Below, piece by piece: positions 1 through 43,597 of a DNA stretch of 43,597 nt. The notes under the pieces are model-generated. The model saw only the letters and a list, made by a program, of their open reading frames with translations. It was not told the DNA's origin and did not search any database. The stretch comes from a virus. The stretch covers positions 1-43,597 of the IMG/VR virus record IMGVR_UViG_3300008108_000423; one strand, written 5' to 3'. A program made the position numbers and the translations under genes. Positions within the stretch are counted from its first letter, which is position 1. Every line of letters begins with the position of its first letter.

Positions 1-15
1 TAAAAATATATTATA

Positions 16-405
16 TTATGAGTTAAGAATTGCTGTTGGATCAATATCTTTTCCTGCTGACCAACGAATGTTGTCACGCATTTCAAAATGTAAGTGTGGG
101 CCAGAAGAGTTTCCTGTGTTTCCACTTAGACCAATTTGTTGTCCCTTAGTTACCTTGTCTCCTGCTTTTACATCTAGTTTAGAAAGATGTGCATAGATTA
201 CCCATCCGCCTTCAACTTTTTGCACTGCTTGGGTTCCATATGATTTTCCCCAGTTTGCTGGTTCAATTTTTCCATCTGCAACTGCAATAACTGGAGTTCC
301 TGTTTTAACTGCCATGTCGATCCCAGTATGATAACCTTTAGACCACATCTTACCTAATTTTTTGTAAGGTGTTGTAATTTTTCCATCTTTGATTGGTAAT
401 CCCAT
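16..405 (-). CDS. M23/LytM-type peptidoglycan endopeptidase (endolysin candidate)
   Basis: This 129-residue protein is a single M23 (LytM/lysostaphin-type) zinc metallopeptidase domain, a family that cuts peptide cross-bridges in peptidoglycan. The zinc and catalytic residues are visible: H26-x3-D30, H73 in an AHL motif, and H104-x-H106 in PHLHFE. The family fold signature GxxxGNTGxSxGPHLHFE is complete. There is no signal peptide, membrane segment or separate wall-binding domain. Entry to the wall would therefore need a holin, or the protein could be carried in the virion. It is the last gene in the transcription direction and follows a terminator, as expected for a late lysis gene. AAGGAGAAA sits a few bases before the ATG. 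The family call is secure; the role as the endolysin is inferred from position and the lack of another wall hydrolase in the window. Confidence 0.9.
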   Translation of the reverse strand: MGLPIKDGKITTPYKKLGKMWSKGYHTGIDMAVKTGTPVIAVADGKIEPANWGKSYGTQAVQKVEGGWVIYAHLSKLDVKAGDKVTKGQQIGLSGNTGNSSGPHLHFEMRDNIRWSAGKDIDPTAILNS

Positions 406-427
406 TATTATTTCTCCTTGTAAATAT

Positions 428-460
428 AAAAAAGAGGGTAGTTTTACCCACCCTCTTTAA
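428..460 (-). terminator. Rho-independent terminator between SSB and the M23 gene
   Basis: A perfect 9-bp inverted repeat (431-439 with 450-458; aaagagggt / accctcttt) has a 10-base loop. On the minus strand it is followed by a run of T with one A. It lies directly behind the SSB remnant and about 25 bases before the M23 start, so read-through or a very short local transcript is needed to express the M23 gene. Confidence 0.8.
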
Positions 461-472
461 TTATATACTAGA

Positions 473-822
473 TTATTCCCAAGGATCTTTTTCAGTTGAA
501 GTTGGTACTGACACTTCGTCCTTGGTTGCCCAAGGGTTTCCACCCTTTGCTGTTTTTGAGGTCAATGATACGCCTACGTCTGAAGCCTCAATTTCATAAG
601 CATGACCATTTGTACCATCATTCTTTTTAAATTATACTTACCTAGACTTCTCCATGCAGACACATTGTAATATGCTGTATCTGTATCTTTCCATCCGCCT
701 TTTCCATCTGGAATGCGGTCTGAGCATGCAACACGAATATTTGTTACATTCTTATCTGCTCCAAAATCTTTTGATTCTGGATCTTTAACTAAATTACCTA
801 CAATTGTTGTAATTGCTGGCAT
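473..822 (-). pseudogene. ssb: Single-stranded DNA-binding protein (SSB), disrupted by an internal deletion and frame change
   Basis: The N-terminal reading frame (822 down to about 635) starts like a bacterial-type SSB OB fold: TTIVGNLVKDPE, then VTNIRVACSDR, then a tryptophan-containing NVSAWRSLG segment. After that point the frame runs into a short unrelated tail and stops at 574. A second frame, open from 631 to the TAA at 473, carries the other end of an SSB: GTNGHAYEIEASDVGVSL followed by an acidic, proline-rich tail ending DPWE. The central strands and helix that normally separate these parts (roughly 25 residues) are missing, and the halves are in different frames. A good Shine-Dalgarno (GAGAGGT) precedes the ATG. 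It is either a real degraded gene or an assembly deletion. The phage has a second, gp32-like ssDNA-binding protein at 13657..14307. Confidence 0.8.
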
Positions 823-842
823 ATTTTTACCTCTCTCTGATT

Positions 843-1088
843 TTACTTGCTCGGATATTTTACATCTAAGATAGGGTCTAATGCAACCTTTGCTCCTAGA
901 TTTTCCAATGCACCCTTTACTTTATTTAAGTATTGTATGCATTGAAATCTTTCTGTGTCAGTGTAATGTCTCCACTGGCTCTCATAAAATTGTATCGTAA
1001 GAAAGGTCTTGTAGTCAACTATATCTATATTAAAATCTTTTGGTGCTTGAAAACTTCTTACTGCTTTTTTCATTAATGGTGTATACAT
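843..1088 (-). CDS. Hypothetical protein, 81 residues
   Basis: I do not recognise a family. The protein is small, soluble and mixed alpha/beta in appearance, with a tyrosine- and phenylalanine-rich middle (FLTIQFYESQWRHYTD) and a C-terminal helix-like segment (IQYLNKVKGALENLGAKV). The ATG lies one base after the stop of the WhiB gene (TAATATG), and no Shine-Dalgarno is visible. Translation is therefore probably coupled to WhiB. It sits between WhiB and SSB in the small accessory block. A function cannot be assigned. Confidence 0.75.
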   Translation of the reverse strand: MYTPLMKKAVRSFQAPKDFNIDIVDYKTFLTIQFYESQWRHYTDTERFQCIQYLNKVKGALENLGAKVALDPILDVKYPSK

Positions 1089-1089
1089 A

Positions 1090-1368
1090 TTATTGATCCA
1101 TAACTATTCCAGACCATACATTAAACCAGTCTTCTTTTGTTTTATGAGAATTAAATTCTTTAGATATCTTTCCACCCTCAAAATAAACTCCACCCCATAC
1201 GCCCCACTCTTGGTTGCTGACTGCATAAGCAAGACACTGTCTTTGTGCTGGACATCTTATACATAATGAATCAACAAAGGAGGCTGTTTCTTTATTCTCC
1301 TCATACTTATCAAAGAATAAGTTTGTGTCCATATCAAGACATTGTGCATTTTCATCAAACTTGTACAT
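1090..1368 (-). CDS. WhiB-family iron-sulfur transcriptional regulator
   Basis: WhiB-like (Wbl) proteins bind a 4Fe-4S cluster and usually act with the host primary sigma factor. They are restricted to Actinobacteria and their phages. The four cluster cysteines are in the family spacing: C10, C36, C39 and C45 (C-x25-C-x2-C-x5-C). They are followed by the diagnostic GVWGG turn at residues 56-60. Length (92 residues) is normal for phage Wbl proteins. The usual basic C-terminal DNA-binding tail is weak here, with only a few lysines (KISKEFNSHKTK), so it may act through the sigma factor alone. The gene overlaps its upstream neighbour by 14 bases. Likely roles are redirecting host transcription or superinfection control, as described for other actinophage WhiB proteins; this is inference. 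Confidence 0.93.
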   Translation of the reverse strand: MYKFDENAQCLDMDTNLFFDKYEENKETASFVDSLCIRCPAQRQCLAYAVSNQEWGVWGGVYFEGGKISKEFNSHKTKEDWFNVWSGIVMDQ

Positions 1369-1576
1369 GTGTTAGATACCTGTCTGGGATATTCCACACA
1401 CCATAGTCCACCATGTTAAACGTATATTTAGTTTGCCATTTCCCATTTCTAAATATACCATTTTTTGTAAAGTATCCATCATCATCTGTATATAAGATAA
1501 CTGTCCAATTATCCCATGCCATATCTGGATTTGACTTTACGATCTCTTCCATTTGTTCTATACTATCTATCCTCAT
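1355..1576 (-). CDS. Hypothetical protein, 73 residues
   Basis: The family is not recognised. The protein is acidic and rich in aromatic residues, with WDNWTVILYTDDDGYFTKNG and a following W-x-T-K-Y-T-F segment suggesting a small beta-rich domain. No membrane segment or metal motif is present. The ATG overlaps the end of the upstream membrane protein gene by 14 bases, and the stop overlaps the WhiB start by 14 bases. Translational coupling through the three genes is therefore likely. No function is proposed. Confidence 0.7.
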   Translation of the reverse strand: MRIDSIEQMEEIVKSNPDMAWDNWTVILYTDDDGYFTKNGIFRNGKWQTKYTFNMVDYGVWNIPDRYLTHVQV

Positions 1577-1874
1577 TTAAAAAATCCTCATTCTCTAAGG
1601 TAGGAATATTTCCATTTAAATATATAAAAGTTAGGGTAGTAAGAAATAGTTGAAATATAACCATCAATATAAATCCAACTTGGGATGTTTCTATTCCATA
1701 TAAAACTAATACTGTATTAAATGTAATAAAGGTTAGTATTATAAATAAGAATAGTGATCTATTTCCCCTACCGCCAAATACTGCAAGAGTCATAGATATT
1801 AAAAACAAGGCATAAAAAAAGAATACAATCATTGACCAGGTGTTGAGACTAATATCTAAAAATTCCAACTTCAC
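1563..1874 (-). CDS. Small membrane protein with three predicted transmembrane helices (holin candidate)
   Basis: The 103 residues contain three hydrophobic stretches long enough to span a membrane: about 16-35 (MIVFFFYALFLISMTLAVFG), 42-63 (LFLFIILTFITFNTVLVLYG) and 67-89 (VGFILMVIFQLFLTTLTFIYL). A short basic turn (GGRGNRS) follows the first, and an acidic C-terminus ends the protein. Size and topology match class I holins, and it is the only multi-spanning small protein in the same left block as the M23 endopeptidase. It is not adjacent to that gene, so a holin role is only a hypothesis. The start is uncertain: GTG at 1874 or TTG at 1868, the latter seven bases behind AGAAGGG. It overlaps the upstream gene. 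Confidence 0.65.
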   Translation of the reverse strand: MKLEFLDISLNTWSMIVFFFYALFLISMTLAVFGGRGNRSLFLFIILTFITFNTVLVLYGIETSQVGFILMVIFQLFLTTLTFIYLNGNIPTLENEDFLNEDR

Positions 1875-2199
1875 ACCCTTCTACTCCTTGTGCCTTTTGC
1901 ACTAACTTTGATAAAGACTCTTTTGGTAAACTAAAAAATGCAAAATAGTTTACATACGATAGATTGTCAGCAATCCATGCCGCAGTTGCTTTTGAAAATG
2001 TAACTTTAAATCCTTTTTGCCTTAAGTAGTTTTCTGATGAATTGCAAAATGCTGCTGTAAAACTATTTATCTTATGTGGTCCAGCAGACCATACTTGTAT
2101 TTCCTGATCATCATTTACGGCAGAAAGTGCAACACCCATAGCCCTCATAAAAATTTCATAGTCAGAGAAACTCTTCGTTCCCTCTACAACTATAATCAT
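1849..2199 (-). CDS. Hypothetical protein with SLOG/DUF2493-like N-terminus
   Basis: The first 25 residues (IIVVEGTKSFSDYEIFMRAM) resemble the opening strand and helix of DUF2493/SLOG Rossmann-like nucleotide-binding proteins, which normally read IVxGSRxFxDYxxL. The rest keeps an alternating alpha/beta pattern, but I do not see the later glycine-rich GGxxGxD motif of that family; only VWSAGPHKINSF stands in the same place. It may be a diverged member that has lost ligand binding. The ATG follows TTAGGAATTTTAG, a weak Shine-Dalgarno. The 3' end overlaps the membrane protein gene. The family assignment is tentative. Confidence 0.6.
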   Translation of the reverse strand: MIIVVEGTKSFSDYEIFMRAMGVALSAVNDDQEIQVWSAGPHKINSFTAAFCNSSENYLRQKGFKVTFSKATAAWIADNLSYVNYFAFFSLPKESLSKLVQKAQGVEGCEVGIFRY

Positions 2200-2468
2200 C
2201 TAAAATTCCTAACCATGTCTTGTACTTCTTTTGGCGTCATACCAAAGGTGTTTATTTCAATTACATCTTTACCATTTATAGAGTTATTTTGAATATCTCC
2301 ACAGTATAATTTATTATTATACATCCAATAGCCTTTGTTGTCAATAGTTGTTATATCAACTAATTGTATATTATTTATCTTTTTTGCTTCTCTAATGTTA
2401 TATATCCATATACAAAAACTTATAAAGGATGTAGTCAGTAAGATATAATAAATCGGGTTTGAGTACAC
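2196..2468 (-). CDS. Membrane-anchored small protein, paralogue of the next upstream gene
   Basis: This 90-residue protein has one N-terminal membrane helix (about residues 6-24, IYYILLTTSFISFCIWIYN) and a small soluble domain. The soluble domain contains IDNKGYWMYNNKLYCGDI and ends with a helix (TPKEVQDMVRNF). The same pattern (NNKAYWVFDNTFYSASI, then a C-terminal helix) occurs in the neighbour at 2475..2714, so the two appear to be duplicates, one anchored and one soluble. The apparent start is GTG without a clear Shine-Dalgarno; coupling to the upstream stop six bases away is possible. The stop overlaps the next gene's start. Function is unknown. Confidence 0.65.
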   Translation of the reverse strand: MYSNPIYYILLTTSFISFCIWIYNIREAKKINNIQLVDITTIDNKGYWMYNNKLYCGDIQNNSINGKDVIEINTFGMTPKEVQDMVRNFR

Positions 2469-2474
2469 TGATGA

Positions 2475-2714
2475 TTATTTTTCTTTGAGTGAGTCTAGGA
2501 TCTTTAGAAGGCTTACTGCCTCTTTTTTAGATGCTGAAAATACATCTACTGGTAAGGCATTGTCTGTATCTATTTCACCATCTGTTTTAATGCTTGCTGA
2601 ATAGAAGGTGTTATCAAAAACCCAGTATGCTTTATTATTTACAATTGCAACATTAACACTTTGCTTGTCAATTATTTGTTCTATTTGAGAATTTTTTTTA
2701 TTTACTTTGTTCAT
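2475..2714 (-). CDS. Hypothetical protein, 79 residues, soluble paralogue of the 2196..2468 product
   Basis: The best start is the ATG at 2714 (MNKVNKKNSQ), not an upstream ATG in the same frame. The upstream 120 bases are better explained by a separate gene in another frame (2698..2844). From this start the product is a 79-residue basic-then-acidic protein with core NNKAYWVFDNTFYSASI and a C-terminal helix (KKEAVSLLKILDSLKEK). The core matches the soluble domain of its downstream neighbour, position by position around the KxYWxxxNxxY pattern. It has no membrane helix. Function is not known. Confidence 0.65.
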   Translation of the reverse strand: MNKVNKKNSQIEQIIDKQSVNVAIVNNKAYWVFDNTFYSASIKTDGEIDTDNALPVDVFSASKKEAVSLLKILDSLKEK

Positions 2715-2844
2715 CTTTTGGCTCTTTAAGTTTGAATTCAATTGTAGCCTTGAGGAGAAGAAACTCATACTCAAGTTGGGAGCATTTTGAACGATAATAC
2801 TGAAGCAGAGATTGTAAAACCTCAATATCTTTTTCATTACTCAT
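2698..2844 (-). CDS. Small helical protein, 48 residues
   Basis: This short gene lies in a different frame from the longer open frame that covers it. It reads MSNEKDIEVLQSLLQYYRSK, continues CSQLEYEFLLLKATIEFKLK, and ends EPKDEQSK. The sequence is an almost continuous amphipathic, heptad-like helix, probably a small coiled coil. Support for it being real comes from three points: AAAGG six bases before the ATG, a stop that overlaps the start of the 2475..2714 gene by 17 bases, and normal-looking composition compared with the cysteine- and asparagine-rich junk of the competing frame. Function is unknown. Confidence 0.6.
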   Translation of the reverse strand: MSNEKDIEVLQSLLQYYRSKCSQLEYEFLLLKATIEFKLKEPKDEQSK

Positions 2845-2868
2845 CACTGACCTTTCGACTATTCTATT

Positions 2869-3783
2869 TTATCGGTTAAAGTCGTTTTTGTCAACATATT
2901 TTCTTAAAGAAAATGCTGAATCATACCACATTGGATCAGCAGATTTTTGTGATCTAATGTTCATGATTGCATTTCTTTTAGACTTAGCCCAAGCATATCC
3001 AGAATCTCCACCCCAAAGAAGCCAAGCGATTTTACCATTAGATGGTCTCTCTGAGTTATTCCAGTCTTTGCCTTGCTTGTCTACTTCGTGGCGTGAAAAG
3101 AAAGAATACATCCTTAATACTGTTCCTGGACTTAATTCTTTTCTATTTGCTAAATCTCTTGCACGTGCAACGCCCACTGCTGTACCGCCACGTCCAAACT
3201 TTCTTCTTAATTCTAATCCTCTGCGAGCATTTGATGCCATAGATTCTGTAGGTCTTAAATCTAAATCTTCTAAACTTCTTTTTGACATATCCATTTCATG
3301 ATCTGGATTATCCATATCGTCTCTTACATCGCTTCCTACATTTACATACCCATCAGGAATTACTGCAAATCTACAAGCACCTTCTTCTTCGATTGGCATT
3401 TCTAATATTGCACATGCAACGGATGATTTATGTAATGCACAGTTGCCACATTTAACACCAATTTCTGCATTTTCATTATCTTCTCCATTTTCGTAGCCAA
3501 CCCAAATTCCCTCTGCTTTATCAAGAGGTCCTGCCTCTTGTGCTAACTTTAATAAAGAGTCTGCAAGCATTTGTTCTGCATCAGACAATTGATCATATAG
3601 GGGCTTGCCTTCCCATTCTTCTGCCTTATTTACTTTTTTGCTGTCTGCTTCTGCTGCATATAATGCACGTTGTTGTTGTATAGCGGATGCTCTTGTTTGA
3701 TGGCATCCATGAGCACCAGATGGTCCTACTACGGCATAGCCGCCCTTGCATCCTGGGCCATTTCTAATAATATCGTAAGGCAT
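2869..3783 (-). CDS. Phage-conserved two-module protein with a four-cysteine cluster, function unknown
   Basis: Three parts can be seen in the 304 residues. Residues 1-45 form a small module (CKGGYAVVGPSGAHGCHQTR, then a helix ending QQRALYAAE) of a kind also found fused to phage head-maturation proteins. Residues 110-140 hold four cysteines, C112-x2-C115-x8-C124-x12-C137, probably a metal or Fe-S site. Residues 180-270 hold a conserved domain: NARRGLELRRKFGRGG, then VARARDLANRKELSPGTVLRM, FFSRHE, and finally IAWLLWGGDSGYAWAK. I have seen this last domain in many phages beside packaging or capsid genes, but know no function for it. It follows the terminase genes here. There is no Shine-Dalgarno; an extended -10 box lies six bases before the ATG (see 3790..3798), suggesting a leaderless mRNA. 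Confidence 0.85.
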   Translation of the reverse strand: MPYDIIRNGPGCKGGYAVVGPSGAHGCHQTRASAIQQQRALYAAEADSKKVNKAEEWEGKPLYDQLSDAEQMLADSLLKLAQEAGPLDKAEGIWVGYENGEDNENAEIGVKCGNCALHKSSVACAILEMPIEEEGACRFAVIPDGYVNVGSDVRDDMDNPDHEMDMSKRSLEDLDLRPTESMASNARRGLELRRKFGRGGTAVGVARARDLANRKELSPGTVLRMYSFFSRHEVDKQGKDWNNSERPSNGKIAWLLWGGDSGYAWAKSKRNAIMNIRSQKSADPMWYDSAFSLRKYVDKNDFNR

Positions 3784-3785
3784 AG

Positions 3786-4157
3786 TTAAATTATATCATT
3801 ATCTTCAAGATCTCTTTGACGCTTATATAATAAATTTTCAAGGAAGAATCTTTCTTCATCTGGTAGGGTATCCTTTACATTCATCACATGATCTAAGTCT
3901 TTAATCATAACCATTGGTACCCCATCTTTATCAAACATCATTTCTATATGGCCATCATTCCATAGTTTAAAGGCTAGTTCATTAATCATCTTAAAATGTT
4001 CATCAAAAAGTTCTGGCAATATTTCTTGACATTTAGGCGTTAGGCCATAGGTAAACTGATTACTTTTTTTGTCAAATCCTATTACTTCTAAAGCACCCAT
4101 ATCTATTAGTCTTTGAATAAGATCACTATATTCTTCTTCACTTACATCGTCTATCAT
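3786..4157 (-). CDS. Hypothetical protein, winged-helix-like N-terminus
   Basis: The 123-residue product begins with a helical segment (SEEEYSDLIQRLIDMGALEV) followed by a short strand pair (IGFDKKSNQFTYGLT). This layout recalls the last helix and wing of a winged-helix domain, typical of a truncated transcription-factor fold. The middle has DEHFKMINELAFKLWNDGHI, and the C-terminus is an acidic helix. It is coupled to the large terminase gene (four-base overlap) and lies between terminase and the two-module protein, so a packaging-related role is possible. No specific family was recognised. Confidence 0.75.
   Translation of the reverse strand: MIDDVSEEEYSDLIQRLIDMGALEVIGFDKKSNQFTYGLTPKCQEILPELFDEHFKMINELAFKLWNDGHIEMMFDKDGVPMVMIKDLDHVMNVKDTLPDEERFFLENLLYKRQRDLEDNDII
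3790..3798 (-). promoter_or_regulatory. Extended -10 promoter, probably leaderless
   Basis: On the minus strand TGA-TATAAT (3798 to 3790) is followed by exactly six bases (TTAACT) and then the ATG of the 304-residue protein. A sigma-70-type start site would fall at or next to that ATG. No Shine-Dalgarno is present in the interval. The box overlaps the last codons of the upstream gene. This matches the layout of leaderless promoters common in Actinobacteria. Confidence 0.6.
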
Positions 4158-5932
4158 ACTAATCTATACCCCCCACTAAACCAGTTTTCTGACTTTGGTT
4201 TTATTTTATCTGGTAGAAAATCATCTGCGTTATCTTTATCTACTCCACCCCTAGACCAAGTGTGAATATCTACTTCTTTTATTCTGTTTCTTTCTGTATT
4301 TGATATAGCATTGTATACAGATCCACACATAGCATCTGCTAAGTCTTTAGACTTCTTTCTAGGGTGGTCTACTCTATTACCAATAATTCTAAGTTCTAAT
4401 AGTTCTTCAAGCAATATATCAATATGGGGAGCATTAATTCTTTCCTCATAAAATAACATAGTTAAATCTTCATAGTGTTTCTTTGCTACAGATAGGGTAT
4501 CAGTCTTTATTCCTACCTGTTTTAATTCCTGTTGAATATCGAATGATTGCCAACGATCAAATGTAACTAAACCTAAATTAAACCCTTGTCTTCTTAGATC
4601 GATAATCCAGTTTTTAACTTCACTAAGATCTACTGGGCCTTCACGCTTTGGTTCCCACCATGCAATTGCATCTACAACTACATGAGGAACTATCTGTTCA
4701 TAGTTATTAAATGATTGAACATTTACCCATTTATCTACGTGAGCAATTGATACGGCACACTTGTCATGCTTCTGTGCTAAGTCAGCATGAACATAATAAA
4801 CAACATCTTCTTTTGGTTTAAAGTTAAGATCAAATCTTCTAGAGTGATCCAGTGGATTACGATTTGATAAACCCTTTTCAATCTTATCTCTTGATTTAAA
4901 GAATGCATCAGATGATACAGTTGGCATACAGGCAAAACGCATTAATGCATCGCTTGGATCTGTTAGAAATGCTATTTTAAAATCTTCAATCTTTCTTGTA
5001 GGATTCATCTCCCATGTTGGTCTGCGTAAAGCAAATACACCAGGGTACTTATATGCCTCTATATGATCTTCATCCCATTCTACTTCAAATGAATTATTTG
5101 GATCATCTTCGCTCATGACTGGATTAATTACAAACTTATGTTTTCTAAGAACTGTTTGTTTTTCTGCAACTACATCTTCATATCTTTTAGAAATAAAATC
5201 ACCCTTGTATCTAGGAAATGAAAGAAGGATTACCTTTCCATAATCAGGAAAACGAGAGTCTACAGAGCCTCTAAATGCTTTATATAAATTGTCAGCAGTC
5301 TTACCTTGATCATTTCCACCTGCACCTTCCATAGAAAAACCAGATATTTCATCAAGCACTGCTAATATTAAGTTTAAACCTTCTGCAGATTCTCTTTCAG
5401 AGTGACCAGAGTAAACAGTAATTGCTTTATTAAATTCCATGTTGTCTACCTTGGCTTCATATTTTCCAGCAAACCATGGTGACTGTTCTATTTTAGATTT
5501 AAATCCTTTAAAGAATACGTTCTTTGCTTGTTGTGCGTTTACCGCTACGTTAATAAGATCTATTGCATCTCCACTAGGTTTTCCAAAGTATCTAGAAGGA
5601 TCTTTCAGGCATAGTAATTTATATACTAAATAGGCACAACCTATTGTAGATGTATGGTCCTTGCCGCTACCCTTTCCACACATAAGAATAACTTCGGACT
5701 TTGTATATTTTTTATAATGCTCTTCGCCTTTTTCTTTGCCAAGCAATCTAATAATATCTTCTTTTTTATATATCTGGCTCATGCATTCTGCAAGAGTATA
5801 TTGGTACTCAGATAGTTCTGGCTGATTTAGATAATCTTTTCCAGTTACAAATGTTTTAATGTCTACTGGATTTTCTTCAAATGGACTTTCATCCAGTGCT
5901 TCTATAAAGTCACTAAAATCAATCGTTGTCAA
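4154..5932 (-). CDS. terL: Terminase large subunit (DNA packaging ATPase/nuclease)
   Basis: TerL powers DNA translocation into the prohead and cuts the concatemer. The ATPase half shows Walker A GKGSGKD (residues 86-92, K91) and Walker B ILAVLDEIS with D194 and E195 (catalytic glutamate). The RNase H-like nuclease half shows three acidic positions: D384 in VHADLAQ, D459 in VTFDRWQS, and D530/D533 in KDLADAM. Length (592) is normal for a two-domain TerL. The start is TTG at 5932 (MTTIDFSDF), overlapping the small subunit gene by 14 bases, which implies coupled translation. The portal gene lies far away near the other end of the window. All motifs are intact, so the call is secure. Confidence 0.95.
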   Translation of the reverse strand: MTTIDFSDFIEALDESPFEENPVDIKTFVTGKDYLNQPELSEYQYTLAECMSQIYKKEDIIRLLGKEKGEEHYKKYTKSEVILMCGKGSGKDHTSTIGCAYLVYKLLCLKDPSRYFGKPSGDAIDLINVAVNAQQAKNVFFKGFKSKIEQSPWFAGKYEAKVDNMEFNKAITVYSGHSERESAEGLNLILAVLDEISGFSMEGAGGNDQGKTADNLYKAFRGSVDSRFPDYGKVILLSFPRYKGDFISKRYEDVVAEKQTVLRKHKFVINPVMSEDDPNNSFEVEWDEDHIEAYKYPGVFALRRPTWEMNPTRKIEDFKIAFLTDPSDALMRFACMPTVSSDAFFKSRDKIEKGLSNRNPLDHSRRFDLNFKPKEDVVYYVHADLAQKHDKCAVSIAHVDKWVNVQSFNNYEQIVPHVVVDAIAWWEPKREGPVDLSEVKNWIIDLRRQGFNLGLVTFDRWQSFDIQQELKQVGIKTDTLSVAKKHYEDLTMLFYEERINAPHIDILLEELLELRIIGNRVDHPRKKSKDLADAMCGSVYNAISNTERNRIKEVDIHTWSRGGVDKDNADDFLPDKIKPKSENWFSGGYRLV

Positions 5933-6440
5933 TTACTACCACCTCAGTTTGGATTTCTGAAAGACGTTTCATAATTTCCTCTCTGATTTCTGGATGACCT
6001 GTTGCAATATCTTTTAATATCTTGATAAGAATATCGTGCTTTCTTTCCATTTCAATAATTTGTTCTGCTATTTCTTTATTGTCTAATAGTCCAGCCTTTT
6101 GTAGCATTTCAAGTCTTTTTGTTTCAATATCTGCAATAAGTTTAATAGATGTAGTTTTTGCTGTAAGATTTGCAGTAGAGTCTGCAGCGTCAATAACTTC
6201 ATATGCTTTTTTAATTAATGATGAAAAGTGTTGATCTGCACCAGCAAGTGCTTCTTTTGCTCTTGCGTGAATTGCTTGATTATTGGAAGCCATTACACGC
6301 CAATCACTTAGTAGTGACATTACTCTTGGTCTAGGAATATCTAGCGATCTAGAAATTTCTGCAGCATCGTGACCTTTTAGATACTCAGAGGCAACCTTGT
6401 TAACCAAGTCTAAATGTTTTACTAAATCATCTGTGCTCAT
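5919..6440 (-). CDS. terS: Terminase small subunit candidate (HTH DNA-binding packaging protein)
   Basis: The N-terminal 50 residues form a helix-turn-helix (VASEYLKGHDAAEISRSLDIPRPRVMSLLSDWRV, described here in two parts because of length: the recognition helix is PRPRVMSLLSDW). The rest is long and helical (residues 60-165), as in small terminase oligomerisation domains. It directly precedes and overlaps the large terminase gene, the usual place for TerS, which recognises the packaging site on phage DNA. The role is inferred from fold and position; no pac or cos site was identified. It overlaps the upstream DUF1599 gene by 14 bases. Confidence 0.8.
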   Translation of the reverse strand: MSTDDLVKHLDLVNKVASEYLKGHDAAEISRSLDIPRPRVMSLLSDWRVMASNNQAIHARAKEALAGADQHFSSLIKKAYEVIDAADSTANLTAKTTSIKLIADIETKRLEMLQKAGLLDNKEIAEQIIEMERKHDILIKILKDIATGHPEIREEIMKRLSEIQTEVVVIDND

Positions 6441-6762
6441 CTAATGTCCTTAATAATACAAGGTAGCCAATAAGATCAAGTATTGTATCCTCTGATGCAT
6501 ATTCGCTGCCCTTCTTTATTCTATTAAGTTTATCATCAATTCTAATATTAAGTTGTTCTTTTGGCTCTGCCTTACTAAATATATTAATAGGGTGGCTATA
6601 GGAACTGCCGTATGACTGATTCTTCTTGATAAGTAACTCTGCTATATCAAGGCATTCATCTAGTATCTTTCGACCAGCAGGTGCTTGTGTAGAGATATCC
6701 CTAATAAACTTCATTCTATCTTCTAGTTGTTTATCTATATCTATTCTAGGATATTCGGCCAT
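6427..6762 (-). CDS. DUF1599 / nucleotide modification associated domain 1 (Nmad1) protein
   Basis: The 111-residue product matches the DUF1599 (Nmad1) pattern: a helix with LLIKKNQSYGSSYSHPINIFSK, then EPKEQLNIRIDDKLNRIKKG, then EDTILDLIGYLVLL. The conserved asparagine, tyrosine, arginine and aspartates of the family are present. Members occur widely in phages and were proposed from genomic context to take part in modified-nucleotide metabolism; the chemistry is not established. The helical fold resembles MazG-like NTP pyrophosphatases in general layout. It is coupled at both ends (one-base overlap upstream, 14 bases downstream) and sits between DNA-metabolism and packaging genes. Confidence 0.85.
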   Translation of the reverse strand: MAEYPRIDIDKQLEDRMKFIRDISTQAPAGRKILDECLDIAELLIKKNQSYGSSYSHPINIFSKAEPKEQLNIRIDDKLNRIKKGSEYASEDTILDLIGYLVLLRTLDEHR

Positions 6763-6914
6763 TATTTCCTCTTTGTCTTTTTAATTTTAAATTTTGCCAT
6801 GTATACATAGATAGTCTCTGTACTGCATCCGCATTCTTTTGCAACCTCTTCAGGAGTCTTCTTATCATTTATAATCCTTTTTGTTAACCACAATTGATTA
6901 GTATAGAGTTTCAT
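6762..6914 (-). CDS. Small helix-turn-helix protein
   Basis: A 50-residue product made almost only of a homeodomain-like/sigma-region-4-like HTH: LTKRIINDKKTPEEVAKECG then CSTETIYVYMAKFKIKK, with the recognition helix at about residues 29-40. I chose the ATG at 6914 (MKLYTNQLWLT), eight bases after the RuvC-like stop, in preference to upstream in-frame codons that would overlap that gene by 41 bases and read unlike this family. Such mini-HTH proteins are common in actinophages. It could regulate the packaging genes downstream, which it leads, but that is only inference. Confidence 0.75.
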   Translation of the reverse strand: MKLYTNQLWLTKRIINDKKTPEEVAKECGCSTETIYVYMAKFKIKKTKRK

Positions 6915-6921
6915 TTTATCA

Positions 6922-7533
6922 CTAACCCTGTACCTTGTCAACATTTGTAGGTTCGTTTGCAAGTTTATGCCAGTTATTACTTGAGTACCATCCGATTGCT
7001 ATAGAGTCAGCAACATCGTCATCTTCAACACTTAAATCAAACTCTATATTTATTTTCTTTATAGTTCTTGCTTTTCTAAATTCTCTTTCTTTTTGTTTAT
7101 ACCAAGAGAATGATTTGTCATGACCGTATAAATCTCTAATAGCCAACTTTTCTTCTTTTTTAAGTTTGCCATTTCCTATCCAATTTTGCCAAGCAACTGG
7201 AGAGCAAGATGCTACAACCCTGTTTCCAGAGGTTTGTGCTGATCCTACAATTGCTCCTTGAACTAAAGCCAAGTTCATAGCAGTTTTTTGTGAGTTTGTA
7301 TATATAGCAGACTCTATAACTATTGCATCTATTTCAAAGTCTTTTAAAAATGGTATTAATTTTCTGCATGCATCCCCAGCCTTTTCGTATACATGCTTTC
7401 CATGAAAATTAATTTTACCAAACTTGTGTAAAACTCCTTCTTTAAATATAGAAAATGCCATAGAGTTAGTTGAAGCATCTATAGCCATAATAGTTTTAGG
7501 GTGTCCAATATATAATAGTTTATTCTTTTTCAT
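6922..7533 (-). CDS. RuvC-like Holliday junction resolvase
   Basis: RuvC-family enzymes cut four-way DNA junctions made during recombination-dependent replication and help clear branches before packaging. The acidic active-site set of the RNase H fold is visible (numbering from the TTG two codons upstream): D21 in IMAIDAST, E76 in AIVIESAI, and D175 plus D178 in EDDDVADSIAIGWY. Length is close to the usual for phage RuvC. I prefer the ATG at 7533, nine bases after AAGGAT, over the TTG at 7539, whose spacing to that site would be only three. It overlaps the upstream zinc-finger gene by 14 bases and lies in the recombination cluster with RecA and the Fe-S nuclease. Confidence 0.88.
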   Translation of the reverse strand: MKKNKLLYIGHPKTIMAIDASTNSMAFSIFKEGVLHKFGKINFHGKHVYEKAGDACRKLIPFLKDFEIDAIVIESAIYTNSQKTAMNLALVQGAIVGSAQTSGNRVVASCSPVAWQNWIGNGKLKKEEKLAIRDLYGHDKSFSWYKQKEREFRKARTIKKINIEFDLSVEDDDVADSIAIGWYSSNNWHKLANEPTNVDKVQG

Positions 7534-7813
7534 AATCAAAATATCCTTTAATTTCTTTCATTAGTTTATCTACCTGTTTATTATTTACAAGGCAACTATC
7601 ACAAAATTTAGAATCATTATATACGCTTAGCAATGTATTACATCCCCCAGCACATCTTCTTTCTTTTTTAAGCCTAGTTCTAAATTTAGACTGATGATAC
7701 CTTTGTGATATCTTTTGTTTTGTTGAATTGGTTCTACAGTCGGATGAACAATAGATTTGGTTTCTAATATGAGAATCAAATTCTTTTTCACACCACTGAC
7801 ATACCTTTATCAT
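7520..7813 (-). CDS. Double zinc-finger protein
   Basis: The 97-residue protein carries two four-cysteine sites. The first is C5-x2-C8 with C22-x3-C26 (CQWCEKEF, then YCSSDCR); the second is C54-x3-C58 with C71-x2-C74 (RRCAGGCN, then FCDSCL). Between them lies a basic stretch (KQKISQRYHQSKFRTRLKKERR) suited to nucleic acid contact. The first half resembles the zinc-binding start of HNH-type endonucleases, but I see no HNH catalytic histidine-asparagine motif. It overlaps the Fe-S nuclease gene by four bases (ATGA) and the RuvC gene by 14. A DNA-binding accessory role is plausible but unproven. Confidence 0.75.
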   Translation of the reverse strand: MIKVCQWCEKEFDSHIRNQIYCSSDCRTNSTKQKISQRYHQSKFRTRLKKERRCAGGCNTLLSVYNDSKFCDSCLVNNKQVDKLMKEIKGYFDYEKE

Positions 7814-8589
7814 TCAAGATCTTTCCTAGACTCAATCTTGATATCGCCCACTGGCTTTGTTTGACATACCTTGAGGAACATGCAGCCTTTACAATCTCTA
7901 GAGTTATATTTAACTCTGTATGGATTCTCTGGTAGTTTTCCTTCCTTAAACGCAGCCTCTACACTTTTCATCCAGTCAAAGAAGTAGTTTACAAAGTCTT
8001 TATACTTTTGATTTAGTCTGATAGGGAACATTAACATTTCATGATTGTTTTTATTCTCATATATTAATATTCCAAATGCTTGCTTCATAATTTTCATATA
8101 GATTAGTAGTTGTTCTATATGGTAATTAGCAGGCTTCTTAGTTCTTTGAAATCCCTCATCTGTTTTAGTTTTAATTTCAGTAAGAATATTTTGATCATTC
8201 CATTTGATAACAGCATCTGTTTTACCAGATATGGTTGGGTTTTCATATTTTAACTGTGCTTCTTTTGTTACTAATATGCCAGCATTTTCCATTGCTGTTT
8301 CAATTCTTGTGTGTCTGTCTGATCCAGAGTCCATATTAGCAACTTCATACCAAGTATTAGTATTTTCTGCTTCATTACCCTCAAACCATAGATACCACAT
8401 TCTAGGGCATTTGCCAGCCCCATACGTTAATCCAGAGGGTGTAAACCCTGTTCTCTTAGCAAAGTATGGACCTTTTTTATGCTCATACCCGTCATGAATC
8501 TTATCTATAATTTCATTTAAATTTATACTGCTTTCATCACTATGTTTCTCATCTTTAGACAAAATCTTATTAACTAATTTTTTTGACAT
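7810..8589 (-). CDS. Cas4/RecB-like PD-(D/E)XK nuclease with 4Fe-4S cluster
   Basis: The full set of family residues is visible: H93 (motif I, SDRHTRIE), D125 (SGKTDAVI), E138-x-K140 (LTEIKTK), and the QxxxY motif Q160-x3-Y164. Four cysteines that would hold an Fe-S cluster bracket the nuclease as in Cas4 and AddB: C61 (GKCPRMW), then C233-x2-C236-x5-C242. This family performs 5'-to-3' exonuclease resection, and in phages it usually works with RecA-type recombinases; no CRISPR locus is present. It lies three genes from RecA. It overlaps its neighbours by one and four bases, so the cluster is translated as a unit. Confidence 0.9.
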   Translation of the reverse strand: MSKKLVNKILSKDEKHSDESSINLNEIIDKIHDGYEHKKGPYFAKRTGFTPSGLTYGAGKCPRMWYLWFEGNEAENTNTWYEVANMDSGSDRHTRIETAMENAGILVTKEAQLKYENPTISGKTDAVIKWNDQNILTEIKTKTDEGFQRTKKPANYHIEQLLIYMKIMKQAFGILIYENKNNHEMLMFPIRLNQKYKDFVNYFFDWMKSVEAAFKEGKLPENPYRVKYNSRDCKGCMFLKVCQTKPVGDIKIESRKDLE

Positions 8590-8900
8590 TAGAATGACCT
8601 TACACTATATTTAAGGGCATCAACTAGTTTATCTATTGCTTCTCTTGCAGAGTAGTATAGATTCTTTTTTACCCTTTCATCTTTTTTAACATGCGAATAC
8701 CAAGAGGCAAGCATGCCAAACTTAGCAGAATATGCTTGCAGTTGGGTAATTAGTAGCGTAGCCTTTTGTGGCGGAATATCTGGATTAGAGATTAACTTAG
8801 CAACAACTACAAGTGCATTGGTTAATTCTTCATCTTTCATGTATTCTGATATATCGTTTAATCCTGTAACCTTGTTTAATATCTCAACTGTTGTTTCCAT
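8589..8900 (-). CDS. Conserved helical hypothetical protein
   Basis: The 103 residues are predicted to be nearly all helical: ELTNALVVVAKLISNPDIPP, then QKATLLITQLQAYSAKFGML, ASWYSHVKKDERVKKNLYYS and REAIDKLVDALKYSV. No catalytic or metal-binding motif is visible. It is coupled to the downstream Fe-S nuclease (one-base overlap) and upstream small nuclease candidate (17-base overlap). A structural or partner role in the recombination cluster is possible. I do not recognise the family by name. Confidence 0.75.
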   Translation of the reverse strand: METTVEILNKVTGLNDISEYMKDEELTNALVVVAKLISNPDIPPQKATLLITQLQAYSAKFGMLASWYSHVKKDERVKKNLYYSAREAIDKLVDALKYSVRSF

Positions 8901-9186
8901 TGCTCTCTCTCAATTGCTCAAAAACTTGCCATTCTATTATAGCAAGTCTAACCTTTTTGTTTCCTTCTCCTAAAACTACCATTAATGCTGGATTCTTTTT
9001 TCTATCTACCTTCATTGTGTCAGACACAATCTTTGCCCAAGAATCTTGGCTCACAGAATATGATTTAGAATATTCTTTGACGTCTACAACAAAATCATCT
9101 AGTGATCCGTCAGCCTTAACTGGTCCTCTTCCTGAATTAATGTGTTGCTTGGCACCAATACGCTTTAGTTCTCCACGCTCACTCAT
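8884..9186 (-). CDS. Small PD-(D/E)XK-type nuclease candidate
   Basis: The 100-residue protein has an arrangement seen in Hjc-like and other minimal PD-(D/E)XK nucleases. It starts with a basic, glycine-rich part (KRIGAKQHINSGRGPVKADG), then D31-x3-D35-x-K37 in DDFVVDVKEYSKSYSVS, then a helix, and a strand with LMVVLGEG. D35-V-K37 would be the (D/E)XK pair and D31 the preceding acid, although this spacing is shorter than usual. If so, it may resolve or nick branched DNA alongside the RuvC-like protein. AAGGGGAT precedes the ATG by four bases. The assignment rests on one motif and is uncertain. Confidence 0.55.
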   Translation of the reverse strand: MSERGELKRIGAKQHINSGRGPVKADGSLDDFVVDVKEYSKSYSVSQDSWAKIVSDTMKVDRKKNPALMVVLGEGNKKVRLAIIEWQVFEQLRESNGNNS

Positions 9187-9356
9187 TAATATCCCCTTAC
9201 GTTAAAATTAACTTTAGATAAATGTTTTTCTTGACACATCCAAGTTAACTCCTGTTTTTCTTTGTACATTCTTGCTGTTGCAACTATTGCTTTACATGTA
9301 TGGCAAATAAACTTACCATTGTATAAAGAATATCTATACGTTGATGGCTGATTCAA
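9186..9356 (-). CDS. Small zinc-binding protein with TTG start
   Basis: This 56-residue gene fills what would otherwise be a 147-base gap behind RecA. It begins at a TTG (9356) inside the end of recA and ends with a TAATG overlap onto the next gene. The sequence MNQPSTYRYSLYNGKFICHT continues with CKAIVATARMYKEKQELTWM and CQEKHLSKVNFNVRGY. It holds C18-x2-C21 and C41 with nearby H19 and H45, a plausible one-site zinc ribbon. The stop/start overlap and the lack of other coding options support it. Function is unknown; the context is the recombination cluster. Confidence 0.65.
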   Translation of the reverse strand: MNQPSTYRYSLYNGKFICHTCKAIVATARMYKEKQELTWMCQEKHLSKVNFNVRGY

Positions 9357-10344
9357 GTTCTTTTAGTTTCTCTGGATTTTCTTTTAGGTATTCAATTACT
9401 TTTGCTCTGCCCTGTAGTCTTTCACCCAAAACTGTATACCAAGCACCACCCTTTTCGATGATACCTAGAAGTTCTGCAGTATCTACAAGATCTGCTGTCT
9501 TATCAACACCTGTCATGCTTCCACCAAAATAAAAGTCATATGATCCACTTAAAAATGCTGGACCAGTTTTATTAAAGTCAACGTGCCAGTTTACAACACG
9601 TCCAACCTTTTCTTCAATAAGTTTATCTCCAACCTGTATCTTTCCTTTAATTGCTTGGTTTTCTGATTCGCTAGACCACAACTTAATAACTGTGCTAGAA
9701 AAGAACTTAACTGCTTGACCACCTGTTGGAACATGCGATGCATACATGGCACCGATATTGTTTCTTTGTTGTGAAATTAAAACTAATAATGTTTGATTTT
9801 CTTGATTGTTAGCATAGTTAAGCATCTTGACTGCATTGGTCATATCTCTTGCTTCAGCACCAATCTGCTTAGTATTTTCTAACTGCTTTAATTCAGTAGA
9901 ATCTTTTTCAAAGTAAATTGCTGGAAGCAGTGCAGAGATAGAGTCTACAATTAATACATCTACTTTTGCTTTCATTAATTGTGTAGCAACATCGACCATA
10001 TCATTAATAGTTCTTGCTTCTGAATAGATTAATTTATCTGTATCTACCCCTAGTTTTGTAGCCCACTCTGGATCAAATGATTGCTCAGCGTCAATCCAAG
10101 CACACACCTTACCTTCTTTTTGTGCTTCACCAATCATCTGTAAACAGAATGATGATTTACCTGCTGATTTATTTCCCCAAATTAATATCTGTCTACCATA
10201 ACCAACTCCACCCTTTAGTGCATTATTAAGACTGATGCTGGGTGTTTTTTGTTTTTTAACTTCTACTTCTGTAGCATTGCTTACTCTTTTTCTTAATTCA
10301 GGATCTAACTGAGATAAGAAGTCTTCTATTTCTATTGTTTTCAT
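9334..10344 (-). CDS. recA: RecA-family recombinase
   Basis: RecA coats single-stranded DNA and drives strand exchange, giving the phage recombination-dependent replication and repair. The 336 residues contain Walker A GNKSAGKSS (57-65, K63), a WIDAEQSFDPEWA segment with D85 and E87 (the RecA catalytic-glutamate region), and Walker B VLIVDSIS with D134. An L2-like loop with LISQQRNNIGAMY follows, along with the TGGQAVKFFSS motif. The protein is close in length to bacterial RecA but diverged in the P-loop (bacterial GPESSGKT), as phage RecA/UvsX-type proteins often are. It lies 12 bases after the polymerase gene. Confidence 0.93.
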   Translation of the reverse strand: MKTIEIEDFLSQLDPELRKRVSNATEVEVKKQKTPSISLNNALKGGVGYGRQILIWGNKSAGKSSFCLQMIGEAQKEGKVCAWIDAEQSFDPEWATKLGVDTDKLIYSEARTINDMVDVATQLMKAKVDVLIVDSISALLPAIYFEKDSTELKQLENTKQIGAEARDMTNAVKMLNYANNQENQTLLVLISQQRNNIGAMYASHVPTGGQAVKFFSSTVIKLWSSESENQAIKGKIQVGDKLIEEKVGRVVNWHVDFNKTGPAFLSGSYDFYFGGSMTGVDKTADLVDTAELLGIIEKGGAWYTVLGERLQGRAKVIEYLKENPEKLKELESAINV

Positions 10345-10356
10345 ATACCTATCTTT

Positions 10357-13300
10357 CTAGTTTGCCATTACTTCTCGTAATATTTCTGTTCCATCTTTTG
10401 ATGTTTCAAAGGTCATTTTCTTAGCCTTGCCTGGCTCACACTTCATAAAGCCTTCTGAATATTTTGTAGGAAATATAACAATAGATTTCATGTCTCTACT
10501 TGTATCTGCAACGATCATATTGGCCATCTTTTTTCCTGCTTTTGTTGTTCTTGACTTAAATGATACCACATAGTACTCTTCTCCGCTATATGGTAAAGTT
10601 TTATAGTTTAAGAATTTAATTAATGGATTAGATAGCGAATCTTTTATATCATCTATTGTTACTGCTTCCATAATTCTATTATTAGCAACAGCAATAATAT
10701 AAGTTTTTCCCGCTTCAATCTTTGTTTCTTCGTCATCAAATACTCCAAGAAGACCAGTTGAATCCATAATTTCTACACGAGACCAGCCCTTACCTCTTTT
10801 AATATTTTTAATAACACCCATCAATATATACACACCAGTTTCTTCAAAGTCTTCTATCTCGTCTATATAAGCATAGTAGTGTTGTGGTACTGTTGTTTTA
10901 AATTCGGGAAGGTTTAAATACTCGTATAAACTTTCTCTTATCTTTTTTTCATCTCTAGGATTATCCGTAAAGGTTAATGCACCTACAGCATCAAGTGCTG
11001 CTAGTGATCTTGAATTAACCCCACTTCCTTTTGTAAATACAAAATCATAAAATTCTTGATATGAATTAAATGGTCTTCTTGCCATAATCTTAGAAGATAT
11101 ATTGTCTGATATCCATTTGATAGCAGATAATCCTATTCTTATTCCATTACCCTCGATCTTAAAATCACTATCTGACTCATTAATGTGGGGTAGTTTTAAG
11201 GCTATGCCCATTCTTTTTGCTTCAATCAAGTATTCTGTTCTAGCATCTTTATCTTGTTCATTCTTTAATAATGAATACATAAACTCGATGCCATAATAAT
11301 ATTTTAACCATGCTGTCCAATATGAAAGCATTGAGTATGCAACAGCATGAGACTTATTAAATGAGTACCCTGCGTGAGCCTCAAAATCATGCCATAGTCC
11401 CTCTGCTTTGAATGGAGTAATATGTTTTGATGCACCAGTCACAAACTTGTCTTTAAATTCGTCAAATTCTTTTGCATCCTTTTTCTTACCAATAATTTTA
11501 CGAACCTTGTCTGCTTCGGCCATACTCATTCCACCCAAGCCAACACATGCCTGCATAACTTGTTCTTGGTATAAAACACATCCATAAGTATCTTTAGTAA
11601 ACTTTTGCATAATAGGATGTATATGCTCAGTTATTTCTCTACCATGTTTTCTAGCAAGATATGACTTACCAATTGTATTCATAGCACCTGGTCTTACAAG
11701 AGCATTGGAGGCTGCAAGTTCATCTAAGTTACTTACACCCATCTTTACCAACAAGTTTGTGTATGGTGTTGCTTCACACTGAAACACTCCTTTAGTTCTT
11801 CCATCTGAAAGCATCTCATACACTTTTGGATCATCTAAAGGTATTTCTTTTAACTTAATATTAATCTTATGTCTTTTCTTAATTATTTTTAAGGTATCAT
11901 CAATAACAGTTAAGGTTTTTAATCCAAGAACATCTAGTTTGATCAATCCAATATCTGCTGCCTCTTCCATATCAACTGCTACTACTGGAATTCTTTCCTT
12001 GCTTCCTGGGGCTGATCTTGTTTCTAATGGTGCATACTTAAAGATTGGTTCTTTTGCTGTTACAACACCAGCAGCGTGAATACCAGTACCACGAATACGA
12101 CCACGAAGTTGTTCACCGTATCTGACTACGTCTGGATATTTTAATCTAAACCACTGTGCATTTTTGCTTGTAATAAAATCGTCCCAGTCGTCTACTGTTT
12201 TTAAAACTTTATTTACTTCTGATAGTGGTATATTAAATGCTCTAGAAACATCTCTTACAATACCCTTACCTTTAAACATTAAGAATGTTGCAATGGACGC
12301 TACGTTTTTATACTGTGATTCAAGATAAGACTTAACTTCATCTCTTCTACTATCTGCGATGTCCGAATCAATATCTGGAAAGTCATTACGTTCTGGATTG
12401 ATAAATCTAAAAAATAGCAATCCATACTCTAATGGGTCAACATCTGTGATTCCAAGTACGTAACAAATTAATGATCCCGCTGCAGAACCTCGACCAGGTC
12501 CAACCAAGATTCCTTGTTCCTTAGCCCAGTTAAGCATATTAGATACAATTAAAAAGTATGAAGAAAAGTTTTTATCTCTAATAATATCTAACTCTTCTTG
12601 CATTCTTTCTCTATATTCTGGCTTATTATATAATCCTTTTTGTTCCATACCTTTTAATACTAGGTCAACTAAACCTTGATGTGGATCATCAATTTTTGCA
12701 GGTAGTAAGTCTAAGCCGCTAACAATCTCATATTCTTCTACTTTGTTTGCAATTTCAATAGTGTTAGTATAAATGTCTTCTCTTTTTATACCTTGCATAC
12801 TCATTGCTTGCTTCATTTCTTCATATGAAAGTAAGTGAATATCAAATGATCTAAATGACATAAATCTATCTTCACCGTATAGGTAATCAAGACGCTTCAT
12901 AACATCATCTATCTTTTGAGACTTTTCAAACTTAGCATCTTTAGTTAATTTTGCATGTGTATTTAAAAGAAGCATAATTTCTTGAATAACCTTTTGATCT
13001 GTGCTGGCGTGGTGGCAATCAGGTGTTACTACTGATTTAATATCCATACTATCAGCCAAAGCAAGTAATTCATTGTTAAGTTCTTTTGAGTTATGTGGCA
13101 TCACTTCAACATAAAAATCATCTTTAAATGTATCCTTAAACCATTTCAAAAGTCTTTTTGCTTCTGCATACTCATTGAACTCTAAAGCCTTAGCAATGAG
13201 GCCAGACATACATGCTGATAAAACTATTAATCCATCTTTATATTTTTCTAATAATTCAAAATCTATTCTAGGCTTGCTGTAGTATCCCTCTGTCCAAGCC

Positions 13301-13638
13301 AGTTCATTCAATCTATTTAAATTTTCTAAGCCCTGTTGATTCTTTGCAAGTATAACTATATGATTATAAATTAAATCTAGGGGATTTCCAAGTCTTTCTT
13401 TCTTATCTCTTTTATCAAATCTATCATGAGTAATATAACCTTCTATACCAAGAATTGGTTTTATACCCTCCGCCTTTGCTGCACGATACATTGGTCTGTG
13501 ACCAGATAATGCACCATGATCAGTAATGGCTATGGCTTGCATGCCTATATTTTTTGCACGCTTGCAGTACTCTTCTGGAGTTGCAACACCATCCATTAAT
13601 GAATAGTGTGTATGCACGTGTAAAGGAACGTAGTTCAA
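10357..13638 (-). CDS. dnaE: DNA polymerase III alpha subunit (DnaE-type replicative polymerase)
   Basis: This 1093-residue C-family polymerase would replicate phage DNA. The N-terminal PHP domain keeps its metal ligands: H7, H9 and H11 in LHVHTHYSLMDG and D40-H41 in AITDHG, so a PHP proofreading activity is possible. The polymerase active site shows FPDIDSDIADSRRDE near residue 420 (two aspartates two residues apart) and LIKLDVLGLKTLT near 569 (third aspartate). The fingers include GPGRGSAAGSL, and a C-terminal OB-fold begins near 915. The start is TTG at 13638, seven bases after AGAAAGG. It lies between gp32-like and recA genes, 12 bases from the latter. No separate clamp or epsilon exonuclease gene was found in the window. 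Confidence 0.95.
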   Translation of the reverse strand: MNYVPLHVHTHYSLMDGVATPEEYCKRAKNIGMQAIAITDHGALSGHRPMYRAAKAEGIKPILGIEGYITHDRFDKRDKKERLGNPLDLIYNHIVILAKNQQGLENLNRLNELAWTEGYYSKPRIDFELLEKYKDGLIVLSACMSGLIAKALEFNEYAEAKRLLKWFKDTFKDDFYVEVMPHNSKELNNELLALADSMDIKSVVTPDCHHASTDQKVIQEIMLLLNTHAKLTKDAKFEKSQKIDDVMKRLDYLYGEDRFMSFRSFDIHLLSYEEMKQAMSMQGIKREDIYTNTIEIANKVEEYEIVSGLDLLPAKIDDPHQGLVDLVLKGMEQKGLYNKPEYRERMQEELDIIRDKNFSSYFLIVSNMLNWAKEQGILVGPGRGSAAGSLICYVLGITDVDPLEYGLLFFRFINPERNDFPDIDSDIADSRRDEVKSYLESQYKNVASIATFLMFKGKGIVRDVSRAFNIPLSEVNKVLKTVDDWDDFITSKNAQWFRLKYPDVVRYGEQLRGRIRGTGIHAAGVVTAKEPIFKYAPLETRSAPGSKERIPVVAVDMEEAADIGLIKLDVLGLKTLTVIDDTLKIIKKRHKINIKLKEIPLDDPKVYEMLSDGRTKGVFQCEATPYTNLLVKMGVSNLDELAASNALVRPGAMNTIGKSYLARKHGREITEHIHPIMQKFTKDTYGCVLYQEQVMQACVGLGGMSMAEADKVRKIIGKKKDAKEFDEFKDKFVTGASKHITPFKAEGLWHDFEAHAGYSFNKSHAVAYSMLSYWTAWLKYYYGIEFMYSLLKNEQDKDARTEYLIEAKRMGIALKLPHINESDSDFKIEGNGIRIGLSAIKWISDNISSKIMARRPFNSYQEFYDFVFTKGSGVNSRSLAALDAVGALTFTDNPRDEKKIRESLYEYLNLPEFKTTVPQHYYAYIDEIEDFEETGVYILMGVIKNIKRGKGWSRVEIMDSTGLLGVFDDEETKIEAGKTYIIAVANNRIMEAVTIDDIKDSLSNPLIKFLNYKTLPYSGEEYYVVSFKSRTTKAGKKMANMIVADTSRDMKSIVIFPTKYSEGFMKCEPGKAKKMTFETSKDGTEILREVMAN

Positions 13639-13656
13639 ACCATAGCCTTTCTGATA

Positions 13657-14307
13657 TTACCAGTCGACCGATGTTGATGTTGCTTGATTGCTGAATCCAA
13701 TATAAAAATTTTCTTGTTCAGCATAAGGAACTTCTCTAACAACTCTTTCAAGGTTAGGAAATTCAAATGATCCCCAGTTAAATGGTTCAGCATCTTGTTT
13801 CATTGGAAGTAGAACATAATTTGTTTCTGTTCCCTTTCCATTTCTTTTTAGTTTCCAAACCATATTTGAAATACTTGTTGAGTCTGCAGCATATTCTCTA
13901 ATTGTATTGAATGTTGCAGTTTTGCTTACACCCATACTCCAAACTGCTACATGTGGTGCATCGATTCCATTGTCAACTAAAACGTTGCAATAAAATCTTA
14001 AACGTGCTCTCCAACCACTCTTTGGTTCTTTGCGAAACATTTCACAACCAAAACAACGACCTTGAGTATCTGCAGTACAAACTGCTTTTCTTTTATAGTC
14101 ATCTGGATTTGAATGTTCACTTACAACAATAGCAAGACCACGCTTTTCATCATAGTGAGGTGAGTCTGCATCTAATTCGCTAACGAATCTTATTTGAGCA
14201 CTTTGCCCATCATCTAACTTAAGCCACGTTACCTTTTCGCCTGAAATGTTTAATTTAGGCTTATCAATAACGGCCTCAATGTTTTTTAGACCTTTTATAA
14301 TTGACAT
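13657..14307 (-). CDS. gp32-like single-stranded DNA-binding protein with zinc site
   Basis: The 216-residue protein has features of T4 gp32-type ssDNA-binding proteins: a beta-rich core and a zinc site H65-x11-C77-x7-C85-x2-C88 (SEHSNPDDYKRKAVC, then GRCFGC). It is the first gene of the polymerase-recA group, and binding of exposed single strands for replication and recombination is its likely job. Because the bacterial-type SSB gene at the left end is broken, this may be the phage's only working ssDNA-binding protein. AAGGAG lies six bases before the ATG, and an extended -10-like box lies 33 bases upstream. Confidence 0.8.
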   Translation of the reverse strand: MSIIKGLKNIEAVIDKPKLNISGEKVTWLKLDDGQSAQIRFVSELDADSPHYDEKRGLAIVVSEHSNPDDYKRKAVCTADTQGRCFGCEMFRKEPKSGWRARLRFYCNVLVDNGIDAPHVAVWSMGVSKTATFNTIREYAADSTSISNMVWKLKRNGKGTETNYVLLPMKQDAEPFNWGSFEFPNLERVVREVPYAEQENFYIGFSNQATSTSVDW

Positions 14308-14339
14308 ATTTCTCCTTAGTATTTACTCTGTATATGAGC

Positions 14340-14348
14340 GTTATATCA
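14340..14348 (-). promoter_or_regulatory. Candidate extended -10 promoter for the gp32-like/dnaE/recA group
   Basis: The minus strand reads TGA-TATAAC from 14348, where TGA is also the stop codon of the primase gene. A leader of about 30 bases with an AAGGAG site would follow before the gp32-like ATG. The last base differs from the consensus, and no good -35 box was found, so this is a moderate-to-weak call. Confidence 0.4.
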
Positions 14349-15299
14349 TTGTAGCATAGAAGACACTATGTCGTCAAATTTATCTACAAACTTTTTTAAG
14401 TCATTGTCTGATAAATCGGACACATCTTTTATGCCTTCTGGTAAAGATGGTGCTATGCATCCACTTCCAAAATAACTTATCATTTTTTTAGACATGTTTT
14501 TGCCAGCCTCATCATTATCACCCAAGACAACAACTTGATTAAAGTATTGCTTAAGTAATTTTCTTTGTTCTTTTGATATAGTTGCACCAAGAGTTGCTAC
14601 TGCATGAACACCTACTTGTTCAAGTCTAATGGCATCAAATGATGACTCTACAACAAAAACTTTATCGTATCTTTTTGCTCTTTGCAAATTAAACAAGGTT
14701 TTGCTTTTAGGTAATCCAGGAGTATTTTTAAACACCTTACCCTCTATGGATCTACCAACAAATCCTAAACATAAACCTTCTGGAGAATATACTGGAATAG
14801 TTACCATGTCTTGCTTTTCGGAGTATCCAAGTTTATATTTGATAACACTATCTTTATATATGTTTCTATTTTTATAGTAAGACATAGCCTTTGAACTTTC
14901 AAATACATTTTTATGCAATCTTTCTATAACTTCTAAATCATATTCTTGAAAATCTATTTTTTTATCTAATGTTTCTTGTAGTGCTTCAACTAAGTTTTTA
15001 TTATCAGACTTAGAATCTATAAGCCTTGCTGCTTCAAAGTATGATCTTCCAGAAGCCTGCATAACTACTTCTGTTAACTCTTTCGTTTCTTGACAAGCAA
15101 AACAATAAAACATACCATTTGTTTTGTGAACTTCTGCAGCGGGTGTTCTTGAGTTATTATGAAATGGGCAAAATATAATAAAGTCTATATCTACTTCTGA
15201 TACTATATCTATGCCAGAGGCTAGGAGACTTCTTCTGATTTGATTTTCTGTATAATAGTTGATCGTATTGTCGTATTCTTGTCTATTCCTAGTATGCAT
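14346..15299 (-). CDS. DnaG-type primase
   Basis: The protein makes RNA primers at the replication fork. It has a CHC2-type zinc finger with C44-x2-H47-x18-C66-x2-C69 (CPFHNN, then YCFAC). A TOPRIM catalytic domain follows, with E218 in VFVVESSFDAIRL and D261/D263 in VVLGDNDEAGK. Length (317) is shorter than bacterial DnaG because the C-terminal helicase-binding domain is missing, which is normal for phage primases. The start at 15299 makes a 79-base overlap with the upstream gene; no good later start exists before the zinc finger. It follows the DnaB-type helicase by two genes, making a standard helicase-primase pair. Confidence 0.92.
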   Translation of the reverse strand: MHTRNRQEYDNTINYYTENQIRRSLLASGIDIVSEVDIDFIIFCPFHNNSRTPAAEVHKTNGMFYCFACQETKELTEVVMQASGRSYFEAARLIDSKSDNKNLVEALQETLDKKIDFQEYDLEVIERLHKNVFESSKAMSYYKNRNIYKDSVIKYKLGYSEKQDMVTIPVYSPEGLCLGFVGRSIEGKVFKNTPGLPKSKTLFNLQRAKRYDKVFVVESSFDAIRLEQVGVHAVATLGATISKEQRKLLKQYFNQVVVLGDNDEAGKNMSKKMISYFGSGCIAPSLPEGIKDVSDLSDNDLKKFVDKFDDIVSSMLQ

Positions 15300-15535
15300 T
15301 TTGCATTCTCTTTTCCAACATATACTCCGTAAACTGATAACTTAAAATCAAATGTCTTTCCATTATAACTTACTGTAAAGTCTGTGTCAATATCGTATCT
15401 AGGAACATAGCCTTTATTCCTCATTCCACTTATGACCATGAATATGTATTGGTCTTTTAATCTTGATATAAAAGACTCATCAAAGATTTCACCCTCTAGG
15501 CAAAATCGATGAATCTTTTTATGGCTATATGACAT
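15221..15535 (-). CDS. Hypothetical protein, 104 residues, expressed from a leaderless-type promoter
   Basis: I do not recognise a family. The sequence has an N-terminal helix-rich half (ESFISRLKDQYIFMVISGMR) and a C-terminal beta-rich half (YDIDTDFTVSYNGKTFDFKL, then SVYGVYVGKENAKCILGID). It lies between helicase and primase genes and overlaps primase by 79 bases, which suggests a replication-linked role such as a primase or helicase accessory. There is no Shine-Dalgarno before the ATG; TGATATAAT sits six bases upstream. Confidence 0.7.
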   Translation of the reverse strand: MSYSHKKIHRFCLEGEIFDESFISRLKDQYIFMVISGMRNKGYVPRYDIDTDFTVSYNGKTFDFKLSVYGVYVGKENAKCILGIDKNTTIRSTIIQKIKSEEVS

Positions 15536-15541
15536 ACCATA

Positions 15542-15550
15542 ATTATATCA
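15542..15550 (-). promoter_or_regulatory. Extended -10 promoter, probably leaderless
   Basis: On the minus strand TGA-TATAAT (15550 to 15542) is followed by six bases (TATGGT) and the ATG of the 104-residue gene. The spacing puts the transcription start at the ATG, and no ribosome-binding site fits between. The box lies in the 22-base gap behind the helicase gene and has the same layout as 3790..3798. Confidence 0.6.
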
Positions 15551-15557
15551 ACGATAT

Positions 15558-16796
15558 TTAAGAGGATGGCTCATTATCTTTATACATAAATCTTCCAGAG
15601 TCAAAGTCTATATCAATCATAAACTCTCCACAAAAGCCATGTCTATTCTTTCTAAAAACACACTCTAATATGCTACTACCTTGTGCTCTACCTAATGCTA
15701 ATACCCAATCAGCATCGTAAGCCAACTGCCTTGACCAAGCAACCTGACCTAGTGATGGGACGGTGAACATATCTGTGGCATCATCTGGGGTAGCAGAAGC
15801 AATAGCAACAATAGGAACCTGTTCACTAATTGCTAATATTTTTAATTCTCTAGATATATTTTTAATCTTTACTACTTCATTATCAGTATAATTGTTTGAC
15901 TGCATTAATTGAATATAATCAACAAAGACTATATCAGGAGAGTATTGATCTATCTTACCCCTCAAAACTGATGGAGAAACCTCTCCAAGCCCATCGTTAG
16001 AAACAATGTGAAACGATGGCTTATTATCTAAATGTGTTTTACTCCAATTTCTAAAAGAGTCTGTATCTAAAACACCAGAACTTAATTTTCTATGAGACCA
16101 CATTCCTTGTCCCATAATTGTATAAGCACGATTACGAACTTCTGACTCTGTCATTTCTAATGAGATGAATAGCGGCTTTCTTCCGTTTTTCCATGCTTGA
16201 ACAGCCATAAATAACGCGAGCCAAGACTTACCAATAGCAGGATAGGCAAGAAGAATGCCAAACTGACCAGGAGTAATACCCGCTGGAAGATAGTTATCAA
16301 AACCTGCAAGACCTGTTTGTATACCATGAATACCCTTTTCGTGTAATTCTTTTATTCTATCAAAATGTGCAATAGCATCTTCTACGTCTACTGCATCTAT
16401 ATCTCTTATCTCTGCAGTTATTCTTTTTAGATCGGAGGTTTTAGAAATAATGCTGTTTAATGCATCTACTGGCTCATTAGTTTTTAATTTATTAGCAGTA
16501 TCCATTAAGATACTACTTAGACTATTTTGTAGGTGACTTACCCTAAGTTCTTCAAGGTGATGCTTTGTGCTACCTATCTCACCTTGTGGATCAAAGTCTC
16601 TAAACTTTTCTACCACCAAATTAATTGACGGAACTACAGAGTTTTGTTCTTGATAGTTCCTAACAAATTCCCAAACATCTTTGTGTGTTTTAAACAAAGA
16701 GTCTGGATTAGATTGTAATAGTATGTGTATCTGTTTATCTTTTAATACCGCAGAAAGTACTTTTCCTTCTAGGTCTGCTGACACTACTTTAACCAA
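15558..16796 (-). CDS. dnaB: DnaB-type replicative DNA helicase
   Basis: DnaB-family helicases unwind the fork as hexamers. In the 412 residues, about 1-130 form the N-terminal helical domain (HLEELRVSHLQNSLSS region), and the RecA-like motor follows. Motifs are GIQTGLAGFDNYLPAGITPG, Walker A AYPAIGKSW (184-192, K190), FISLEM (210-215), Walker B DIVFVDYIQLM (D293) and a C-terminal FRKNRHG arginine-finger segment. Walker A differs from the usual GRPSMGKT/S but keeps the GKS core. The gene overlaps an upstream helical protein that could be its loader, and primase lies two genes downstream. Confidence 0.93.
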   Translation of the reverse strand: MVKVVSADLEGKVLSAVLKDKQIHILLQSNPDSLFKTHKDVWEFVRNYQEQNSVVPSINLVVEKFRDFDPQGEIGSTKHHLEELRVSHLQNSLSSILMDTANKLKTNEPVDALNSIISKTSDLKRITAEIRDIDAVDVEDAIAHFDRIKELHEKGIHGIQTGLAGFDNYLPAGITPGQFGILLAYPAIGKSWLALFMAVQAWKNGRKPLFISLEMTESEVRNRAYTIMGQGMWSHRKLSSGVLDTDSFRNWSKTHLDNKPSFHIVSNDGLGEVSPSVLRGKIDQYSPDIVFVDYIQLMQSNNYTDNEVVKIKNISRELKILAISEQVPIVAIASATPDDATDMFTVPSLGQVAWSRQLAYDADWVLALGRAQGSSILECVFRKNRHGFCGEFMIDIDFDSGRFMYKDNEPSS

Positions 16797-17086
16797 TCTT
16801 TCGCTTGTTCTTTTAGTAACTGTCTTATTCTATCATCTTCTTTTCTATTTTGCAAATTTTTGTATAGTTTATCTGCATTGTTTGCAAACCACTTCCAAGA
16901 AGGTGTTTCTGATATTCTAAAATAATAGTCTAACATTTCATAGCACATATCTAGGGTATAGGATTCAATTAATGAATCTGCAGCCCACTGTTCTACATAT
17001 ATGTTAATATTGCTATCTATATTTTTTTCAATAGCAAGTTTTTTATATCTTGTAAGTAATGCATGTCTTAACTGCTTTTGTGCCAC
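16784..17086 (-). CDS. Hypothetical helical protein beside the helicase (possible helicase loader)
   Basis: The 100 residues are helical and tryptophan- and tyrosine-rich: RHALLTRYKKLAIEKNIDSN, then VEQWAADSLIESYTLDMCYE, MLDYYFRISETPSWKWFANN and a basic C-terminal helix (RIRQLLKEQAKDWLK). It overlaps the DnaB-type helicase by 13 bases. Small helical proteins in this place are often helicase loaders or loader adaptors in phages, but no family signature was recognised, so the role is a guess from position. Confidence 0.7.
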   Translation of the reverse strand: MAQKQLRHALLTRYKKLAIEKNIDSNINIYVEQWAADSLIESYTLDMCYEMLDYYFRISETPSWKWFANNADKLYKNLQNRKEDDRIRQLLKEQAKDWLK

Positions 17087-17286
17087 TACTCTAGTTCTTT
17101 CTTAGCATCCTCAATCTTGGTCAATAGTTTGCCTTCAATGAATGAGTATACTCTTTCCATTGCTGCATCTTCATTCTCTCCTTCACGAAGAAAATCTGTA
17201 CATCCTAGATCTAATCTTAGACTTTGAAAATTTCCTAAGTTTAGTGTATAACCCAAGGTTACTGATACTGTTGTTTTGTCTGACAT
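17086..17286 (-). CDS. Conserved hypothetical protein, 66 residues
   Basis: I chose the ATG at 17286 (MSDKTTVSVTLGY), two bases after the stop of the upstream gene, over an in-frame ATG eight codons earlier that would overlap that gene. The product has an N-terminal beta hairpin (TVSVTLGYTLNLGNFQSLRL), a short loop (DLGCTDFLREGENED) and a C-terminal helix (AMERVYSFIEGKLLTKIEDA). I have the impression of similar small proteins in actinophage replication regions, but know no function for them. The stop overlaps the next start by one base. Confidence 0.75.
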   Translation of the reverse strand: MSDKTTVSVTLGYTLNLGNFQSLRLDLGCTDFLREGENEDAAMERVYSFIEGKLLTKIEDAKKELE

Positions 17287-17288
17287 AT

Positions 17289-17834
17289 TCACCACGTTTC
17301 TTCTGTCCATACGGGGATAAATTCCCCGCTTTTTGTTTTGGTATATAACATTATAGCGTCTCCAAGTAAAGAACGCAAGTCCTTTTCTGTTGGTACATCA
17401 AACCTAGGAGTCACCCTTCCATCTTTTCTTGGTCTTCCTTTATGTATTGTAGCAATAATATCTCTAATTGTAAAGATATCATCTTCTGAATAATAAGCAT
17501 ATTGTCTAAATATTCTTTTACCGCCTATTACAGCACCAGTTGGTGGCATAACTAATTCTTTTTTAATCCATCTTTCAAGTTGCATCCTTGATCTATTAAA
17601 GATCCTCATAGTATTTTTTACAGTATATGCTCTTTTTCTATGTTTTTTAAAATCAGAATACAGCATTGTTTGCTCTTTATCTTGGATAAAATTATATAAA
17701 ACACATATATTGTTAGCCTTATTTACATGTATTAATCTTACTATTTCTTTATTAAGAAAAAATATTGTAGAACTTGGTTTTACAGGCTGTTGCCAGTTAT
17801 CTTTAACCTGGCCTTCTCTACCTTCATTATCCAT
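17289..17834 (-). CDS. MerR-like helix-turn-helix DNA-binding protein
   Basis: The central part (about residues 70-135) looks like a MerR-type winged HTH: YTVKNTMRIFNRSRMQLERW, then a wing with PTGAVIGGKRIFRQYAYYSE and DDIFTIRDIIATIHKGRPRK. The N-terminal 65 residues are a small beta-rich domain, and the C-terminus is acidic. MerR-like single domains in phages act as excisionases, origin-binding proteins or transcription regulators. With helicase and primase just downstream, origin recognition or early gene control are both possible. The ATG at 17834 overlaps the upstream zinc-ribbon gene by 55 bases with no good Shine-Dalgarno, so the true start may lie further in. Confidence 0.7.
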   Translation of the reverse strand: MDNEGREGQVKDNWQQPVKPSSTIFFLNKEIVRLIHVNKANNICVLYNFIQDKEQTMLYSDFKKHRKRAYTVKNTMRIFNRSRMQLERWIKKELVMPPTGAVIGGKRIFRQYAYYSEDDIFTIRDIIATIHKGRPRKDGRVTPRFDVPTEKDLRSLLGDAIMLYTKTKSGEFIPVWTEETW

Positions 17835-17998
17835 CTTGCAACTTCTCCATGTTTATCTGGATGATTATACATCTCTCTTTTGCCACATACAAGGCAGTAC
17901 AACTCAAGGTGATCGTATGAAAGAAATACTCTGTCAACAAGCATCCTTCCATTACATTTAGTACATCTTAATTCTTTTTCATTTACTATATGTGCCAT
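17780..17998 (-). CDS. Zinc-ribbon protein, 72 residues
   Basis: Four cysteines in two CxxC knuckles (C12/C15 in RCTKCNG; C35/C38 in YCLVCGK) with about 20 residues between them form a classic zinc ribbon. A basic C-terminal helix (GEVARWIMKVEKARLK) follows. It is the first gene of the replication block after the tail genes. It has no Shine-Dalgarno, and a TGA-TATACT box lies eight bases before the ATG (18007..18015), suggesting its own leaderless transcript. It may be a small transcription or replication cofactor; the function is unknown. Confidence 0.78.
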   Translation of the reverse strand: MAHIVNEKELRCTKCNGRMLVDRVFLSYDHLELYCLVCGKREMYNHPDKHGEVARWIMKVEKARLKITGNSL

Positions 17999-18006
17999 GG
18001 TTCAAA

Positions 18007-18015
18007 AGTATATCA
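18007..18015 (-). promoter_or_regulatory. Extended -10 promoter at the tail/replication boundary, probably leaderless
   Basis: TGA-TATACT (18015 to 18007, minus strand) lies eight bases before the ATG of the zinc-ribbon gene. The intervening TTTGAACC has no ribosome-binding site. It falls in the 21-base gap between the last tail gene and the first replication gene, where a new transcription unit would be expected. Confidence 0.55.
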
Positions 18016-18019
18016 TATC

Positions 18020-18442
18020 TTAGTTAGGTATACCGATTGCTATTAAGTTAACTCTTAGGTCTACTTTACCACTAGAGTTAAATCTTACTACCACGGTTGC
18101 ACTGGATGTTGTAATGTTTCTAAGTGTAAAAATAACATCATCTCCAGGTGTTGAACCAGATCGGTTAAATATTGATGCTGTTACTACTGGTGTAAACTTA
18201 AATCTAGGGAATGTAAAGGTAACGCTATCTGTAGCATTGGCCTTTGCTTCAGTGGTTGTTAAAGCCAACTCTTCTGCATAAAACTTAATATTGCTGGTAG
18301 TGTCGCTATTTGCATTGACTGTAGAAACAGATGTATTTCTAATTGCTATTCTATTTTCAATAGAATTTATCTGGCTAACCATTTCATAGATATAATTAAC
18401 ATCTAATGGTTGACCACGTTCAGGTAGTGATATTGCTGCCAT
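18020..18442 (-). CDS. Small tail-tip or fibre-type protein
   Basis: The 140-residue product starts with a helical, coiled-coil-like segment (LDVNYIYEMVSQINSIENRI). It then turns into a beta-rich C-terminal domain (TDSVTFTFPRFKFTPVVTAS, then DVIFTLRNITTSSATVVVRF), similar in pattern to lectin-like tips of phage fibres. It is the last gene of the tail block, directly after the tail spike, and a role in adsorption is likely from context. GGAGGT lies four bases before the ATG. A TGG-TATACT box overlaps this leader, but using it would leave no room for the ribosome site. Confidence 0.65.
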   Translation of the reverse strand: MAAISLPERGQPLDVNYIYEMVSQINSIENRIAIRNTSVSTVNANSDTTSNIKFYAEELALTTTEAKANATDSVTFTFPRFKFTPVVTASIFNRSGSTPGDDVIFTLRNITTSSATVVVRFNSSGKVDLRVNLIAIGIPN

Positions 18443-18462
18443 AATACCTCCAGTATACCATG

Positions 18463-20526
18463 TTAGGCGTTAGTTGTGCTTGTTACAGCACTACTGCTAT
18501 CATTAAAAACATTTGTTGCTGCTGAGCCATAGTGGTTTCCAAAAGCCCTCATGCCGCTACATGTGCCAGTAATTAAAATTCCATTTAGGGCTATATTAGA
18601 TCCTTCTTTAAATCCTCTATTGGCAATTATAGAACTATTGGTTACGGAATCATTAAAATATATATGATTATGTGTATTAGTTGTAACTTGACTTGGATCT
18701 TTGGTTATATTGTTTGCAACCATAATAGCAGAGGAGTTAGTTCTAACATCTATAGAATCTTGAGATGTATCTTCTACCCTGTTATTTGCAATAACTCCGT
18801 CAACAACAGTAACAAACAATATTCCATCTCCAAGGTTAGACCCTGTTCTTGTTACATTTTTTATTTGATTTCCAGTTACAATTGCACCGTCTGTATTCCA
18901 AAAAGCAATTGCATTAGTTCCATTTGTGTCAAGTATAAGATTGTTAGATACTGTTATATTTTGACTTTGTTGAGGTACTGTTTGTGTTGTAGTAGTGTGA
19001 TTTGCTCCACCATCCAATCCAATAGTAATGCCACCATAACAAGACTGTATTGTATTTGAATCAATAATTAAATTTTTATAAACTACATAAGTTCTAATTG
19101 CATACTCAGTTAAAGAGTCAAAATGATTTTTTGTTATCTTAGTATTGGTATGATAAAATCCAGCGGTATAAGAATGACTTCCTACCCCTGTTGGCCAAGC
19201 AGTTGTTCCACTAGTACCAGATGGACCAAAATAACAATTTTCAATTACAACATCTTCACACGAAGTATTATCATAAGAACCAAAAGCACCAAATACTGCT
19301 GAACTTTTAGCAAGATCAATCTGTATTGCCTCAGAGTATCCTCTACTTCCAGTATCAACAAAACCAATAAGTCTGCAGTTTGATATTCTTACATTCTTAC
19401 TTGAGTTAATTTCTATTGCGTGAAAACCTGCTGTATCTTTTACTGTTAAATCTTGAATTATAATATTTTGTCCGTGACCAATACTAATACCCATAGCAGG
19501 TGTTACTGGATAAGATGGTCCTTTATTATCCCATATTCCACCAATAATTTTAATATTACCTTGTCCATTATAGCCACTATATGATGCACCAGCCAAGCCA
19601 TTAATAATTAAATTTGATGTATGGTTTCTGCTTAATGTTGCTTTTTGAGAAGATAATAAAGTTGTACCTTCGTATATTTCAAGTCTGCTTCCTAAATTAT
19701 AAGTTCCAGTTGGAATATATACTATGCCACCACCAGCATCTCTTGCGGCATATAAAGCATTTTGAATTTTTGTTGCAGAATCTGCCTCTCCTGAAACAAC
19801 TCCATAATCTCTCACAACATCATAAAAATTAGTTTGTGCTGATGCACCACTTGGTAGATTTGCTGTAAGTAGCACCCTATTATTAGCATCATCATAAGTT
19901 GCTGTTAATCTAGTGTGAAAAGCATGATCAAACAATTGTGCTGCCGCATCTTGAATTGTTTCTGTAGGTACTGCTGCTGATGCAGTTGAGGTAAGCAATA
20001 CCCTGTTATTTGCATCGTCATAAGATGCAGTTACGTTTGTATGAAAAGCGTGATTAAGAAGTGGTGCTGCAGCATCTTGTATATCTTCTGTTGTTGGATT
20101 TGCTACAGTTGTTAACAATACTCTGTTGTTAGCATCATCATATGAAGCAGTAATGTTTGTATGAAAAGCGTGATCTAATAATGGTGCAGCAGCGTCTTGG
20201 ACTTGTTCTGTGCTAACCGACCCAGAGCCACCACCGCCTGTAATCAATACTCCATTTACAGTTAACGTGCTTCCAACCACCAAGTTTCCTGATATAGATC
20301 CACTGCTAGCGTTAATAGTTCCTAAATTTAAAGTTTTTCCTTGTAAAACTGTTGTTATTGGAGCATTGATATATTCACTAGATGCTGCTACGTACCTAAA
20401 TATATCATCTGCTTGTGGGCTTGCAGAGGTGATGCCACCAACCGCATCAATTGTAAAATTGTTATCAAGTAAATTTGTCCACTCACTTGTTTCCGTATTA
20501 AATACTTTAGGATATGAACCTGTCAT
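18463..20526 (-). CDS. Tail spike protein with pectate-lyase-like beta helix
   Basis: The 687 residues begin with a virion-attachment-like part (residues 1-105). Three near-identical 30-residue repeats follow at 110-139, 150-179 and 192-221 (QDAAAPLL-HAFHT-x-ASYDDANNRVLL). Then comes a pectate lyase superfamily start (YDVVRDYGVVSGEADSATKI, GGIVYIPTGTYNL) at about 232-280 and a long right-handed beta helix with repeated NITVSNN/NVRISNC-type rungs to about 650. Such spikes bind and often cut host surface polysaccharide. No catalytic residues could be assigned with confidence. The ATG overlaps the stop of a tiny upstream gene (ATGA). The spike is the main host-range candidate in this window. Confidence 0.85.
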   Translation of the reverse strand: MTGSYPKVFNTETSEWTNLLDNNFTIDAVGGITSASPQADDIFRYVAASSEYINAPITTVLQGKTLNLGTINASSGSISGNLVVGSTLTVNGVLITGGGGSGSVSTEQVQDAAAPLLDHAFHTNITASYDDANNRVLLTTVANPTTEDIQDAAAPLLNHAFHTNVTASYDDANNRVLLTSTASAAVPTETIQDAAAQLFDHAFHTRLTATYDDANNRVLLTANLPSGASAQTNFYDVVRDYGVVSGEADSATKIQNALYAARDAGGGIVYIPTGTYNLGSRLEIYEGTTLLSSQKATLSRNHTSNLIINGLAGASYSGYNGQGNIKIIGGIWDNKGPSYPVTPAMGISIGHGQNIIIQDLTVKDTAGFHAIEINSSKNVRISNCRLIGFVDTGSRGYSEAIQIDLAKSSAVFGAFGSYDNTSCEDVVIENCYFGPSGTSGTTAWPTGVGSHSYTAGFYHTNTKITKNHFDSLTEYAIRTYVVYKNLIIDSNTIQSCYGGITIGLDGGANHTTTTQTVPQQSQNITVSNNLILDTNGTNAIAFWNTDGAIVTGNQIKNVTRTGSNLGDGILFVTVVDGVIANNRVEDTSQDSIDVRTNSSAIMVANNITKDPSQVTTNTHNHIYFNDSVTNSSIIANRGFKEGSNIALNGILITGTCSGMRAFGNHYGSAATNVFNDSSSAVTSTTNA
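19864..20199 (-). repeat. Three direct repeats in the tail spike gene
   Basis: Three 30-codon units repeat with spacing of 40 and 42 codons (120 and 126 bases). Each encodes QDAAA-x-L-x2-HAFHT followed by A-x-YDDANNRVLLT. The third copy is the most diverged (AAQLFDHAFHTRLTAT). DNA similarity between units is high (the gtatgaaaagcgtgat stretch near 20040 and 20160, and gtgtgaaaagcatgat near 19915). The units could form a stalk between the attachment part and the beta helix. Confidence 0.85.
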
Positions 20527-20637
20527 AAATCTATCAGTCCTGTATCAAAGACCCCAAAAAGTTGTTTTAAAGCAATTGAAGTTATTGGTGGACTTGGATG
20601 TGTTGGAAGTTGTCCATAAACTTATTACTTTAGCCAC
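20523..20637 (-). pseudogene. Tiny gene (about 37 codons) broken by a 1-base frame change
   Basis: The gap between two tail genes is framed by coupling signals. A GTG start overlaps the upstream stop (TAGTG at 20637), and a TGA stop overlaps the tail spike start (ATGA at 20523). The start frame opens MAKVIS and then reads nonsense-like sequence. The stop frame reads VYGQLPTHPSPPITSIALKQ then LFGVFDTGLIDL and has no start of its own. Removing one A near 20622 joins them into a 37-residue protein of good composition. It was probably a small tail-assembly or baseplate peptide; the break may be a sequencing error in an A-rich stretch. Confidence 0.5.
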
Positions 20638-21791
20638 TAAGATGTCACTCCTATGCCAAATCTATATTCAATATAGTTGTTAGTATTTTCTTCTTTTAAG
20701 ATTGGTTGTGCATCATCTGTTTTAATAACATCATATCCTACTAATGCATATAAAGGATTAATAGTAGAGACATTGTCTATTCTTAATCCATCATAAACGA
20801 CTAGATAGTTATCTGTTGGTACACCCCCAACTAAAACAGATGTGTACATTCTAATTCCATTAATATTTGAAAATGTAAAGTTAGAATCTCTTTCGAAGTC
20901 TGATAAAGACTTTGTTACAATAATATATCTATTTGGATTAGAACTTATTTGAAAATCTGCTGCAGATAGTATTATGCTTAATGTTGCTTTTGGAGATGTT
21001 CCTGGAGTTGTTGTTCCGTTTGTAAACTCTAAAAGAATTCTAACTGAGTCTGGTGCTGTATTTACTGATGCAGTTCTACTCAATAAACCTAATGCAAGTT
21101 TTAGTTGATCTGTTGTAATGTTTTGACTAAAATCAAAATTAATTTCATTATTTTCAACATATGCAGCACTACTTGTTGCTACAAGTTTGCTAGAGTCTAA
21201 AGGGTTTAAAGTTAAATATGAACTACTTCCACTAACCATAAGAGCACGATTTAATAATCTTGGCTGCTCATATCTTGCTGATCTCAATGATGTATCAAAT
21301 ATGCTTGAGTCAGAGTTAATAAACTGTGCTTTTGTAGTTGTGGTAATATCGTTAGTTACAACACTGCCACTTGCAAAGTTTACAACTCCATCTGGTTCAA
21401 AAAGCACTGCAGATGCTGATCCATTATTTACATATGACCATGTTTCTGCTGGCGTATAGGTAATCAAAAGTCTACTATCATACTTTCCCGCTGTAACGTT
21501 TGTTGCCGCTGGATATACCCCAACTTCTGAAATTAAATATCTTTGAGTTGTAGGCATTTGTGCTTTAAATACTATTTTTTCTGTTCCATCATCTTCTCTT
21601 ACAAAACCTTTTGCAATGATTGGCTCTCTAAAAACTTCAAAATCTAATACTTGTGCAGATGGTGAGACAGTGGCCTCTACCCCAGTTAATTCTGGCTTTC
21701 TACCAGTTCCAGCAGCAATATATGTAGCAAATGCTGGTGCCTGATCTAAAAGATACTTTGCAATAATTTCTTTTCCATTTGTTGTAATCAA
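20637..21791 (-). CDS. Tail-tip/baseplate-type structural protein
   Basis: The N-terminal 110 residues (MITTNGKEIIAKYLLDQAPA, then FATYIAAGTGRKPE, EVGVYPAATN) resemble the start of phage tail fibre or baseplate proteins with a YIAxGTG turn. The rest is beta-rich and threonine/serine-rich, and residues about 190-310 suggest a jelly-roll carbohydrate-binding domain (YLTLNPLDSSKLVATSSAAY, then ITTDQLKLALGLLS). The start is TTG at 21791, seven bases behind GAGGTG. Position between the minor tail proteins and the tail spike fits a tail-tip component. No enzyme motif is visible. Confidence 0.75.
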   Translation of the reverse strand: MITTNGKEIIAKYLLDQAPAFATYIAAGTGRKPELTGVEATVSPSAQVLDFEVFREPIIAKGFVREDDGTEKIVFKAQMPTTQRYLISEVGVYPAATNVTAGKYDSRLLITYTPAETWSYVNNGSASAVLFEPDGVVNFASGSVVTNDITTTTKAQFINSDSSIFDTSLRSARYEQPRLLNRALMVSGSSSYLTLNPLDSSKLVATSSAAYVENNEINFDFSQNITTDQLKLALGLLSRTASVNTAPDSVRILLEFTNGTTTPGTSPKATLSIILSAADFQISSNPNRYIIVTKSLSDFERDSNFTFSNINGIRMYTSVLVGGVPTDNYLVVYDGLRIDNVSTINPLYALVGYDVIKTDDAQPILKEENTNNYIEYRFGIGVTS

Positions 21792-21792
21792 A

Positions 21793-22521
21793 TTAGTTCA
21801 CCTCGTATATTGTACCATTAGAATCGATTTGGACCTCTACTACTTCTTTATCCCTCATATTAACTACCTCAATGATTAGATTTCCACTTTCATCTATATA
21901 TACATAGTCTGTTAGTCCAAGGGCTTCTAAATATTCATCACTAGGTATTTTATTATTTAAATTAATAGAGTTACTTATAAAAGTAGAATCAGATGTTTGT
22001 ACAGATATTAATTCATCAGGGTTAAACTTTCTTCTTATATCAGATAGATTGGATATAATATTATATGATGGATTATTTCCCTCTACCGTGTCGTGTCTGA
22101 CAAACTTTACTAACTCATTAGCACCTATGTTTTCAAACAATAAGTTTTCTATGGTCTTAGCATCTAATTCTTCTGTTGCTAGATTAACCACGTCTCTTTC
22201 TGGAACCATTACTGGTGGTGGCGTAAATGAAAAATCTCCTGTATCTGGTGGTGGTAACGCTGGACCTGGATCTGGTGGCAATACCGTATCGCCTCCCCCT
22301 TGCTTCCCCCTTTTCTTTCTTTTTTTATCTACTCCAATTGGAGCCCTAAATGGCTTTGTGTATGAATAAGCAAATAAATTATTTGTAGATGTTCCAGGCT
22401 TTCTAGTTCCCTGTATTCCAGTATTGGCTTTTTTAACAGCCTCTGCTAACTTCTGTACTTTTGGACTACTGGATGGAGAGGCTTTTCCTCCTCCACCTTT
22501 ACCTGCTGCTGGTTTTGCCAT
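21793..22521 (-). CDS. Basic, proline/glycine-rich tail-region protein
   Basis: Residues 1-100 are low complexity: a lysine/glycine/serine-rich start (AKPAAGKGGGGKASPSSSPK), a KKRKKRGKQGGG basic cluster, and a proline run (LPPDPGPALPPPDTG). The C-terminal 140 residues form an acidic folded part (ELDAKTIENLLFENIGANEL, then DEYLEALGLTDYVYIDESGN). The gene is coupled on both sides (TAATG at the upstream end). A flexible linker or adaptor at the tail tip fits, but I do not recognise the family. Confidence 0.7.
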   Translation of the reverse strand: MAKPAAGKGGGGKASPSSSPKVQKLAEAVKKANTGIQGTRKPGTSTNNLFAYSYTKPFRAPIGVDKKRKKRGKQGGGDTVLPPDPGPALPPPDTGDFSFTPPPVMVPERDVVNLATEELDAKTIENLLFENIGANELVKFVRHDTVEGNNPSYNIISNLSDIRRKFNPDELISVQTSDSTFISNSINLNNKIPSDEYLEALGLTDYVYIDESGNLIIEVVNMRDKEVVEVQIDSNGTIYEVN

Positions 22522-23684
22522 TATGCTTCCACCATCCTTAATCTATTTCTAATTCCACTTGCTGATCTAGAATAAAATATTTCTGTTACAACAAACTTTT
22601 TATCTATATCTACAAAAATAGTTCCTTCTTGATTATTTTGTTCTGGGAATCTATAGTTTACTGTCAATAAATCTCCAAGTTGTATATGAGGTGTCCCAAA
22701 TGTTTCAATATACATATTTTTTCTAGGTCTTATAGTTTTTTTAACCATCCACTCCATTATATCGCGTGCTTGATCATAACTTTGAATATATGGAGACTCT
22801 AATGTAAATGACCTATCTCCGTATTTAGATCTGCTTGACTTAACGTTTTGATATGTTTTTTCTGATACTTGTGGAGAAACTATAACATTGTTAACTACCA
22901 CTGGATCGCTAAAGTTTGACAAGTCTTTAAAGTAGTCGTCTACGTTTAATACACCAGATGTATTTTGAGTAAAGGTTACTCCTATAATTCTTAAATAACT
23001 TCCAGATGTTTCATCTAGAACAATAGCCTTATCTGTATTATTGAACACCAAAAATTCAGCACCGTATGATCCAGCCCTAAATCCAGAAGCGGTATATGTT
23101 CTTTCGCTATTAAATGTAGGTGCTAAGAATGCTAAAAATGCTGGGTATGCTTTGTCATATTTAACATTAAAGTATGCACATTCTCTAAATATAGTTCCAA
23201 ACTCATCAAAATATATAGAATACTTTGGACCACTATTAGGGTTAATTCCAGATAGATATGTTGACTGAACTATTCCAGACATAGCATATGTTCTAAGAGC
23301 GTCAGATGATAGTATTTCCTTGCTAGAAAATGGTTTACTTGTACTATTGACTACAGATACACTACTTTCTTTACTTTGCAAATTTTTAAGTGCATAAACA
23401 TTATCAAACATACACTTTGAAGGACCTCTAGTAAATAATGCTATGTTGTTATATAAAGGCAAAGGAGAAGTGTCATCTACAGTAGATATTAATATATTGT
23501 TTATATATAGATAGAATCTTCTAGTATCTCCAATGTTTTCATATTCTACAGATAGATCATATACAGTTGGATTTGTTTGATTTGCTACCCTGTCGTTTCC
23601 AACAAACCTACCTTCATCTACTAATATCTTTGTTAGCCCACCCCATAATTTATACGGAACTGCTACTGTTGTGTTGTTTACTGT
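22521..23684 (-). CDS. C-terminal part of the large minor tail protein, in a shifted frame
   Basis: This frame is open from 23684 and reads TVNNTTVAVPYKLWGG, then YDLSVEYENIGDTRRFYLYI and LPLYNNIALFTRGPSKCMFD. It is the second half of a LamG/concanavalin-like lectin domain, followed by about 280 residues of beta-rich tail sequence. The first usable start codon (TTG at 23462) lies inside a lectin strand and has no ribosome-binding site, so this is not an independent gene. It belongs with 23650..26682, whose frame ends just where the lectin domain begins. The lectin's N-terminal half is missing from both frames. About 40 bases overlap between the frames. Without the break the joined protein would have about 1400 residues. 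Confidence 0.7.
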   Translation of the reverse strand, partial: TVNNTTVAVPYKLWGGLTKILVDEGRFVGNDRVANQTNPTVYDLSVEYENIGDTRRFYLYINNILISTVDDTSPLPLYNNIALFTRGPSKCMFDNVYALKNLQSKESSVSVVNSTSKPFSSKEILSSDALRTYAMSGIVQSTYLSGINPNSGPKYSIYFDEFGTIFRECAYFNVKYDKAYPAFLAFLAPTFNSERTYTASGFRAGSYGAEFLVFNNTDKAIVLDETSGSYLRIIGVTFTQNTSGVLNVDDYFKDLSNFSDPVVVNNVIVSPQVSEKTYQNVKSSRSKYGDRSFTLESPYIQSYDQARDIMEWMVKKTIRPRKNMYIETFGTPHIQLGDLLTVNYRFPEQNNQEGTIFVDIDKKFVVTEIFYSRSASGIRNRLRMVEA

Positions 23685-26682
23685 CTACGGTATAATAGTC
23701 TACAGCATTTTGTGGTGTTAAAATTTTATCTCCATAGATAGACTTTCCAATAATTCTCATTCTAGTTCCAAAATGTTTAAAGTCATTATTCATTTCTTTA
23801 TATACATATGTAACAAAATCTCTTTTTTCAATATTTGTTGGTAAAGGTGTTGGCCCAGTAAATACTAAGGCTGAAGACTGAATAGTTCCAGCAGTTGTAG
23901 TTTTATAATCTTTTAATACATCATCAGATGGTATTGATTGACGCATAAAATTAGCAATAATACTAGTTCTTGTTGAAGATAGTGCGGTTGTATTATCCAT
24001 ACCAACGCCTGCTAAGTTTAAACTTTGTTTTGGTGGAAAAGATATAGAGTTTGTAGGGGTTGTTGTAAATATATAATTTGATGACATTTTAATGCCACGA
24101 ACATTTGCGTTGTCAGTCCAGTAAGAAGATAATCCAGCAGTATGCTCTGTTATAGTTGTACCAAATTGTGCTCTTCCGTGTGACTTTACTTCTCCATTTT
24201 TATATGTTACTCCTGGATCTAGTCCAACAACACTTGCTGATGCTAAGTTAACATAGTATGGTTCTGAGTAAATTCTAACATTTCCAGTAGGATACATTTT
24301 TCCATTGAATGGCAACTCTGCAAAATATTTTTGATATTCTTGATTACTTGTTATCCAAAATGTTCCTTGTCCTGGTATTGTGTATTCAACTGCATCATAT
24401 CTAATAATTTCACCGTTAGCATATAGATAGCCTTGAAATCTAGGTAGCCAATATACATTTTCTCCTAGGTCTATAATATTATTCACAACAAGATTGCTTT
24501 CTACGCTTGGGGGCTGGTCGTTAAGAGTTGTATTTAAAGCAACGGCTCCTAAAGAAAATCCAGTACTTTTTGATTGTTCGTTAATAGTTTTGGTTGCAAT
24601 GTCATTTCCAACTTCCCAAAGCAAAACTGGCTTGTATATATATGTTCTATCCTCATCTATTTTAGTTGCTTGAGAAAGTGATGCTGGTGATCTTTGTATG
24701 TATCTAGTAACATAATTAATTTTTCCATTATTTAAAATTTTTGTATCTACACCCTCTATTTGAATTATGTTTGGCAAAACTGATCCAGAAGAGGCTGCAG
24801 TTCTTTGTCCATAAAGTGTGTAGTCTACTGCTCTGTCTGCAGTGTCTGGAAGTAGGTAGTCTTTTGTCATAATCACAAAATCATTGTTTTCGTCAAAGAA
24901 CATTGCTGTTTGTGTTGATATAGATAATCTTTCTAATACCTCTGCAACGGATGCATCTGTTTCTACAAAAAAGAAAGGTATTACTGGATCATTCTTTGTT
25001 GTAATGTTTCTAAATATATAATTGCTAAAGCCAATGCTGTCTAAAAGAACTGCTACTGCCTTTGTTAGTGTAGTATTATTTAATAGTATTGATGGTGCTG
25101 TCGCTGTTTCAAATCTAAAATAACTATCTCTAAGTGGAACATTAACATCAAAGAGTCCTCCAACAACTACGGGAAATTCTTCTGAATATAATGTTTTTAT
25201 AGGTATAAATTTATCAAACCCATTAACATCTAATATTGCTTCATAGAAGTCAAACTTTACATTTGGTTTTAGTAATCCTTTAATTAAACTGCTGTCATTG
25301 TTTTCACTAAATGCTTCATCGTAATTCATTAAGGTAATTTGTCCGTTTGATGCTAATAGTCCACCAACTGGTAATCCAGTATTTGATTTTGCTAAAGATC
25401 TATTTGTTTCAAATGTTGATACATAGTTTGATATATCTGCTTTTAGTCTTGGAGATAATTCTATTAAGTCAAAGGTAGTTTCTGGTCCATACATAGTTTC
25501 TACTACGACTCTTAAACCTTTAATATATTTTACTTCTCTGTATGTTCTTATACCGTCTATCTCAAAGTACTCTGGGTCAACAAGTGTTCTAACCATTCCT
25601 ATACGTTTTGTATCATCGTCTTCTAATAAAGAAAATCCATATTCTGGAACAGATATGTCCCACGCTGCTCCATCCCAAATATAAAGTTCACCTGGGTCTG
25701 TTGTACTTGATCCAACTAGGTATGCCTCTCCAGCAAGTAGGCCATTTACCAAAAGAGCACTAGAACTTAAATTGTCAACTAAGTTAAAATTAGTTTTATA
25801 ATCATCTGGTGCTATTAATCCATAATATAATTCAACATATCCATCATATTTAACTATATTAGTACCGTCTCTTCTTGTGCTATCTTCATCAAAGTCTATA
25901 GCAGTATTCCAGTTATTTGCCTCGTCTAGGTACTGAATAGACCACCTTTTTGGAATACTTGATTTGTTAATGTCTCCTAGTGGATCTTCTACGCTAACAT
26001 CATCTAGTCTATTTCTTATAGTGCCTTTAGATGTTTCGGCAAGATTTGTTTGCATCTTTAAAACTATTCTATTAATTGCAAAATTATTTTCATATATAAC
26101 AAATGGAACGGCATCTTCTATTTCATATCCTATAGCATTTGCTTGAGTCTTATTTGATATACCTCTTTCTTTACTAATAAAATTAGCACTAGCATTTGCT
26201 TTATATAATTCTCTTCTATATGAATTCCAGTATTTAAATTTATCATATCTAGATGCTAAATAATATCTTGGTCTTCTAGCAGATGTAATATTATCTATGT
26301 ATTTATTATCAAAGAATAATGCTTTATTTATACCCGATCTAGGTCTAAATGGTTGAAAGCATTCTTTTAATGAAAAGTATAAACTTCTATCTACTTCTGT
26401 ATTTGTAAACAATAATGATGCATCGTTGTCATCTACTGCATACTCTGATATCACTTTTGACTCTAATGCGTCTAAGTAAAAATTACCTTCATCATTTACA
26501 TCATATGAAGATACTAAGGCATTATATATTGGTGAAGCAGAATCATTTGGTCTATATCTATAGTTTCCATAATTTTCTATAGACTGTAAATCATTTAGAT
26601 TCCATTCTGCTGTTACTAAAGACTCAACCTTTAAGGTATTTACAGTTTGAAGATGGTCTAATAACTCTTCATCGTTAAACAT
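23650..26682 (-). CDS. Large minor tail protein (tail-tip), frame ends early
   Basis: This 1010-residue protein follows the distal tail protein, the place of the Tal/minor tail protein that forms the tail tip and contacts the host. It is beta-rich, with two segments of DxxRYDKFKYW and PRYYLASRYDKF type near the N-terminus. A middle domain (about 410-620) looks like the tail-hub fold, with FETNRSLAKSNTGLPVGGLL and VAEVLERLSISTQTAMFFDE. The C-terminus (HFGTRMRIIGKSIYGDK) leads into a lectin domain that breaks off after YYTVDS; the last ten residues are out-of-frame filler. The remainder is encoded at 22521..23684 in the +1 frame. It starts with TAATG coupling to the upstream gene. Confidence 0.8.
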   Translation of the reverse strand: MFNDEELLDHLQTVNTLKVESLVTAEWNLNDLQSIENYGNYRYRPNDSASPIYNALVSSYDVNDEGNFYLDALESKVISEYAVDDNDASLLFTNTEVDRSLYFSLKECFQPFRPRSGINKALFFDNKYIDNITSARRPRYYLASRYDKFKYWNSYRRELYKANASANFISKERGISNKTQANAIGYEIEDAVPFVIYENNFAINRIVLKMQTNLAETSKGTIRNRLDDVSVEDPLGDINKSSIPKRWSIQYLDEANNWNTAIDFDEDSTRRDGTNIVKYDGYVELYYGLIAPDDYKTNFNLVDNLSSSALLVNGLLAGEAYLVGSSTTDPGELYIWDGAAWDISVPEYGFSLLEDDDTKRIGMVRTLVDPEYFEIDGIRTYREVKYIKGLRVVVETMYGPETTFDLIELSPRLKADISNYVSTFETNRSLAKSNTGLPVGGLLASNGQITLMNYDEAFSENNDSSLIKGLLKPNVKFDFYEAILDVNGFDKFIPIKTLYSEEFPVVVGGLFDVNVPLRDSYFRFETATAPSILLNNTTLTKAVAVLLDSIGFSNYIFRNITTKNDPVIPFFFVETDASVAEVLERLSISTQTAMFFDENNDFVIMTKDYLLPDTADRAVDYTLYGQRTAASSGSVLPNIIQIEGVDTKILNNGKINYVTRYIQRSPASLSQATKIDEDRTYIYKPVLLWEVGNDIATKTINEQSKSTGFSLGAVALNTTLNDQPPSVESNLVVNNIIDLGENVYWLPRFQGYLYANGEIIRYDAVEYTIPGQGTFWITSNQEYQKYFAELPFNGKMYPTGNVRIYSEPYYVNLASASVVGLDPGVTYKNGEVKSHGRAQFGTTITEHTAGLSSYWTDNANVRGIKMSSNYIFTTTPTNSISFPPKQSLNLAGVGMDNTTALSSTRTSIIANFMRQSIPSDDVLKDYKTTTAGTIQSSALVFTGPTPLPTNIEKRDFVTYVYKEMNNDFKHFGTRMRIIGKSIYGDKILTPQNAVDYYTVDSKQHNSSSSV

Positions 26683-27266
26683 TATACTTCCTCAACTGAT
26701 ACCGATATGTTCCAAAAATCATGTGTAGTAAATCCTCTTTTAACTACTGAGTAATCAAAGTCAGAGAAATATACTTCTAGAACTTCATTATATTGTTGTA
26801 AGTGTGCATATGGTGCTGTATCAAATTTATCATATCTATCATAAGCCAAAAGCATAAAGAAAGATCCTTGATGTGCCTCGTACCACTTTACTAGATCAAC
26901 TCCACCTGCACCGCCATCTGCTGTATATTCTTCTGCAGAATATGTTTGTATTCCACTAGAGTCAAACCCTGGATCTCCACTAAATGCTCTAGAAGGAAGC
27001 ATTTCCCAAGACCAAGAAACATTTGTTTTGTCTGCAATATGATAAGAACGCATTGTTCCAGATATCATTCTTTGTTTATTTTCTATTCTTTGTTTAGTAA
27101 AATTAATCTCACTTCTATTATGGTCTGATAGTATTAAAAAGTCTTCACCTTCGGTATTGCCATCTGGTATAAATAATCCTCCACTAAGGGTATATGAGTC
27201 TGCCCATGCAATTGCTTGTGGTCTGGTATATGCAAATCTATTTTGAATATATGTTGAATTAACCAT
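26682..27266 (-). CDS. Distal tail protein candidate
   Basis: This 194-residue gene comes directly after the tape measure and before the large minor tail protein, the usual place for the distal tail (Dit) protein that closes the tail tube. It has a beta-rich make-up (NFTKQRIENKQRMISGTMRS, then VSWSWEMLPSRAF, and SDFDYSVVKRGFTTHDFWNI near the end). The C-terminal strands resemble the belt part of Dit proteins. Both ends use TAATG stop/start overlaps. The call rests mostly on gene order. Confidence 0.7.
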   Translation of the reverse strand: MVNSTYIQNRFAYTRPQAIAWADSYTLSGGLFIPDGNTEGEDFLILSDHNRSEINFTKQRIENKQRMISGTMRSYHIADKTNVSWSWEMLPSRAFSGDPGFDSSGIQTYSAEEYTADGGAGGVDLVKWYEAHQGSFFMLLAYDRYDKFDTAPYAHLQQYNEVLEVYFSDFDYSVVKRGFTTHDFWNISVSVEEV

Positions 27267-30200
27267 TAAAGTCTATTGCTCCTTAAGTTTGTATCTGTCA
27301 TTCTTCTAAGTTTTCCAACTACAACATTTGCTATTTCTTCTGGTGAGGCATCTGTGTTTGGAACATTAACGTTTACATTATAAGTATACACTGGAGTGTT
27401 ATTTATTGTTGATGTTGTTGGTGCTACTGATCCTAACTCTACTGATGAGCCAGTTCCCTTTATTGATGGAAATACGTCTCCATTAAGTGCTTTAAGCATA
27501 TCCATGTTTTCTGCAGCAACTGATTTTCTAACTACAAATTCTCCTGGTGTAAGAAGTGCTGGAACTCTATCTGTATTTCCTAAGCCTGGAACTATGTTAC
27601 CAACAGCATACTTCTTCATCTTTCCACCCATGGCCATGCCTGGTGCTGGTTCATTAGATGTATACTTTAGGAAACCTCCAAATGCTTTTTTAATAACTCC
27701 ACCAGCGTTGGCTGCTGTTGGGTCATATTTTCTATTCGCTGCTTGATTTATATATTTAGCAATATCTTTATAGTAGCCCACTAATCTTCCAACTCTTGCT
27801 TCTTCCTCTATTTGTCGGGCTCTAATTCTTAGTTGAGTTGCTTCTATCTGTCTTGCAATAACTTCTCTTTGTGACTCTAAGTTTTTAATTTGATCTTGTA
27901 GTGGCCATGTTTGAAGATCTCTTTCATACATTCTTTGGTTTATTGAATCAATTTGTGACTCTATCTGTTGTCTTGTTAAGAGTTGTCCATTTACTGATGT
28001 TGTTAATGCATCAATTTCTCTTTGTCTTTGTAGTTCTAGTTCTGCTTGAGTATTGTCTATTTGACCTTGAGCAAAGTCTTCTGTCATTGTCAAAGCAGCC
28101 TGTGCTGCAGCAGCGATATCTCCACTAGTTAAGGCACTGGCTAAATCAAGTCTATTTTTTTCTTGTTGTGCTACTTGAGCATTTGCTTCTTTTACTCTAT
28201 TCAAAGCATCAATTCTTGCATTATAAGATTTATTTACATTTTCTTCTTTCTTAGACAGATCTTCTAATGCTTTGTTTCTAACAGTAAGTTGTCTTTGATC
28301 AGCATCATTTAATTTATTGATAGCATCTATTTGATCTTGTACCGCTTCTATGTTAGCGTCAATAGCATCTGTTTGTGCTTCTAAAATATCTACTTGTCTT
28401 TCGTCTTCACCTTTAACTATATTTTGTAAAACTCTTTGAGCGGCTGCTTGTTGATTTACTGCTTTTACCAAGTCTAGTCTTTTCTTTTTAACTAATTCAA
28501 TTGCAGTGGCAGCATCTAGATTTGCGGCTGCTTCTGGTGACAATCCTCTTTTTACTAACACGCTAAGTGCTGCTGAATACTCTTTTGTTTGCTTAATTGA
28601 TTCTTCTAATATTTGAATCTTAGACTTTTCTCCACCTGATCCTGGTGGATCTTCTTCTTGAAAGGTTACTGGTGGCTTTACTCCATCAGGTGCACGAGAT
28701 GTAACTTGAGGTGTAATATAATTTCTAAATGCATTTGCTGCTTCTATCAATCCTTTGTCAGTAAGTGCTTTAACTATTTTATCAACTAGATCTTTATCTA
28801 TATTTCCAGTTGTTAGTTGATTGAAATATTCTGTTGCCTTTAAGACATCTCCATCTGCTAGTCCAGTAAATACAGCATCAACAATGCTTGACTCAAATCC
28901 TTGACCAACTCCAACTAGTGACTGTTCTGCTGCTTTTCTTTGATCATCAAAAAACTTTACAACAGCCTTTGATTCTTGAGTTCTTAAGTTACCAAACTTA
29001 TTTCTATCATAAAGATTTTTTAACTCAGCATCTGTTTTACCTAAATACTGTGCAAAAGAGTCTATTGCTTTAGTGGTATTTTTATTTATTAAATCTGTTT
29101 GTTGTTTAATTCCTTCTTGATACTTAGTAAAACTTATTTCTCCATCTTCATACTGGGTTGTCAGTACATCCATAGAGGCTGCTATATTTTCATTTGCACC
29201 CTTTAGTATTTCATTGATGTTGTTTGCCACATTTTCTCTTACTTGGTTTTCTTCAATACCAAATAGTTTAGATATAAAGTTGCCTTCTTCTACTTGTTGC
29301 TGTGCTAAAGTAATTATGTCAGACAGATTAAACTTAGGAGATATTTCAGCAGCAATCTGTAAAATGTTATTTTCTAATAATTCTCCATTAGGTCCAAATA
29401 GTTTTGATATTTTTCCAACTGCATCTATCGCTAAACTCTGATCATTTAATGCTAAACCAATATCTTTTGCAATAGCCTCTGCTTCATCTGGCGTAATTGC
29501 TCCAGCAACAACTGCTTTCGAAACTTGATTTCTGATTGCTAGAGCAGCGTCTCCACCTGCTGCTCTTACCTTTTCAATGTCTGCCAATAGTTTCTTTCCT
29601 GCATCACTTTGTATATATTGTGTTGAGAATTGTTGTGCTTCAGCACTAATTCCTCCACCTGCTCTACTTGCTCTTGTTTCTGCTAATCTTTGTCTAGTTG
29701 TAGTTCTTCCAAAAGATTCAGCCATTGCTTCAATATTTTCTGTAGATCCATACATTGCTCTTGTCATAGCAGCACCAGCATCTGCTACCTTCTTTAATTC
29801 TTTATTTACAACAATGCTTAACAATCCAGAAGTTGCCATAAATGCTGTAATTACTAAACCTACTGGATTTGTAAGGAATGGTAATCTTGTTGCTAATACT
29901 CTTAATACTGGTCCTAAAACTTGGAATGCACTAGCGGCAATAGAGGCACCTGTTACAACTTTTCCAATTGCACTAACTGCTTGGTTAGAACTTGACTGTA
30001 ATGCTGGACCAGCCAAAAAGCCTGTAAAAGCAGCACCACCGATTCCTCCACCAACACGAGATCCAATTGCCGCCATCCTTGCTTGGCCAACTGTTCTTCC
30101 AGTAATATTTTGATATCTTTGGTTTCTTTCTTTTCTTGTTCCTTGTTGAAAATTCTTTACTTTACCAGCATTTAATGCGTCTAAGAATGGTCTATTTCTT

Positions 30201-33200
30201 GCTGCTGCATCTTTGTTGACAACAAATTCTCCTGGAGTTAATAGTGCTGCTTGAGTCCCACTACTATTTATATCTCCACCTTTATTTTTTGTTACCAATA
30301 TGTTTCTTAGTCCTGATAATGCTGCAGGTATGTTTGCTCCACCAGTGTAACTTGCTCCAACAATACTTCCATCTCTTCCTATAAAGTTTACTTTTCCTGA
30401 TTTATTTCTATAAACACCAATACTTCCTTTTGGTAGGTTTTTGATAAATTGAGACTTTTGATCTTTTGTTATATCTCCTGCTAATTTTTTACCTTTATTT
30501 AAAACAACAAGACCTTTTGCTCTAAGGTTTGTTATTGTTCTAGGGCTTTCAATGTCAGTTGGTTTTGATATTCCTATCTTATTATAAATTTCTTTTGTAT
30601 CTGCTCTCCACTGCATTGGTCTCTTTAATAAAGAATATGTTTCAGGATATAATTTTTTAATTGCCCTTTGATAGATTGGGCCTACATGCTTATCAAATAG
30701 TAATTCATCGCCTCGACCAGTCTTTACCATTAATTCTAGTTTTCTTACCATTGCTGCTTGAACTCTATCAGAACCCGTTCCTCTACCAGTTTTACCTAGC
30801 ACTTGATCTAGTGGACCAAAGGTTTGACCTGCTGGAGTATTTCTTAAATATGACAACAGATCAGATGCTTTTACTCCACTTCCAACACTGTTTCTTAATG
30901 CTTGATTAATTGATCTAGGTAAAAATGCTGTAAATCCTTCTTGTTGTGTTGCAAATTTGCCAACCTTATTAAATATTTTTTCTTGGCCTCCAGTGAGTCC
31001 AGATGGTTTAACAAAATCTCCTCCAGATCCTAAGTGTGTAAGTTCAAGTGGTGGTCCAAACATTCTTGCTTGAGATGGCGATAACTTTCCTGGTCTAACT
31101 CCAATACCACTTCTTTCTACGGCTTCTTGTGCTAATATATCTAGATTTCTTTTATTTTCTATTACATCTCCGCCACCAAAGTATCCAGCAACTCCACCCA
31201 TATTTAATCTTTCTAAGAACTTTGTACCAATGCTTCTAGTTGCATCTTTTGTTACAACAAATTCTCCTGGTGTCAACATTGCTGGAACTGTATCTTGATT
31301 ACCAGTTCCTGGAACTTGACCACCTGTAGCAAATCTTCTTGGGAAAGCACCTTTAATATTTCTTGATCTTGCTTGTGCTGTTTGTAATGCAGTTCCTGGT
31401 GCAGCAAATGTAAATTTAGATAAGGATGCTGCTTCGGCCATTCTGTTTATTAAATATGAATATGTATCGCCTAAGTTTCTAACTGCTGCCCTTGCACCCT
31501 CTGCGGCAGAAACTTGAGCACGGAAAGCATCGTTTGCAGACATGGTTGCTGAACCCAACTGTTTTGCTGCAATTGCGGCGTCTATCTCTTCAAGAGACAT
31601 ATACTTCATGGATTGAGTTACTGCTTGAATTCCGCCTACAACCCCACCCTTCATTAATCCTTTAGAAAATATTCCAAGAGATTGTAATAATTTAGCAAGA
31701 GTTCCACTTAGGTTCATTAATAAACCAAAAAACATTGTTCCAGCAGGTATAACTAAGCCAGTAATAATAGTTGCTAGTGCTATAAATTTCTTTGAAAAGT
31801 CAGGAAGATTATTAAATCCTTCTACTATCTTAGTTAAGAAATTAACAACAGGAATAGCAAGTTGAACAAATAATTGACCTATAGGAGCAATTGCTAATTT
31901 AAATTTTTCAATAGCCGCGGTTAATTGCACACCAAATGATTGCTCAATAACAGACAACTCTCTCTCAGCAGTTTGTCTTAACTGTTCAGAGGAGAATGCC
32001 ATAGTGTCTATAACTTGACTTGCCTGTGATCCATCTCTAACTATATTCTCAAATAGTGCACCTAGACGAGCGTATTGGAACTTACCAAATACTTGCTCTA
32101 ATGCTTGTTGTCTAGAGAATTCATCTAAAGTTTGAAGTGCTGTTGCGAAATCCATTACAGTGCCCATTAAATCTCCACGATTTCTTTGGACAATTGCATC
32201 TAGATTAATGTTAAATCCAGCAAGCATTTCTTTTGCTTGTTTTGTTGGGTTAATTAAAGATCCAAGACCTGACTTTAGTGCGTTTGCACCCTGCTCTGCG
32301 GATACTCCACCTTCCTGCATTGCTGCAAGAAATACAGCCATATCTTTTACGTCTCCACCTAAACCTTTAATAACTGGTGCCACACGTGGAATTGCTGCTG
32401 CTAAATCTTGTAAACTTACTACAGTTTGGTTTTCAACCATGTTTAAGAAGTTAACTGTATCTGCTAACTCTTGTCCACTAAGTCTAAATGCTGACTGCAA
32501 AGCAATTGTTGTATCAAGTGCTTGATTTTGATCCATTTGACCAAGTGTTGATAACCTAGTTGCTTGAGTTACTGCGTCTGTTAAATCTTTATTTCTACGA
32601 CCTGCTGCTGCAGCCTGAGCAGCCAAGCCAACTGTATCTTTAACTGCAATTCCATATTTTGTATATTCTTTACCCAAAGCCATAACAGCATCCATATTGC
32701 CTTGTAATTCTGCAGGTGTGGTAAAGATGTCTCCATAAACTTTTTTAAATGCTACTGCTTGTCTTTCTAGTTCCATGAATGTTTTGCCAGCAGTTGATCC
32801 AAATACTGTCAACGGTAGTGTAAAACCAACCATCAACTGACGACCAGCCCACTGAACATTCTTACCAAAGTTAATTAATTGTGTTGTTCCTTGCTTAAAC
32901 ATCGAAGTAAGAATTTGAGATCTTTGTGTAGCAATAGCCATCTCGGAACTAAATGCTGCTAGAGGTCTGATAGCAAGAGCCTCTTGCATGCCTCTTGATG
33001 CACCAGTTGTGGCTATAAATTGAGTTTGTAATGTTCTTGAACGCTCTGCGGCAAGACCCATTGTTTCAGCAAATAAAGCACTGTTTCTATTAAATTTAGC
33101 ATTAAAAAATTGACCTAGAGTTGCTTGACCTTTTCTTAGGGTAGCATCTAATGCACCAGCAGATGTTTTCATCTTTACGGTTTCAGCAGTAAAGAATCTG

Positions 33201-33382
33201 CTTGCATTAACTAAGTCTTGTAATTCAGTAGTATATTTAGCAGTGGCACTACTTTGAAATTTATTATTTTTATTTACCGCAATTGTAAATGCGTTTATTT
33301 GTTGTTGTAAAGCCTTTAATTGGGCAGCGGCATTACCCGTATTGATCTCAATATCAATAATACCCTTGGCTACATCAGCCAC
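27266..33382 (-). CDS. Tail tape measure protein
   Basis: The tape measure sets tail length and is ejected ahead of the DNA. The 2038 residues include a phage minor tail/TP901 core (about 200-400; AVAFKKVYGDIFTTPAELQG, VKDTVGLAAQAAAAGRRNKD, DVKDMAVFLAAMQEGGVSAE) and hydrophobic segments near 545-570 (FIALATIITGLVIPAGTMFF) and 1130-1200. A long coiled coil spans about 1640-1890. A motif with consensus LTPGEFVVxK occurs three times, near residues 704, 1050 and 1944. With roughly 0.15 nm per residue, a tail near 300 nm would be expected; this is an estimate. The start is GTG at 33382 with GAGGTG eight bases upstream, overlapping the chaperone stop (TAGTG). Confidence 0.95.
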   Translation of the reverse strand: MADVAKGIIDIEINTGNAAAQLKALQQQINAFTIAVNKNNKFQSSATAKYTTELQDLVNASRFFTAETVKMKTSAGALDATLRKGQATLGQFFNAKFNRNSALFAETMGLAAERSRTLQTQFIATTGASRGMQEALAIRPLAAFSSEMAIATQRSQILTSMFKQGTTQLINFGKNVQWAGRQLMVGFTLPLTVFGSTAGKTFMELERQAVAFKKVYGDIFTTPAELQGNMDAVMALGKEYTKYGIAVKDTVGLAAQAAAAGRRNKDLTDAVTQATRLSTLGQMDQNQALDTTIALQSAFRLSGQELADTVNFLNMVENQTVVSLQDLAAAIPRVAPVIKGLGGDVKDMAVFLAAMQEGGVSAEQGANALKSGLGSLINPTKQAKEMLAGFNINLDAIVQRNRGDLMGTVMDFATALQTLDEFSRQQALEQVFGKFQYARLGALFENIVRDGSQASQVIDTMAFSSEQLRQTAERELSVIEQSFGVQLTAAIEKFKLAIAPIGQLFVQLAIPVVNFLTKIVEGFNNLPDFSKKFIALATIITGLVIPAGTMFFGLLMNLSGTLAKLLQSLGIFSKGLMKGGVVGGIQAVTQSMKYMSLEEIDAAIAAKQLGSATMSANDAFRAQVSAAEGARAAVRNLGDTYSYLINRMAEAASLSKFTFAAPGTALQTAQARSRNIKGAFPRRFATGGQVPGTGNQDTVPAMLTPGEFVVTKDATRSIGTKFLERLNMGGVAGYFGGGDVIENKRNLDILAQEAVERSGIGVRPGKLSPSQARMFGPPLELTHLGSGGDFVKPSGLTGGQEKIFNKVGKFATQQEGFTAFLPRSINQALRNSVGSGVKASDLLSYLRNTPAGQTFGPLDQVLGKTGRGTGSDRVQAAMVRKLELMVKTGRGDELLFDKHVGPIYQRAIKKLYPETYSLLKRPMQWRADTKEIYNKIGISKPTDIESPRTITNLRAKGLVVLNKGKKLAGDITKDQKSQFIKNLPKGSIGVYRNKSGKVNFIGRDGSIVGASYTGGANIPAALSGLRNILVTKNKGGDINSSGTQAALLTPGEFVVNKDAAARNRPFLDALNAGKVKNFQQGTRKERNQRYQNITGRTVGQARMAAIGSRVGGGIGGAAFTGFLAGPALQSSSNQAVSAIGKVVTGASIAASAFQVLGPVLRVLATRLPFLTNPVGLVITAFMATSGLLSIVVNKELKKVADAGAAMTRAMYGSTENIEAMAESFGRTTTRQRLAETRASRAGGGISAEAQQFSTQYIQSDAGKKLLADIEKVRAAGGDAALAIRNQVSKAVVAGAITPDEAEAIAKDIGLALNDQSLAIDAVGKISKLFGPNGELLENNILQIAAEISPKFNLSDIITLAQQQVEEGNFISKLFGIEENQVRENVANNINEILKGANENIAASMDVLTTQYEDGEISFTKYQEGIKQQTDLINKNTTKAIDSFAQYLGKTDAELKNLYDRNKFGNLRTQESKAVVKFFDDQRKAAEQSLVGVGQGFESSIVDAVFTGLADGDVLKATEYFNQLTTGNIDKDLVDKIVKALTDKGLIEAANAFRNYITPQVTSRAPDGVKPPVTFQEEDPPGSGGEKSKIQILEESIKQTKEYSAALSVLVKRGLSPEAAANLDAATAIELVKKKRLDLVKAVNQQAAAQRVLQNIVKGEDERQVDILEAQTDAIDANIEAVQDQIDAINKLNDADQRQLTVRNKALEDLSKKEENVNKSYNARIDALNRVKEANAQVAQQEKNRLDLASALTSGDIAAAAQAALTMTEDFAQGQIDNTQAELELQRQREIDALTTSVNGQLLTRQQIESQIDSINQRMYERDLQTWPLQDQIKNLESQREVIARQIEATQLRIRARQIEEEARVGRLVGYYKDIAKYINQAANRKYDPTAANAGGVIKKAFGGFLKYTSNEPAPGMAMGGKMKKYAVGNIVPGLGNTDRVPALLTPGEFVVRKSVAAENMDMLKALNGDVFPSIKGTGSSVELGSVAPTTSTINNTPVYTYNVNVNVPNTDASPEEIANVVVGKLRRMTDTNLRSNRL

Positions 33383-34052
33383 TAACTAATCACCTCGTAA
33401 TCTAACCCATGACCAATCCCAAAGCCTTTTTGCTTTGCAGCAACACCTTGCAGTGCCACTATGTCATTAGGGTTAGAGGTTTTTCCATTGCTGAAAACCC
33501 TTGCCTTTAGTGCTTCCCAAGCATCGTGAGACGACTTAGAATTTTTATCTAAATCTATTCCTTTTAGTGAAGCAAGGAACTTTTTGTTTTCATATTCTTC
33601 TTCTCTTTTAGTAGTTAGTATTTCTACTAATTCAGGTAGAGATAAAGAATTCTCCAGTTCCTCGTAATTCTTCCAAAGTCCTAGAAGAAATACTTTAGAT
33701 TCTATCTCGGCGAGATCTAGTTCTGACCAACTAGAGCCGCCGCTAGTGCGTTTGGGTCGTTCAACTTAATTCCTGCAGCCACTTCAATTACTTTATAAAC
33801 TGTTGGTAAATCAATAAGTTCTTCTAATTTTGCTTTATCTGCTATTTCAGGCTTGTATTGCTTCATAGCAATTGCAGCACAACTTAAAAGCAAATCCATT
33901 GATTTAATATTGTCTTCAGCAATTGACGTGTCTGATATTTTTTGAAACTCTTTCATAAAATCTCTCAATAGAGAAATTTTTAAAGGTTTCATTGTTACTT
34001 TCGTACCGTCTTGTAATTCAACTTCTACAATTTCATAGACACTTGTTGCCAT
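33382..34052 (-). CDS. Tail assembly chaperone, long form made by -1 frameshift
   Basis: The long product shares its N-terminus with 33717..34052 and then shifts to the -1 frame at CCCAAAC (33750-33756). It continues KRTSGGSSWSELDLAEIESK, then VFLLGLWKNYEELENSLSLP and KKFLASLKGIDLDKN, and ends at the TAG overlapping the tape measure start. This is the layout of lambda G/GT proteins, where the extension binds the tape measure during tail assembly. The -1 frame has no stop between the slip site and 33382. No second gene start is needed to explain the 334-base interval. A downstream stimulatory structure was not identified. Confidence 0.88.
33717..34052 (-). CDS. Tail assembly chaperone, short form (lambda gpG-like)
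   Basis: The unshifted product has 111 residues. It is a small mixed alpha/beta protein (VEVELQDGTKVTMKPLKISL, then LLRDFMKEFQKISD, LLLSCAAIAMKQYKPEIADK and YKVIEVAAGIKLNDPNALAA) and ends at 33717. It lies between the major tail protein and the tape measure, the standard chaperone position. AAGGAGGAT lies four bases before the ATG. A promoter (34078..34106) behind the major tail terminator would give it its own transcript. Short and long forms in a fixed ratio are typical of this system. Confidence 0.88.
   Translation of the reverse strand: MATSVYEIVEVELQDGTKVTMKPLKISLLRDFMKEFQKISDTSIAEDNIKSMDLLLSCAAIAMKQYKPEIADKAKLEELIDLPTVYKVIEVAAGIKLNDPNALAAALVGQN
33750..33756 (-). other. -1 ribosomal frameshift slippery heptamer CCCAAAC
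   Basis: Read on the minus strand in the frame of the short chaperone, the site is (GA)C CCA AAC. It is a perfect X-XXY-YYZ heptamer with X=C, Y=A and Z=C. Slipping one base back joins the 111-residue frame to the open -1 frame that ends at 33382. It lies 11 codons before the stop of the short form. Confidence 0.85.
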
Positions 34053-34077
34053 TTATCCTCCTTAAGGACATAGTAAA

Positions 34078-34106
34078 ATTATAGCACAAAACCCACCTCT
34101 CGACAA
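34078..34106 (-). promoter_or_regulatory. Sigma-70-like promoter for chaperone and tape measure genes
   Basis: On the minus strand TTGTCG (34106-34101; four of six matches to TTGACA) is separated by 17 bases from TATAAT (34083-34078). TG lies one base upstream of the -10, making it extended. The -35 lies in the loop of the terminator at 34088..34116, so the two elements are interleaved. A leader of about 20 bases with AAGGAGGAT follows. Confidence 0.6.
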
Positions 34107-34116
34107 GAGAGATGGG
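34088..34116 (-). terminator. Terminator after the major tail protein gene
   Basis: A 10-bp stem (34092-34101 with 34107-34116) contains one G-U wobble when read as minus-strand RNA and has a five-base loop. TTTTG follows on the minus strand. It lies 22 bases behind the major tail stop. The short T run suggests partial termination. Confidence 0.7.
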
Positions 34117-34138
34117 CTAAGTGTCTATTTAATTGTTT

Positions 34139-34822
34139 TTAACCACGTACGCGATCTACGATTTTACCGTATGATCCATTTGATGCTGGAAGTAGACGGA
34201 ATGATACTTCGAACATTGATGGTTCGTCACGTTTTGCAGATACTGTTACACTTTCAATTGAGAGTGCACGGTGTGCTACATATACGCGTTCTACTGCTGA
34301 TGCACCAGTTGCGTCTGGGTCTCCAGATCCTGGTCCGATTGCAACGATTGCTCGTTCAACTGGAACAGATCCTAGTTCTCCAGAGTTTAAGACTAGTGTA
34401 TCTTCAGTTGCACCATCGTATTTATCTGTACTTGGAGCAGCGATTGCTAACAATAAGTTTTCAAGTGTTGCTTCAGCAAATGCTGTTGCCATGTTAACTT
34501 GCATACCTTGTTTGTAAAGTTTTGCAACGTCTAGCAATTGATCAACTTGGACTTCACCGAAGTCTGGTTGGAATTGTAATTCCAAACCGTTCATGGTGTA
34601 ACCTACGTTGTTATAATCAGATGATGCTTCCATTGTGTCTGCGAACGGTGTTCCAGATACGAATGAAGGAATTCCTGATACGCTACCTGAACCAGTAAAG
34701 TTATAAACTGCTGCTGATCCAGAACCTTGTGAGTACTTCAAGGCACCTTTGCCACCTGTTCCTTTTGATACGAACAGACGAGCGGCACCTACGATAATTT
34801 GGTTGCTGTTACCTAATGCCAT
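34139..34822 (-). CDS. Major tail (tube) protein
   Basis: The 227-residue protein is in the major tail position: just after the tail terminator candidate and before the chaperones. It is beta-rich and begins MALGNSNQIIVGAARLFVSK, a common start for tube proteins of actinophages. It continues with MNGLELQFQPDFGEVQVDQL and ends with a strand pair (VTVSAKRDEPSMFEVSFRLL). The gene has noticeably higher GC and more regular codons than its neighbours, as for highly expressed genes. AAGGAAGGTG precedes the ATG. It is followed by its own terminator, which would limit expression of downstream genes. Confidence 0.87.
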   Translation of the reverse strand: MALGNSNQIIVGAARLFVSKGTGGKGALKYSQGSGSAAVYNFTGSGSVSGIPSFVSGTPFADTMEASSDYNNVGYTMNGLELQFQPDFGEVQVDQLLDVAKLYKQGMQVNMATAFAEATLENLLLAIAAPSTDKYDGATEDTLVLNSGELGSVPVERAIVAIGPGSGDPDATGASAVERVYVAHRALSIESVTVSAKRDEPSMFEVSFRLLPASNGSYGKIVDRVRG

Positions 34823-34893
34823 ATTTTATTTCACCTTCCTTGTTTTTAGGAAAAGTGGGGCGATTTCCTCAATACTAATTATATACCTATTTA

Positions 34894-35478
34894 TTACTCA
34901 TTATATTGCTTAGAATGATAGTCATATTTGATAATAAGATCTCTAGATGGTCTATATTCCATTAAATCAGATACATCTTGTTGACTTTCTGCATACCCTG
35001 ACTGAAACACATTGATACAGTGAAAACTATACTTAAATAAGTCTGGATAGGTAGATTCATCATAGTCTCTTAATGTTCCAGCAAATTGATTTATATCTTG
35101 TGCTGCGGTATCTTCTCTATCTAAAATTGCTGTGATAAGACTTGTTAGGTTGATTGTTACTCCATATCTATCTGCACCGTTAGGAGCATCTCCATATAAA
35201 GACCCACCATAAATTGTATATCTCATTTGCTCACTTTTTATAGGATAAAAATACTTATATGATCCTGTTCTTACTTTTGTAAACTTATCAAATATAATAT
35301 ATGGTAAATCATTCTCTAATATATCAGGAGGAATATTTCCTGCACCCGCTGGGAAAAATGGTATAAAGTCTGGACCACCTACGGTCTTAGGGTATAGGTT
35401 ATAAAAGGCTGGTGCCTGAGTTTTAAACTGTTCCCAAACATATTCATTAATAATGTTTTCTGGTCTATAAATCTTCAT
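34894..35478 (-). CDS. Tail terminator / tail completion protein candidate
   Basis: The 194-residue protein lies directly before the major tail gene, where the tail terminator is normally encoded. It has a mixed alpha/beta pattern typical of that fold: PYIIFDKFTKVRTGSYKYFY, then SEQMRYTIYGGSLY, GVTINLTSLITAILDREDTA, and a late strand in KYSFHCINVFQSGYAES. The ATG overlaps the previous gene by four bases (ATGA). The role is inferred from order and fold pattern. Confidence 0.68.
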   Translation of the reverse strand: MKIYRPENIINEYVWEQFKTQAPAFYNLYPKTVGGPDFIPFFPAGAGNIPPDILENDLPYIIFDKFTKVRTGSYKYFYPIKSEQMRYTIYGGSLYGDAPNGADRYGVTINLTSLITAILDREDTAAQDINQFAGTLRDYDESTYPDLFKYSFHCINVFQSGYAESQQDVSDLMEYRPSRDLIIKYDYHSKQYNE

Positions 35479-36170
35479 CGTCTACCACCTGGTCCTTTTA
35501 CGATCCAAGATAATGCTGCTTGTTTTCCTATTGATCTTGCATTTCTATTTTTAGCAGCACTTCTAAATTTATTACTATATTCTTTAGGGTTAGAAAAGTG
35601 TTTATAAAATCCTATTGAGTCCAAGTATACATTAGTAAAATATATCCCATAAAACTCATTGAATGCTCTAACAAAAGATCCTCTTGTTGCAGCACCTCCT
35701 GGGTTTGCTATTACGATAGGACCACTTCTAAAAAACTCTTCTCCATCCACTTCAAAAAACAATGCTTTGGCATTAACTTCATTTATAACTACCTCTATTC
35801 CTTCTTCCATTACTCTTGCTTTATCAAAAAATTCTTGATCACTATTTGGCGGGGTTGTATCGGAATACAAAAACTCTGCAGATACTAATGCATTATTACC
35901 TTTTAAAGCAGATGTTAGTTCAAATAGTCTTCCACCAGGGTTTCCAACTTGACCCCATTCATATACGTGGTGTAGCATTCCAGGATGTGATCTAGCAAGG
36001 CCGTCTAGATAATCGTAGAAAACATCTATTGATTCATCTGCTATATTCTTAGTTATTTTCTTTTGGTTTCTTTTTAACTCTGTTGTAAAGCCATCTGTAT
36101 ATTGAACAACATTCTTTAAAACTTGTGAGACATTATTAACATTTATTTTTGCTGTAATCATGATTCCCAC
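35475..36170 (-). CDS. Neck protein candidate (HK97 gp10-like position)
   Basis: This 231-residue protein begins with a long amphipathic region (VNNVSQVLKNVVQYTDGFTT, ELKRNQKKITKNIADESIDV), continues with a small beta domain (FFRSGPIVIANPGGAATRGS) and ends with a basic tail (AAKNRNARSIGKQAALSWIV). The N-terminal pattern and the place between head-closure and tail-terminator genes fit HK97 gp10-like neck proteins. It overlaps both neighbours (13 and 4 bases). The specific role is inferred. Confidence 0.65.
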   Translation of the reverse strand: MGIMITAKINVNNVSQVLKNVVQYTDGFTTELKRNQKKITKNIADESIDVFYDYLDGLARSHPGMLHHVYEWGQVGNPGGRLFELTSALKGNNALVSAEFLYSDTTPPNSDQEFFDKARVMEEGIEVVINEVNAKALFFEVDGEEFFRSGPIVIANPGGAATRGSFVRAFNEFYGIYFTNVYLDSIGFYKHFSNPKEYSNKFRSAAKNRNARSIGKQAALSWIVKGPGGRR

Positions 36171-36631
36171 TTTTGCACTTGAGACTTACTTATGTACAGT
36201 CTAAAATGTCTTAGATTATGGTTATAGTCAAATGTAGGTACTATAGTTTTAACTTCATATTTAGTATTTACTACCCCTGCTGAATTAACTAAGTTTTGAC
36301 CATTGATCCATACATAGGCTCCAGATGGATCTTTTATGTTTGTTACTGATATAGACGTAATAGGATGATAAATTCCACTACTATCTTGTCTTAGATCTTG
36401 TTTAGTTCTTAAAAATGCATTTGAGTCATAGATAAAGTCTGTACCTTTTGTTCTAAGTTCTCCATTAAAGCCTCTTGTAGACAATTCACTAATAATTGAA
36501 CAATCTATTGTTCTATCGTATACCCATGTTTTAGATATATTGCCGTAGTCTTGTTGTCTAGTTGTAGCATAGTATACATCTGCTGTCATTGGAAATAATA
36601 AGTCGTCAAGACTAGATGTCTCTAAAATCAT
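36158..36631 (-). CDS. Head closure (stopper) protein candidate
   Basis: The 157-residue beta-rich product (MTADVYYATTRQQDYGNISK, then DRTIDCSIISELSTRGFNGE and YHPITSISVTNIKDPSGAY) follows the adaptor gene. This is the place where the head-closure protein (SPP1 gp16-like) is encoded in siphoviruses. The TADVYYATTRQQDYGNISKT start is typical of that fold, which opens with a strand describing a plate-like beta barrel. It is coupled by TAATG to the adaptor. The assignment is by order and fold pattern. Confidence 0.65.
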   Translation of the reverse strand: MILETSSLDDLLFPMTADVYYATTRQQDYGNISKTWVYDRTIDCSIISELSTRGFNGELRTKGTDFIYDSNAFLRTKQDLRQDSSGIYHPITSISVTNIKDPSGAYVWINGQNLVNSAGVVNTKYEVKTIVPTFDYNHNLRHFRLYISKSQVQKWES

Positions 36632-37518
36632 TACAACACCCCGATACGAAGCCTGTTTCTGTACTTCTCCAAAATTTTATCTACAAACATATTGCCAGTT
36701 CCAGTACTTGGATTTTTAGCAAACTTAATCTTAAAGTCTTCATTATCAAATGATTCAATATATCTGTTTATATATTTTAGATTATCGTTTTTAATATCTT
36801 GTATTAATAATTCACATGCTTCTTGTATGTCTTGAGGAACAACTTTATATCCAAAGTCTCCGTCAATTGTATATTCGGCATTTTCAGCAAATTGAACATC
36901 TAGATATCTTTCCATCCATACCTGTCTATAATTGACTTTATTCTCTGGTGTTTCATCGTCTACGTTAGTTATTGATGTGCCATCTTTTGTAATTGCATAA
37001 ACAACGTCATTTGCACTAGCACTTAGGCTAGAATCATATTGTAAATCTTGATTTTCATATACTTTATAAATCTTGTATATTTTTTCATCTATTGGCAAAT
37101 AGTCGGATCCATTTCCAACCACTGTTTTTTCTTTACGAAGGAATGGAAACCCTTGAGTTTGTGAGTCTATAATATATCTTGCTAGTCTTTCATATTCAAT
37201 TTCTTTTCCATCAGTAATGCTCAATGCAGAGGCTACTGTGTCTAAATTGCAATATGGTCTTATGATTTCAATATTCGTTAAAATTACTGTATCACCAATA
37301 GAGTTTTTAACTGATGCTGCTAGCGATCCAGTATAGTTTAAATATTTTGAGTCAAGGCTAAATGATACTGCTCCAGATATTGTGGTTGCTGATGCTGAGA
37401 ATGTTTCACCTGTATATAGGTCTTCATAGTCTAATGTATATGTTCCACTTGGAGAAATTGTAAAAGTGGCTGTTAGGCCAGTAACTTTTTTATATTGTCT
37501 TTCATTTAATATTTCCAT
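36631..37518 (-). CDS. Head-tail adaptor with an extra N-terminal beta domain
   Basis: The C-terminal 190 residues have the helical adaptor (connector) pattern: CNLDTVASALSITDGKEIEY, YERLARYIIDSQTQ, VVPQDIQEACELLIQDIKND and a basic end. Such proteins bind the portal exit and link it to the neck. The first 85 residues form a beta-sandwich-like addition (TATFTISPSGTYTLDYEDLY, GAVSFSLDSKYLNYTGSLAA) that resembles an Ig-like or decoration domain. This addition makes the protein longer than usual for the family. The gene follows the capsid terminator and has a separate extended -10 promoter with AAGGAGGA in its leader. Confidence 0.75.
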   Translation of the reverse strand: MEILNERQYKKVTGLTATFTISPSGTYTLDYEDLYTGETFSASATTISGAVSFSLDSKYLNYTGSLAASVKNSIGDTVILTNIEIIRPYCNLDTVASALSITDGKEIEYERLARYIIDSQTQGFPFLRKEKTVVGNGSDYLPIDEKIYKIYKVYENQDLQYDSSLSASANDVVYAITKDGTSITNVDDETPENKVNYRQVWMERYLDVQFAENAEYTIDGDFGYKVVPQDIQEACELLIQDIKNDNLKYINRYIESFDNEDFKIKFAKNPSTGTGNMFVDKILEKYRNRLRIGVL

Positions 37519-37542
37519 AATAAATAAAATTCCTCCTTACTA

Positions 37543-37551
37543 ATTATATCA
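37543..37551 (-). promoter_or_regulatory. Extended -10 promoter for the connector/neck genes
   Basis: TGA-TATAAT (37551 to 37543, minus strand) lies four bases behind the T tract of the capsid terminator. It is followed by a short leader carrying AAGGAGGA (37538-37531) and the adaptor ATG at 37518. No matching -35 was found, as is usual for extended -10 promoters. Confidence 0.6.
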
Positions 37552-37555
37552 TTGT

Positions 37556-37594
37556 AAAAAGATTGAAGGGAGGATATTTTACTATCCCCCCTTC
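37556..37594 (-). terminator. Strong Rho-independent terminator after the major capsid gene
   Basis: A 12-bp stem (37583-37594 with 37565-37576) has one G-U wobble in minus-strand RNA and a six-base loop (GTAAAA). After a short AATC it is followed by TTTTT (37560-37556). It begins 18 bases behind the capsid stop and is the strongest terminator in the window. Confidence 0.85.
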
Positions 37595-37611
37595 TGTGAA
37601 CTAAAAGTTAA

Positions 37612-38601
37612 TTAGTTCTTTGAGAATGCAACTGCATCTGTTTCTTCGATTTGAACACCAAAACGTAAGAAAGTTGTATATTCTACAGTGTCTTTCTTAG
37701 GTTGGAATTCGCGATGTACAGTAATGTCTCTTTGGAATCCCCAAATACGGTTTTCTGGGAATGTCAATGAGATATAGTCTGCTGGCATCAAAGGAACTTC
37801 AACTAGAGGAATTCCTAGTACACGGTATGTAACAGGTGCACCTAATGTTTGTGGTGCTACTCCGTCAATAACGCGTTCTACGATTCTTTCTGATGGCAAG
37901 TTACCGCTTGAGCCGAGACCATTGATGATATCTGCTACTGTTTCGCTAGAAGCGTAGAATTTCATTGCACCGCGTGATGCACGATACTTACGTGGCATTG
38001 CAAGAACTAATGCTTGCAAATCTTCCACGGTTGTACCAAATGTACCACCAGCATCGTTACCAGTTTGTTCTTTTACATAGAAACCTTCCAAAATGTTAAG
38101 GAATGAGTTTGTACCAGAACCTGTACCGTTGATAGCAAGATCTTCAAGATCGTTTGCAAATGCACGAGTCATTGTGCGAACTAAGTGATCTTCTAATCCT
38201 GCACCTTCGATGTTGTCTTCAAGTGCTTCTGTTGATACTTCCCAGTCAAGACGGATTTTCTTTGTAGAAAGTTCCACCTTTGTGAAAGTAACACCAGCGT
38301 TGGTGTATGTTGCGTCTGCTTGTGCAGCAGCACGGATAACACGTTCTCCAACGTTTAACTTCTCTAGTTCTGCTGAGTTGGCACGCATTGTTACACGGCG
38401 ACCATCACGAGCAAGAACTTGTTGTTCGAAAATATATTCGATAAATTGAGCAGATTGTTCTGGATTTAAGATACCGCCACCATCGGCTGGTGATGCTGTA
38501 CCTGCAGGTCCTAGGTTTGCTGAAGGAGTTGATACTCCACCAATTCCACCTGAAACGATTGATCCAGTTGCTGCTGATTTTTCTAAAATTTCTTCTGACA
38601 T
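37612..38601 (-). CDS. Major capsid protein (HK97 fold)
   Basis: The 329-residue protein is the main shell subunit. It has the HK97-fold order: an N-terminal glycine/alanine-rich arm (residues 1-45), then E-loop (VTFTKVELSTKKIRLDWEVS), spine helix (LEDHLVRTMTRAFANDLEDL), P-domain (FGTTVEDLQALVLAMPRKYR) and A-domain (YRVLGIPLVEVPLMPADYIS, then GFQRDITVHREFQPKKDTVE). The arm lacks a long delta domain, so scaffolding must come from another protein, and the nested product at 38626..39219 is the candidate. GGGAGGTGA lies seven bases before the ATG. The gene is GC-richer than its neighbours, fitting high expression, and is bounded by its own terminator. Confidence 0.93.
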   Translation of the reverse strand: MSEEILEKSAATGSIVSGGIGGVSTPSANLGPAGTASPADGGGILNPEQSAQFIEYIFEQQVLARDGRRVTMRANSAELEKLNVGERVIRAAAQADATYTNAGVTFTKVELSTKKIRLDWEVSTEALEDNIEGAGLEDHLVRTMTRAFANDLEDLAINGTGSGTNSFLNILEGFYVKEQTGNDAGGTFGTTVEDLQALVLAMPRKYRASRGAMKFYASSETVADIINGLGSSGNLPSERIVERVIDGVAPQTLGAPVTYRVLGIPLVEVPLMPADYISLTFPENRIWGFQRDITVHREFQPKKDTVEYTTFLRFGVQIEETDAVAFSKN

Positions 38602-38608
38602 AATTTTT

Positions 38609-38617
38609 TCACCTCCC
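38609..38617 (-). promoter_or_regulatory. Strong ribosome-binding site of the major capsid gene
   Basis: GGGAGGTGA on the minus strand is a near-full complement of the 16S anti-Shine-Dalgarno, seven bases from the ATG at 38601. It is among the strongest sites in the window and decides the capsid start. Confidence 0.8.
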
Positions 38618-38625
38618 AGTGAATG

Positions 38626-39219
38626 TTAACGATAGAGGTCAGCGGAATTGAGGAAACGCCCGCCCCACATCGACCTTTTTTGTATTTTGTTTTCCTGCAC
38701 GACCCCGCCGAGGTCGCCAGACTTGCGGATAGCGGTATCATCTTCTAGTGAGTCAACACGCTTTCCAAACTCTTCTGCGTTGTTTTTCATTGTTGTAACT
38801 TCCTCGTTTACTTTTGCAACGCTTTTTTGCAATTCGGCAATTTGATCATTAATTGATTTTACAGTTGCCACTAAATCTCCAACTGCTGCAGTAACGGACT
38901 TGCTAACTTCTTCAACAGAAGTTTTGACTGTTTCAACAGCCTTTGCCAAGTCAGCATCTTTGCTCTCTTCAGCAGGAGTGGTGGCATCTTCAACTACAGT
39001 ATCAGATTTTTCAACTGCTTCTGCTGCTGCTTCTGCTGGTGCTTCTGCTGCTGCTTCTGCTGGTGCTTCTGCTGCTGCTTCTGCTGGTGCTTCTGCTGCT
39101 GCTTCTGCTGGTGCTTCTGCTGCTACTTCTGCTTCTGCTGTTTCAGACTCAACGATTTCATCTACAACGACTACTTCGTCTTCAACTGCCTTAGTTACTT
39201 CTTTTTCTGTATTTGCCAT
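38626..39219 (-). CDS. Nested in-frame scaffold protein from an internal start
   Basis: An ATG at 39219 (M374 of the protease) follows AAAGGAGGGG with a six-base spacer, far better than chance in this AT-rich DNA. It would express a 197-residue scaffold: MANTEKEVTKAVEDE, an Ala/Glu/Pro repeat arm, a coiled coil and a basic C-terminus. The arrangement copies lambda C/Nu3, where scaffold is the C-terminal part of the protease gene read from an internal start. It would supply excess scaffold over protease. The capsid protein itself carries no scaffold domain. Expression is predicted, not shown. Confidence 0.72.
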   Translation of the reverse strand: MANTEKEVTKAVEDEVVVVDEIVESETAEAEVAAEAPAEAAAEAPAEAAAEAPAEAAAEAPAEAAAEAVEKSDTVVEDATTPAEESKDADLAKAVETVKTSVEEVSKSVTAAVGDLVATVKSINDQIAELQKSVAKVNEEVTTMKNNAEEFGKRVDSLEDDTAIRKSGDLGGVVQENKIQKRSMWGGRFLNSADLYR

Positions 39220-40338
39220 ATTATTCCCCTCCTTTACGGAATTATCAATTGACATCCCATCAAGTGATTTTGATGAATTCATTCTTAATGTTTTCATCTT
39301 GTGTCCGACAATTGTATCCGTAGGTTTTCCATCTCTGTAAACCCTAATAGCAACTGCTGGATCTTCTGGCGTTCCTGTAATAGTAAAAGAACTATTTGGA
39401 ACCTTTATTTTTCCATTGCGAACGACTCTAGTAACTTTTCCTCTTGCAGTACCACCGCTTGAGTTCCAAGATACCATGTCGCCAACTCTAACATTACTTG
39501 CTTTACCCATTTCTTCTTTTTCTTCTTTATCATGCCACATTGCCATATGATCTGGGCAATTTTTTGGATCTTCACAATCATCCATTGAATGTGGATTTTT
39601 ATTTGGTGTCATTTCGTTTGTGATTGCACCATGTTCTTTTAATAAGTCTTTAATTCTTTGTGTTTTTTCTGTATCTGTTGTTTCAACAAATCCAATTAGT
39701 AATTCACCTGTACGTGGATCTTCTTCTTTAGAAAGTCTAACTAATCCATTATCTTTTGACCAATATACATTTTCAACAGTCATCTTAGATAAAAATCCAT
39801 CAACAACATTAGTTCCATCTTCTTTCTTTTGAATAGATAAAATGTTTGCAAATTGATTTGCTGGATTATCTACTAAAGATAATTCACTCAAGTCATAATC
39901 TTTAATAACTCTAATTGCTTTATCCATCTGGGGGTCATATTGATCTTCACTATCTTTAATACTACCGCCAATAGAAAAACCAGAAAGAGTACCGTCAAGA
40001 ACTTTTTCCCAAGTGTCTTGAGCACCTTTAGAAATGTAAGCATCTACATACACCCCATTATAAAACTTATCTTCTTCTTTGTTATAAAATTTATCTGCTT
40101 TGAATGACATTACTCTACCGACTGCGATAGGCATGTGCATTTCTCTTAGATTTCCACGGAATCTTTCAAATGCCTTAATACTAACATCTGTTGGGACAAT
40201 GTCTGACTGCTTGTCAACATTGTCTAGGGTTGCGAACCCTGAAACCATACGTTTTTCTTTATCGACTTTAGCGATTGGCATGGATAACTTTATAGAGTTA
40301 TCTTCAGAGTGCCAAAATGCTTTATGCAAATTAGTCAT
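38626..40338 (-). CDS. Capsid maturation protease (XkdF-like, S78_2) fused to a scaffold
   Basis: Residues 1-165 form an XkdF-type serine protease that matures proheads: H68 in EMHMPIAVGR and S122 in LSGFSIGGS as the catalytic pair, with YDLSELSLVDNPAN ending the domain. Residues 285-352 resemble the Hva1/tudor-like DUF2945 domain (VGDMVSWNSSGGTARG, PEDPAVAIRVYRDG, VGHKMKTLR). Residues 374-570 form a scaffold: acidic start, four APAEAAAE repeats (409-440), a coiled coil (VKSINDQIAELQKSVAKVNE) and a basic tail (KRSMWGGRFLNSADLYR). An internal ribosome-binding site and ATG (M374) would also release the scaffold alone. The gene follows the portal and precedes the capsid gene, as usual. Confidence 0.88.
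   Translation of the reverse strand: MTNLHKAFWHSEDNSIKLSMPIAKVDKEKRMVSGFATLDNVDKQSDIVPTDVSIKAFERFRGNLREMHMPIAVGRVMSFKADKFYNKEEDKFYNGVYVDAYISKGAQDTWEKVLDGTLSGFSIGGSIKDSEDQYDPQMDKAIRVIKDYDLSELSLVDNPANQFANILSIQKKEDGTNVVDGFLSKMTVENVYWSKDNGLVRLSKEEDPRTGELLIGFVETTDTEKTQRIKDLLKEHGAITNEMTPNKNPHSMDDCEDPKNCPDHMAMWHDKEEKEEMGKASNVRVGDMVSWNSSGGTARGKVTRVVRNGKIKVPNSSFTITGTPEDPAVAIRVYRDGKPTDTIVGHKMKTLRMNSSKSLDGMSIDNSVKEGNNMANTEKEVTKAVEDEVVVVDEIVESETAEAEVAAEAPAEAAAEAPAEAAAEAPAEAAAEAPAEAAAEAVEKSDTVVEDATTPAEESKDADLAKAVETVKTSVEEVSKSVTAAVGDLVATVKSINDQIAELQKSVAKVNEEVTTMKNNAEEFGKRVDSLEDDTAIRKSGDLGGVVQENKIQKRSMWGGRFLNSADLYR
39019..39114 (-). repeat. Four tandem 24-bp repeats encoding APAEAAAE
   Basis: Four copies of a 24-base unit, seen on the plus strand as a pattern containing ggtgcttctgctgctgcttc, encode the eight-residue unit APAEAAAE at residues 409-440 of the protease-scaffold. 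The copies are nearly identical at DNA level. They sit in the scaffold arm between the start and the coiled coil and may vary in number between strains. Confidence 0.9.
39226..39235 (-). promoter_or_regulatory. Internal ribosome-binding site within the protease-scaffold gene
   Basis: AAAGGAGGGG (39235 to 39226, minus strand) lies inside the open frame, six bases before the in-frame ATG at 39219. Its codons read R/K-E-G-type residues that are not constrained by a known domain. It supports a separate scaffold product. Confidence 0.72.
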
Positions 40339-40347
40339 ACTACTTCC

Positions 40348-40353
40348 ATTATA
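40348..40353 (-). promoter_or_regulatory. Weak candidate -10 box before the protease gene
   Basis: TATAAT on the minus strand lies nine bases before the ATG of the capsid protease, within a 44-base gap. It lacks the TGn extension and a good -35. GGAAG in the interval could be a poor ribosome site if an upstream transcript reads through. Listed with low confidence. Confidence 0.3.
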
Positions 40354-40382
40354 TTAGTATTTATAAGGGTTTTTAAAAACTG

Positions 40383-41942
40383 TTATAATACGGTTCTACC
40401 CTCGCCACCTGGACCTCGTCCAGTGGTGGTTGAAGGAGAATCACTAGCATTGTCAGTTCTTTGTTGATCCCTGCTTCTGTTTCCAGTTGCTTGTGCTGTT
40501 TGTTCTGCTCTTTGTTGAGCACCCAAAACAATTGGGTCTTGTCCCCCTAGTCTTGAAGGGTAACCAAGTCTTTCTCTTACTTCATTAGGAACAACTACCT
40601 GCATTCTTAGATATCTTTCATCTATTTGGCTTTGAGTAGTTTCATCTGTTAAGGTAAGTTCATTTAGTTTAAATTGTAAAATATCTGTTTTTTCTTTAAC
40701 AATTTTATTGATTACTTTTTCTAGGTTTCTTTGGGCTGGTCTAGCAACTTGTTCTTTGAATGTTCTATCAGAAGCGAGAGCAGAGGCAATAGAAACTCCA
40801 GCACCCCCTCCTACTTTAGAGAAAGGTACCTGGTGTGCCATCAAGATATCGTCTCTATTAGACTTACGGTATCTTTCAAACGATCCTTCTTGAATTCCAG
40901 CCTCAATAGGATCCATCTTAAATTCTACTTTGCTATCTGTTGTATCTCCTGGAAGTGGGATATACAGAGTTCTGTGACTTTGACCACGAAGTCCTGATTG
41001 CAAGAATCTAAATAACTTATCTTCTGCGTCTGAACTTAATTTAGCACCTTTTAGGGTTACTATATATCTAGGAACTGCTTTGTTTTCAAAGTAGTCAATA
41101 TTATATCTACCTGCTAAATTATCTCCTACCATTGATACTGATGATGCAATTGTATCTGGCACTCCGTAGTATGAAGTCTTTGGAGAGTATTTCTTGATAT
41201 GGATAAGTTCATTTGGTCTTGGATCAGTAGTTACTGGATTTGATTCTTTTCCTTGGAAGTTTCTAAAGAATACAACTCTTTGGTTAACTATTTGAATATA
41301 TCCATCACGAATACGGCGTACACGAATTGTAGTTGCTGGAATATGGCCAATGTAGCCTATTTCTCCATTTACTTTTCTACCTACTTCAATATATCCATTT
41401 CCTGTTGATTCAACATCTGTATAAACTTTTTCTAATATATGGCTAAATGTATCTTCATCGTTTAGATCTTCTAACCACTGTGTCATCTGTGCTTTTAGTC
41501 TTTGAAGTTTTCTTTGTGCTCTCATCAGTTGTTCTTCTGATTCTGCTTCTTCTAATCTAGCAGTTGTAGCATCTGTATTTTCAAAGTGGTATCCTAAGCC
41601 AACTATGTTTGATACCTTGGCATTAATTGCAGCATGGTTTGCAAATGAGTTTTCGTAAAACCAAGCAAGTTCATCTAAATTATATGGAGGAACAACAACA
41701 TCATATAGTCCGTATGCTGTAACAATATCCATTTCTGGGAATAATTGTTTTGATTTTGTGTTATCTTGTCCTGTAAAAACTTTGTTTATTGAGCGTGATG
41801 CTCTGCGTTTAAAATTTGAATCTAGCCCAGAATATGATTTTGCTACTTCAGCATCAATCATGAAGTCGTCTGACTTTTGTTGCTTTTCCATTCTGTCTAG
41901 GTTATCTATTCTAGCAACGTATTCGTATTCTTCATTCTCCAT
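40383..41942 (-). CDS. Portal protein
   Basis: The portal forms the dodecameric ring at one capsid vertex. The 519 residues show the PBSX/HK97-type portal start (VVPPYNLDELAWFYENSFAN, then HAAINAKVSNIVGLGYHFE), the wing with WLEDLNDEDTFSHILEKVYT, and core segments NGYIEVGRKVNGEIGYIGHI and PRYIVTLKGAKLSSDAEDKL. The stem (FERYRKSNRDDILMAHQVPF, then IASALASDRTFKEQ) and a glutamine/arginine-rich C-terminal tail follow. It overlaps the upstream gene by 11 bases and sits before the protease and capsid genes. Length is normal. Confidence 0.92.
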   Translation of the reverse strand: MENEEYEYVARIDNLDRMEKQQKSDDFMIDAEVAKSYSGLDSNFKRRASRSINKVFTGQDNTKSKQLFPEMDIVTAYGLYDVVVPPYNLDELAWFYENSFANHAAINAKVSNIVGLGYHFENTDATTARLEEAESEEQLMRAQRKLQRLKAQMTQWLEDLNDEDTFSHILEKVYTDVESTGNGYIEVGRKVNGEIGYIGHIPATTIRVRRIRDGYIQIVNQRVVFFRNFQGKESNPVTTDPRPNELIHIKKYSPKTSYYGVPDTIASSVSMVGDNLAGRYNIDYFENKAVPRYIVTLKGAKLSSDAEDKLFRFLQSGLRGQSHRTLYIPLPGDTTDSKVEFKMDPIEAGIQEGSFERYRKSNRDDILMAHQVPFSKVGGGAGVSIASALASDRTFKEQVARPAQRNLEKVINKIVKEKTDILQFKLNELTLTDETTQSQIDERYLRMQVVVPNEVRERLGYPSRLGGQDPIVLGAQQRAEQTAQATGNRSRDQQRTDNASDSPSTTTGRGPGGEGRTVL

Positions 41943-42297
41943 TTGACTTTAAACCTCTTTCTGCATCCATCCATGCACCGATATCTGTTTCGCTTGCAAT
42001 GTATCCTTCTTTCATTCTTTGAACTTGTTCTGAGTACTCAGCATCGGATACTCTTCTTATTCCTGGCATAAAAATTACTTTTCCTGCTGGTGCTCCGTAG
42101 TATTCTGCTGCTTGTTTTACCTTAGCCATCTTTTCAAGGTCGTATGGATGGCCAGGTATATTCATAACATTTCCTCTACCGTCTCCAAATGCTTTGCCAT
42201 TCTTATCCATTTGCCACACATATATGCCATATTTTTGTTGTTTATTTAAGACTGTTAACTTACTTTTGCCATTTTTTGGATCACCGTAATTTTTCAT
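41932..42297 (-). CDS. Conserved hypothetical protein preceding the portal gene
   Basis: I place the start at the ATG 42297 (MKNYGDPKNGKSKLTVLNKQ) because a -10-like box (42305..42313) lies seven bases upstream and no Shine-Dalgarno is present; a GTG two codons earlier is the alternative. The 121-residue product is basic at the start, has a small beta domain (KYGIYVWQMDKNGKAFGDGR) and ends with acidic helices (DAEYSEQVQRMKEGYIASET). It overlaps the portal by 11 bases, which suggests a role near the portal or packaging, but no family was recognised. Confidence 0.75.
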   Translation of the reverse strand: MKNYGDPKNGKSKLTVLNKQQKYGIYVWQMDKNGKAFGDGRGNVMNIPGHPYDLEKMAKVKQAAEYYGAPAGKVIFMPGIRRVSDAEYSEQVQRMKEGYIASETDIGAWMDAERGLKSNGE

Positions 42298-42304
42298 ATA
42301 CACA

Positions 42305-42313
42305 ATTGTACCA
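42305..42313 (-). promoter_or_regulatory. Extended -10 promoter before the portal operon, probably leaderless
   Basis: TGG-TACAAT (42313 to 42305, minus strand) is followed by seven bases (TGTGTAT) and an ATG. The spacing matches leaderless promoters seen elsewhere in the window. It lies two bases after the stop of the gene cut by the right edge and would start the head operon. Confidence 0.5.
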
Positions 42314-42315
42314 TA

Positions 42316-43597
42316 CTATACTGGTTTTTGGCTATACTCTTCCCAAATTGTTCCAGTAATTACAACTACGCTATCAGAACTTACATTTAGTTGTGAAGTA
42401 TCATCTAAAACTACACTAGCAACTCCAAAAGTAGACTCATATATATTTGTTCCATCAACATTGATCCTAAGTTCTTCTACTTGTCCTTCTATGCTTGACC
42501 AGTTTTGTGCGTCTTCCCAGGTTTGCCATGTTGTTTCTGTGCTAATGTCAACCCAGTCATTTAAGATAAACTCTCTTCCTACTGCTTCATTTGACTTTCT
42601 ATAAAAAGCCATATTATTAACCATGAGCCCCTCATATACTTCAAATTGTCCAACATAGTTTGCTAAATCTTCACCCTGATCAAATACTATAAGTATTGAA
42701 TTCCAAGTTAAAGGGGTAATGTAGATATCATCAACTAACTTACCATTTTGATAAAATATTAAATCATTAGATACATTTATATTATTTTCGTCATATACCT
42801 CTACCTTGCCTCTAAGGCTATTTGATTCTGGGGATAGGTATAGGGTGTATGTTTTTAGGTATGTTTTTATTTGTGCAATAGCCTGGGTAGGCTCTATTGT
42901 ATAGTCCTTGTTGTAGAATCCCCAAAATTGAACTCCACCTAGCAAATACTGGCTTGCTTGCTGTTGGTTTATTGGAACAGTTATTCCCCTTGTTGCAGAT
43001 GAATCATATGGTAATACGCTTATTCCTGAGTCTGCAGTTGTATACATGTATGACGTAGAGTCTTTATAGACAACAAATGGATTTTTATTTTTGTAAACAT
43101 AAAATTTATCATATCTACTAAAAGGATATAGTTTGTATCCATCTGGGCTACTTATTGAATAAAAAGAACTTTCATCATATGCTAGCGATGAAAGAGACAT
43201 TTTTTTAATTTGGATAGGATTATTTATCAAGCCATTAGTTTGTAGTTCAATATGGACTGTTATGTAGTAGTCTTTAAAGTCAACTAGTTCTTTGGGTGGG
43301 AATATAACAGTTCTATCCATTACTTCGTACTTTGTGGTATTAAAATCTTGAATAGTTTCAGAATCAAAATCTAGTACCCTGTCTCCATTAATTCTTTGTA
43401 TAAATTCGTATTGAGAATATGGTATCTTTCCTACATCTGCAAAATTTTGTAATGTTACATATGACTTTATAAAGTAGTTTTCCTTAGAATAGTTTTTAAA
43501 TGCTAAGTCTAGTTGTGGGTCTGTTAAGTAAGTTGTAGATGCTGATGGACCTCCTCCGTCAAACTCTAGGTCTACATCATCTACCTCTTTGTCATAG
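42316..43597 (-). CDS. Large structural-type protein with lectin-like C-terminal half, 5' end cut by the window
   Basis: The frame is open without a stop to the right edge: 92 further codons precede the ATG at 43320, reading YDKEVDDVDLEFDGGGPSAS and later YSQYEFIQRINGDRVLDFDS, so that ATG is internal. The visible 426 residues are beta-rich. The C-terminal half (LRGKVEVYDENNINVSNDLI, then FYQNGKLVDDIYITPLTWNS and ILIVFDQGEDLANYVGQFEV) resembles a concanavalin-like sandwich. A YPFSRYDKFYVY segment recalls RYDKFKYW in the minor tail protein. It may be a virion protein; the N-terminus needed to judge this is outside the window. Confidence 0.7.
   Translation of the reverse strand, partial: YDKEVDDVDLEFDGGGPSASTTYLTDPQLDLAFKNYSKENYFIKSYVTLQNFADVGKIPYSQYEFIQRINGDRVLDFDSETIQDFNTTKYEVMDRTVIFPPKELVDFKDYYITVHIELQTNGLINNPIQIKKMSLSSLAYDESSFYSISSPDGYKLYPFSRYDKFYVYKNKNPFVVYKDSTSYMYTTADSGISVLPYDSSATRGITVPINQQQASQYLLGGVQFWGFYNKDYTIEPTQAIAQIKTYLKTYTLYLSPESNSLRGKVEVYDENNINVSNDLIFYQNGKLVDDIYITPLTWNSILIVFDQGEDLANYVGQFEVYEGLMVNNMAFYRKSNEAVGREFILNDWVDISTETTWQTWEDAQNWSSIEGQVEELRINVDGTNIYESTFGVASVVLDDTSQLNVSSDSVVVITGTIWEEYSQKPV

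Follow-up and report, generated by a model that had tools for sequence, protein, structure and literature searches.

Do the promoter-like boxes that end a few bases before certain start codons of this phage genome direct the synthesis of leaderless mRNA, or do they have another meaning? The question was raised by the initial annotation of the window, i.e., the whole stretch of 43,597 nucleotides of viral DNA analysed here (IMG/VR record IMGVR_UViG_3300008108_000423), in which four genes were described as preceded by an extended -10 box in place of a Shine-Dalgarno (SD) sequence. The boxes, the genes that they precede and the features used for comparison are listed in Table 1.

Table 1. Boxes, box-led genes and comparison features in the window
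Feature	Position	Strand	Remarks
Extended -10 TGATATAAT	3790..3798	-	Gap 6 to ATG 3783; TGNTANNNT at the same gap in 31/31 dereplicated orthologues
Predicted leaderless gene, 304 aa	2869..3783	-	Post-terminase, phrog_2859, function unassigned; conserved N-terminus MPYDI
Extended -10 TGATATAAT	15542..15550	-	Gap 6 to ATG 15535; TATAAT-type box in 43/43 orthologues
Predicted leaderless gene, 104 aa	15221..15535	-	phrog_17515; heads primase/SSB/DNA polymerase block
Extended -10 TGATATACT	18007..18015	-	Gap 8 to ATG 17998; 15/26 orthologues at gaps 5–9
Predicted leaderless gene, 72 aa	17780..17998	-	Zinc-ribbon-like (weak match); upstream of helicase block
Extended -10 TGGTATACT	18452..18460	-	Gap 9 to ATG 18442; intervening sequence GGAGGTATT
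Predicted near-leaderless gene, 140 aa	18020..18442	-	ATG 18442
-10 TATAAT without TGN	40348..40353	-	Gap 9 to ATG 40338; 34/36 orthologues
Predicted near-leaderless gene, capsid maturation protease	38626..40338	-	phrog_9427, Peptidase_S78
Extended -10 TGGTACAAT	42305..42313	-	Gap 7 to ATG 42297; 42/47 orthologues with TGN
Predicted leaderless gene, 121 aa	41932..42297	-	phrog_9394; directly 5' of portal gene
Extended -10 TGATATAAT, leadered comparison	37543..37551	-	ATG 37518, SD AAGGAGG
Extended -10 TGCTATAAT, leadered comparison	34078..34086	-	ATG 34052, SD AAGGAGG; 21/21 orthologues leadered with SD
Extended -10 TGGTACAAT, leadered comparison, tail gene	21809..21817	-	Start TTG 21791
Extended -10 TGCTACAAT, leadered comparison, SSB gene	14348..14356	-	ATG 14307
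WhiB-family gene	1090..1368	-	PF02467, 49 bits against a cut-off of 23.6; CxxCxxxxxC and GVWGG

Position of the Boxes in the Window

All four boxes were found where the initial annotation had placed them, on the minus strand, 6, 6, 8 and 7 bases 5' of the ATGs at 3783, 15535, 17998 and 42297, respectively, and an SD is indeed absent before each of these starts. An in-frame GTG at 42303, one base past the box at 42305–42313, is an unlikely start. The GC content of the window is roughly 34%, and since TGNTANNNT is common in a genome of such composition, only its position can carry meaning; its raw count (193 observed versus 179 expected) is uninformative as evidence. At a gap of 5–9 bases the motif precedes 5 of the 50 gene starts, namely the four named ones and the ATG at 18442 (gap 9), as against 8/986 and 10/616 of the other ATGs on the two strands (0.8–1.6%). 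The comparison with shuffled upstream regions, proposed in the initial annotation, places the box far above the shuffled sequences both in the window and in related viruses: shuffling the 30 bases upstream left on average 0.46 starts with a box, and five or more were reached in 0.02% of the runs (P = 0.0002). Chance is excluded as the source of box placement at the starts of the window.

The lack of an SD had been regarded as exceptional in this genome. In fact many other genes also have none; what stands is that those genes overlap or abut the upstream one and look translationally coupled. At the starts 18442 and 40338 the SD status is ambiguous, with GGAGG or GGAAG located just 3' of the box; because the sequence between box and ATG at 18442 is GGAGGTATT, the GGAGG there would fall upstream of the predicted transcript start.

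Conservation in Related Viruses

The related set comprised 240 loci from three IMG/VR scans. Starts of the orthologues were set by homology to the window proteins, with the motif left out of consideration, and the upstream sequences were dereplicated; the orthologues are not independent of each other, and the counts given below are conservation figures, not probabilities. Within gaps of 5–9 bases TGNTANNNT precedes all 31 dereplicated orthologues of the 3783 gene, and an extended box precedes 42 of the 47 orthologues of the 42297 gene, 15 of 26 in the 17998 family and 16 of 40 in the 18442 family. The 15535 family has a TGN-extended box in 23/43 orthologues and a TATAAT-type box at gaps 5–9, mostly 6–7, in all 43. 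Shuffling leads one to expect 0.3–0.7 boxes per family in these five groups, and the conservation also stands among orthologues less than 75% identical. Seven further orthologues in the 17998 family carry the box at 25–28 bases, where the homology-projected ATG may be the wrong start. A sixth gene, missed by the initial annotation, encodes the capsid protease (ATG 40338); TATAAT stands at gap 9 in 34 of its 36 orthologues and TGN in none of the 36. Start codons in the box-led families are nearly all ATG, and an SD 4-mer occurs in 0–15% of the orthologues of the four named families.

An unsupervised scan led to the same groups. All 241 records, 3.03 Mb in total, were searched on both strands for a strict extended -10 located 5–9 bases before an ATG opening at least 40 codons: 254 of the 265 matches fell within exactly five orthologous groups, the four named and 18442. 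In the pooled four named families the extended box was found at gaps 6–9 in 111/147 orthologues, and in 44 other families at gaps 3–10 in 0/1,184.

The box is also independent of the reading frame of the upstream gene. In the 3783 family the upstream stop codon lies at -5 (TAA/TAG), -15 (TGA, being the TGA of TGATATAAT) or -18 (TAG), thus in more than one frame, and the box stays at gap 6 wherever the upstream gene ends; the upstream stops shift at 15535 and 42297 as well. A box that remains fixed while the stop moves between frames cannot be accounted for by coding constraint.

The four named genes begin 2–22 bases past the upstream gene, so that read-through and translational coupling could express them too. 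It could even be supposed that they are translated solely by coupling or reinitiation from long upstream messages, the AT-rich box being a ribosome-accessible stretch and not a promoter, as the overlap of many other SD-less genes of this genome with their upstream neighbours might suggest. This is improbable, considering that a specific hexamer with TGN is conserved at a fixed distance here and never found 3–10 bases before the genes of the 44 other families, and that the box persists in Streptomyces phages of 47–53% GC, which AT-richness alone would not predict. Still less probable, to the point of being hardly credible, is that the box serves mainly as the operator of a phage regulator overlapping the -10: the high conservation and the flanking letters common to some families would fit such a role, but it is the letters of a -10 element that are kept, and the flanks vary among the six families and among hosts.

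Cultured Relatives

Among named phages, the window is nearest to Streptomyces phages of the Stanwilliamsviridae and to Rhodococcus phages. The core of the window, with its portal, protease, capsid, tail, helicase, primase, DnaE-type polymerase and terminase homologues, is syntenic with that of the Stanwilliamsviridae; in BillNye and Annadreamy the portal and DNA polymerase are about 52–54% identical to those of the window, and the gene order is alike. TANNNT is present 6 or 7 bases before the pre-portal gene in 15/15 cultured Streptomyces and Rhodococcus phages and before the protease gene in 14/14, at 6 bases in the Streptomyces and 9 bases in the Rhodococcus phages, although several of these phages are closely related and the counts represent fewer independent lineages. 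In BillNye, Annadreamy and Samisti12 the gap distribution peaks at 6 on the coding strand but not on the opposite one. The orthologue of the 15535 gene lacks a leaderless box in the Streptomyces phages, where it overlaps or abuts the helicase gene, and the 15535 box therefore belongs to the freshwater clade. No consistent -35 element was found in the freshwater clade, and TTTGC-like elements are visible about 18 bases upstream in the Streptomyces phages. A search of the open-access literature yielded no published map of transcription start sites in these phages.

The start codons are predictions, and the start annotated for the pre-portal gene, the protease gene or both differs from the ATG at 6 bases in IchabodCrane, NootNoot, Tomas and BoomerJR. 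One could thus argue that the promoters are real, with the true start codons farther downstream and the transcripts ordinarily leadered. This, too, is quite improbable, slightly more so than translation by coupling alone: the proteins encoded from this ATG share their first residues (MPYDI among orthologues of 3783, M(S)YSHK among those of 15535), the box-to-ATG distance is fixed and the ATG almost invariant. In these four phages it is probably the annotation that is wrong.

Leadered and Predicted Leaderless Genes

Four other operon heads, at 37518, 34052, 21791 and 14307, have an extended -10 farther upstream, followed by a leader with an SD. The initial annotation ascribed the two modes of translation initiation to different gene classes; this division is not supported, since the leadered genes are likewise head, tail and replication genes. 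Orthologues that switch between the modes also argue against it. Those of 18442 have the box either at 8–10 bases (leaderless or nearly so) or at 15–18 bases with AGGAG (leadered), and the connector gene, leadered in the window (37518), has in Annadreamy and BillNye a TATAAT 6 bases before its start.

Host Setting

The window appears to derive from a virus that infects actinobacteria of freshwater. The actinobacterial host lineage assumed in the initial annotation is borne out by the nearest cultured relatives, which infect Streptomyces and Rhodococcus, and by a gene of the WhiB family, an actinobacterial marker (PMC10202952), matched in the window at 1186–1353 and found in 10/24 related records as well. 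Relatives of the portal were found in three genome contigs, in MAGs labelled as Actinomycetota, cyanobacterium and Cytophagaceae; the latter two are probably misbinned viral contigs. The relative's contig in the Actinomycetota MAG encodes a portal 65% identical to that of the window and has TGATATAAT 9 bases before the protease gene. In 316 kb of this freshwater MAG, which is a putative host setting only and whose ORFs come from a simple caller, TANNNT stands 6–7 bases before 56/288 starts versus about 2–3 at other positions, and an SD precedes 1/61 (1.6%) of the starts with a box at gaps 5–8 versus 22% of the remaining ones. The suggestion that the phage copies host rules is thus supported as regards spacing, which matches the 6–7 peak of the MAG, but not as regards the TGN extension, present at only 2/288 MAG starts. 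The phage appears to use a stronger version of the box than the MAG, at matching spacing.

Proposed Mechanism

The boxes are very probably sigma-70-type promoters which, at operon heads, give rise to mRNA with no leader or nearly none. As had been proposed, they look like -10 elements with a predicted transcription start at the ATG or within about 3 bases of it. They are mostly of the extended, TGNTATAAT type and would be read by the host sigma-70-type RNA polymerase. With a gap of 6 the last T of the -10 would occupy position -7, so that +1 would coincide with the A of the start codon, and with gaps of 7–9 the RNA would start 1–3 bases before the ATG. Ribosomes would then initiate on the 5'-terminal AUG of the leaderless or near-leaderless mRNA, as actinobacteria readily do. 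Each box heads a plausible block, in agreement with the initial annotation, and would open a transcription unit at a tight gene junction, before the pre-portal/head, protease, helicase, primase and post-terminase blocks, while other operon heads would combine the same class of extended -10 with an SD leader. The placement of the boxes, their conservation and independence of frame, the absence of an SD and the actinobacterial setting are observed, whereas promoter activity, the exact start sites and leaderless translation are what we infer. The lower consistency of the 17998 family, the leader of 1–3 bases left by gaps of 8–9 and the lack of a consistent -35 element in the freshwater clade speak against this reading.

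WhiB-family proteins bind region 4 of sigma-A, and the phage WhiB is a candidate binder of this region. The extended -10 promoters, apparently devoid of a -35, and the phage WhiB might form one system, in which the candidate WhiB could weaken -35-dependent host promoters, the phage promoters staying active; this role, modelled on gp39 of the Thermus phage P23-45, is speculative and on balance rather unlikely. If it were true, leaderless transcripts would in addition make the phage less dependent on initiation through an SD.

Relation to Known Systems and Significance

Leaderless genes occur widely among Actinobacteria (PMC3160421, PMC3898074). In bacteria such genes are marked by a TA box some 12 bp 5' of the start codon (PMC3160421), and in M. 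tuberculosis TANNNT lies 7–12 bp before the start site, its activity being raised by TGN; in the latter study starts within 5 bp were counted as leaderless (PMC3898074). Like the TA-led genes of Actinobacteria, the box-led genes of the window have TANNNT some 12 bp 5' of the initiation codon, lack an SD and place a purine, namely the A of ATG, where the transcript is predicted to begin (PMC3898074, PMC3160421); the promoters of M. tuberculosis have no -35 consensus (PMC3898074). They differ in that the boxes are TATAAT-like and mostly provided with TGN, an extension found at only 7% of the M. tuberculosis TANNNT promoters (PMC3898074), and in that the sites are viral operon heads.

Among actinophages, leaderless promoters have been predicted in Cluster O mycobacteriophages (the Corndog group), including one within the structural operon (PMC4351075). 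These and the promoter of Adephagia gene 90 (PMC11373665) are, like the boxes described here, predicted SigA-like promoters with +1 at the first base of the start codon; they belong to another lineage and are few, whereas the present set was followed over hundreds of loci and three host settings. The Thermus phage phiYS40 has leaderless middle and late mRNAs (PMC3594737) and resembles the window phage in that whole gene blocks are served by such mRNAs, predicted in our case; it differs in its Thermus host, in the experimental evidence and in the changes of IF2/IF3 (PMC3594737). Phage P23-45 has promoters of the extended -10 class, to which most of the present boxes also belong, that need no -35, together with the sigma-region-4 factor gp39 (PMC7403470); the window's WhiB gene is a candidate analogue of gp39 only.

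Leaderless actinophage promoters had thus been predicted before; what appears new, and is well supported by the comparisons, is the conserved set in the phage lineage of the window and its extension to phages in culture. Over large sequence distances, leaderless-type promoters are kept at a fixed set of operon heads in a large group of freshwater actinophages and in the cultured phages of Streptomyces and Rhodococcus related to them. The box set gives predicted start sites directly testable in laboratory phages, its positions would correct start codons in deposited genomes, and the orthologues that differ in mode offer natural gene pairs for comparing the leadered with the leaderless design.

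Predicted leaderless and leadered states among orthologues

The orthologues of the gene starting at 18442, as compared in the window and the related loci L092, L100, L132 and L141, occur in two states, with the -10 box either 8-10 bases before the ATG or 15-18 bases before it and accompanied by AGGAG; judged from these sequences, they are a predicted natural leaderless/leadered switch. In the Streptomyces phages TATAAT stands 6 bases 5' of the ATG of the head-tail connector gene (L255, 7085; BillNye, L242, 21510), while the orthologue in the freshwater phage (window ATG 37518) has a leader with a Shine-Dalgarno sequence. The product of the small gene at the 17998 start gave a weak match to the TFIIB zinc ribbon, under the cut-off.

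Features of the window discussed here
Feature	Position	Strand	Remark
WhiB-family gene	1090-1368	-	
Small predicted leaderless gene	17780-17998	-	product zinc-ribbon-like
Box of gene 18442	18452-18460		

Elements upstream of the -10 box

In the freshwater clade a TATAAACAC-like element, different from the standard -35, is conserved directly 5' of the protease -10 (window 40354-40380, minus strand, and orthologues). The Streptomyces phages carry a TTTGC-like element, possibly a -35, about 18 bases 5' of the -10, both at L255, 4090-4165, and L242, 15480-15555, and in the pre-portal regions.

Gene starts in cultured phages

In IchabodCrane (L257), NootNoot (L261), Tomas (L262) and BoomerJR (L259) the annotated starts of the pre-portal gene and/or the protease lie inside the -10 box, directly after it, or downstream; the ATG 6 bases 3' of the box is the likelier start. 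BillNye has at ~49140, between helicase and primase, an unannotated ORF (MHKTIK...) that corresponds to the gene at 15221-15535 of the window and to gene 54 of Annadreamy.

Host

Relatives of the window phage are also present in MAGs labelled cyanobacterium and Cytophagaceae (L245, L246), probably as misbinned viral contigs. The WhiB-family gene is a marker of an actinobacterial host; of 24 related virus records that were tested for it, 10 have it.
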